From: Halomonas sp.
GTDB taxonomy: Bacteria > Pseudomonadota > Gammaproteobacteria > Pseudomonadales > Halomonadaceae
Length of the DNA: 40,031 nt
Assembly (NCBI RefSeq): GCF_011050415.1
Contig: NZ_DRFS01000007.1
Span: 1 to 40,031 of the forward strand
Direction of reading: 5' to 3'
A model generated the notes under the pieces. The model was not told the origin of the DNA. It saw only the letters and a program-made list of their open reading frames with translations, and did not search any database. Shown here piece by piece: positions 1-40,031 of this stretch; the first letter of the stretch is position 1; every line of letters starts with the position of its first letter. The position numbers were made by a program, and so were the translations under genes.

Positions 1-2
1 GC

Positions 3-203
3 GTGACGCAGATGATAGAGGACGGTCGCCACTGCCTGGACATTGCACAGCAGCTCCATGCGGTTGAGAAAGCCATTCAACAGGCCAAACGTACCTTGGT
101 TTTAGATCATATCGACCACTGCCTAGACGAAGCCCTGGATACTCACAATCAAAATCATCGGGCGCGGGCTGAAGAATTCAAGGCCATCGCCCGCTACCTG
201 TAA
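3..203 (+). CDS. CsoR/RcnR-family metal-responsive repressor, C-terminal part
   Basis: The reading frame is open to the window edge, so the N-terminus is missing; about 66 residues remain. The segment GRHCLDIAQQL carries the conserved Cys of the CsoR/RcnR/FrmR fold, and the last helix holds DHIDHCLDEAL, where His and Cys ligands normally sit. These proteins are all-helical tetramers that release DNA when metal binds. The stop is 33 bp before the nickel exporter gene, an arrangement like nreA-nreB, so a nickel- or cobalt-sensing role is likely. Metal specificity cannot be read because the N-terminal ligands are outside the window. Confidence 0.8.
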   Translation: MTQMIEDGRHCLDIAQQLHAVEKAIQQAKRTLVLDHIDHCLDEALDTHNQNHRARAEEFKAIARYL

Positions 204-236
204 ACGCATCTAAGCCCCTCACTTGAGGAACGCTCA

Positions 237-1607
237 ATGCTTGATGTACTTGCCCATCGCGTCTATTGCCATCTCTTTTTCGCTCAAGTCATTGCACTGA
301 TTGGTACCGGTCTGACCACGGTTGCTCTGGCATTACTGGCTCATCACCTTGCTGAGGGTCAGGCGGGGGTCGTGCTCGGCACCGCGCTGGCGATCAAGAT
401 GGTCGCTTACGTGGGCATTGCCCCACTGGTCGGCGCCTATGCCTCACGCCTGCCTCGGCGCACCTTGTTGGTTAGCCTGGACGTGCTGCGTGCGGCCGTG
501 GTCTGCACGCTGCCGTTTGTTACCGAGGTGTGGCAGATCTATGTGCTGATCTTTCTGCTCAATGCTTGTTCAGCAGGCTTTACACCCGTTTTCCAGGCGA
601 CGATCCCTGACATTCTCGAAGACGAAGAGCAATACACGCGAGCATTATCCCTGTCGCGCCTCGCCTATGACTTAGAAAACCTTCTTAGCCCGATGGCGGC
701 GGCGGCATTGCTGATGGTGATGGGTTTTGATGTTCTGTTTGTACTCAACGCTCTGGCGTTCGCTATCTCTGCTGCCCTGGTTATATCGGTAACTCTGCCT
801 GCGCCTCTTGCCCTAGAGGAAGCTCCTAGCGTCTGGCATCGTGTTACCCGCGGCATGCGGATTTACCTGAAAACACCCCGGCTGCGCGGGCTACTGGCGT
901 TGAATTTGGCGGTTTCAGCCGCTGGGGCCATGCAAATCGTCAACACGGTGGTGCTTGTGCGCTCGGTGTTGAGTTTGGGCGAGAAAGAGGTAGCCCTGGC
1001 CTTTGCCGCAGCAGGTGGAGGTTCCATGCTGGTGGCCTTATTGCTGCCCAAGGTGCTGGATCGGATGCCCGAGCGGCCAGTCATGCTGTTGGGCGGCGTT
1101 ATGCTGGCACTCAGCCTTTACCTGGGCTGGCTAGGCCCATCGTTTACTGGGCTTGCCGGGCTGTGGTTGCTGTTGGGCGCAGGGGCCTCGTTGGTTATGA
1201 CCCCCTCCGGACGCCTGCTCAAACGCTCGTGTCAGCCGGTGGATCGTCCAGCGCTGTTTGCTGCCCAATTTTCCTTGTCACACAGCTGTTGGCTGGTCAC
1301 TTATCCGTTGGCAGGTTGGCTGGGGGTAAACGTGGGACTGACGGGAACGTTCGCTTTGCTGGGAACGATTGCTCTGGCAGCAACGGCGCTCACAGCCCTT
1401 ATCTGGCATAAATCTGACCTGAGAACTCTTGAGCACGAGCACGCAGCCATAACCCATACCCATCTGCACTACCACGATGAACACCATCAACACGAGCATG
1501 AGGGATGGGAGGGGCCGGAACCTCATCGCCATTCCCACCATCATTATCGAGGCTCACATCGGCACGTCTTTGTTATCGATGACCACCATTCTCAGTGGCC
1601 ATCGTAA
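237..1607 (+). CDS. nreB: NreB-like nickel efflux permease (MFS) with His-rich tail
   Basis: A 456-aa major facilitator with about 12 hydrophobic segments. It is followed from about residue 395 by a cytoplasmic-type tail packed with His (THTHLHYHDEHHQHEHE, then HRHSHHHY and HRH). That tail is the hallmark of NreB/NrsD nickel exporters, where it binds metal before proton-driven efflux across the inner membrane. An RBS-like GAGGAA lies just upstream of the ATG, and the gene directly follows the CsoR/RcnR-family repressor. A role in cobalt export is also possible. The family call is firm; the substrate is inferred from the tail and neighbour. Confidence 0.85.
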   Translation: MLDVLAHRVYCHLFFAQVIALIGTGLTTVALALLAHHLAEGQAGVVLGTALAIKMVAYVGIAPLVGAYASRLPRRTLLVSLDVLRAAVVCTLPFVTEVWQIYVLIFLLNACSAGFTPVFQATIPDILEDEEQYTRALSLSRLAYDLENLLSPMAAAALLMVMGFDVLFVLNALAFAISAALVISVTLPAPLALEEAPSVWHRVTRGMRIYLKTPRLRGLLALNLAVSAAGAMQIVNTVVLVRSVLSLGEKEVALAFAAAGGGSMLVALLLPKVLDRMPERPVMLLGGVMLALSLYLGWLGPSFTGLAGLWLLLGAGASLVMTPSGRLLKRSCQPVDRPALFAAQFSLSHSCWLVTYPLAGWLGVNVGLTGTFALLGTIALAATALTALIWHKSDLRTLEHEHAAITHTHLHYHDEHHQHEHEGWEGPEPHRHSHHHYRGSHRHVFVIDDHHSQWPS

Positions 1608-1958
1608 AACGAGTAAGGACGCGGGCTTGGGAAATAAACGTGGGATGCGAACTGCCAATCTTACTAACGCGGGTATACAACATGCTCACCTTTTATTAAG
1701 GCGTAATATTAATAGGAGGTTTTTGCGCAAAGTAAGCTTTAACAGGCTTGCTAGTGTGGCAATGTGTAGGTGTAAAGAAAACGACGCAATCTTATTTTTA
1801 GCTTACCGTAACGAATCGACCCGTAACGCACTAGCAAAGTAAATCCTAAGTTTAATACAGCGCTTTCGTTTTAGTAATGTATGACTTGAATGCGCCTGCT
1901 GTACTACAAGAGTCCGTTAGAACGGCGTGCAGACAGCAGGCGAGCTTTTATCACCCTA
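1608..1958. other. Gene-free stretch with a nested inverted repeat
   Basis: About 350 bp between nreB and the convergent DUF411 operon. No convincing gene is seen: the open frames here lack signal, RBS or recognisable domains. The notable structure is at 1893-1942: outer arms CGCCTGCTGT and ACAGCAGGCG (10 of 10 paired) enclose an inner hairpin CCGTT-AG-AACGG at 1914-1925. A short T-run follows on the plus strand. It may act as a two-way transcription end or be a recombination remnant. Confidence 0.5.
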
Positions 1959-2399
1959 CTAAAGGGTCATAAATGGCTCATCTTCCTGGCCTGTAAACGT
2001 GTACACATTGTAAGGGCTTTCTTGTGGCCCCGGCATACCCGGTGTGCCAATGGGCATACCCGCCAAACCGATACCGTCAATATCGGGTTGTTCCTCAAAC
2101 AGCGCCTGCACGGCTTCCATTGGAACGTGGCCTTCGATCCAATACTCGCCCATCTCAATGGTATGGCATGAACCCAGGCCATAGGGCACGCCTGCCTGCT
2201 GCTTAATATCACCCAGCTCTACATCGTCAATAATCGTCACTTCTACGCCGAGCTCTTCAAGATGGCGTGCATAAGCGTCACAGCAGCCGCACTGGGGGTT
2301 TTTATACAATGTTGCCTCTGGCGGTAACGCCGCCTGGGCGGAGACCGCCCCAAGCAGCATGGAACCAGAGAGTAAAAGCTTGGTGCTCATATGTTGCAT
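1959..2399 (-). CDS. DUF411 periplasmic metal-binding protein (copy 1)
   Basis: 146 aa starting at 2399, where AAGGAG at 2409-2414 sits 9 bp upstream; longer in-frame starts lack an RBS. A signal peptide (LLLSGSMLLGAVSAQA) precedes the DUF411 core: TLYKNPQCGCCDAYARHLEE with its CxCC motif, then GLGSCHT and EGHVPMEAV. The tail has MPIGTPGMPGP. DUF411 proteins accompany copper genes and are thought to bind or deliver metal in the periplasm. It is the last gene of a minus-strand operon with a miniprotein and a Spy-like protein. A second, equally long DUF411 protein lies at 23764. Biochemical role unproven. Confidence 0.85.
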   Translation of the reverse strand: MQHMSTKLLLSGSMLLGAVSAQAALPPEATLYKNPQCGCCDAYARHLEELGVEVTIIDDVELGDIKQQAGVPYGLGSCHTIEMGEYWIEGHVPMEAVQALFEEQPDIDGIGLAGMPIGTPGMPGPQESPYNVYTFTGQEDEPFMTL

Positions 2400-2412
2400 T
2401 ATTTTCAACTCC

Positions 2413-2547
2413 TTAGCGTGAACGACTGAAGAGGTACTTGGCCAGCGAAGCGATCGCCAAGCCAATTAATAACAGCATGGCCAGGGGCATCAACCAGCCT
2501 AGCCACCCCATTGACCCCATAAAAGCAAAACATTCCGCGTTCATCAT
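2413..2547 (-). CDS. 44-aa single-helix membrane miniprotein
   Basis: Short gene with RBS AGGAG (2555-2559) 7 bp before the ATG. The product starts MMNAECFAFMGSMGW and then has one strongly hydrophobic helix (LMPLAMLLLIGLAIASLAKY) and a basic end, SRSR. Its stop overlaps the RBS of the DUF411 gene, so the two are likely translationally coupled. It resembles the 42-aa protein at 18224: Met-Met start, one early Cys, Gly/Met-rich stretch, one helix, then K-Y-L-F and basic residues. Function unknown; a small metal-island membrane peptide. Confidence 0.7.
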   Translation of the reverse strand: MMNAECFAFMGSMGWLGWLMPLAMLLLIGLAIASLAKYLFSRSR

Positions 2548-2583
2548 ACCATCACTCCTAAAAAAAGAGGCAATCGCCAAGGC

Positions 2584-3135
2584 TTATTGCGGGCCATGGT
2601 GGCTGGGCATGCTTCCTCTCATCTGTTCACGCTGCTCATCGGTCAGTAAGTCCTGCATCTGATTATGCATGCGCACGTTATCAGCCATCATATCGCCATG
2701 AAGGTTGGCCATTTGAGCATGCAGCGCCTTTATTTCCTCTGGTTCAGGGCGTTCAGTCTGCATGGTTTGCATCATGTCGTCGCGCAGGTTCATCAATTCG
2801 CCCATCCGCTCAAGCTGGGCCGCGCGGTGTTCTTGGCGCATCTCACGCATGGTACTCATCTGCTGCTCGTCGAGCATACCGCCAATGCCGGACATACTCC
2901 CCATGCCTTCCATCATTGGACAAGGCATCATCCCGCTTTGCCCTCCCATCATCATTCCTGGGTACATGCCTTCTTGACTGCCCATCATCATGCCCGAACC
3001 CATACCGACTTGGCCGTCCATCATATTGCCCTGACCTTGGGCGCCTTGGCTCATACCTTGAGCGAAGATGGCGCTGCTGGGGACACTGAGGCTTGCAGCC
3101 AGACCAATGACAAAGATCATCTTGTGCTTAACCAT
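2584..3135 (-). CDS. Met-rich Spy/CpxP-like periplasmic protein
   Basis: 183 aa. The start at 3135 is preceded by AGAGGAA at good spacing and yields a clean signal peptide (KMIFVIGLAASLSVPSSAIFA). The mature part opens with a Met/Gly-rich low-complexity region (GMMMG, GMYPGMMMG, PCPMMEG) suited to Cu+ binding. It continues with a helical region (EMRQEHRAAQLERMGELM) and ends with the LTDEQREQM motif of the Spy/CpxP/CnrX superfamily. Such proteins act as periplasmic chaperones or metal buffers under envelope stress. First gene of the minus-strand trio ending at 1959. Confidence 0.75.
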   Translation of the reverse strand: MVKHKMIFVIGLAASLSVPSSAIFAQGMSQGAQGQGNMMDGQVGMGSGMMMGSQEGMYPGMMMGGQSGMMPCPMMEGMGSMSGIGGMLDEQQMSTMREMRQEHRAAQLERMGELMNLRDDMMQTMQTERPEPEEIKALHAQMANLHGDMMADNVRMHNQMQDLLTDEQREQMRGSMPSHHGPQ

Positions 3136-3301
3136 GATATTTCCTCTCATCTGTTGCCAATCGAGACATCGCCTTAACCAATAAAAATGGCAGAAGGCGA
3201 AGTTTGCTTCCGATATAAGCCTACAACTATAAGTAGCCCAAAAGTAAAAAGGTGCCAATACCGATATCTAAATGTACTCATAAGTTATTTTTTCCGACAT
3301 T

Positions 3302-3333
3302 TTCAGCCCTGCTTCAGGTTGGCACGCTATAAC
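3302..3333 (+). promoter_or_regulatory. TTCAG direct-repeat operator and promoter, copy a
   Basis: TTCAG at 3302-3306 and 3313-3317 (11-bp period), then TATAAC at 3328-3333, exactly 10 bp after the second half-site. It points toward copC, whose start is about 155 bp further on, with a gene relic in between. Confidence 0.6.
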
Positions 3334-3349
3334 ACCTACTCATTTCTTT

Positions 3350-3407
3350 GAAGATTCATACGACGCCATGCGCCTTGTTCGCCAAACAGGGAAAATGAAC
3401 GATGTAA
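3350..3407 (+). pseudogene. Relic of the 3' end of the 34308-type ferritin-like gene
   Basis: From 3360 to 3407 the sequence is nearly identical to 34717-34764, the end of the 152-aa gene upstream of the second copper ATPase. Both encode AMRLVRQTG(K/R)MNDV. Here the stop codon is altered and the 5' part of the gene is absent. The relic sits between operator copy a and copC, so it is presumably transcribed but not a functional gene. It marks a deletion or recombination event in the island's past. Confidence 0.75.
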
Positions 3408-3489
3408 GAAGGCTCAACCGAATCAGTTTTAGCGCCTCCGCGATGAAGTAACAATATCCATTCAACCCTGAAAAACATAAGGATACGGT

Positions 3490-3861
3490 ATGCAAAAGAA
3501 GAAGAGTTCGCTCCCTATCATTCACGCTTCCTTAGCAACGCTGTTGATGTCGCTAGCAATCCCGGCACTGGCCCATGAAGGCCGCGTAAACACTTTACCG
3601 AGGGATGGCGTCACCATTCAGGATTCCCCAGCAGAGATTGGCATCGAGTTTGGTGGCATGATGCGCATCACCCAGTTTGAAGTGGCAGGCCCGGACGGCC
3701 CCGTTCCTCTTGATGGTCAGCCAGGCAGTGAACAGGTCGATCGCTACTTCGTAAAGCCCAGTGACACTCTTTCGGCTGGGGATTACCAGGTGCGCTGGCG
3801 TGGCCTATCGGATGACGGGCACATGATGTCCGACGGTTTTAACTTCTCGGTCGAGCCCTGA
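3490..3861 (+). CDS. copC: Copper resistance protein CopC
   Basis: 123 aa with a signal peptide ending PALA, so that mature CopC begins with His29 (HEGRVNTLPRDG), the N-terminal copper ligand of this family. The C-terminal strand has DGHMMSDGFNFSV, with His111 matching the second Cu(II) ligand region. The protein is a periplasmic beta-barrel copper carrier that works with CopD. The copD start lies 4 bp after the copC stop region, so both form one unit. Likely copper-induced through the TTCAG repeat at 3302. Confidence 0.88.
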   Translation: MQKKKSSLPIIHASLATLLMSLAIPALAHEGRVNTLPRDGVTIQDSPAEIGIEFGGMMRITQFEVAGPDGPVPLDGQPGSEQVDRYFVKPSDTLSAGDYQVRWRGLSDDGHMMSDGFNFSVEP

Positions 3862-3864
3862 CCC

Positions 3865-4770
3865 GTGGCCTGGTGGTTCTCCGTAAATAGCCTCGACGTC
3901 TGGACCGTCGCGATGATTCTCGTGGCGGCTGGGGTTTACCTTAGTGCCCTAGTCGCGACGGGGGCCGTGTTGTTTCGTCTAGCGTTTCCCCGACTCCCTG
4001 ATCACGACCGGAGGCGCGTCGCCCGCATGGGCGTCTTTGCTGCCTGGGCGGGGGTCATTCTGATTCTGTTCCAGTGGCCTTTAGAAGCTGGTTACCTTGG
4101 GGGCGGCAATATATCTGCTGCAACCAACCCAATGCTGCTCGGAATCGTGTTTGAGGGTGCGTCCGGGGGCCGGCTAATGCTGGCGGCAGCTGGCTTGCTG
4201 CTGGTTCAGGCGATTCAGCTTAATAACTTAGCGCTCTCGAAAACAGCCAACAGCGTGAGCCTAGTAGGCGTTTTATTGGTGATGCTGGCATTCGTGCAGG
4301 TGGGGCATACAGTAAACACCCCACGCCTCGTTCTGGCTGGCTTGCTGATCGTTCACCTGATGGCGGCAGCATTTTGGGTGGCCTCGCTTTGGCCGCTGTT
4401 CCATTTAGTAGGACGGGGTCACAACCAGGACAATACCGCCCACATTCTGACCCGTTTCGGGAAAATCGCCATGGGCGGAGTTGGCGTGTTGGTACTGGCG
4501 GGCGTCACTTTGGCCACGCTGCTAACAGGCGGTCTCACACCCCTGCTCACCACGGCATATGGACAGTTCTTGATCGGCAAGGTATTGATTGTGGCGGCGC
4601 TACTGTTATTTGCTGCCGCGAACAAGTGGCGGCTTGTGCCGGCCTTTGAGAGCGGCGACGCAACAGCCCCAGGACGGTTACAGAGAAGTATTGCACTGGA
4701 GATGGTGCTGGTCGCGGTTATCTTGTTGATCACGGCAGTGCTGACAAGAGTGTCATCACCGAATGGGTGA
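3865..4770 (+). CDS. copD: Copper resistance inner-membrane protein CopD
   Basis: 301 aa with about eight membrane segments and a GTG start, 4 bp from the copC stop. It matches CopD/PcoD in pattern: N-terminal helices, FQWPLEAGYLGGG, the conserved VQVGHTVNTPRLVLAGLLIVHL region with His residues inside the membrane, and a C-terminal RLQRSIALEMVLVAVILLITAVLTRVSSP typical of the family. CopD takes copper from CopC for import or handling across the inner membrane. Confidence 0.85.
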   Translation: MAWWFSVNSLDVWTVAMILVAAGVYLSALVATGAVLFRLAFPRLPDHDRRRVARMGVFAAWAGVILILFQWPLEAGYLGGGNISAATNPMLLGIVFEGASGGRLMLAAAGLLLVQAIQLNNLALSKTANSVSLVGVLLVMLAFVQVGHTVNTPRLVLAGLLIVHLMAAAFWVASLWPLFHLVGRGHNQDNTAHILTRFGKIAMGGVGVLVLAGVTLATLLTGGLTPLLTTAYGQFLIGKVLIVAALLLFAAANKWRLVPAFESGDATAPGRLQRSIALEMVLVAVILLITAVLTRVSSPNG

Positions 4771-4987
4771 CTAACAGGTCAACCACCTTGTTGAGCCGTT
4801 CCAGAGCTCGAAATTAACGGTCTCCTTCTTATGGGCCTTACGCTGAGGTTTAGGCGGAGGCTGCCATAGGCAATTGCACCAACAAGACGAAAAGTCATTG
4901 CTGCAGCGTTGACTCTAATCAGGGGGGGCAGGATCCATCATCATGTTAGAAATGCTTTTGGGTAGCAGGCCATATTTTTACGTTAGG

Positions 4988-5019
4988 TTCAGGCTCGTTT
5001 CAGGTTAACGCCGTATAAA
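4988..5019 (+). promoter_or_regulatory. TTCAG direct-repeat operator and promoter, copy b
   Basis: TTCAG at 4988-4992 and 4999-5003, then TATAAA at 5014-5019 after a 10-bp gap. It lies directly before the cupredoxin gene. The remaining gap from 4771 to 4987 shows no gene. Confidence 0.65.
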
Positions 5020-5053
5020 GAACAAGTGACAATAACCTCTGAGGTAAATGACC

Positions 5054-5587
5054 ATGCGCAACATCTCCTTAACAACGTCTTTGTTTGCCCTTTCACTCAG
5101 TTTGATAACGAGTGCGGCATGGGCTTCGCCCGGCCAAGGCAGTGGTGACAATGGCCTAACCGAGGCTGACGTTGACCGCACGATCAGCCTTGAAGCTGGC
5201 GATATGTGGTTCGACCCTGAAGCGCTAGAAATGGCGGCAGGGGAGGTGGTTAAATTTGAAATTACTAACACCGGCAATCTAGAACACGAATTTGTGATTG
5301 GTAGCAAAGAAGCCCAAGAAGAACATCGCCAGATGATGCTAAACATGGCCAATGGCGGAGGCCATGACATGTCGAATATGGCACACGGTGAAGGCCACGA
5401 TATGTCCAATATGTCAAACGGCGATGGTCACGATATGGCCAATATGAGTATGGCAGGTGTCACCATTGCGCCTGGTGAAACCGGGACTTTATTATGGAGT
5501 GTCCCTGACAATGTTAACGAGCTAGAGTATGCCTGTAACATTCCTGGTCATTATGAATCCGGCATGTACGGTAATTTTTCTCTCTAA
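5054..5587 (+). CDS. CopI-like periplasmic cupredoxin with GHDM repeats
   Basis: The ATG at 5054 is preferred over 5048 because GAGG lies 9 bp before it and only 3 bp before the other. A signal peptide (LFALSLSLITSAAWA) leads to a plastocyanin-like fold: DMWFDPEALEMAAGEVV, the first His in NTGNLEHEFVIG, and the Cys-His-Met set in YACNIPGHYESGMYG near the end. Inserted in the middle are three 11-aa repeats, GHDMSNM-type, at 5360-5450, giving many His and Met ligands. Such proteins bind periplasmic copper. The gene precedes the two-component system by 14 bp and has its own TTCAG repeat promoter. Confidence 0.8.
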   Translation: MRNISLTTSLFALSLSLITSAAWASPGQGSGDNGLTEADVDRTISLEAGDMWFDPEALEMAAGEVVKFEITNTGNLEHEFVIGSKEAQEEHRQMMLNMANGGGHDMSNMAHGEGHDMSNMSNGDGHDMANMSMAGVTIAPGETGTLLWSVPDNVNELEYACNIPGHYESGMYGNFSL

Positions 5588-5601
5588 TCTGACGCAGACC
5601 C

Positions 5602-6267
5602 ATGAAACTGTTGCTACTCGAAGATGATGATTTGTTAGCAGAAAGCTTGGCAGAGAGTCTCAAGGACAACGGTTACCTGGTTGATTTGGCCGCTTCATTG
5701 AAAGCGGCCAAGTCGCTGATGGCAACCGAGGATTATGAGCTGGCTATTTTAGATGTCGGTTTGCCCGATGGGTCGGGGTTAGATCTTCTCGCTCATTGGC
5801 GCAAGCAGAAGCGCAGTACGCCTATTTTGATTTTGACGGCGCGCGATACCTGGGAAGATAAAGTTATTGGACTTGAAACGGGAGCCGATGACTATCTCAC
5901 CAAGCCCTTCCACGAAGCCGAACTCATGGCCCGCCTGAAGGCCTTGTTGCGTAGGCAGTCTGGTCAGTTATCTCAGGTGATTACGCTAAACGGTGTCTCG
6001 TTGGATGAGGCGGGTCAACGCGTGTGCTTAGAAGGGGAAACGTGGCGTTCGCTAACGGCAACGGAGTTTCGATTACTGCGCTACTTAATGCTTCATCCAG
6101 ACCGTATTCACTCGAAAGATCAGCTACTAGAGCAGCTCTACGCCTTGGAGCAGGACGCTGCCGCACCTAACTTGGTGGAAGTCTACATCGCTCGTCTGCG
6201 CCGTTATCTCGGTAAATCAGTCATTCAAACGCGACGCGGTCAGGGGTATTTCTTTGCTTCACATTGA
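5602..6267 (+). CDS. copR: OmpR-family response regulator (CopR-like)
   Basis: 221 aa. The receiver domain has the acidic pocket EDDD at 7-10, phospho-acceptor Asp51 in AILDVGLPDG, Thr79 and Lys101. The C-terminal winged helix has LTATEFRLLRYLM and VEVYIARLRRYLGKSVIQTRRGQGYFF, a QseB/PmrA-type signature. Regulators of that group bind direct repeats of 11-bp period, exactly the spacing of the TTCAG pairs found seven times here. The gene overlaps the sensor kinase by 14 bp. Copper response is inferred from surrounding genes. Confidence 0.88.
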   Translation: MKLLLLEDDDLLAESLAESLKDNGYLVDLAASLKAAKSLMATEDYELAILDVGLPDGSGLDLLAHWRKQKRSTPILILTARDTWEDKVIGLETGADDYLTKPFHEAELMARLKALLRRQSGQLSQVITLNGVSLDEAGQRVCLEGETWRSLTATEFRLLRYLMLHPDRIHSKDQLLEQLYALEQDAAAPNLVEVYIARLRRYLGKSVIQTRRGQGYFFASH

Positions 6268-7588
6268 TAGACGCAGTTTACGCATTCGGCTACTCGCATG
6301 GCTAGGCGGCGTCGCGCTACTGGTGGTGGTCACCACGTGGCTATTGCACGGGATCTTTTTACAGAGCCTGGCAAGGGATTTTTTAGGTGAACGCTTACAA
6401 CGTGAAGCAAACCACGCGGTCGCGCAGCTAGAGCAAGACCAAACGGCTGTACCGATTGCGCTCGACTCGGTTAGCCAAGGCTATCAAGTCTTTCATCATC
6501 TCTACGTACTCCGTTTCAATGGCTTAGTCAGCGCTTCTGACCCGCAATGGCAGCAACAGCTGGCTCCGTTGCTAGATGAGAGCGGCGATGCCCTAATAGA
6601 TGTGAATCGCGGAACACAGCACATGCTCGTCTATCGCCGCCATTTTGAGTGGCAGGGCACGCAGGGTGTGCTATTGGTGGGCGAGGATTTTTCCCAAGTA
6701 GAAGCAGGGCTTGCAACTTTGCACTGGTGGGTTGGTGGGATCGCCGCCGTGCTTTTAGGGATGCTCATCATGCTCAACATGCTAGCGGTTAACCGTGGAC
6801 TCATACCACTCTGGCAACTGCGCCAACAACTTGAAGGATTGCGATCAGGCAAACGTGATCGCTTGTCATTAGTAACCCCTTCGGAGCTAGATGAATTAGT
6901 CGACCAGTTGAACTGGTTTATGGACGACATTGATCTTCGTCTGAAGCGCTCGCGAGAATCGGTCGCCAACCTATCACATGCTTTAAAAACCCCGCTGGCA
7001 GCAATTACCCAAGTACTGCGCGGCAATCGGCCCATTGATGAAAACCGACGGCATAAACTGCTCAGTCGTATTGAAGATATTAACGCTCAGTTAGCTGCAG
7101 AGCTGCGTCGTTCGCGTATTGCAGGGCCTAACGCGGGTCGAATGGCGAACGTCACGCGAGATAGTTCACGGCTCATCGAGATGTTCCGTAGTCTTTACCC
7201 TGAGCGCATTTTCAACCTTACCCACTCGGCACACGAGAAAGACCAAGTGCCTATTGAGGCTCACGACTTTTCTGAAATATTAGGCATCGTGCTCGATAAC
7301 GCTGGCAAATGGTCGAATAGGTGCATTAATTGCGATATTGCCGTCTCCACTACCACACTCACGCTCACCACTGATGATGACGGTTTCGGCGTTGCAGAAG
7401 AAGATCTTTCGCGCTTGGGAGAGCGTGGCACACGATTGGATGAACGCCGTCCCGGCTACGGCTTAGGCCTGTCGATTCTTGCGCAGTTAATTGCCCGCTA
7501 CTCAGGGCACTCGCGCTTTGAGCGTAGTCCACTGGGTGGACTGCGCGTTACGGTTACGTTGCCTCTTGCAGTTGAAGTGATTAATTAA
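6254..7588 (+). CDS. copS: Membrane sensor histidine kinase (CopS-like)
   Basis: 444 aa from a TTG start inside the end of the regulator gene, with AGGGG upstream. There are two membrane helices (about 12-38 and 157-178) around a periplasmic sensor domain of some 115 residues with several His (FHHLYVL, TQHML, RRHFEW). A HAMP-like linker follows, then the phospho-acceptor His242 in LSHALKTPLAA, the N-box near Asn349 (VLDNAGKWSN), G1 DDDGFG at 374-379 and G2 GYGLGLS at 401. It should phosphorylate the regulator at 5602 when periplasmic metal rises. Confidence 0.87.
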   Translation: MLHIDRRSLRIRLLAWLGGVALLVVVTTWLLHGIFLQSLARDFLGERLQREANHAVAQLEQDQTAVPIALDSVSQGYQVFHHLYVLRFNGLVSASDPQWQQQLAPLLDESGDALIDVNRGTQHMLVYRRHFEWQGTQGVLLVGEDFSQVEAGLATLHWWVGGIAAVLLGMLIMLNMLAVNRGLIPLWQLRQQLEGLRSGKRDRLSLVTPSELDELVDQLNWFMDDIDLRLKRSRESVANLSHALKTPLAAITQVLRGNRPIDENRRHKLLSRIEDINAQLAAELRRSRIAGPNAGRMANVTRDSSRLIEMFRSLYPERIFNLTHSAHEKDQVPIEAHDFSEILGIVLDNAGKWSNRCINCDIAVSTTTLTLTTDDDGFGVAEEDLSRLGERGTRLDERRPGYGLGLSILAQLIARYSGHSRFERSPLGGLRVTVTLPLAVEVIN

Positions 7589-7594
7589 TCACTA

Positions 7595-7626
7595 TTCAGC
7601 TTTGATTCAGCTTCTTCCATCAAGAT
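7595..7626 (+). promoter_or_regulatory. TTCAG direct-repeat operator, copy c
   Basis: ATTCAG pairs with TTCAG at 7595-7599 and 7606-7610, followed after 10 bp by CAAGAT as a weak -10. The copA start is 46 bp beyond the second half-site. Confidence 0.65.
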
Positions 7627-7656
7627 GGTGCCATTCATCATTGATGGGAGTTACAC

Positions 7657-9537
7657 ATGGCACGCTCAAGCATCATTTCTCACCCGCTTTCTCGCCGGCA
7701 GGTCCTAAAAGGCGGCGCTGCCCTAGGAATAGGTTCCGCTGCCGCAATGGGATTAACCCCCGCCTGGGCAAACCCCTGGGGCCGCAGCAATGTCTACGCG
7801 CAGGGCGTTGAAGAAGGGCCCGAGGTATCGCTGGCGATCCGCCGTGAATCGTTGCCTATTGACGGACAAGAAGCCCAACCAATTACCATTAACGGTACCA
7901 GTCCTGGCCCGCTGATTCGTTTGAAAGAAGGTCAAGACGCCGTACTGCGTGTCACCAACCTGCTGGACGAGTCCACCTCCATCCACTGGCATGGTCTCAT
8001 TCTACCGCCGGAAATGGATGGTGTGCCTGGTGTCAGCTTTGCCGGTATCGCCCCTGGTGAAACCTTTACCTACCGCTTTCCCGTACGCCAAAACGGCACC
8101 TACTGGTATCACAGCCACTCCGGTATGCAGGAGCAGCTAGGCCATGCCGGGCCGCTGATTATCGACGCTGCCGAGCGTGAGCCTATCCGCTACGACCGTG
8201 AGCACGTATTGCTGCTCACCGACTGGACCTTTGAAGATCCCATGTCGGTGTTCCGTAATCTGAAAACGATGGAAGGGTACTACAACTTCCAAGAGCGCAC
8301 GATTGCTGACTTCTTTGCCGATGTTCGTAATAACGGTTTCTCTCAAACCGCCGAGATGCGCGGCATGTGGGCCAAAATGCGCATGAGCTCGAGGGATATC
8401 GCCGATGTTACCGGCAGTACTTACACTTACCTGCTAAACGGCCATTCCCCCCAGGAAAACTGGAATGCCCTGTTCAAAGCCGGTGAGCGGGTGCGGCTAC
8501 GCGTGATTAACGGGTCGGCGATGTCATACTTTGATGTACGTATACCTGGTTTGAAGATGACCGTCGTTGCTGCCGATGGCCAGCCAGTGCAACCCGTGCC
8601 TGTTGATGAGTTCCGTATTGGCGTGGCGGAAACGTACGATGTGCTTGTTTCACCAGAAGATGATCGAGCCTATACCATCTTCGCCGAAGCCATGGATCGG
8701 AGTGGCTACGCTCGCGCCACGCTAGCTCCACGTGAAGGCATGCAGGCGGAGATTCCTGAACGCCGTCAAATTGCAGACCGCGGTATGGAAGCCATGGGTG
8801 CCCACGGTATGGGCGGTATGGATCACTCCAACATGGCGGGGATGGATCACTCTGGCATGTCCAATATGCAAGGAATGGATCATTCCAACATGTCGGGCAT
8901 GGATCATTCAGGCATGTCGAATATGGAAGGCATGGATCATTCCAGCATGGCTGGGATGGATCACTCCGGTATGTCCAACATGCAAGGCATGGATCACTCT
9001 ACTATGGGGGGGATGGCAGCCGAGCAGGCCAAAATAGGCGCAAATGGTTTGCTTCTCGCCGGTGAAGCTCAGCCGGGCTCTCGCTATAACCAGGCGGGAA
9101 TCGGCATTGATCCTGACGAAAGACGCGTATTGGTTTACCGGGATCTCAAAGCGTTCACACCATGGCCTGATCGCCGTGAGCCAGGCCGTGAGCTTGAGCT
9201 GCACCTGACCGGCAATATGGAGCGTTATATGTGGTCGTTCGACGGTAAGAAGTTTAGCGAAGTGACGGGCCCTATTCATTTTGAGAAAGATGAGCGGCTG
9301 CGCCTAATTCTGATTAACGACACCATGATGGAGCATCCTATTCACCTCCACGGTATGTGGATGGAGCTAGAAAACGGCCAAGGGGAATTGATACCACGCA
9401 AACACACCCTAAATGTGAAGCCCGGTGAGCGCGTATCTGCGTTGATCACCGCAGATGCAGAGGGCAGTTGGGCGTTCCACTGCCACCTTCTCTATCACAT
9501 GGATGCTGGCATGTTCCGCGTTGTTCAAGTTTCTTAA
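7657..9537 (+). CDS. copA: Tat-exported multicopper oxidase CopA/PcoA
   Basis: 626 aa. A twin-arginine leader, SRRQVLKGG, at 12-20 shows folded export. Copper ligands of the three cupredoxin domains are all visible: HWHG at 110-113, HSH at 152-154, HPIHLHG near 560-566 and HCHLLYHMDAGM at 608-619 with the type 1 Cys, His and Met. Residues about 388-453 form a Met/His-rich insert made of three 19-aa repeats. The enzyme oxidises Cu+ to Cu2+ in the periplasm. It is followed 9 bp later by copB and driven by the TTCAG repeat at 7595. This is the PcoA-type CopA, not the ATPase of the same name. Confidence 0.92.
   Translation: MARSSIISHPLSRRQVLKGGAALGIGSAAAMGLTPAWANPWGRSNVYAQGVEEGPEVSLAIRRESLPIDGQEAQPITINGTSPGPLIRLKEGQDAVLRVTNLLDESTSIHWHGLILPPEMDGVPGVSFAGIAPGETFTYRFPVRQNGTYWYHSHSGMQEQLGHAGPLIIDAAEREPIRYDREHVLLLTDWTFEDPMSVFRNLKTMEGYYNFQERTIADFFADVRNNGFSQTAEMRGMWAKMRMSSRDIADVTGSTYTYLLNGHSPQENWNALFKAGERVRLRVINGSAMSYFDVRIPGLKMTVVAADGQPVQPVPVDEFRIGVAETYDVLVSPEDDRAYTIFAEAMDRSGYARATLAPREGMQAEIPERRQIADRGMEAMGAHGMGGMDHSNMAGMDHSGMSNMQGMDHSNMSGMDHSGMSNMEGMDHSSMAGMDHSGMSNMQGMDHSTMGGMAAEQAKIGANGLLLAGEAQPGSRYNQAGIGIDPDERRVLVYRDLKAFTPWPDRREPGRELELHLTGNMERYMWSFDGKKFSEVTGPIHFEKDERLRLILINDTMMEHPIHLHGMWMELENGQGELIPRKHTLNVKPGERVSALITADAEGSWAFHCHLLYHMDAGMFRVVQVS
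8818..9015 (+). repeat. 57-bp tandem repeats in copA encoding MDHSxM units
   Basis: Three 57-bp units begin at 8818, 8875 and 8932, with a partial fourth at 8989. Each encodes MDHS(N/S)M-x-GMDHSGMSNM-(Q/E)G. Silent differences between units show they are not very recent copies. They supply Met and His ligands to the oxidase. Confidence 0.9.
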
Positions 9538-9546
9538 GGAGGCAGT

Positions 9547-10317
9547 ATGAAAATTAAGCGCTACTTAACCCTCGCCAGCGCCGCCCTTGGCATGGCCGCC
9601 GCCACGACCGCTCAAGCCGAAGATGGCTATGCGGCACCAGACAGTTGGCCAGCGCCCACTGAGGAACATAATATGGGTATGGCACTGTTTGATCGGCTCG
9701 AATATAGCGTGCCTGATAAAGGCCCAGAAGCCGTGGTATGGGACTTTCAAGGTTGGTACGGCGGCGATATCAACCGCATTTACCTAAAGTCAGAAGGCAA
9801 AAATGTCCAGGGCGACGGCGAAGATGCTGAGTTTGAGTCTTTGGAACTACTCTATAGTCGTTTAGTGGCTGATTTTTGGGAGTTACAGGGGGGGATCGGT
9901 TATCAAGGCGGTGTTTTCTCCGATGATCACGCCGAACGCACCTATGGGGTTGTCGGCCTGCAAGGCATAATGCCCTACGGCATTGAAACCGACGTGGCAT
10001 TACGAGTGAGTGAAGATGGCGACGTGGCCGCCAGTTTTGAAGGCGAATACGACCTGCGCCTCACCCAGCGGCTTTATTTACAGCCCCGCACCGAAATTGC
10101 CGTTGCTGCTAGCGAAGTCGAGGAGTTTGGGGTGGGCCAAGGGCTAAACTCCGTGCGTGTGGGTATGCGTCTAGGTTATGAGGTGACCCGCCGCTTCGCT
10201 CCATACGTGGGTGCTTACTGGGTAAAAGAGTATGGCGATACCGCTGACCTTTCTCGTGCTGGCGGGAATAATACCGAAGATACCGGCGTGGTGGCAGGTG
10301 TCAGGTTAATGTTTTAA
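9547..10317 (+). CDS. copB: Outer-membrane copper resistance protein CopB/PcoB
   Basis: 256 aa, RBS AAGGAGG before the ATG. The signal peptide ends TTAQA. The mature protein is a beta-barrel: YAAPDSWPAPTEEHNMGMALFDRLEY, then alternating strands and a terminal strand ending in Phe (GVVAGVRLMF), the usual signal for outer-membrane assembly. CopB binds copper and pairs with CopA. The short Met/His-rich N-terminal region seen in some homologues is reduced here to HNMGM. Ends in a strong terminator at 10341. Confidence 0.88.
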   Translation: MKIKRYLTLASAALGMAAATTAQAEDGYAAPDSWPAPTEEHNMGMALFDRLEYSVPDKGPEAVVWDFQGWYGGDINRIYLKSEGKNVQGDGEDAEFESLELLYSRLVADFWELQGGIGYQGGVFSDDHAERTYGVVGLQGIMPYGIETDVALRVSEDGDVAASFEGEYDLRLTQRLYLQPRTEIAVAASEVEEFGVGQGLNSVRVGMRLGYEVTRRFAPYVGAYWVKEYGDTADLSRAGGNNTEDTGVVAGVRLMF

Positions 10318-10340
10318 ATCGTTAAGCACTCTATAACTTG

Positions 10341-10367
10341 CGCCACCGAAAGGTGGCGTTTTTTTTT
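10341..10367 (+). terminator. Rho-independent terminator after copB
   Basis: Perfect 7-bp stem CGCCACC / GGTGGCG with loop GAAA, followed by nine T. Confidence 0.92.
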
Positions 10368-10384
10368 GCTAATAAACCACTAAA

Positions 10385-10416
10385 TTCAGCTTCAATTCAT
10401 ACTCTAAGGTTATTAT
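10385..10416 (+). promoter_or_regulatory. TTCAG/TTCAT direct-repeat operator, copy d
   Basis: TTCAG at 10385-10389 and TTCAT at 10396-10400, then TATTAT at 10411-10416 after 10 bp. It precedes the 138-aa secreted protein gene. Confidence 0.6.
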
Positions 10417-10448
10417 TAAATTGTAAATAACCAGCGGAGTAAACCACC

Positions 10449-10865
10449 ATGAAAATTAAAGCAATTGTTTTTAGTGCAGTAGTAGCAAGTATCCTCTCTA
10501 CACCTGTATTAGCGAGCTTAGGCAATACAACACAGAATCTTCCCTTACTAGAAAGAGGCGTATCTTCTACACAGATGCTTGCCCAGGGGCAACCTAAGCG
10601 TTTCAATATTAACATTGAACAAGCGACTACACTGAAAGTAGTGAGTGAGCACTTTCCAGGATTTACCAGCACTGGCAACCGCATTTCAGCTGTTCTTTAT
10701 AATGAGGCGGGACAGCAGGTAGCAGAAGCTTCCAGCCCACGGGGGCACTTCGAACTTATTCGTCAGCTGCAACCTGGAAATTATCAGCTTGAGGTGAGTG
10801 GTAGCTCATTGGGAGGTAATAACCAAAGTGACAGTAACCGTTATGAACTACATGTCGCCTATTGA
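10449..10865 (+). CDS. Small secreted protein of unknown function, likely copper-regulated
   Basis: 138 aa with a clear signal peptide (AIVFSAVVASILSTPVLA). The mature part is predicted beta-rich: PKRFNINIEQATTLKVVSE, RISAVLYNEAGQQVAEA and LQPGNYQLEVSGSS resemble the jelly-roll of bacterial pre-peptidase C-terminal domains, but I cannot place it in a named family. It has no Cys and few His, so it is an unlikely metal store. It is a single-gene unit with its own TTCAG repeat promoter and terminator. Confidence 0.8.
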   Translation: MKIKAIVFSAVVASILSTPVLASLGNTTQNLPLLERGVSSTQMLAQGQPKRFNINIEQATTLKVVSEHFPGFTSTGNRISAVLYNEAGQQVAEASSPRGHFELIRQLQPGNYQLEVSGSSLGGNNQSDSNRYELHVAY

Positions 10866-10892
10866 TATCCTTTAGTCTTGACATGAATTAAG

Positions 10893-10919
10893 AAGGTCAG
10901 CCATGAGCTGACCTTTTTT
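10893..10919 (+). terminator. Rho-independent terminator after the 138-aa gene
   Basis: 9-bp stem AAGGTCAGC / GCTGACCTT with loop CATGA and a T-run. Confidence 0.9.
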
Positions 10920-10947
10920 ATGAAAAACTAGTATCTCGGCAAACAAA

Positions 10948-10985
10948 TTCAGCTTTAATTCAGGAATTTTCGCTAACTTTATAGT
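10948..10985 (+). promoter_or_regulatory. TTCAG direct-repeat operator, copy e
   Basis: TTCAG at 10948-10952 and 10959-10963. TAACTT lies 10 bp later, and a better -10, TATAGT, at 10980. It precedes the interrupted porin gene. Confidence 0.62.
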
Positions 10986-11031
10986 GCCGCAATCGGCGTA
11001 ATAACAAGACAATTCATAAAGAGGTGTCATC

Positions 11032-12204
11032 ATGTGGAATAACAAGAAGATTCCCTTGGTCAGCATGACGGTTATGGCCTTGGCAATCGGCTCGACGTAT
11101 GTTTCGGCCCTGGAAACCCAAGTGGGAGAGACCACCGTGGGGCTTTATGGCTACGCCAGGCTGAACATGGCTTATAACTTCGATCGGGATGCCGGATCGG
11201 CTAACGAAGGTTATTTTGCTGAAGTCGCTGGATCGGAAGATGAGGGGGATGTTGGGGATCAGTTTCAGATGTCTGCAACACAGAGCCGTATCGGCTTTCG
11301 GACCAGTACGCCTGTCGAGGGGAGTACGCTTGACACCGTAATCGAAGGGGACTTCTGATCCTATAATGATGATAATTCGCGCTTCAGATTACGGCATGCC
11401 TATGGTTCCTGGAATGGGATCCTTGCCGGACAGACCTGGTCGAATTACAACACCTTCGTCGCCGCCACGCCCACACTGGATTTCCTCGGCACGGCGGGAA
11501 GCAATGGCTATGGGTCGCGCCTAGCCCAGTTGCGCTACACCATGGGAGGATTCTCGATAGCTGCGGAGGATCCAAAGGCACAGCTGGCGGAGAACATCGA
11601 TGGCTCCGTGCCAGAAGATGATTTGCTACCGGATAATGACGATGCCGTATCATCGATGCCCGCGTTGAGCCTGCGCTATGAAGATAGTATGGGTGACTTT
11701 TCCTACTCAATCGCCGGCATCGCCCGGCAGCTGAAGTACGATACCGGAAGCGAAAAGGATACGGAAATGGGCTATGGGGCCTTCGCCGCAGGTGCCTACC
11801 ATGCCGGACCGGTGACCTTGAGAGCGATCGTGAACGCCAGCGAGGGGGCGAACAGTTACCTCTATCTGTCTGGCGATTACTTCAACGGTGCCGATGCCTA
11901 CGTCGATACCAACGGTAAGCTGCAAACGCTATCTGGCGATGGCGGAGCCCTTGGTCTTTCTTATCAAATATCACCACAGTATTCACTGAACGCGTCCCAT
12001 GGCTATACCGATGTCGAATTGGGCGACCCTACCGTAGGTGGGAATGCAGGTAGAAAGAACAAGAATACATTTCTTAATCTGATGTGGACTCCCAACGAAC
12101 GCTTGATGTACGGAATTGAGTACGGCTATTTCGAAACGGAGTTGGCCGATGGCCGTGAAGAAGATGCGAGCCGTGTGATGGTGGCTGCCCAGTATAGTTT
12201 CTAG
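11032..12204 (+). pseudogene. DcaP-like outer-membrane porin interrupted by one in-frame TGA
   Basis: One continuous frame of 391 codons is broken only by TGA at 11356-11358 (codon 109), in the context VIEGDF-stop-SYNDDNSRFRLRHAYGSW. The N-terminal part has a signal peptide (TVMALAIGSTYVSA) and the start of a barrel (VGLYGYARLNMAY, SRIGFRTSTP). The rest runs to a terminal Phe (VMVAAQYSF). RBS, TTCAG repeat and terminator are all intact. The single stop could be a recent mutation, a read error or weak readthrough; selenocysteine is unlikely. If TGA was TGG, the product would be a full-length porin. Confidence 0.8.
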
Positions 12205-12245
12205 GGTGAGTTAGTAGCATAGCAGAGAAGCTGTTTTGATCGATT

Positions 12246-12271
12246 GCTTGGGCGTATGCCCAAGCTTTTTT
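12246..12271 (+). terminator. Rho-independent terminator after the porin
   Basis: 8-bp perfect stem GCTTGGGC / GCCCAAGC with loop GTAT and six T. Confidence 0.9.
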
Positions 12272-12284
12272 ATGGTTCTTCGTC

Positions 12285-12566
12285 ACTTCATGTGGGGCCT
12301 GATCGAACAGGCGACCCACAATACCACTGTCACTAAACTGAATAAGAAAGATCAGTCGCGTCGGGAACACTTTTGATGACCAAATCGATACAGATGAAGT
12401 CGCGCATGGCCTGGCTGTCATAGATGGCATCTTCAAGCGCTTCGTCGACCAGTGCATACCATTGCTGAAGGAAGTAGATCCGCAACATCTGTCCCAGGAA
12501 CCGTTCCCGGCGGGTGACCTTCTTATTGTTCTGGTGCTCAGCCTGAGCAAACGAGATCTGTTTCAT
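12285..12566 (-). pseudogene. IS5-family transposase relic
   Basis: The start MKQISFAQAEHQNNKK and TRRERFLGQM match the N-terminus of IS5-type transposases. The next block, MLRIYFLQQWYALVDEALEDA, normally lies some 30 residues later, so an internal deletion fused them. The frame then stops after DATDLSYSV, and traces such as GRLFDQ continue in another frame. No DDE catalytic region or terminal repeats are recognisable, so the element is dead. Confidence 0.75.
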
Positions 12567-12765
12567 CGAGAACTCTGGCGGGTAGTGGAAAACTGTATTT
12601 TGCCCTGCCGGTGGCACTTAGGCAGCAACGGTCGTATTTATGCAGTGTTTCCTTAAAAGAGGCTCGCAGTAGGCTTGCTTCTACTAGAGTTTATTTCAAA
12701 ATAATTACCTCAATAATTTGAAAGCCTGAGTTAAAGCAAATGAATTTCTCCATAGAAGTTCACGT

Positions 12766-12791
12766 CCAACCGGAGCGCTCGCCCCGGCTGG
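12766..12791 (-). terminator. Possible hairpin after the Csp3-like gene
   Basis: CCAACCGG and CCGGCTGG flank a 10-bp loop, 9 bp past the stop of the Cys-rich gene. There is no clear T-run, so termination is uncertain. Confidence 0.35.
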
Positions 12792-12799
12792 CTTAGAGC

Positions 12800-13129
12800 T
12801 TAGCTGGCCATTGCGGCACATTCTTCAGCGCAGCGGTGACAAGCTTGGGCACACTCTTGGCAGTGGGATGCATCATGTTTTTCACACTCATCACCACATT
12901 TCTTACAAATGTCGGCACATAGACGGCAGATCTCGTGCGCAAACTCACTTTCTTGTGCCATAAATGAGGCGGCTAACCGACAAATTTGAGCACATTGCAT
13001 GTTAAGGCGAATACATTCCGCCATCATTTTTACGTTGTCTTCTTTTAGACACTCAGTTGCACACTTGTCGCAATAAGCAGCGCATATGTGACAAGCTTCA
13101 ATGCAGTTTTCGTATTTTTTGAAGTCCAT
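12800..13129 (-). CDS. Csp3-like four-helix-bundle copper storage protein (DUF326)
   Basis: 109 aa with 19 Cys, mostly spaced CxxxC or CxxC along helices: positions 9, 13, 16, 20, 23, 27, 39, 46, 50, 68, 71, 75, 78, 82, 90, 93, 97, 100 and 104. This is the pattern of copper storage proteins, which load many Cu+ ions inside a four-helix bundle. There is no signal peptide, so it belongs with the cytosolic Csp3 type. RBS GGAG lies before the ATG. The upstream region holds operator copy f, but that points the other way. Confidence 0.88.
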   Translation of the reverse strand: MDFKKYENCIEACHICAAYCDKCATECLKEDNVKMMAECIRLNMQCAQICRLAASFMAQESEFAHEICRLCADICKKCGDECEKHDASHCQECAQACHRCAEECAAMAS

Positions 13130-13516
13130 CTCGGTTCTCCATTTATTAAATCAAATTTTATTTACCATAGTTCTTGCTTGGCATAATAAAGCTAGAACAA
13201 CCTAAAAGATAAATCAAGGAAAGGGAACCTGGTAACTAATCAAAAAATATAAAAATAAACCAGGTAGCTGTGCGTTACTTGCCGTAATTTTTATTATTCA
13301 GCTAGGATTCAGGAAGGCCTACTATAATAAATTTTTTGTCAAAAAAACACTGAAACGTTCGCTGCGCTTGTAAGTTACCTCGCCACGAGATCCTAATTAA
13401 AATTAATTAGGTGAAAGAACTAAATTAACAGTGAAAGAAATTAAGTTCTAAGCATTATAAAAATAATCTCCTTTTAGGAGACTAGCTCAGCCTAATAAGC
13501 TTCTTAAGGAGTCAGT
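13130..13516. other. Gene-free stretch with operator and inverted repeats
   Basis: AT-rich region. It holds the operator at 13297, a perfect inverted repeat CCTAATTAA-AA-TTAATTAGG at 13392-13411, and an imperfect pair AGAACTAAATT / AATTAAGTTCT just after it. No gene is seen. Confidence 0.5.
13297..13328 (+). promoter_or_regulatory. TTCAG direct-repeat operator and promoter, copy f (orphan)
   Basis: TTCAG at 13297-13301 and 13308-13312, then a perfect TATAAT at 13323-13328 after 10 bp. It is the best -10 of the seven, yet the gene it should drive is truncated. Confidence 0.68.
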
Positions 13517-13591
13517 ATGAAAAGTAATCTCTACTTCTCTGACGGCCTGGCTACCCCAGGGTCGCCAGGGAGGGAAAAAGGTCGACCATGA
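13517..13591 (+). pseudogene. Truncated gene start behind an orphan copper-type promoter
   Basis: AAGGAG and an ATG at 13517 start MKSNLYFSDG, then the frame runs into the tail of the minus-strand CcdA gene and stops after 24 codons. The RBS context (AAGGAGtCAGT-ATG) closely copies that of copB at 9547. I read it as the first codons of a lost gene cut by insertion of the next module, with the junction near 13540. Confidence 0.45.
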
Positions 13592-14273
13592 TACTGGAAA
13601 GCCGCGTCATGGTACCCGAGACGATGGCGATGCCCATCAGGATCACAACCGTGCCCGCCACGGGGCGAGCATAGGCGCTCCACCTTCCTAGGCTTTGCCG
13701 ATGCAGAGCGAATCGGTTAATCAGTAAAGTGCTGGCAAGAAAAGGTAGCGCTAGGCCAGCCGAGTAGGCACTGAGATATATCATTCCAGCCTGGGCACTA
13801 GCAGCATTGGACGTGGCCATCAAGATGGCGCCCAGGATGGGGCCGATACAGGGCGTCCAGCCGATGGCAAAAGATACCCCGAACACAGTAGCCGAAAGCG
13901 GAGAGCCACCCTGGACATTGGGGGTGAACTGAAAGGTACGCTGGAAAAGCGGCAATCGGAACACGCCGGTCATGAAGAGGCCCAGCACGATCACCGCCGA
14001 GCCGGCAACCCAGTTGAATTCTTGGCGATACCCTCGCATCAGTTGCCCGATACTACTGGCGCCGAGCCCGAGTAGGATGAACACGATGCTGAAGCCGAAG
14101 ACGAAGAAGGCACTGAGGGTCAATGCCTCTAACCGCCTGTCGGCTTTACCGGCACTACCGCCTGTGACCACCGACAGGTAGGCCGGTAACAGGGGCAGCG
14201 TGCAGGGCGAGAAGAAGGAGACCAATCCGCCGATAAAGGCGCCGACCAAGCCGATGGAAGAGAGAGATTCCAA
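13551..14273 (-). CDS. CcdA/DsbD-type transmembrane thiol electron carrier (copy 1)
   Basis: 240 aa with six membrane segments. The redox pair of the family is present: Cys24 in FFSPCTLPLLP and Cys142 in GWTPCIGPILGA. CcdA-type proteins carry electrons from cytosolic thioredoxin to periplasmic thiol partners. The gene stands alone on the minus strand, divergent from a peroxiredoxin gene, under a MerR-type promoter (14372-14402). Likely partners nearby are the CcmG-like thioredoxin, DsbG and the nDsbD domain protein. Confidence 0.87.
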   Translation of the reverse strand: MESLSSIGLVGAFIGGLVSFFSPCTLPLLPAYLSVVTGGSAGKADRRLEALTLSAFFVFGFSIVFILLGLGASSIGQLMRGYRQEFNWVAGSAVIVLGLFMTGVFRLPLFQRTFQFTPNVQGGSPLSATVFGVSFAIGWTPCIGPILGAILMATSNAASAQAGMIYLSAYSAGLALPFLASTLLINRFALHRQSLGRWSAYARPVAGTVVILMGIAIVSGTMTRLSSIMVDLFPSLATLG

Positions 14274-14371
14274 TGTGTTATCGCAACTTAAGTTATGGAG
14301 ACGGCCAACAAGGGTATTGATACCAATCCCATGGTGCTACCTCCTATCATATCCATTTTAACGCCGTAAGA

Positions 14372-14402
14372 ATTTTAAGGCTTACAGCTGCTTTAAGGTC
14401 AA
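14372..14402 (-). promoter_or_regulatory. MerR-type promoter for the CcdA gene
   Basis: On the minus strand TTGACC is followed by a 19-bp spacer and TAAAAT. The spacer starts with the half-site CCTTAAAG; the opposing half is poorly kept (TGTAAGCC). A 19-bp spacer is diagnostic of MerR-family activation. Confidence 0.6.
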
Positions 14403-14457
14403 CCTTTATTGACAAATTATTTGTCTCCTATCGAATTGCAAATATTACACATCAGGC

Positions 14458-14488
14458 TTGACCTTAAAGTTGACTTCAAAGTTATGGT
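14458..14488 (+). promoter_or_regulatory. MerR-type promoter for the peroxiredoxin gene
   Basis: TTGACC at 14458, 19-bp spacer, TATGGT at 14483. The spacer contains CCTTAAAG-TTGA-CTTCAAAG, an 8-4-8 dyad with mismatches. The gene start is 32 bp downstream. Confidence 0.72.
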
Positions 14489-14520
14489 GGCTACTCAATG
14501 AATGACATGAGGACATTTCC

Positions 14521-15156
14521 ATGGCGCTACAACTGGGCGAGACAGCACCAAACTTCACGATCGAATCCACGCAAGGCACGGTCAACTTTCACCAATGGCT
14601 TGACGACAGCTGGGCGGTGCTGTTCTCGCACCCCGCTGATTTTACGCCAGTATGCACCACAGAACTGGGCGCGTTTGCCAAGCGAAAGAACGAATTCACC
14701 CAGCGGGGTGCCAAACTGGTTGGGGTTTCGGTGGATCCCCTCAGCTCTCACCACGACTGGGCGGGGGATATTGAACAGACTCAGGGCACGGCCCTGAACT
14801 ACCCCTTGCTGGCTGACGAAGATCAGGTGGTAGCGAAGCTTTATGGAATGATCCATCCCAAAGCCGACCCCAAACTGACGGTGCGTACGGTCTTCATCAT
14901 CGATTCTGACAAGAAAATTCGTCTCACTTTGACGTATCCACCCAGCACAGGACGTAATGTCGACGAGATACTGCGGGTTCTCGATTCGCTTCAGCTAACT
15001 GACAAGCACAAAGTGGCCACCCCCGTTGACTGGCAAAATGGTGACGATGTCATCATCTCGCCATCGCTATCGAATGATGACGCTAGGCAACACTTTCCCG
15101 AAGGCTGGAACACCAAGACGCCCTACCTTAGGGTCGTGCGCCAACCGGAGCAATAG
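14521..15156 (+). CDS. 1-Cys peroxiredoxin (Prx6 type)
   Basis: 211 aa. The active-site block HPADFTPVCTTELG places the peroxidatic Cys at residue 45. It is the only Cys in the protein, so there is no resolving Cys. The long C-terminal half (TVRTVFIIDSDKKIRLTLTYPPSTGRN) is typical of the Prx6 group. The enzyme reduces hydrogen and organic peroxides in the cytosol, which fits a copper-stress setting. It precedes a MerR regulator by about 70 bp and has a MerR-type promoter. Confidence 0.9.
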   Translation: MALQLGETAPNFTIESTQGTVNFHQWLDDSWAVLFSHPADFTPVCTTELGAFAKRKNEFTQRGAKLVGVSVDPLSSHHDWAGDIEQTQGTALNYPLLADEDQVVAKLYGMIHPKADPKLTVRTVFIIDSDKKIRLTLTYPPSTGRNVDEILRVLDSLQLTDKHKVATPVDWQNGDDVIISPSLSNDDARQHFPEGWNTKTPYLRVVRQPEQ

Positions 15157-15227
15157 GAGCCCCGACCGGTAGATTCGTTGAGTCAGGCTGCCAGAAGCTT
15201 GGATTAATAATGTCGTGAGGTAACGCT

Positions 15228-15635
15228 ATGCAAACACTAAGTATCGGCGAGCTTGCCGAACGAAGCGGGGTCGCTAGCCAGGCGATTCGATTCTACGAAA
15301 AAGAGAGACTTATGCCTCCTCCGAGGAGGACCGATGCCAACTATCGGCGTTACCCACTGGAAGCTGTGGATCGGTTGCAGTTTATCGTCCATGCCAAGCA
15401 GTGGGGCTTCACGCTACAAGAGATTCGGGAGCTGTTAATGCTTCAGGATGCTAATGGCGACCGGGCGCAAGCTAAACGCATCGCCAGCGAGAAGCTGCAC
15501 AAGGTGCGAGAGCAGATCAAACATCTCACGCGGATTGAAGCCGTATTATCGAAAACATTGAGTGAGTGTGCAGGCGAAGGGCCTATGCAGGAAGGCTGCC
15601 CGATTGTTGAAGCTATCGCTGAGCAGACTGAATGA
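15228..15635 (+). CDS. MerR-family metal-responsive regulator (copy 1)
   Basis: 135 aa. The helix-turn-helix starts SIGELAERSGVASQAIRFYEKERLMPPPRR, followed by YRRYPLEAVDRLQFI. The long dimer helix contains REQIKHLTRIEAVLSKTLSEC. The metal loop is C-AGEGPMQEG-CPIVEAI, two Cys nine residues apart. The Cys that divalent sensors carry at the start of the dimer helix appears absent, which points to a monovalent or other ligand set. Probably controls the TTGACC-19-TATGGT promoter of the peroxiredoxin and the Cu ATPase downstream. Confidence 0.85.
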   Translation: MQTLSIGELAERSGVASQAIRFYEKERLMPPPRRTDANYRRYPLEAVDRLQFIVHAKQWGFTLQEIRELLMLQDANGDRAQAKRIASEKLHKVREQIKHLTRIEAVLSKTLSECAGEGPMQEGCPIVEAIAEQTE

Positions 15636-15715
15636 TCGGGCATTTTCTCGATAGCGAACATGGGAATCAAGTTTGCCTACCGGGTCGTCGATAAATTAAC
15701 AGGGAGATCGTCATT

Positions 15716-18190
15716 ATGGCGCAATACGTCGATATCGAGATTCGTGGTATGTCCTGTGCTTCCTGTGTTGGGCGTGTGGAGCGCGCACTCAGCCAGCAGC
15801 CAGGCGTGATCAACGCTCAAGTGAACCTCGCCGCACAGAAGGCGGCTATCCAGGTCGAAGCAGGTACCGCGACCACTAGCCTACTCAACGCCATTGAAAC
15901 GGCGGGCTATCAGCCGGTGGTGGAAAGTCTCGACATTCCCATCACCGGCATGAGTTGCGGATCGTGTGTCTCTCGGATAGAGCGAACGCTAACGAAGCTG
16001 CCCGGCATGGTGGAAGTAAGTGTTAACCTCGCCACCCAAAAAGCCTTCGTTCGTTTCCTGCCGGGAGCCGTTTCGTTACCGCGTATTCAGCATGCCATCC
16101 GCGAAGCAGGCTATGAACCGCAGGATACCGATACGCCGTCACCAACGGACAGCGAGGACCGGGAGAGAGCCGAGCTTCGCCGCCGAGTCGTGCTCGCGGC
16201 AATATTTACGATTCCGGTGGTCATCATCGCCATGGGGAAAATGATTCCCGCCTTTGACACGCTTTTGACGAGTCTAATGCCGCATCGCGGCTGGATGGGC
16301 GTCGAGTGGTTATTGGCCACACCGGTGCAGTTCTATGCTGGTGCACGCTTCTATCGCGTCGGCTTCGCCGAACTCCGGCATTTTAATCCGGGCATGAACA
16401 GCCTCGTTATGATCGGATCGAGCGCTGCCTATTTCTATTCGGTCGCCGCCCTGCTGGTGCCCGGACTCTTTCCCGTCGGAACCGCCGTGAGCTATTTCGA
16501 AGCGGCGGCGGTGATCGTGACGTTAATTCTGCTCGGTCGCTATTTTGAACACATTGCCAAGGGCCGCACCTCCGAAGCTATCAAGAAGCTTCTGCAATTA
16601 CAGGCGAAAACTGCCCGCGTCATCCGTGAGGATGAAACCGTCGAGCTGCCTATCGACGCCGTCGTCACGGGCGATCGTATTTTGGTTCGCCCAGGGGAGC
16701 GTGTTCCAGTCGATGGCATCGTTGAGGAGGGCCACTCCTACGTTGATGAGTCGATGATCAGCGGTGAGCCAGTGCCGGTCGTCAAACAGAAGGATTCCGA
16801 AGTCGTCGGTGGCACCATCAACAAGAACGGTGCACTTACCTTTCGCGCCACGCGGGTGGGTGCGGACACCGTGCTGTCGCAGATCGTCAGGATGGTGGAA
16901 GCGGCGCAGGCCGAGAAGCCACCGATTCAGCAACTGGCCGACAGGATCGCCGGGGTGTTCGTGCCCGTGGTCATCGCCATCGCCATGGTCACCTTCGGGG
17001 TGTGGTTCGCCGTCGGGCCGGCGCCGGCCCTTTCCTTCGCCTTCGTCACCACGGTGAGCGTGCTGCTGATCGCCTGCCCCTGCGCGATGGGCCTGGCTAC
17101 CCCAACGGCCATCATGGTCAGTACCGGGAAAGGGGCCGAGATGGGAGTGCTATTTCGCAAAGGGGCGGCGCTTGAGACGCTGGCCAAGATGAATACGGTG
17201 GTGCTGGACAAGACCGGCACTTTGACCCAGGGGCGCCCCGAACTGACCGACTTCGAAGCAATTAACGGTCATGAAAACGACGTGCTGCGACTGGTCGCGG
17301 CGGTGGAAGCTCAAAGCGAGCACCCCATCGCTGAGGCTATTGTGCAGGGCGCCAAGACCCGTGGGCTGGAATTACCCCCTGTCAGTCGCTTTAGTGCCGA
17401 GCCAGGCTACGGCATTGAAGCCGAGGTCGACGGCCACTTGGTACATGTAGGGGCTGATCGTTACATGCATCGGCTGGAAATCGAGCTCGGCCAGGCAGAA
17501 ACACGCGCCAAGGTGTTGGCCGAGAACGCCAAGAGCCCGCTCTATGCCGCGGTAGACGGTCAGCTTGCTGCAGTCATCGCGGTGGCGGATCCCCTCAAGG
17601 AGGGCTCTGCCGACGCTATCGCAGCACTCAAAGCGCAAGGGCTGGAAGTGGCCATGCTCACCGGCGATAACCGTGCCACTGCCGATGCTATCGCCCGACA
17701 GGTTGGCATCCAGCAGGTTCTCGCCGAGGTACTGCCCGACCAGAAAGCGGCAGAGATCCGGCGTCTCCAGGCGGAGGGCAAGCGCGTCGTTTTTGTGGGG
17801 GACGGTATCAATGATGCACCCGCTTTGGCCCAGGCCGACGTGGGCATTGCGATCGGCACTGGCACCGATATTGCCATCGAGTCCGGCGATGTGGTACTGA
17901 TGAGTGGCGATTTGCGAGGCATCGTCAATGCCACGGCGCTCTCCAAGCGTACCCACCGGACCATTATCGGCAATTTCGTTTGGGCCTATGGCTACAACGT
18001 AGCGTTGATCCCCGTGGCGGCGGGCGTGCTCTATCCGTTCATCGGCGTATTGCTCAGCCCCATGCTGGCGGCGGCGGCCATGAGTGTTTCCAGTGTCTTT
18101 GTACTGACTAACTCGTTGCGGCTACGCCGTTTCACGCCAGATCCCGGCAATGCCACACCACGTCCAAACGATGCTGTTCATCGCGCCTAA
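15716..18190 (+). CDS. Cu+-exporting P1B-type ATPase with two HMA domains
   Basis: 824 aa. Two N-terminal metal-binding domains have MSCASC (Cys14, Cys17) and MSCGSC (Cys81, Cys84). The membrane core has the CPC transport motif at 454-456 (LLIACPCAMGLATPTA), phosphorylation site DKTGT at 498, the SEHP nucleotide-domain motif and GDGINDAPAL. The last helices keep WAYGYN and AMSVSS, the P1B-1 signature for Cu+ or Ag+. It pumps copper from cytosol to periplasm. It lies about 80 bp after the MerR gene. Confidence 0.93.
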   Translation: MAQYVDIEIRGMSCASCVGRVERALSQQPGVINAQVNLAAQKAAIQVEAGTATTSLLNAIETAGYQPVVESLDIPITGMSCGSCVSRIERTLTKLPGMVEVSVNLATQKAFVRFLPGAVSLPRIQHAIREAGYEPQDTDTPSPTDSEDRERAELRRRVVLAAIFTIPVVIIAMGKMIPAFDTLLTSLMPHRGWMGVEWLLATPVQFYAGARFYRVGFAELRHFNPGMNSLVMIGSSAAYFYSVAALLVPGLFPVGTAVSYFEAAAVIVTLILLGRYFEHIAKGRTSEAIKKLLQLQAKTARVIREDETVELPIDAVVTGDRILVRPGERVPVDGIVEEGHSYVDESMISGEPVPVVKQKDSEVVGGTINKNGALTFRATRVGADTVLSQIVRMVEAAQAEKPPIQQLADRIAGVFVPVVIAIAMVTFGVWFAVGPAPALSFAFVTTVSVLLIACPCAMGLATPTAIMVSTGKGAEMGVLFRKGAALETLAKMNTVVLDKTGTLTQGRPELTDFEAINGHENDVLRLVAAVEAQSEHPIAEAIVQGAKTRGLELPPVSRFSAEPGYGIEAEVDGHLVHVGADRYMHRLEIELGQAETRAKVLAENAKSPLYAAVDGQLAAVIAVADPLKEGSADAIAALKAQGLEVAMLTGDNRATADAIARQVGIQQVLAEVLPDQKAAEIRRLQAEGKRVVFVGDGINDAPALAQADVGIAIGTGTDIAIESGDVVLMSGDLRGIVNATALSKRTHRTIIGNFVWAYGYNVALIPVAAGVLYPFIGVLLSPMLAAAAMSVSSVFVLTNSLRLRRFTPDPGNATPRPNDAVHRA

Positions 18191-18223
18191 ACCAAACACC
18201 GTAGTGTTAAAGAGGAATTCAAA

Positions 18224-18352
18224 ATGATGGGAAGTGATAGTTGCATGTGGGGTATGGCGGGGATGGGCCTAATAGCGATCTTGTTGATTATTGCACTGGG
18301 GCTTGGTGTTGCTGCGCTTATCAAGTACCTGTTTTTTAATAAGAAGCACTAA
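18224..18352 (+). CDS. 42-aa single-helix membrane miniprotein
   Basis: GAGGAA lies upstream of the ATG. The product begins MMGSDSCMWGMAGMG, then a hydrophobic helix (LIAILLIIALGLGVAALIKY) and the basic end LFFNKKH. It follows the Cu ATPase by 34 bp. Its plan matches the 44-aa protein at 2413-2547: Met-Met start, one early Cys, Met/Gly stretch, one helix and a KYLF turn into basic residues. Function unknown. Confidence 0.72.
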   Translation: MMGSDSCMWGMAGMGLIAILLIIALGLGVAALIKYLFFNKKH

Positions 18353-18417
18353 AACCAGCCAGTAAATGTGATCGACCTAATCCCTTGGAAAAACAGTAAT
18401 TGATAAAGAGAGCATTC

Positions 18418-19248
18418 ATGAGGCATATCCTACATTCTACTTATTACCTAGCCGCTGCAGGTCTGTTAGGTCTTATTACGTTGCCTGCGTTGGCGCAGGA
18501 AGCAGGAACCGATGCCAATGAGAGTCATCAGGCCGGCATTGCCGCTAATACTGAGTCTCCCTTGCCCAAGACGATTACCGTGTTGGTGGATCAAGGGTTC
18601 ACATTCCATGGCATCTTCGAAGCGCCTGACGACCTCCAAGGCTATGCCTTGTCTTATGATAATGAGCCTATGGCGGCTTATATTTCTTCCTCTTCCGACT
18701 ATGCCGTCATTGGTACGTTAATCGACCCCCAGGGCAATGCCGTCATGGAAAGCCAGCTTCAGGCTCTGGTGCTGGAACCCATGCTGGAAGCTACCTGGAG
18801 TGCGTTTGAAAACACTCGTTTTATCTCGGAGGGGAATGATGATGCATCGCATATTGTTTACACACTAACAGACCCCAACTGCCCCTACTGCAACGCACTC
18901 TGGAAGAATTCACGCCCGCTAATCGAGCAAGGCGTACTACAGCTTCGCCACGTGCTGGTTGGTGTGCTATCAGAGGACAGCCTTCGCAAAGCTGCTGCAA
19001 TCCTTGAATTCCACGATCCGGTTAGCGCTCTCGAAACTCATGAATTGGAATTTCGCAATGGCGGCATAAGGCCGGTGGAGCCGTCGGAGGAGAGCCAAGC
19101 GCTGCTCAGAAAGCATGCCCAGATCATGCGTGAGGCCGGCGCTACGGGGACGCCGACCAGCTACTACCGTGATGAAGCCGGGAAAGTACAGCGTATCAAT
19201 GGTGCAGTGTCGACCGACCAGCTTCGCGAAATATTGGGTGTTGAATGA
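18418..19248 (+). CDS. dsbG: Periplasmic disulfide isomerase DsbG
   Basis: 276 aa from the ATG at 18418; a TTG six codons upstream is less likely. The signal peptide is AAAGLLGLITLPALA. An N-terminal dimerisation domain (GFTFHGIFEAPDDLQGYALSY) is followed by the thioredoxin domain with CPYC at 155-158 (LTDPNCPYCNALW) and the cis-Pro loop ATGTPTSYY. DsbG keeps single thiols reduced and repairs wrong disulfides. It needs electrons from a DsbD-type protein, and parts of one are encoded close by. Confidence 0.87.
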   Translation: MRHILHSTYYLAAAGLLGLITLPALAQEAGTDANESHQAGIAANTESPLPKTITVLVDQGFTFHGIFEAPDDLQGYALSYDNEPMAAYISSSSDYAVIGTLIDPQGNAVMESQLQALVLEPMLEATWSAFENTRFISEGNDDASHIVYTLTDPNCPYCNALWKNSRPLIEQGVLQLRHVLVGVLSEDSLRKAAAILEFHDPVSALETHELEFRNGGIRPVEPSEESQALLRKHAQIMREAGATGTPTSYYRDEAGKVQRINGAVSTDQLREILGVE

Positions 19249-19304
19249 TACTCCATCACGGTACAGGGCTGAGATGACATGTCTCCCTGCTCCCTACAAC
19301 TGAG

Positions 19305-19988
19305 ATGGACATGGCAACCAAGCTTAGTGTAAAGCAAAAGCTCTTTTTGGGGCTCTCTCTACTGATGGGCTTGGCGTCCCTCTATTGGATCCTGATGGAG
19401 ACCGGCGCCTTGTCGGTCTTGACCGATAAGCAGGCCTTGCGTGAATGGGTTGATGGGTTGGGCGTCTGGGGGCCATTGGCCATCATCTTTATGATGATTA
19501 CGGCCATTGTCATGAGCCCGATCCCCAGTGGTCCGATTGCCATGGTGGCCGGTGCGATCTACGGCCCAGTTTGGGGAACGGCCTATGTAGTTATCGGTGC
19601 CGAAGCCGGCGCTCTGCTCGCTTTCTGCATTGCTCGTTTGCTCGGCTATGAGGTAATGCAACGCTGGTCGCGTACGCGTCCCATCCTCAATTGGCTGGGG
19701 AAGGAACGCTCTCAAACCGGCTTGATGCTCATCGTTTTTGCATCCCGATTGGTGCCCTTCATTTCGTTTGATGCCATCAGCTACGCGGCAGGTATTACAC
19801 CCCTGTCCTTCTGGCGCTTTTTGATCGCCACATTGGCCGGCGTAATCCCCACGGCGTATCTGATCGTCAAGTTCGGCGAAGTGCTAATTACCGCCGACTC
19901 CCGTGGTCTCACGATCGCGCTGGTCCTCATCAGTGGCATCACATTGCTGCCGCTGCTGGCGAAACGCCTATGGGCTCGGAAGCCATGA
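19305..19988 (+). CDS. TVP38/TMEM64 (DedA-like) membrane protein
   Basis: 227 aa, several membrane helices. The VTT-domain signature is clear: SPIPSGPIAMVAGAIYGPVWGT, then GAEAGALLAFCIARLLGY and SRLVPFISFDAISYAAGIT. The start could be 19305 or 19311; no strong RBS decides. Family members act in lipid scrambling or membrane homeostasis; a specific role in metal islands is not established, although they recur near mercury and copper genes. Confidence 0.8.
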   Translation: MDMATKLSVKQKLFLGLSLLMGLASLYWILMETGALSVLTDKQALREWVDGLGVWGPLAIIFMMITAIVMSPIPSGPIAMVAGAIYGPVWGTAYVVIGAEAGALLAFCIARLLGYEVMQRWSRTRPILNWLGKERSQTGLMLIVFASRLVPFISFDAISYAAGITPLSFWRFLIATLAGVIPTAYLIVKFGEVLITADSRGLTIALVLISGITLLPLLAKRLWARKP

Positions 19989-20077
19989 CCGATGCAACCT
20001 AGTGCTCCAAATCAACTTCCGTAAGCACTAACAATGCTCAGCAGGCACTTACCCGCTACCACCTGTGAGACGTACAC

Positions 20078-20605
20078 GTGAAATCTCGGACATTGCTATT
20101 TTTACCCCTATTGGGCTTTTTTGGTTTGAGCTTTTTCTTTTATCAGGGCTTATCAATGGATCCTAGCGCCAGAGATTCCCCCTTGTTAGCTCAGCCGTTT
20201 CCGGCCTTCAACCTGACGACGCTGGAAGACCCCTCAAGGGTCGTTGATGAATCTCTTTTTAAAGATAAGGTGACATTGGTCAATGTTTGGGGAGAGTGGT
20301 GCCCCACTTGCAAGCATGAAATGCCGCAGTTATTGGACTTAGCCGCGCGAGGCGTCCGCTTGGTTGGCATCAACTACAAGGATACCCAGGCAAAGGGACT
20401 CGAGTTTCTTGACGAGTTTGGGAATCCTTTTGAAGTCAATATTTTTGATCCAGAGGGTAACCTAGGTTTTGAGCTAGGTGTTTATGGCGCACCAGAAAGC
20501 TATCTGGTCGATACCGAGGGCACTATTCGTTACAAACATACAGGTTACATAACTTCTGAAGATGTTGAGCGAGTCATCCAGGAAGTCGAGAAGTGGAAAC
20601 GATAA
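20078..20605 (+). CDS. CcmG/DsbE-like membrane-anchored thioredoxin
   Basis: 175 aa with a GTG start and one N-terminal helix anchor (LLFLPLLGFFGLSFFF). The thioredoxin fold has WCPTC at 74-78, then INYKDTQAKGLEFLDEFGNPF and YGAPESYLVDTEGTIRYKHTG, which is characteristic of CcmG/DsbE. In cytochrome c maturation it reduces apocytochrome thiols. No other ccm gene is present, so here it more likely relays electrons from a CcdA protein to DsbG or metal-damaged targets. Confidence 0.85.
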   Translation: MKSRTLLFLPLLGFFGLSFFFYQGLSMDPSARDSPLLAQPFPAFNLTTLEDPSRVVDESLFKDKVTLVNVWGEWCPTCKHEMPQLLDLAARGVRLVGINYKDTQAKGLEFLDEFGNPFEVNIFDPEGNLGFELGVYGAPESYLVDTEGTIRYKHTGYITSEDVERVIQEVEKWKR

Positions 20606-20672
20606 AACGGCTCTTAAGACGCAATAATTTTTGTTGATGACTCCAACAGTAACGATTGATTAAGGAAGATAT

Positions 20673-21485
20673 ATGCTGCAATACCCTCAAATCGACCCGA
20701 TCGCCATCGCCATAGGCCCTCTTCAGATTCACTGGTATGGCTTAATGTATGTAATCGGGCTAGTGGCCGCTTGGTGGTTGGGTCGGCGTCGCGCCCACCG
20801 ACTCGGCCTAAGCCACGATGATATAGGCGACCTGATCTTCTACGCCGCCATCGGCATCATCGTTGGCGGCCGCCTTGGCTATGCACTGTTTTACGGGCTC
20901 GAACAACTGCAAGCCAACCCCCTTTGGTTACTAAAAATCTGGGAAGGAGGCATGAGCTTTCATGGCGGCCTTGCCGGTGTGTTAGTGGCTGCCTGGCTGT
21001 TTGCTCGCAAACATCAACTGGCTTTTATTCAACTGACCGACTTCATTGCTCCGTTAGTCCCCATCGGCCTGGGAGCGGGTCGCCTCGGGAACTTCATCAA
21101 TCACGAGTTACCGGGGAGAGTTAGTGATGTACCTTGGGCAATGGTGTTTCCATCCATGATGGAGCTGGGCCCAGAGCCACGGCATCCTTCGGCTCTCTAC
21201 GAGTTTGCCCTTGAAGGTGTCGTGTTGTTTGCCGTGCTGTGGTGGCTATCGCGCCGACCACGTCAGCGGGGCCTCATCTCTGGGCTGTTCCTGCTTCTGT
21301 ATGGAGCCTTCCGTTTCATCGTAGAGTTCGTGCGCCTCCCCGACCCTCAGTTGGGATTCATCGCTTTTGGCTGGTTAACCATGGGGCAGCTACTGACACT
21401 ACCAATGATCGTCGCGGGCTTTGCTCTGGTCGCTTGGTCCAGAGGTCAGCCAATGGATAAGCCAAAGGCGGCGTTAAACTCATGA
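20673..21485 (+). CDS. lgt: Prolipoprotein diacylglyceryl transferase (Lgt), probably accessory copy
   Basis: 270 aa, about seven helices. Signature blocks are present: [31 protein letters not shown] and [18 protein letters not shown] with the catalytic-region Arg and Asn. The enzyme attaches a lipid to the lipobox Cys of exported proteins. It overlaps the nDsbD gene by 4 bp, so it is part of this operon. A chromosomal lgt is essential elsewhere, so this is likely a second copy. None of the exported proteins of this module shows a clear lipobox. Confidence 0.9.
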
Positions 21486-22024
21486 AACAAGTCTTCGCTT
21501 TTCTAACGGTGGCACTCTTTATAGTCACCCCGGTAGCGGCACGTGAAGAGATGTTTGAGGTTGGTGACAAAAGTTCCCCCTTTAACCGTTCGCCCCAACG
21601 TGACTTTCTACCGGCTAAAGAAGCCTTCCGAACCACCGCCTGGCGAGACGATGATCGAGTTTATATCGGCTTCACCGCCGCCGAAAATTACTACCTTCAC
21701 CGGCATCAGTTCGCGATTGAGAGTCTCTCTCAAGATATCAATTTCGGTGAGTTGGCTTTGCCTCCTGGCGAGCCAATGTCGCACGCGTCTTTAGGGAACA
21801 TTAACGTTTTCTACGATCAGGTGTTGGTGAGTGCGCCCATCGAGGCGAGCGACACCGTTACCGGGCCGCTGGCCATCATGGTGACCTTTCAGGGCTGTTC
21901 CGACCAAGGACTCTGCTATCCACCCGAACAGGTCGAAATCGTATCACCGTACGGTTCGCCTCCGGCGGCCTTCACCATCAGCCCCTCCCGTGATACGGCG
22001 GGTAGCTCCAAAGGTGCCCCGTAA
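21482..22024 (+). CDS. Free-standing DsbD N-terminal (alpha) domain
   Basis: 180 aa with signal peptide ([14 protein letters not shown]). It has the nDsbD fold pattern: [31 protein letters not shown] and the redox pair Cys139/Cys145 in [13 protein letters not shown]. In classical DsbD this domain passes electrons to DsbC, DsbG and CcmG and is fused to the membrane part; here it stands alone. The start overlaps lgt (ATGA). The next gene begins right after its stop. Confidence 0.87.
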
Positions 22025-22759
22025 ATGAATCCCGCCGACATGAGCCTGCCGCCGCTGGCGGCGGCCTTCGTCTTCGGCTTGCTGGGAGGCGCGCACTGTA
22101 TCGGCATGTGTGGCGGCATCATGAGTGCCCTGACCTTTGCTGTGCCCCCCAGCATGCGACAGCCGAGGCGTTTAGCAGGTCTGTTGCTCGGCTATAATTT
22201 AGGTCGTATCAGCAGCTACATGATCGCTGGTGCCTTGGTGGCCCTGCTCGGTTCCGTGCTCAACCATGCACTGGACAGCTTCGCCCTGGTGTTGCGTATC
22301 CTGGCGGCGGTCATGTTGATACTAATGGCACTGTATATCGCCAACTGGTGGAAGGGCTTGCTACGTATCGAGGCACTGGGGCGCGTCCTGTGGCGCCGCA
22401 TCGAACCAATAGGCCGTCGCTTGATGCCTGTTGTAAAAGTACCCCAAGCATTCGCACTTGGCTCGCTATGGGGCTGGATGCCCTGTGGGCTAATCTATTC
22501 GATGCTGGCCTGGAGTCTTGCTGTAGCCGAGCCATTGCGTGCCGCCGCGATGATGGGGGCCTTTGGGCTCGGCACCTTGCCTGCCGTCCTAGCGACCGGA
22601 GTGGCAGCGCGCCGTGTCTCAATATGGATACGTAGCCCCGCGACTCGTACGCTGGCAGCACTGCTGATTATTACGTTTGCTGTCTGGCAACTCTGGCATC
22701 TGCAGTCCATGATAGGGATGGAGGATACGCACAGTGCCATGACTTCGCCGCATCACTAA
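22025..22759 (+). CDS. DsbD_2/TauE-SafE-like membrane protein with Cys pairs
   Basis: 244 aa, about six helices. It has GGAHCIGMCGGI (Cys25, Cys29) near the first helix and WGWMPCGLIYS in the second half, a duplicated pattern seen in the DsbD_2 (sulfite exporter TauE/SafE-like) family. Placed right after a free nDsbD domain, it may serve as that domain's membrane electron source, but metal transport is an alternative. Its stop overlaps the convergent MerR gene by 4 bp. Confidence 0.75.
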   Translation: MNPADMSLPPLAAAFVFGLLGGAHCIGMCGGIMSALTFAVPPSMRQPRRLAGLLLGYNLGRISSYMIAGALVALLGSVLNHALDSFALVLRILAAVMLILMALYIANWWKGLLRIEALGRVLWRRIEPIGRRLMPVVKVPQAFALGSLWGWMPCGLIYSMLAWSLAVAEPLRAAAMMGAFGLGTLPAVLATGVAARRVSIWIRSPATRTLAALLIITFAVWQLWHLQSMIGMEDTHSAMTSPHH

Positions 22760-23181
22760 TGATCACTTCGCGAATCATTAGCCTCGAAAACTAATTTACC
22801 TGTCCCAAGCGATTCGATGAGCTCCTTCAGGCTGAAACTTTCAGTCATCTTGTCTTGATTCATATTATCTATCCAGCGCGCTATCACCTGGAACTCTTGA
22901 GCCCGCAAGTAAAGACGTCCCCTTTGAGTGGCGAGTGGTACTGGTTCAATAAACTCTGCAGTGCCTTGATCCGCCCAAGATAATATTTGCTTGATCTCTG
23001 GAAGACTAACACCCAGCGAACGCAGGCAATCGATAAAACGTAGGCGCCCCAAGGACTCTGCATCGTAGAGTTGATAACCGTTGCGCGGGTCGCGGTGCGG
23101 TTGCAATAACCCTTCCCTTGTATAGTGGCGTACCGTTTCTGCCGTTACCCCTCCCGTCTGAGCCAGCTCTGAGACTCGCAT
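22756..23181 (-). CDS. MerR-family regulator (copy 2)
   Basis: 141 aa. The DNA-binding part is MRVSELAQTGGVTAETVRHYTREGLLQPHRD with YQLYDAESLGRLRFI next. After the dimer helix the protein lacks the Cys-x7-9-Cys loop of CueR or ZntR and ends KELIESLGTGKLVFEAND. Its only Cys is in FIDCLRSLGV, so its ligand may not be a metal bound in the usual way. It is divergent from the 78-aa gene, whose promoter has a perfect MerR-type dyad. Confidence 0.83.
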   Translation of the reverse strand: MRVSELAQTGGVTAETVRHYTREGLLQPHRDPRNGYQLYDAESLGRLRFIDCLRSLGVSLPEIKQILSWADQGTAEFIEPVPLATQRGRLYLRAQEFQVIARWIDNMNQDKMTESFSLKELIESLGTGKLVFEANDSRSDH

Positions 23182-23212
23182 TGGCTTATCCTCATTCGTT
23201 TATTCGTAGCCA

Positions 23213-23243
23213 GCTTACAACCGTTAGGCTGCCCAAAGGTCAA
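23213..23243 (-). promoter_or_regulatory. Candidate MerR-type promoter of the copy-2 regulator
   Basis: TTGACC on the minus strand (23243-23238), 18-19 bp spacer with a partial dyad, and weak TGTAAG or GTAAGC. It would permit autoregulation. Confidence 0.4.
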
Positions 23244-23303
23244 GTCTTCAGCTGAGCGCTCATGACAAACATTTAGGTTGTATAACGAATTTAAAATGAG
23301 GCC

Positions 23304-23334
23304 TTGACCTTAAAGTCTGCTTTAAGGATATCTT
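23304..23334 (+). promoter_or_regulatory. MerR-type promoter with perfect dyad, before the 78-aa gene
   Basis: TTGACC at 23304, 19-bp spacer, TATCTT at 23329. The spacer holds the perfect palindrome CCTTAAAG-TCTG-CTTTAAGG (23308-23327). The left half is identical to those at 14458 and 14372-14402. Confidence 0.8.
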
Positions 23335-23426
23335 AAAAAAGCACTCCTGCCACAGGATAAAAAACCGTAATCAAGTCCTACCACCAGCGCGTTTGGCAGA
23401 GTGACTCACATACAGAGGAGAGTGTC

Positions 23427-23663
23427 ATGCGTAAACGTAATACTGCGATCCTGTTTACTGCCATTGTTGCTGCCAGCAGCTTCGGAGCTAGCTCGCTTTT
23501 TGCCCAAGAAGAGAATCAACAGAAGCCGATGGAGGGCAACGCCATGCATAGCAATATGATGCAAGCAGGGGGTATGCACGACATGATGGGCGATATGAAG
23601 TCCATGATGGAAAAATGTAACGCCATGATGGAAAACATGCAGCATGAGAACGACGACGCTTAA
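23427..23663 (+). CDS. Met/His-rich small periplasmic protein
   Basis: 78 aa. The signal peptide (FTAIVAASSFGASSLFA) leads to a short mature chain very rich in Met and His (AMHSNMMQAGGMHDMMGDM, then MMEKCNAMMENMQH) with one Cys. This looks like a soft-metal buffer for Cu+ or Ag+. It is the first gene under the perfect MerR-type promoter and is followed by a strong terminator at 23678. No named family recognised. Confidence 0.8.
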   Translation: MRKRNTAILFTAIVAASSFGASSLFAQEENQQKPMEGNAMHSNMMQAGGMHDMMGDMKSMMEKCNAMMENMQHENDDA

Positions 23664-23677
23664 AGCGGCTCGGATGG

Positions 23678-23704
23678 GGTTGCTTGTACGCAAGCAACCT
23701 TTTT
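23678..23704 (+). terminator. Rho-independent terminator after the 78-aa gene
   Basis: Perfect 9-bp stem GGTTGCTTG / CAAGCAACC, loop TACG, then five T. It would separate the 78-aa gene from downstream genes or attenuate them. Confidence 0.92.
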
Positions 23705-23763
23705 CTTATGCGGGCAGCGTCAATGAGACCTTCCGCCCTGTTAACTAACCGGACACTCAATAT

Positions 23764-24204
23764 ATGAAACATTGGCAAGCGTTAGCTGTTACGTCTTTGC
23801 TGGCTTTTCCCGTATCGGGATTGGCGGCTGATATATCAGCGACCCTCTACAAAAATCCCAATTGCGGGTGTTGTGCCGAATATGCCAAATATTTGGAACA
23901 AAACGGCTTCGACGTGGAGACGGTCGACACCCATGATCTAGTGGAAATGAAAGCCGAGTATAACGTCCCTGAAGAACTGCATGGCTGCCATACCACGGTC
24001 GTAGGAGACTATCTCTTCGAAGGGCATGTGCCTGTTGAGAGTGTGACCCAAGTGCTTGATGAAAAGCCCTCTATCATAGGGCTGAGTGTGCCGGGAATGC
24101 CGCTTGGCTCACCGGGCATGTCGGGAGAAAAACGCGGCCCGCTGGAGGTCTATGCCATAGCCTCGCAACCGACCGATAGCCCCGACATTTACGCGACTCA
24201 CTAA
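23764..24204 (+). CDS. DUF411 periplasmic metal-binding protein (copy 2)
   Basis: 146 aa with signal peptide (VTSLLAFPVSGLAA). The core has TLYKNPNCGCCAEYAKYLEQ, LHGCHTTVVGDY and EGHVPVESV, matching copy 1 at 1959 in length and motif order. The tail PGMPLGSPGMSG is also shared. It opens a run of redox genes (TlpA-like, Cys-rich membrane protein, CcdA), which suggests that its Cys cluster is kept reduced by them. Confidence 0.86.
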   Translation: MKHWQALAVTSLLAFPVSGLAADISATLYKNPNCGCCAEYAKYLEQNGFDVETVDTHDLVEMKAEYNVPEELHGCHTTVVGDYLFEGHVPVESVTQVLDEKPSIIGLSVPGMPLGSPGMSGEKRGPLEVYAIASQPTDSPDIYATH

Positions 24205-24218
24205 GGGATAGTGCGGCG

Positions 24219-24767
24219 ATGAAACACCCCATCCTGACAGGATATCTCGTAGCCGTATTTCTGATGACTGCCACATCCCTTGCCATGGCCGCCCCGTCAG
24301 AAAGCTCAGGGCCACAAGGGTTTCTTCTCTGGGCCACCCCCAACGACGTATCGGAAATCAGTTTCGAGGATAGCGGCGGCACCCCTTTAACGTTGGCTGA
24401 CTTTGAAGGAAAACTGATTTTACTCAACATCTGGGCAACATGGTGTGGGCCTTGTCGAGAGGAAATGCCCACTTTAGATGCCCTCCAGGCTGAGCTTGGC
24501 AGCGATAATTTTGAAGTGGTCGCCTTATCGATCGACCGTAAGGGGATCGAGATTGTTAATGAATTTTATCAAGAGATAGGCATTGAGCATCTGGCTCCCT
24601 ATATAGATAAAACCGGGATGGCTAGTGCAGATCTTGGGGCTGTAGGTATTCCCACGACGCTTCTACTTGACCGCCAAGGCAAAGAAATTGGGCGCCTCGT
24701 GGGGGAAGCCGAGTGGAACACTCAAGACATGATCGACTTTCTTACCGAAATGATTGCAACCAGATAA
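24219..24767 (+). CDS. TlpA/ResA-like periplasmic thioredoxin
   Basis: 182 aa. The signal sequence ends SLAMA. The thioredoxin fold shows LILLNIWATWCGPCREEMPTL with the redox pair Cys76/Cys79, then VVALSIDRKGIEIV and the cis-Pro loop GIPTTLLLDRQG. It acts as a periplasmic thiol reductase, and the CcdA-type protein two genes downstream is its natural electron donor. The start lies 14 bp after the DUF411 stop. Confidence 0.87.
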   Translation: MKHPILTGYLVAVFLMTATSLAMAAPSESSGPQGFLLWATPNDVSEISFEDSGGTPLTLADFEGKLILLNIWATWCGPCREEMPTLDALQAELGSDNFEVVALSIDRKGIEIVNEFYQEIGIEHLAPYIDKTGMASADLGAVGIPTTLLLDRQGKEIGRLVGEAEWNTQDMIDFLTEMIATR

Positions 24768-24779
24768 TGAGGTAGCACC

Positions 24780-25163
24780 ATGAGTTGTTGTGACGACAAA
24801 ACCCAACAGAGCAAACAAAAATCGGGGCTACAAGGCCTGTTGACAGGGCCTCGCGGCCTGATGTTGCTGGGTGGCGTGGCAGTGGCTGGCGGCCTTGCTT
24901 TTGGCTGGGATAACCTGGTCTTGCTCGGCATCGCGCCTATTCTATTGAGCCTATTGCCATGTCTCATTATGTGCGGATTAGGCCTATGCATAATGAAGTG
25001 CAAAGACAAAAAAGGTGAAGCGACCGAGCAAAGCGACGCTACCAATGTTCAGGCCCAGGTAGAAGACGCTTCAGAAGTGAATGCCGACACAGCGCCCACC
25101 ACTCACCAAATAGTAGATCAAAGCGAGTCAATCAAGCAGTCCTCGTCAAAATTCCAAGCCTAG
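24780..25163 (+). CDS. Cys-rich two-helix membrane protein of unknown function
   Basis: 127 aa. It begins MSCCDDKTQQ with a Cys-Cys pair, then two hydrophobic helices (RGLMLLGGVAVAGGLAFGW and VLLGIAPILLSLLPCLIMC). A CLIMCGLGLCIMKCK cluster puts four Cys at the second helix, and the tail is acidic and Gln/Ser-rich. I do not recognise the family. Its position between TlpA-like and CcdA genes suggests a thiol or metal role at the inner membrane. Confidence 0.75.
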   Translation: MSCCDDKTQQSKQKSGLQGLLTGPRGLMLLGGVAVAGGLAFGWDNLVLLGIAPILLSLLPCLIMCGLGLCIMKCKDKKGEATEQSDATNVQAQVEDASEVNADTAPTTHQIVDQSESIKQSSSKFQA

Positions 25164-25178
25164 CATAGGTAAAGGATA

Positions 25179-25922
25179 ATGCTTGAAGTAGCCAATATAG
25201 GACTTGCCACTGCCTTTCTGGCAGGCCTGATCTCGTTTATTTCGCCCTGTGTTTTGCCACTTGTGCCTGGCTATCTTTCATTCATGACCGGCCGCTCGCT
25301 CGGACAACTACAGGAAGCGGATAGACGAGAGCGTCTTCGGGTATTAACCCAGTCAATGTGGTTCGTGCTCGGTTTTTCAACCGTTTTTTTGATGCTGGGA
25401 GCCAGTGCCACAGCCATTGGTCGTCTGCTGTTGGTGTATCGCCAAGAAGCAAACCTAGTCGGTGGCCTTATCGTCATCCTGTTTGGTGCCTTCATGACCG
25501 GGCTCATGCCGTGGCGCTGGTTTCAGCAAGAATGGCGGTTTATGGGTCGACTGAAGGACGTCGGCGGAAGCCGCAGTGCGGCTTATCTGCTTGGTTTAGC
25601 GTTTGCATTTGGCTGGACCCCCTGCATTGGCCCGATTTTGGGTGCCATTCTTACCGTCAGCGCCTCCACGGCCAACGCCTGGAGCGGGATGGCGTTGCTC
25701 GGCGTTTATTCTTTGGGTCTGGGCGTGCCCTTCATGCTGAGTGCTATTTCGCTCGATCGCTTCATAAAGCACCAGAAATTCCTGCGTCGCTGGGGGCATT
25801 TCATACATATAGCGGCTGGGTTGATCATGATTCTGATGGGTAGCTTAATGATCACAGGCAAACTATCCGAGCTGTCATATTGGTTATTGCGTACTTTCCC
25901 TGCCCTAGGTGTTATCGGCTAA
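25179..25922 (+). CDS. CcdA/DsbD-type transmembrane thiol electron carrier (copy 2)
   Basis: 247 aa, six helices, redox pair Cys24 (FISPCVLPLVPGYL) and Cys149 (GWTPCIGPILGA). It is related to copy 1 at 13551 but has a different C-terminus. It should feed electrons to the TlpA-like protein encoded upstream. It sits in tight linkage with the genes on either side. Confidence 0.88.
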   Translation: MLEVANIGLATAFLAGLISFISPCVLPLVPGYLSFMTGRSLGQLQEADRRERLRVLTQSMWFVLGFSTVFLMLGASATAIGRLLLVYRQEANLVGGLIVILFGAFMTGLMPWRWFQQEWRFMGRLKDVGGSRSAAYLLGLAFAFGWTPCIGPILGAILTVSASTANAWSGMALLGVYSLGLGVPFMLSAISLDRFIKHQKFLRRWGHFIHIAAGLIMILMGSLMITGKLSELSYWLLRTFPALGVIG

Positions 25923-25945
25923 TCGTTATTTAAGGAAATATTGAA

Positions 25946-26812
25946 ATGCACATGATCGTGAGTCGTTTTTTACGTGTCTTCTTACTGACAGGCTTGGCCG
26001 CAGTCAGCTTTGGCAGCGCCATTACGGCCTTGGCAACTGAAGAAGGGTTGCTTGCACTGCAATATGACGTAACAGGCAAACGACTGTTTAAAATTGAGGC
26101 TAACCAGCTATTTCAGCGTACCGACGAAGGCTTGGTTTGGAATGCGATTCCCTTGCCCGAAGACGTGAATGAAGGCCAGTTGCGCGCGGTATCGGTCCCC
26201 TCCACTGATCCGCAAGCGCTCTATATCGCAGGCCCCTCAATCGGGGTGCAGCGTAGCACCGACAATGGAGAAACCTGGCAAGAGCTCAGCGCTAACCTAC
26301 CTAGCCGGGAGGTGACTGCGCTAACCGTGCATCGCCGCCAGGACGAAACACTTTATGCGGTGATTGCCGAAAACGGCATCTACCAAAGCCAAGATGCTGG
26401 CACCACCTGGAAAAAAATGGACAGTGGTCCTTCACAAAAGGTTAACCGACTCGTTCACTCTGACATGGAAGGTAGCATGCAGACCGGCTGGCTCTACGGG
26501 GTATCGGACGATGCGGTGCGTCTATCGATGGACTGCTTTTGCGGCTGGAGACCGACCGGAGAGCTTGATGCTGGCAGCGTCTATGATATGGCTTATAGCC
26601 TTGACAACCCAAAGCGAGTCTATGTGGCTACGCAGCAGGGCCTATGGCGAAGCGAAACGGGTGGACAAGAGTGGCAACCAGTAGCTGGTGACGGCACAGT
26701 GCTCGTTGCGCTCACCCTCTCTCCCAAAGGCACGCTCTATGGTTTAAATCAGAAAGGGGAGCTTTTGCGCAGTGAAGACGAAGGCCAATCCTGGGCTTAT
26801 CCCGATGCGTAA
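25946..26812 (+). CDS. Secreted BNR/Ycf48-like beta-propeller protein
   Basis: 288 aa with signal peptide (FLLTGLAAVSFGSAITALA). Repeats of the type S-x-D-x-G-x-T-W recur: RSTDNGETWQELS, QSQDAGTTWKKMD, RSETGGQEWQPV and RSEDEGQSWAYP. These make a small beta-propeller. There is a Cys-x-Cys in MDCFCGW. Homologues in metal islands are often labelled glycosylhydrolase-like, but no catalytic residues are evident; a scaffold for metal-enzyme assembly is possible, as for Ycf48. The cytochrome gene begins inside its end. Confidence 0.75.
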   Translation: MHMIVSRFLRVFLLTGLAAVSFGSAITALATEEGLLALQYDVTGKRLFKIEANQLFQRTDEGLVWNAIPLPEDVNEGQLRAVSVPSTDPQALYIAGPSIGVQRSTDNGETWQELSANLPSREVTALTVHRRQDETLYAVIAENGIYQSQDAGTTWKKMDSGPSQKVNRLVHSDMEGSMQTGWLYGVSDDAVRLSMDCFCGWRPTGELDAGSVYDMAYSLDNPKRVYVATQQGLWRSETGGQEWQPVAGDGTVLVALTLSPKGTLYGLNQKGELLRSEDEGQSWAYPDA

Positions 26813-27272
26813 GCGCTGGTTCTTTGCCTTATGGCTGACACTAATGGTTGTGGGGCACGCCATGGCTGAGGATCGCCTTTTTTCAAGCAATACTCCTCAG
26901 TTGGAAGACGGAAAAATAGTTTACCGACAATACTGTGCCAGTTGCCACGGTACACAAGGCGAAGGCATGCCCAACTGGGAAGGGCAAAATGCTCTGGGGG
27001 AGTTACCTGCTCCACCACATGGGCCAGAGGGCCATACCTGGAAACACTCTGATGCCATGCTCTACCGAATTATTGCTGAAGGTTGGCGTGACCCCTGGAA
27101 TAAAACTGATAGGCTAACAATGCCAGCGTACCAGGAGATTTTGGCTCCCACCGAGATCCGCGATGTGGTGAATTATCTCAAGTCATTATGGACGCAAGAG
27201 CAAAGGCGTCACCAAGCAGACGAAAGTGCTGAGAACCCCTTTCCCATACAAACTGAAATACCCCCAGAGTAA
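26805..27272 (+). CDS. Periplasmic mono-heme cytochrome c
   Basis: 155 aa starting at the ATG at 26805 (MRKRWFFALWL), which overlaps the previous gene by 8 bp. The signal peptide ends HAMA. Heme-binding CASCH occurs in IVYRQYCASCHGTQGEGM and the distal Met is probably in TMPAYQEIL. It is a class I cytochrome that could accept electrons from copper or thiol oxidation. A CcdA protein and thioredoxin just upstream are the type of proteins needed to mature it. Confidence 0.86.
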   Translation: MRKRWFFALWLTLMVVGHAMAEDRLFSSNTPQLEDGKIVYRQYCASCHGTQGEGMPNWEGQNALGELPAPPHGPEGHTWKHSDAMLYRIIAEGWRDPWNKTDRLTMPAYQEILAPTEIRDVVNYLKSLWTQEQRRHQADESAENPFPIQTEIPPE

Positions 27273-27847
27273 ATAATAGTGTCTATGCCCTATAACAAAT
27301 TTTCTTAGTCACCTTATGGGTCACCACACTGTTAGCTACCGTCTCAACCGCCCACTTGTGTTATTAAGTAGAAAACAACCTCTTGGTCCTTTTAACTCCG
27401 ACAAACCTGCTCCCGGCGAATGCTAGCCCTTACTTAGAAAACCAACTTCGCATTGTCAGCGAATAAATATACACTTTAGCGAATCTCAAATGTTTATGTT
27501 GAGACATGGAAGTTAACAAATTTCATATAAAATAAACTTATTACCTAACGACTGAGGCGCCTTCAGGCTTAGTAAGATCGACTGGCTCACTTCACAATAA
27601 AGTTTTCGTCGCGCCACATATTTGATCTGAAGGCTGTGGAAGGGAGTTAGATTATTATGTTAGGTAAGCAATATAGTGTTAATAAACAACTAAGAGGTTC
27701 ATAACGGTGACAACGACCCACTCCAGCGCTCGCGCTTATGGTTGCAAACAGGAGAGTACATATGTCCGTTTGGCTTGTAGATCGTTGACCTGCTCGTGCA
27801 CATGGGCCTTAGGTGAACGTAAACCTGCTGACTTCGCGATAAGAGAT

Positions 27848-28260
27848 TGACGCGTTTACAGAGCAGGAACATGTCGATACGATTTCCCAGGGATATCTGG
27901 GCTATGAACGTATTGGCGGCTATGAAGAGCTTCATGAGCACCTGGGAGTTAGCGTTTCAGACCCTAATGCGACCACCTATCGCCCTGTGCTGGCAATTTT
28001 TGCCACTGCGTTACTCATCGATTTTTCTGCCAGTTGGGAGGTTCAGTGCATAATATTCACTGCACGCGTGCTAGAGTATGCCGTAGTCACAGCGATCATA
28101 CCCCCGGGTCTGCAAAAGCTGCAGGGCGTAGCGAGCTTTAGCGCCATGTTTCTCAACTATGACCTGCACGCCCAGCGCCAAGTCCCCTTCAGTTACGTTT
28201 ACCTTCACGCCTAGATACTTCCGAAGCTACTAATTGCTGGCCGATACGCTTATCTGGCTG
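27848..28260 (+). pseudogene. Decayed gene, possibly a DUF2231-like membrane protein
   Basis: One frame reads EIDAFTEQEHVDTISQGY, GGYEELHEHLGVSVSDP and TTYRPVLAIFATALLIDFSA, then breaks up. Later pieces (IIPPGLQKLQG, FSAMFLNYDLHA, LLIAGRYAYLAG) loosely recall DUF2231-type membrane proteins. There is no RBS or clean start. The identity is a weak guess; the decay itself is likely. Confidence 0.35.
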
Positions 28261-28497
28261 GCTGCGCCACTGGCGCTATTCGTTGGCACCGTGTGACAGG
28301 TTCTGTCTTTAAAGCGATATACCTCGATAAACGTGAGCTCAAGTGCGCCTGTGTCGGCAACAGTAATACCCATTAAGCTTTGTATCGCTCACCGAAAACC
28401 TAATGATGATGGGAATGAGGCTATGGATACCGCTTGAGTAATTATCGCCTACTTTTTGCGAGGCGCTTGATCAGGATCATATTTCCCTCCGATGCTG

Positions 28498-28529
28498 TTC
28501 AGGTTGCGTTCAGACAAATCATCCATGCT
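28498..28529 (+). promoter_or_regulatory. TTCAG direct-repeat operator, copy g
   Basis: TTCAG at 28498-28502 and 28509-28513, with CATGCT 10 bp later as a weak -10. It is 99 bp before the DUF2933 gene and 15 kb away from the other copies. Confidence 0.55.
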
Positions 28530-28612
28530 GTTATTGGGGTTATTTATTTGATTTTTCCCAAACCAACGGCCTTAACTGCTGTTGGCTCTTTGGGCGAGTT
28601 ACTGAGGTGATT

Positions 28613-28819
28613 ATGAGTAACAGTACAAGTAGTCGTTTGCTGATGTTGTGGGTGCCACTTGCTGGGTTTGTCATTTGGGCGGGATACCTGATTGGAACCG
28701 AGCACCGTCTCCACCTATTTCAGTTCTTACCTTTCCTCTTTTTGGCAGCATGCCCACTGATGCATATTTTCATGCATAAACACCACGGCGGTCATAAGGA
28801 CAAAATAGACAAGGACTGA
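28613..28819 (+). CDS. DUF2933-family small membrane protein
   Basis: 68 aa from the ATG at 28613, with GAGG 5 bp upstream. Two helices (LLMLWVPLAGFVIWAGYLIG and LFQFLPFLFLAACPLMHIF) lead to a His-rich tail, MHKHHGGHK. The ACPLMHIFMH block is typical of DUF2933, small proteins found with heavy-metal genes. The His/Cys/Met content suits metal binding. Likely copper-induced through operator copy g. Confidence 0.8.
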   Translation: MSNSTSSRLLMLWVPLAGFVIWAGYLIGTEHRLHLFQFLPFLFLAACPLMHIFMHKHHGGHKDKIDKD

Positions 28820-28838
28820 ACCACTCTATATGTAGTGG

Positions 28839-31582
<2,744 letters not shown>

Positions 31583-31961
31583 TATAAGTGATGTCACCAC
31601 ACCAGACCTGATTGGGCTGGTCTGGTGTAAATTTGCGGTCAAGATGATTCGCAATATCAGGTCGCTCAACGGTCGCCTGCTTATAAGCATGAGGGCCCGC
31701 CTGCTTACAGATCAACCCCATTTCGCTCATCAAACGCCGAACCTTGAAACGACCAATGGTGACGCCTTCTTCGTTGAGCAAGCCCTTGATCGAGCGGCTG
31801 CCAGCTGAGCTGCGACTCTTTTTGAAAAGGCGGTTTACCTGAGCTTTTAAGGCCAAGCGCTCAACATTCACGCGGTGCCGCCGCTGGCGGTACTCGTAGT
31901 AACTGGAGCGGCTAATATCAAACGCGTTACAGACCATTTCAACAGGCATTTGCTCACTCAA
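31583..31961 (-). pseudogene. IS3 transposase OrfB, 5' exon
   Basis: Contains the HTH_21 region (MPVEMVCNAFDISRSSYYEYRQRR), YGS-like repeats (RSSAGSRSIKGLLNEEGVTIG) and the first catalytic Asp in QVWCGDITY, right before the intron. The reading frame continues upstream in the -1 frame of orfA. Confidence 0.87.
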
Positions 31962-31969
31962 CTGGTCTA

Positions 31970-32278
31970 TCAGCGCGTACGATTCATGTCGTCCGACATC
32001 AAGAGAGCAGTAGCCTTTTTTAGGATGGTTTTTTCCATCTCAAGGCGTTTGCAGCGAGCCTCAAGCTCCTGAATACGCTGCTGTTCTGGGGTTAACGCTT
32101 TGCCCTTAGGCGTTACTCCCTGACGTTCGTCCTCAAGCTGGTGAACCCAGCGTCGGAGGGCGCTTTCTCCGACACCCAACGAGGTACAAGCTTGGGGATA
32201 GCTGTACCCTTGATCTAGTACTAGGCTGGCAGCTTCCTGCTTAAATTCAGGCGAAAAAGTACGTCGTTTCTTGGTCAT
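31970..32278 (-). CDS. IS3 transposase OrfA
   Basis: 102 aa. An HTH_8-type domain (RTFSPEFKQEAASLVLDQGYS, SLGVGESALRRWVHQ) and a leucine-zipper-like coiled coil (RIQELEARCKRLEMEKTILKKATALL) are typical of IS3-family OrfA. The A6G slippery run lies in the LKKATA codons. Confidence 0.92.
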   Translation of the reverse strand: MTKKRRTFSPEFKQEAASLVLDQGYSYPQACTSLGVGESALRRWVHQLEDERQGVTPKGKALTPEQQRIQELEARCKRLEMEKTILKKATALLMSDDMNRTR

Positions 32279-32377
32279 CAGACACCTCGCTTATGGTGGC
32301 AATATTACCACCTAAGTTGGTGTCCGGTTTTATTGAACCACTACAATATATACATGTACGCGCCTGGGAGAAAGACC

Positions 32378-32722
32378 ATGAAAACGACACAACAAGAGCA
32401 CCGCTTGGGTGTTTCCAAAAACACACTGGTGACTCGGAATTTAAAAATCAAGCCTAGTAAATCCAAACGCATTGAAGAAGCGCTGTCAGATATCGACCGA
32501 CTCTATGGAATGGATAAGGTGGTCTACAACGAGAAAAACCGAAATATCAGCCTTGCTTACGATGCGCTGAGGCTCTGCATCGATGACGTTGAAAAAATTC
32601 TCAAGCTCCATGACATACAGGTCAGCGCTGATCGGTGGAACCGCTTTAAGAAGGAGTATTACCGTTTCGTCGATCAGAACGTTAAAGACAACGCTAAACA
32701 GGAACCTTGGAGCTGTCATTAA
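32378..32722 (+). CDS. Small HMA-like protein lacking the CxxC motif
   Basis: 114 aa from the ATG at 32378, with GGGAG 8 bp upstream. The middle (LVTRNLKIKPSKSKRIEEAL, DKVVYNEKNRNISLAYDALR, IDDVEKILKLHDIQVS) follows a beta-alpha-beta-beta-alpha-beta order like heavy-metal-associated domains. The CxxC metal loop is replaced by PSKSK. The last residues, EPWSCH, offer a Cys-His pair. It begins 32 bp after the IS, so its original promoter may have been displaced. Confidence 0.62.
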   Translation: MKTTQQEHRLGVSKNTLVTRNLKIKPSKSKRIEEALSDIDRLYGMDKVVYNEKNRNISLAYDALRLCIDDVEKILKLHDIQVSADRWNRFKKEYYRFVDQNVKDNAKQEPWSCH

Positions 32723-32942
32723 TAGTCATAACGGCTACATGACACAACCAGGAGCAAGACTAGCTAGTTTAGGGTAAGAGCTGCTTGCCTGTGGCCTCGC
32801 AAAATCAGACCTTCCGTTAGTCATTTGCCATGTGGCTGCACATAGGTTCTATATTTAATTTATATAGCATCAAAAAACACCGCACAGGAGTCCTCGGCAG
32901 TTATTGCAGCTGTGGTTGCCGTTAATACAAGGAGTCGCTTTC

Positions 32943-34280
32943 ATGGTTGGGCAGGATAGAACGCCACAATATAAAGAAAACAGTCTTTCGTTGGTCGGTG
33001 CCGTTGCATTAGGCACCGGCGTGATGATTGGGGCCGGTATTTTTGCGCTAACCGGCCAAATGGCCGAAATGACTGGTCGGCTATTTCCTCTAGCCTTTCT
33101 GGCCGCTGCCGTCATTGTCTCTTTCAGCGCTTATTCTTACGTTAAAATGTCCAATACCTTCCCATCAGCAGGTGGGATTGGCATGTATTTACAGAAAGCG
33201 TATGGCCCGACGCTTCCCACCACCTTTCATGCCCTCCTGATGTATTTTTCCATGGTGATCGCACAGAGTTTTTTGGCGAGAACGTTTGGTTCCTACACGC
33301 TTGAGTTGTTTGACCTGGGGGATCGTTCACTATTTGTGCCCCTACTCGGGGTTGGTTTACTGCTAATAGCCTTTTTGATCAATTTATCCGCCAACCGCTT
33401 GATCGAGACCGTCGCCTCGGTGCTCGGATTTATCAAAATAGGTGGCATTATAGTGTTTGGTATTGTCGGCGTGTTTATTGCCGACTCCATCGAAATGGGT
33501 GCTGGCAACGATGCACCTACGCCTACGATAACGGGCTTTTTAGGTGCTACGGCGCTCGGCATACTGGCATTTAAAGGCTTCACGACGATTACCAATAGTG
33601 GTTCGGAGCTTAAAGATCCTAAGCGGAATCTTGGCAAAGCTATCACGATCTCGATTGCGCTATGCGTGGTGATCTATGCCCTTGTCGGTTTTGCCGTTGC
33701 CAGCAACCTATCTTTGCCTGAAATTATCGAAACCCAAGACTACTCCCTGGCCGCCGCTGCCCGTCCCGCACTGGGTGAAGCGGCAGTTGCGTTTACCGTC
33801 ATTCTCGCCATGTTGGCAACGGCGGGCGGTATCATCGCCAGCGTCTTTGCCGTTTCACGCATGCTCGCCATGCTGACAGAAATGAAGCTGGTTCCTCACC
33901 GCCATTTCCACATGCCCGGCAGTGTACAAAAGCATACACTGGTGTACACCATCGTATTTGGCTTAGTGCTCACCGCTTTTTTTGACCTGAGCCGCATCGC
34001 AGCATTAGGCATCATTTTCTACCTGATCATGGATATGGCCATCCACTGGGGTGTGCTTCGTCATCTCAAGGACAGAGTGGGGGCTAATCCTGTTATTCCT
34101 AGCATTGCCATACTACTAGATGCTGTCGTGTTAATCGGCTTTTTATGGGTAAAAGCCATCTCGGACCCCATGGTGCTCATCGTTGCTGGCGTAGTAATGG
34201 CTACTCTTTTACTCGGCGAATGGATTTTCCTATCCAAACGCGACGCTTCAAACGATAGCGAGCACTCTCACACTCATTAA
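32943..34280 (+). CDS. APC-family amino acid permease
   Basis: 445 aa from the ATG at 32943, AGGAG 8 bp before. Twelve-helix pattern with the APC glycine motif GTGVMIGAGIFALTGQMAEM and the helix-6 to -8 region ILAFKGFTTITNSGSELKDPKRNLGKA. The tail is SEHSHTH. Family members import amino acids or related amines; the substrate is unknown. Its link to the copper ATPase genes downstream suggests import of a ligand such as a His- or Cys-like compound, but that is a guess. Confidence 0.85.
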   Translation: MVGQDRTPQYKENSLSLVGAVALGTGVMIGAGIFALTGQMAEMTGRLFPLAFLAAAVIVSFSAYSYVKMSNTFPSAGGIGMYLQKAYGPTLPTTFHALLMYFSMVIAQSFLARTFGSYTLELFDLGDRSLFVPLLGVGLLLIAFLINLSANRLIETVASVLGFIKIGGIIVFGIVGVFIADSIEMGAGNDAPTPTITGFLGATALGILAFKGFTTITNSGSELKDPKRNLGKAITISIALCVVIYALVGFAVASNLSLPEIIETQDYSLAAAARPALGEAAVAFTVILAMLATAGGIIASVFAVSRMLAMLTEMKLVPHRHFHMPGSVQKHTLVYTIVFGLVLTAFFDLSRIAALGIIFYLIMDMAIHWGVLRHLKDRVGANPVIPSIAILLDAVVLIGFLWVKAISDPMVLIVAGVVMATLLLGEWIFLSKRDASNDSEHSHTH

Positions 34281-34307
34281 CGTTAATAGCGTTATAGGAG
34301 GTACCAA

Positions 34308-34766
34308 ATGGACGTTAGAACCTTTGGTGAATTGATCGATTGGACCCGTCAGTTACACGAGCATCTTGCAGCTTGCCTTGCTCATTGCGCCGATATACAC
34401 GAAGAAGAGCGCGCTCGCATGTTGCTCAATTACTTAGCTGCACAGGAAGCGGAAATGCAGCGCGTTGTGGCGCGCTTTGAACAGACTGCTGACGCGAAAG
34501 CATTAAAAACCTACGTTTATGACTATTTGGAGCATAAACCTATCCGTACGCATCGTACCTGCGATGCGCCCTATTCCACGCTAAGTGTTGACGACATTTG
34601 CCGAGAGGTTTTTGATTTCCATGAACAAACGATAAACCTTTATCGAACCCTCGTTGGCAAAGCGGAAATTCCTGAGGCTAAAGAGCTCTTAGATTCCCTT
34701 TTAGCACTTGAAGAGCACGAAGCCATGCGCCTTGTTCGCCAAACGGGGAGAATGAACGATGTCTGA
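34308..34766 (+). CDS. Ferritin-like helical protein next to copper ATPase
   Basis: 152 aa, all helical by pattern, with Glu/His pairs: [50 protein letters not shown] and [16 protein letters not shown]. This spacing recalls ferritin-like or rubrerythrin-like bundles that bind metal. RBS AGGAGG before the ATG. Its end overlaps the ATPase start by 8 bp, so the two are co-translated. A relic of the same 3' end exists at 3350. Confidence 0.65.
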
Positions 34767-37071
34767 AGACCATAACGAGACAAAGGTGAAAGACCCTGTT
34801 TGTGGCATGGACGTTGATCCCCATACCTCCCGCCACCGTGCCGATCACGCGGGTAAGACTTGGTACTTCTGCTCAGAAAAGTGTCAGGAAAAGTTTATTG
34901 CCAAGCCTGATGCGTATCTTGAGCCAAGCAAACAGTCACAAGCGTCAGTACCCTCGGGGTCTATTTATACTTGCCCGATGCACCCAGAAGTTCGACGAGA
35001 AGGCCCAGGCGACTGTCCAATCTGTGGCATGGCGCTGGAACCTGAGACCGTCTCTGCTGACACCGGCCCTTCGGACGAACTCAAGGACATGACCAGGCGT
35101 TTCTGGATCGGCCTAGTACTGACCCTCCCCGTGTTTGCCCTAGAAATGGGTGGCCACGTGTTTGGCCTTATGCATTTTATTTCCCAGCAAACCTCTAACT
35201 GGATTCAACTGCTGCTGGCAACGCCGGTAGTCGTCTGGGCAGGTTGGCCATTCTTTGTACGCGGATGGCGTTCGCTAGTGCATCGCAGCCTTAATATGTT
35301 CACGCTAATCGCGATCGGTACCGGCACCGCGTTGCTCTACAGTTTGCTGGCCACCCTCACACCGGGCATCTTTCCCGACGCCTTCCGTCAAGCCGATGGT
35401 TCGGTGGCCGTTTATTTCGAAGCAGCGGCAGTGATTGTCGTTTTAGTTTTACTGGGACAAGTATTAGAGCTACGCGCTCGTGAAAAAACCTCTGGCGCTA
35501 TTCGTGCTCTGCTCGACTTGGCGCCTGCTACCGCTCGACGCCTTGATGATCAGGGCAATGAGGAAGATATCTCTCTTGACCAGGTTCAGGTAGGGGATCG
35601 TCTCCGGGTGCGCCCCGGCGATAAGGTGCCATTAGATGGCGAAGTGATGGAAGGTCGCTCCAACGTTGACGAATCCATGGTTACCGGTGAACCACTAGCG
35701 GTGAAAAAGGTAGTCGGCGATGGCGTCATTGGCGGCAGCATCAATGGTCAAGGATCCTTTGTCATGCGCGCTGACAAGGTGGGCCAGGACACGATGCTGT
35801 CGCAGATTGTGCAAATGGTCGCCAGCGCCCAGCGCAGCCGCGCACCCATTCAAGGGCTTGCCGACAAAGTCGCCAGCATCTTTGTACCCGTCGTTATTCT
35901 CATTGCTGTTGTGGCTTTCATCGCCTGGTCATTGTGGGGCCCTACCCCGCCGATGGCGTTTGGCCTTATTGCGGCGGTTAGTGTTCTGATCATTGCCTGC
36001 CCGTGCGCGCTAGGTCTTGCTACCCCCATGTCAATTATGGTCGGTGTAGGGCGCGGTGCCCAGTTAGGCGTGTTGATTCGCGATGCCGAAGCTCTTGAAC
36101 GTCTAGAGAAGGTCGACACCGTCGTCGTCGACAAAACCGGCACGCTTACCGAAGGCAAACCACGAGTGACCGAGTTGATTCTCACTGAAGGCATTGCTGA
36201 ATCGGAGCTTTTGCGCTTGGCAGCTAGTCTTGAGCGAGGCAGCGAGCACCCCTTGGCCCATGCAATAGTCGAAAAGGCTAAAGAGGCAGAGGTAAAATTA
36301 ACAGAAGCGTTGGACTTCGAGGCTCCCAATGGCATGGGCGTTATAGGCCAGATAGATGGCAAGCGTATTGCCCTGGGCAACCGGCTATTGATGGAAAGCG
36401 AGGGCGTTAACACCCAGTCTCAAGACACACATGCCGATCAATTGCGCAGCGACGGTGCTACTGTCATCTTTGCGAGCATCGACGGGAATTTAGCTGGGCT
36501 GCTCGCCATTGCCGATCCGGTCAAGGAAACCACCGAAGAAGCCATTCGTTCACTCCAGGCTGACGGCATTCGAGTGGTGATGCTGACAGGCGATAATCGC
36601 ACCTCCGCCAACGCTGTGGCACGTCGGCTAGGCATTGATGAGGTCGAAGCTGAAGTGCTTCCAGAGGATAAAGGCCGAGTGATTCAGCGTCTCCGTGATG
36701 AAGGGCGCATTGTTGTCATGGCCGGCGACGGCGTGAACGATGCACCTGCGCTGGCTACAGCGGATGTCGGCATTGCCATGGGAACCGGCACCGATGTGGC
36801 GATAGAAAGCGCTGGGGTTACTCTACTGCGAGGAGATCTTACCGGTATTGCCACGGCGCATAAGCTCTCAAAAGCCACCATGCGTAATATTCGCCAAAAT
36901 CTCTTTTTTGCCTTTGCTTACAACGCGGCAGGCATCCCCATTGCCGCAGGGATTTTGTACCCCTTCACAGGTATGCTGTTATCACCGATTATCGCGGCGG
37001 CGGCGATGTCACTCTCTTCAGTGAGCGTGATTGGCAATGCTTTACGACTTAGGATGATTGCTATTAAGTAA
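34759..37071 (+). CDS. Cu+/Ag+ P1B-type ATPase with YHS and heavy-metal-binding domains
   Basis: 770 aa. The N-terminus is a YHS domain ([10 protein letters not shown] with Cys15; [12 protein letters not shown] with Cys38, Cys42), then a heavy-metal-binding domain ([22 protein letters not shown], Cys72, Cys86, Cys89). The core has CPC at 414-416, DKTGT at 458, SEHPLAHA and [10 protein letters not shown]. The last helices keep AYN and AMSLSS. It exports Cu+ or Ag+, like SilP/CopF types, unlike the HMA-type pump at 15716. Second copper ATPase of the window. Confidence 0.92.
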
Positions 37072-37239
37072 CAATATCTACTCGAAGATAAATCACTCAG
37101 TTGTTCATGTTCACTATGGATATTATCCTCACGTGCATTAGCCCGAACATTTTGATCTCAACTTTTTCCTTTATGGGTTGTTTGCCATGACATCTGAGGC
37201 AACCCATTCTTTGACCTCCACCTGATGGAGGATCATGCC
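37072..37239. other. Gap after the ATPase with an inverted repeat
   Basis: No gene. ATGGGTTG at 37173-37180 and CAACCCAT at 37200-37207 form an 8-bp inverted repeat that could end transcription of the ATPase gene or belong to the integrase region. Confidence 0.4.
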
Positions 37240-37806
37240 ATGAATGTTTCGACTGAAATCTCCTTTACACCTTGGAATAAAGGCAAGTTGGTTGGGGAGA
37301 AGGCACCTCTGAGTCTAAAAGATATCTGGGCCATCCGTGTGCGCCTACAGCTTGCCAAAAAGACGAGAGAACTCTTGCCCTCTACAATTTAGCTATCGAT
37401 AGCAATCTACGAGGCTGCGACCTCTTCAATTTACGAGTACGGGCTATAGCCCATGTTGCGTGCATATCTTCACGAGCCATTATGATACAGCAAAAGTCAC
37501 ATTGACCTGTCCAGTTCGAAATTACCGAGCAAACTCACATCGCTATTATCTACTGGATACAGCTTGCTCAGCTCCGGAGCGAAGACTTCTTGTTTTCCAG
37601 CCGAATCAATAGCGCAAAGCATCTATCCACGCGCCAATATGCCCGTATTGTGAAAGCCTGGGTCACCGAAATGGGTCTAGATGCGTCAATCTATGGCACA
37701 CACTATGCGGCGCACCAAATCGTCTCTGATATATCGACGCACGAAAAACTTAAGGGCTGTACAACTGTTCCTAGGTCTCCCGAAGTTGGAAAGCCACAAC
37801 CGGTGA
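37240..37806 (+). pseudogene. Tyrosine recombinase (integrase) pseudogene
   Basis: Translated pieces line up with a complete short phage-type integrase: FTPWNKGKLVGEKAPLSLKD and IWAIRVRLQLAKKTREL, then after a frameshift ALYNLAIDSNLRGCDL, then a stop near 37506. Reading resumes with PVQFEITEQT, HLSTRQYARIVKAW and GLDASIYGTH, another shift gives RRTK-type and NLRAVQLFLGLPKLESHNR. At least two frameshifts and one stop kill it. It likely once mobilised part of the island. Confidence 0.82.
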
Positions 37807-37878
37807 GGTAAACAGTGCCTAATGTGATAATCGGAAAGATAAAAATCTGACGTGAACGGTTTTATGAAAAAATAAACA

Positions 37879-38334
37879 TCAGTCCGCTTTTTCCAAGTCG
37901 TTTATGAGCTGTTTCATTTCCTCAATTTCGCGACGCTGTGCAGCAATGATTTCATCTGCCAGCTCACGGACACGCGGATCTGAAATTTTCGCTCGCTCAC
38001 TGGTCAGGATCGCGATTGAATGATGGGGAATCATTGCTTTCATGTAATCGGTGTCATCTACGGTAACCTGGCTACGGACGATCCATAATGCAGCAATGAA
38101 AAGCACAGCACTGCCTGCATAGATGGCGATGTTTATCTTTTTTTTCTGATACATATTGAGCATAAAGCTCAACATCACTACCGCCATCACAGCCCCCATG
38201 ACAAGAGCCATCCATGCTCTAGTTTCGCTCCAGAAAACATGGTCAAAAGCGTACGTGTTCAGATACATCAACCCATACATAATGATTGTCGATGTAGCGA
38301 CCATTGCGACGAAACGCCAGTAAGACATTTTCAT
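37879..38334 (-). CDS. DUF305 membrane-anchored protein
   Basis: 151 aa starting at 38334, with AAGGA 7 bp before. Three N-terminal helices (FVAMVATSTIIMYGLMYL, WMALVMGAVMAVVMLSFML, IAIYAGSAVLFIAALWIV) are followed by the DUF305 helices: DDTDYMKAMIPHHSIAILTS and VRELADEIIAAQRREIEEMKQL. The HH pair and Met suit metal binding; DUF305 proteins are common in copper and silver islands. Confidence 0.85.
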   Translation of the reverse strand: MKMSYWRFVAMVATSTIIMYGLMYLNTYAFDHVFWSETRAWMALVMGAVMAVVMLSFMLNMYQKKKINIAIYAGSAVLFIAALWIVRSQVTVDDTDYMKAMIPHHSIAILTSERAKISDPRVRELADEIIAAQRREIEEMKQLINDLEKAD

Positions 38335-38441
38335 AGATTTTTCCTTTAAAATCAATATAATAATGAAATTATCGCATGATGCCTACGTACTCGTATTTTG
38401 CGATTTTGAGCGGCATGGGAGTACTGATACACCGGTTCAGC

Positions 38442-39833
38442 TCAGCTCGTTTCAATAGGCAGACCTGCTGCGTTCCAAGCCGCCCATGACCCTGGCGTGT
38501 TCGCCACGTCGGAGAAGCCAGCTCGCTTCAGAAGGCTGGCGGCAATCGAGGCTCGATAGCCTGATCCGCAGTAAGTGGCGATGGTCTTGTTCGGATCTAA
38601 TTTATCTAGTTGCTCGGCAAGATGGACGACGTAAATATGCTTTGCGCCCGGTACTCGTCCATTGGCAACCTCATTGGGACTACGCACATCAAGCACCTGA
38701 ACATCGGGCTCTTCACGCCGAGCGTTCAGCTCGTGGACGGTCCACTCCTGCAACCTGCTCAGGGGTAGTGCCGCATTCTGCCAATCCGTTATACCATTGT
38801 GCAGGTAGCCACGAATGTCATCCAGGCCGATGCGGTAGAGCTGGGTAATGGCTTGATGGACATCTTCTGTCGACTCGCCCACCAGCAAAATTGGGCGGGA
38901 GTCATAGAGCATCCATCCCGCCCAACTGACAAACTCGTTACGTAACGCGATGTTGATAGCCCCTGGCACATGGCCACCGCCAAATGCCAGTATTGAGCGA
39001 ATGTCTACGACCTGCATGTTGGCGTTGCCAGCAAGTGATTGAAAGTCATCAGGCGACAGCGGCGGGGCCAGCGATAGGCTTTCCCACTGTTCGATGGCAC
39101 CGACGTTCAGCTTCTTCAAGCGCGCATAGTGTCGTGGCGGTTCCGGCATATCGGCAAGCAGCGTGTCAATAAACGCCTCTTCGCTACTCTTTTCCTGCAG
39201 TACAGAATTAAAAAGCCGTTCGTTGCCAAGCGTAGATTGATGCCTGTCACCTATCGACTTACCGCCCGCCGAACCGGCCCCATGAAAGGAATATATTTCT
39301 ATCCGATCGCCCAGCGGCAGGTAACGATCAAAGAGAGTGTGAAATAGCTCACTGGCCAGCTTTCGTTCACTGCCCTCTCCAAGCAAATCAGGGCGCCCAA
39401 CATCCAGGTTGAACAACGTGTCGCCAGTGAATAATGCGATGGGGTCACTGCCTTGCTGCGTATCGAACAGCTGAAGAGAAATGTGTTCAGGCGTATGGCC
39501 CGGCGAATGCATGATCTGCAGCCTTACCTGGCCGAGTTCCAATACCTCACCATCGCTGACATGGCGAAGGTCGAACCGGTATTCATCGGAGCGGCCACCA
39601 ATAACCTGCGCACCAGTGCGGTTCGCCAGTGATTGAGCACCGGATACAAACTCTGCATGAATGTGCGTTTCGATGACATAGGCAATTCGCAGGCCTTGCT
39701 CTTTTGCCATCTGCAAGTAGATATCAATATCTCGACGAGGGTCGATTACCGCGGCCACTGCCGCCTTGCTGTCACCAACCAGATAGGAAATCTGTGCTAG
39801 GCCACTTGTAAAAAAAGACTCGAAAATAAGCAT
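38442..39833 (-). CDS. MBL-fold hydrolase with two rhodanese domains (persulfide dioxygenase-like)
   Basis: 463 aa from the ATG at 39833, with AAAGGAGG upstream. The N-terminal metallo-beta-lactamase domain has THIHAEF, HSPGHTPEH and FTGDTLF, as in ETHE1-type persulfide dioxygenases. A first rhodanese domain (VVDIRSILAFGGGHVPGA) lacks the active Cys. The second (VLDVRSPNEVANGRVPGA, then ATYCGSGYRAS) keeps it. It likely oxidises or transfers sulfane sulfur in the cytosol, linking thiol stress to sulfide metabolism. Confidence 0.88.
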   Translation of the reverse strand: MLIFESFFTSGLAQISYLVGDSKAAVAAVIDPRRDIDIYLQMAKEQGLRIAYVIETHIHAEFVSGAQSLANRTGAQVIGGRSDEYRFDLRHVSDGEVLELGQVRLQIMHSPGHTPEHISLQLFDTQQGSDPIALFTGDTLFNLDVGRPDLLGEGSERKLASELFHTLFDRYLPLGDRIEIYSFHGAGSAGGKSIGDRHQSTLGNERLFNSVLQEKSSEEAFIDTLLADMPEPPRHYARLKKLNVGAIEQWESLSLAPPLSPDDFQSLAGNANMQVVDIRSILAFGGGHVPGAINIALRNEFVSWAGWMLYDSRPILLVGESTEDVHQAITQLYRIGLDDIRGYLHNGITDWQNAALPLSRLQEWTVHELNARREEPDVQVLDVRSPNEVANGRVPGAKHIYVVHLAEQLDKLDPNKTIATYCGSGYRASIAASLLKRAGFSDVANTPGSWAAWNAAGLPIETS

Positions 39834-39944
39834 CGCTACCTCCTTTAAAAGATGGGGGGTGTCATTGCCCAATCGTCCAATATTTTGGGTATACGGATTT
39901 AATGGTTGATGGGGCACCTTCACCCCATCAATCTGATACCACCC

Positions 39945-40031
39945 TCAGATGGTTGATAGATCGACTCCGTAGTTGAGTTCCTCTGCGAAGTCCGGCAGTC
40001 CGTAACCGATGGTTTTCTTGTAGAAAGGAGA
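39945..40031 (-). CDS. C-terminal end of a gene, possibly sulfide:quinone oxidoreductase
   Basis: The frame is open to the window edge and ends SPFYKKTIGYGLPDFAEELN then YGVDLSTI and TGA. Too short to name with confidence. The SPFYKK segment vaguely recalls the tail of FAD-dependent sulfide:quinone oxidoreductases, which often precede MBL-rhodanese genes in this order. Confidence 0.4.
   Translation of the reverse strand, partial: SPFYKKTIGYGLPDFAEELNYGVDLSTI

Follow-up and report, generated by a model that had tools for sequence, protein, structure and literature searches.

Tandem TTCAG repeats as probable operators of a two-component regulator in a Halomonas copper island

The seven direct repeats of TTCAG in the window (the whole stretch of 40,031 nucleotides from Halomonas sp. 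that was analyzed) are probably operators for the response regulator encoded at 5602–6267, which, activated via a predicted copper-sensing kinase, would bind over the −35 region and switch on the genes of a copper island; we put the probability of this reading at roughly 0.8. We infer three points: the identity of the binder as this regulator, its action as an activator, and copper as the signal. In the proposed mechanism, copper in the cell envelope would be sensed by the kinase, which would phosphorylate the regulator, and the phosphorylated regulator would bind the box as a head-to-tail dimer and bring in RNA polymerase at the likely −10 hexamer, which lies 10 bp further downstream. The targets switched on would be copCD, copAB and the copI operon to which the regulator itself belongs, together with other genes of the copper island (Table 1).

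Table 1. Repeat boxes with candidate −10 hexamers, genes and codons discussed in the text, in window coordinates
Feature	Position	Strand	Remark
Box and −10 TATAAC (3328–3333)	3302–3333	+	before copCD
copC	3490–3861	+	PF04234
copD	3865–4770	+	PF05425
Box and −10 TATAAA (5014–5019)	4988–5019	+	before copI-regulator-kinase
copI-like cupredoxin	5048–5587	+	PF00127
OmpR/PhoB-family response regulator, proposed box binder	5602–6267	+	Pfam Response_reg and Trans_reg_C
Recognition helix, codons 190–198 (N190, Y195, R198)	6169–6195	+	
Sensor histidine kinase, putative sensor of periplasmic copper	6254–7588	+	HATPase_c
His32 codon, end of TM1	6347–6349	+	48/49 Halomonadaceae sensors, 0/28 class sensors
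His81-His82 codons (FHH motif)	6494–6499	+	
His157 codon, just before TM2	6722–6724	+	48/49 Halomonadaceae sensors, 3/28 class sensors
Box and −10 CAAGAT (7621–7626)	7595–7626	+	before copAB
copA multicopper oxidase	7657–9537	+	TIGR01480, 812 bits (cut-off 478.95)
copB	9547–10317	+	PF05275
Variant box TTCAG-N6-TTCAT and −10 TATTAT (10411–10416)	10385–10416	+	before 138-aa secreted protein
138-aa protein, secreted judging by N-terminus	10449–10865	+	family not assigned by Pfam/NCBIfam
Box and −10 TAACTT (10974–10979)	10948–10979	+	before broken DcaP-like porin
DcaP-like porin with in-frame stop	11032–12204	+	ORF 11032–11358; intact in L035, L160, L161
Box and −10 TATAAT (13323–13328)	13297–13328	+	no nameable gene behind
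Box and −10 CATGCT (28524–28529)	28498–28529	+	before DUF2933 gene
DUF2933 protein	28613–28819	+	PF11666 on L031 copy; window frame matched by eye

The first-pass annotation had described seven repeats with an 11-bp period, and every coordinate and sequence agreed with ours: six exact TTCAG-N6-TTCAG repeats and one TTCAG-N6-TTCAT variant, all on the + strand. The six exact copies compare with a mean of 0.06 in shuffled sequences (maximum 1; 0/100 reach 6), and the 10 copies with no more than one mismatch with a mean of 2.74 (0/100 reach 10). Three additional one-mismatch matches in the window lie at 27065, 30726 and 34752, on the − strand. The 10-bp distance to a −10-like hexamer was likewise recovered, since the box followed by N10-TANNNT (up to two mismatches) occurs seven times, against a shuffle mean of 0.64 (maximum 4; 0/100 equal). 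The T at hexamer position 6 is missing from the −10 elements before copC and copI, which counts against the model. Should the hexamer occupy −12 to −7, the half-sites would lie at −38 to −34 and −27 to −23, and there would therefore be no space for a separate −35 element; the earlier claim that the repeat overlaps the −35 region thus stands by position, and the arrangement, with a fixed distance between box and −10 and the −35 region covered, has the geometry of class II activation.

In 61 Halomonadaceae loci around related regulators, 157 exact repeats were found with the N6 spacer and 0 to 6 with every other gap from 0 to 20, and a chance origin of the boxes is ruled out by the shuffles and these spacing controls. 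The annotation had named a motif equally common within genes and elsewhere as a refuting result, and this was not observed: 141 of the 157 exact sites fall outside ORFs of at least 100 aa and 16 inside, against 84% of random positions. The exact N6 box is present in 60 of the 61 loci, and its absence from the Kushneria locus (L073) counts against the model. After removal of sites at least 75% alike, 69 non-redundant Halomonadaceae sites remained; 40 of these have xAxxxT at +10 (15/69 at the next best gap), and 90% have A at hexamer position 2. The scan of the host genome (4.71 Mb) that had been called for yielded 14 exact copies beyond the window, 11 of them inside ORFs and none with xAxxxT at +10, versus four of the six exact boxes within the window.

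The naming of the genes behind the boxes held for the copper set but not throughout, as an in-frame stop interrupts the porin behind 10948 and no nameable frame follows 13297. The sole NCBIfam matches of the copI-like cupredoxin were two CopI models (118.3 and 85.7 bits), under their cut-offs of 280 and 200. Near-identical versions of the promoter at 3302 occur in four loci (L035, L036, L039 and L048) and before copC on plasmid L197. The 138-aa protein had zero matches in Pfam or NCBIfam; a homolog 83% identical is encoded on plasmid NZ_CP011053.1, and five others (33–44% identical) have exact boxes 45–47 bp before their starts. The DcaP cluster comprises six boxes, including that at 10948. 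The promoter at 13297 resembles a NuoA-like promoter (L157:2043), but no nuo or egt homology was found in the window, so a relic of a nuo operon is a guess only and was set aside. The island also holds genes for an integrase core and a group II intron reverse transcriptase, along with broken genes.

The kinase scored 62.2 bits with the CusS/CopS-type model TIGR01386 (cut-off 292.55) and was not assigned to that type. Its proposed role in copper sensing draws on four histidines, all present in 48/49 Halomonadaceae kinases and in those of two remote copper loci (a Hydrocarboniclastica marina plasmid and genome G026). By alignment, His32 and His157 form a pair close to where the periplasmic domain meets the membrane on either side. 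In CopS, His41 and His140 lie close to the two membrane ends of the sensor (PMC11195947, PMC7763554), and His32 and His157 may be their counterparts by position. The 28 kinase loci from the rest of the class (Gammaproteobacteria other than Halomonadaceae), inspected over 1.5 kb on either side, included none with all four histidines and none with a cop gene. Three of the four histidines occur in one class kinase (L192) with no copper genes within 1.5 kb either side, which counts against a link to copper.

The regulator might bind the boxes in response to a signal other than copper itself, with redox or envelope stress, which may also be the signal of the cytochrome b561/PepSY relatives, activating the island, and we regard this as unlikely. 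It would fit a sister clade that stands with cytochrome and PepSY genes: in the class loci read, Pfam recognized cytochrome b561 in 5/5 and PepSY in 6/6 of the frames submitted as such candidates, and no cop genes were seen around the regulator homologs. It would also fit His82, which is common to both kinds of sensor (48/49 in Halomonadaceae and 26/28 in the class), and the fold search, in which the AlphaFold model of the sensor (mean pLDDT 79) had no PDB match at E ≤0.001 and weak PAS-like matches only (Foldseek best E 2.2e-3, to WalK; CzcS at rank 4). Against it, 80 of the 165 distinct boxes found across the examined loci stand before copA (41) or copI (39), and His32, His81 and His157 occur together in 48/49 Halomonadaceae kinases and the two remote copper loci but in 0/28 class kinases, His81 singly being present in 48/49 and 2/28.

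The regulator has the domains of the OmpR/PhoB family, Response_reg and Trans_reg_C (87.9 and 68 bits, both over cut-off), and fell below the cut-offs of all 25 NCBIfam families listed of 93. Assignment to CusR/CopR/CzcR (TIGR01387; 149 against 279.2), PmrA/BasR (NF007928; 205.8 against 330) or CreB (NF008296; 150.9 against 273) was rejected. The description of the regulator as PmrA/QseB-type is supported with a refinement: it is PmrA-like, with PmrA/BasR as its nearest solved structures by sequence, and the 11-bp period fits, but its PmrA score is under the cut-off and it is placed separately in the tree, where PmrA joins host paralogs (L024–L026) on a long branch, with a warning from the program about long-branch attraction. 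The N/Y/R signature of its recognition helix is conserved in 60/60 Halomonadaceae rows and in 27/28 class rows (one with Lys for Arg), whereas PmrA has N/H/N.

The regulator is carried by 78 of the 151 Halomonadaceae genomes sampled. Exact boxes with xAxxxT are missing from six of these 78 and number 39 in 18 of the 73 regulator-negative genomes, and both figures count against the model. No copA was found (E 1e-80) in 72 of the 73; in the exception, G040, a boxed copI gene runs straight into a copA fragment. Regulator, copA and box travel together within the family, so presence or absence there cannot separate binder from target. Across the class, the box occurs in 45/66 regulator-positive and 33/253 regulator-negative genomes (Fisher 4e-18), and this co-occurrence, independent of copper genes, supports a link between regulator and box; the discordant genomes (21/66 positive without the box, 33/253 negative with it) count against it. 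Class regulators 44–53% identical to that of the window are accompanied by the same box, with TANNNT 10 bp downstream of it. The hexamer was found at 15 of 18 class sites, and the remaining three are upstream registers in arrays of several half-sites. Within 12 kb of a regulator homolog lie 40 of 116 class sites, 24 of them on the same strand and 0.5–2.1 kb upstream. The regulators of the H. marina plasmid and of G026 are about 51% identical and have exact boxes at both loci; a single clade of the H. marina regulator and the copper clade was not rejected (p-AU 0.50). Only three of the five H. marina boxes have xAxxxT at +10, and the box before the regulator is not among them, which counts against the model.

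It is quite improbable that another regulator, such as a host paralog of PmrA/QseB or PepSY type, binds the repeats and that the 5602 regulator is a mere neighbor. The host genome does hold several OmpR-type paralogs, and PmrA reads 11-bp tandem repeats, but the exact box is absent from the seven host paralog loci examined (about 1.5 kb either side of each). In the class, the box follows the clade of the 5602 regulator beside different target genes, and in loci without copI ahead of the regulator, such as L079, L080, L082, L090 and L162, it stands 46–49 bp upstream of the regulator gene. Counting against the model, two host paralogs placed close to the class regulators in the tree have no exact box nearby. 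The regulator at 5602–6267 is the likely box binder. That promoter duplication in a mobile island left the repeats behind, rather than selection for operators, as its integrase-core, intron and broken genes and two near-identical copI-type promoters in L041 might suggest, is scarcely credible, given that the seven boxes differ in spacers and flanks and keep pentamers and spacing, that 69 sites survived the removal of similar ones and that the same box was also found in distant families.

Among known systems, the CreB/BlrA tag, TTCAC-N6-TTCAC, has the same geometry as the TTCAG box and four of its five bases, and the DsbRS box, TTA-N8-TTAA, would share the 11-bp period if that box is right. We found no paper on TTCAG-N6-TTCAG, and nothing on the PepSY/cytochrome b561 regulators, in the literature searched, which for the box covered few subscription journals. 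BqsR of Pseudomonas aeruginosa, described as ferrous-iron-responsive, has the operator TTAAG(N)6TTAAG and resembles the present system, as proposed, in its two pentamers, 6-bp spacer, action as an activator, a downstream pentamer that overlaps the −35 region and the occurrence of arrays with three or more pentamers (PMC4682146); the spacing is equal and the third base of the half-site is A rather than C. The enterobacterial PmrA/BasR box, CTTAAG-N5-xTTAAT (PMC3973317, PMC4660055), likewise has half-sites at an 11-bp tandem period, read by a protein of the OmpR/PhoB fold, and the TTAAG of PmrA and BqsR is one base from TTCAG; the regulator differs from PmrA in recognition residues, score and tree position, as given above. 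CusRS, CopRS and PcoRS share copAB/copCD-type targets with our system, but the published CusR/CopR-type sites are palindromes or CTGACA-N5-GTAAT (PMC11195947, PMC7763554), whereas the boxes here are 11-bp direct repeats, and our regulator and kinase score far under TIGR01387 and TIGR01386. DsbRS of P. aeruginosa, which induces disulfide-bond genes, is similar by description as a copper-responsive two-component system outside the CusRS type (PMC10141476).

In our reading, this copper two-component system belongs to a second lineage, whose operator is tandem and overlaps the −35 region. On balance, we lean towards periplasmic copper sensing having a second lineage of independent origin, in which a clade found throughout the Gammaproteobacteria would own TTCAG-N6-TTCAG-N10-TANNNT and elsewhere drive cytochrome b561/PepSY operons. 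Its copper branch would have gained His32, His81 and His157, converging on the dimer-interface site of CopS/CusS, and the operator, unchanged, would have been handed to copper genes and, on one plasmid, to a cluster of NuoA-to-NuoN type with egtB–egtD. One and the same operator would then control copper genes in this branch and cytochrome/PepSY genes in relatives, so that signal and target changed and the DNA code stayed. The box also lets candidate regulon members be read from sequence, among them the secreted protein of no known family and DUF2933, DUF411, Lgt, SHOCT and NuoA-like proteins. One operator, one regulator and one sensor are proposed for copper defense in Halomonadaceae, and copper-sensing two-component systems may have arisen more than once.

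The seven TTCAG direct repeats that the first-pass annotation had placed ahead of genes of the copper island were all recovered, on the plus strand (table below), with an exact TTCAG-N6-TTCAG box in six; the copy at 10385 ends in TTCAT. No exact box was found on the minus strand of the whole window. In 100 dinucleotide-preserving shuffles of the window, the exact repeat had a mean of 0.06 and never occurred more than once, and the repeat extended by N10-TANNNT, with up to two mismatches, was found exactly seven times in the window (shuffle mean 0.64, largest 4). The host genome (4.71 Mb, 34 contigs) holds 20 exact repeats, 6 of them in the window, and 2 copies of the reversed pattern. Outside the window, 11 of the 14 exact copies lie within ORFs of 100 aa or longer. 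Not one of the 14 carries xAxxxT in the +10 hexamer (the six bases starting 10 bp after the second pentamer), versus four of the six inside. With xAxxxT included and one mismatch allowed, 27 matches were obtained in the host genome, 7 of them in the window (reversed control: 7); of the 20 outside, five hold an exact repeat and are among the 14 copies above, and 12 of the other 15 lie within ORFs. The box set thus looks confined to the copper island within the host genome.

Coordinates of boxes, genes and related features in the window and in other loci
Location	Position	Feature	+10 hexamer or remark
Window	3302	Box, copCD	TATAAC
Window	4988	Box, copI-regulator-kinase	TATAAA
Window	5602-6267	Response regulator (OmpR/PhoB type)	
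Window	6254-7588	Sensor histidine kinase	
Window	7595	Box, copAB	CAAGAT
Window	10385	Box, 138-aa protein gene	TATTAT
Window	10948	Box, DcaP-like porin	TAACTT
Window	11032-12204	DcaP-like porin gene	In-frame stop
Window	12800-13129	Cys-rich protein gene	Minus strand
Window	13297	Box, orphan	TATAAT
Window	13297-13550	Stretch behind orphan box	No nameable gene
Window	27813-28438	Glutaredoxin gene fragments	Just ahead of 28498 box
Window	28498	Box, DUF2933	CATGCT
Window	28839-30922	Partial integrase-core gene; reverse transcriptase of group II intron	Near DUF2933 gene
Window	32943-34277	APC permease	
L037	12035	Exact box	Points away from second regulator
L037	12171-12821	Second regulator	
L196 (H. 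marina)	11288-13866	egtB-egtD	Near copper locus
L198 (KO116 plasmid)	5321-16038	NADH-quinone oxidoreductase-type cluster, then egtB-egtD	
G000 (host)	C29:42683	Regulator-kinase paralog	PepSY gene ahead
G000 (host)	C25:203984	Regulator-kinase paralog	

The regulator of the window has relatives in Vreelandella and Halomonas at 96-100% identity. Scanning for its relatives yielded 65 loci; L088, L089, L092 and L093, none of them more than 42% identical, were set aside and the other 61 used. In these 61 loci, 157 TTCAG pairs were separated by a 6-bp gap (60 loci), against 0-6 for any of the other gaps between 0 and 20, and the reversed word gave 0-4 pairs at gaps of 2-12. Equal frequency within genes and unrelated promoters had been named beforehand as a refuting result; it was not seen. 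Only 16 of the 157 boxes fall in ORFs of 100 aa or longer, whereas 84% of positions drawn at random and 81% of lone TTCAG words do. The family loci are non-independent, and sites at least 75% alike were removed, leaving 69. In these, the +10 hexamer has T or C at position 1 (97%), A at position 2 (90%) and T at position 6 (67%), and 40 of the 69 have xAxxxT at gap 10, as compared with at most 15 at any other gap from 4 to 19.

The targets of 165 distinct boxes, from the 61 loci, 17 extra stretches picked for their many boxes and the window, were surveyed by clustering the first frame behind each box; copA and copI fell into one cluster and were split afterwards. They were copA (41) and copI (39), followed by copC (7), a DcaP porin, a NuoA-like protein, a SHOCT protein and the regulator itself (6 each), Lgt and relatives of the 138-aa protein (5 each), an APC permease, Met-rich proteins, YHS-like proteins and a 126-aa protein (4 each), DUF411 and an outer-membrane-factor-like protein (3 each), DUF2933 (2), one further pair and 17 single frames, several of them spurious-looking; one box had no frame. 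Names rest on Pfam searches of eight representatives (YHS just below the cut-off), and the APC, Met-rich and outer-membrane factor names were assigned by eye. The Halomonas sp. KO116 plasmid carries boxes ahead of copC, copI-regulator-kinase, copAB and an APC permease, a variant box ahead of a homolog of the 138-aa protein, and a further box in front of a cluster annotated in the order NADH-quinone oxidoreductase A, hypothetical, H, J, K, proton-conducting subunit, M, N, followed by the ergothioneine genes egtB-egtD. The APC permease of the window is 88% identical to that of KO116, and no box was found upstream of it between 32650 and 32960. The box-preceded porin gene has intact homologs in L035, L160 and L161. 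The orphan box, with its perfect TATAAT, is also present in V. titanicae (L030; 97.7% identity over 1301 bp), and its promoter resembles the NuoA-like promoter of L157. The fragments ahead of the 28498 box belong to a gene whose counterpart on the KO116 plasmid is annotated as glutaredoxin. The Cys-rich protein resembles Csp1 copper storage proteins, with a score of 37.6 bits (cut-off 100).

Among 151 family genomes, the box with xAxxxT was found in 72 of 78 regulator-positive (E 1e-60) and 18 of 73 regulator-negative genomes (Fisher 1.8e-18), but this test is confounded, because copA, too, is missing from 72 of the 73 genomes without the regulator. The survey of 319 other gammaproteobacterial genomes separates the regulator from the copper genes as companions of the box: regulator homologs (44-53% identical, E 1e-55) were found in 66, the box with TANNNT in 78 and both in 45 (Fisher 4e-18). 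Against the link, 21 of the 66 regulator-positive genomes lack the box and 33 have the box without a regulator at E 1e-55. Forty of 116 sites in these genomes have a regulator homolog no more than 12 kb away; 24 of them are on the same strand 0.5-2.1 kb upstream and five about 2 kb downstream. The loci of 28 such regulators held 18 exact boxes (11 loci), with 0-1 pairs at other gaps except gap 17 (4), which corresponds to a third half-site at the same period. TANNNT starts exactly at +10 in 15 of the 18, and the other three are upstream registers within longer arrays. In L184 and L169, four and three half-sites, respectively, follow one another at the 11-bp period, and the array of L184 reads towards a cytochrome b561 gene. 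Ten loci with a box near a regulator homolog were read over about 1.5 kb on each side, and no cop genes were seen. Pfam searches of frames from seven of the ten identified cytochrome b561 (L177, L181, L184, L192, L194), PepSY (L169, L181, L184, L190, L192, L194) and, in L181, a dihaem cytochrome c as well; the frames of L168, L170 and L176 were not clear.

The regulator consists of a receiver and a winged helix, and it scored under every NCBIfam cut-off shown (PmrA 205.8/330, CopR-type 149/279.2, CreB 150.9/273); among solved structures, PmrA/BasR are the nearest. The family regulators formed one group (support 99/97) in a 100-protein tree, which carried a long-branch warning. They stood near the 28 regulators from the other Gammaproteobacteria and two host paralogs, L022, with a PepSY gene ahead, and L023, where the gene ahead had no Pfam match; PmrA grouped with other host paralogs. 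The two host regulator-kinase paralogs have no exact boxes. The base-contacting residues Asn188, Asn196 and Arg210 of PmrA, and His193 and His195 proposed from docking, as described in PMC4660055 and PMC3973317, correspond to N190, R198, R212, Y195 and A or G197 in the regulator family. The recognition residues are N/H/N in PmrA and N/Y/R at 190/195/198 here (60 of 60 family rows and 27 of 28 from the other Gammaproteobacteria, one with Lys for Arg). Only one of 11 other paralog rows has N/Y/R, the second regulator of L037 (46% identical), beside which an exact box lies; this regulator is near an RND-type efflux gene (by eye). PhoB has an Arg at the position of R198 that is described as contacting a guanine. 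R198 may read the C of TTCAG.

The kinase scored 62.2 bits against the copper-kinase model (cut-off 292.55), and its predicted sensor structure (pLDDT 79) gave weak PAS-like matches only. It was compared by alignment with 48 further distinct kinases of the family and 28 from the other Gammaproteobacteria. His32, where TM1 ends, the pair His81-His82, and His157 just ahead of TM2 are all present in 48 of the 49 family kinases (all but L049, which fails to align in this region), and the corresponding positions hold His in 0, 2, 26 and 3 of the other 28. A further 28 such kinase loci, partly from the same genomes, had no full His set and no cop genes within 1.5 kb. The full set was found in two remote copper loci. 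On a plasmid of Hydrocarboniclastica marina (Alteromonadaceae), the regulator is 51.5% identical, copI-copA-copB lie divergently beside it, and there are five exact boxes, of which one precedes copI and another the regulator. Three of the five have xAxxxT at +10, the regulator's box being without it. A further one of the five falls within a gene annotated as hypothetical, 0.1 kb ahead of egtB. The second locus (G026, L162), from another genus of the window's own family, has a regulator 51% identical, adjoining copI and copA, and each of its three exact boxes shows xAxxxT at +10. A single inherited copper clade that includes H. marina was not rejected (p-AU 0.50), with G026 left out of the tree. 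For CopS of P. aeruginosa, PMC7763554 describes a sensing site that His41 and His140 form where the two subunits of the dimer meet (domain residues 34-151), an assignment resting on a homology model on CusS.

Lying around -38 to -34 and -27 to -23, the two pentamers would cover the -35 region. This predicted arrangement resembles a BqsR promoter, where, as described in PMC4682146, the downstream pentamer overlaps the -35 element and the 6-bp spacer is essential. Periplasmic copper would alter the kinase, the regulator would then be phosphorylated and dimerise, and the dimer would bind the box head-to-tail and contact the polymerase; we infer all steps beyond the sequence pattern. Tandem 11-bp operators of OmpR-type regulators are already known. 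The CusR and CopR sites given in PMC11195947 are palindromic or CTGACA-N5-GTAAT, unlike the tandem 11-bp box. A literature search for the box found no paper. The main published neighbour is DsbRS, copper-responsive and outside the CusRS type (PMC10141476). As far as could be seen, a copper system on a tandem operator, with a regulator and kinase lineage of its own, would be new.
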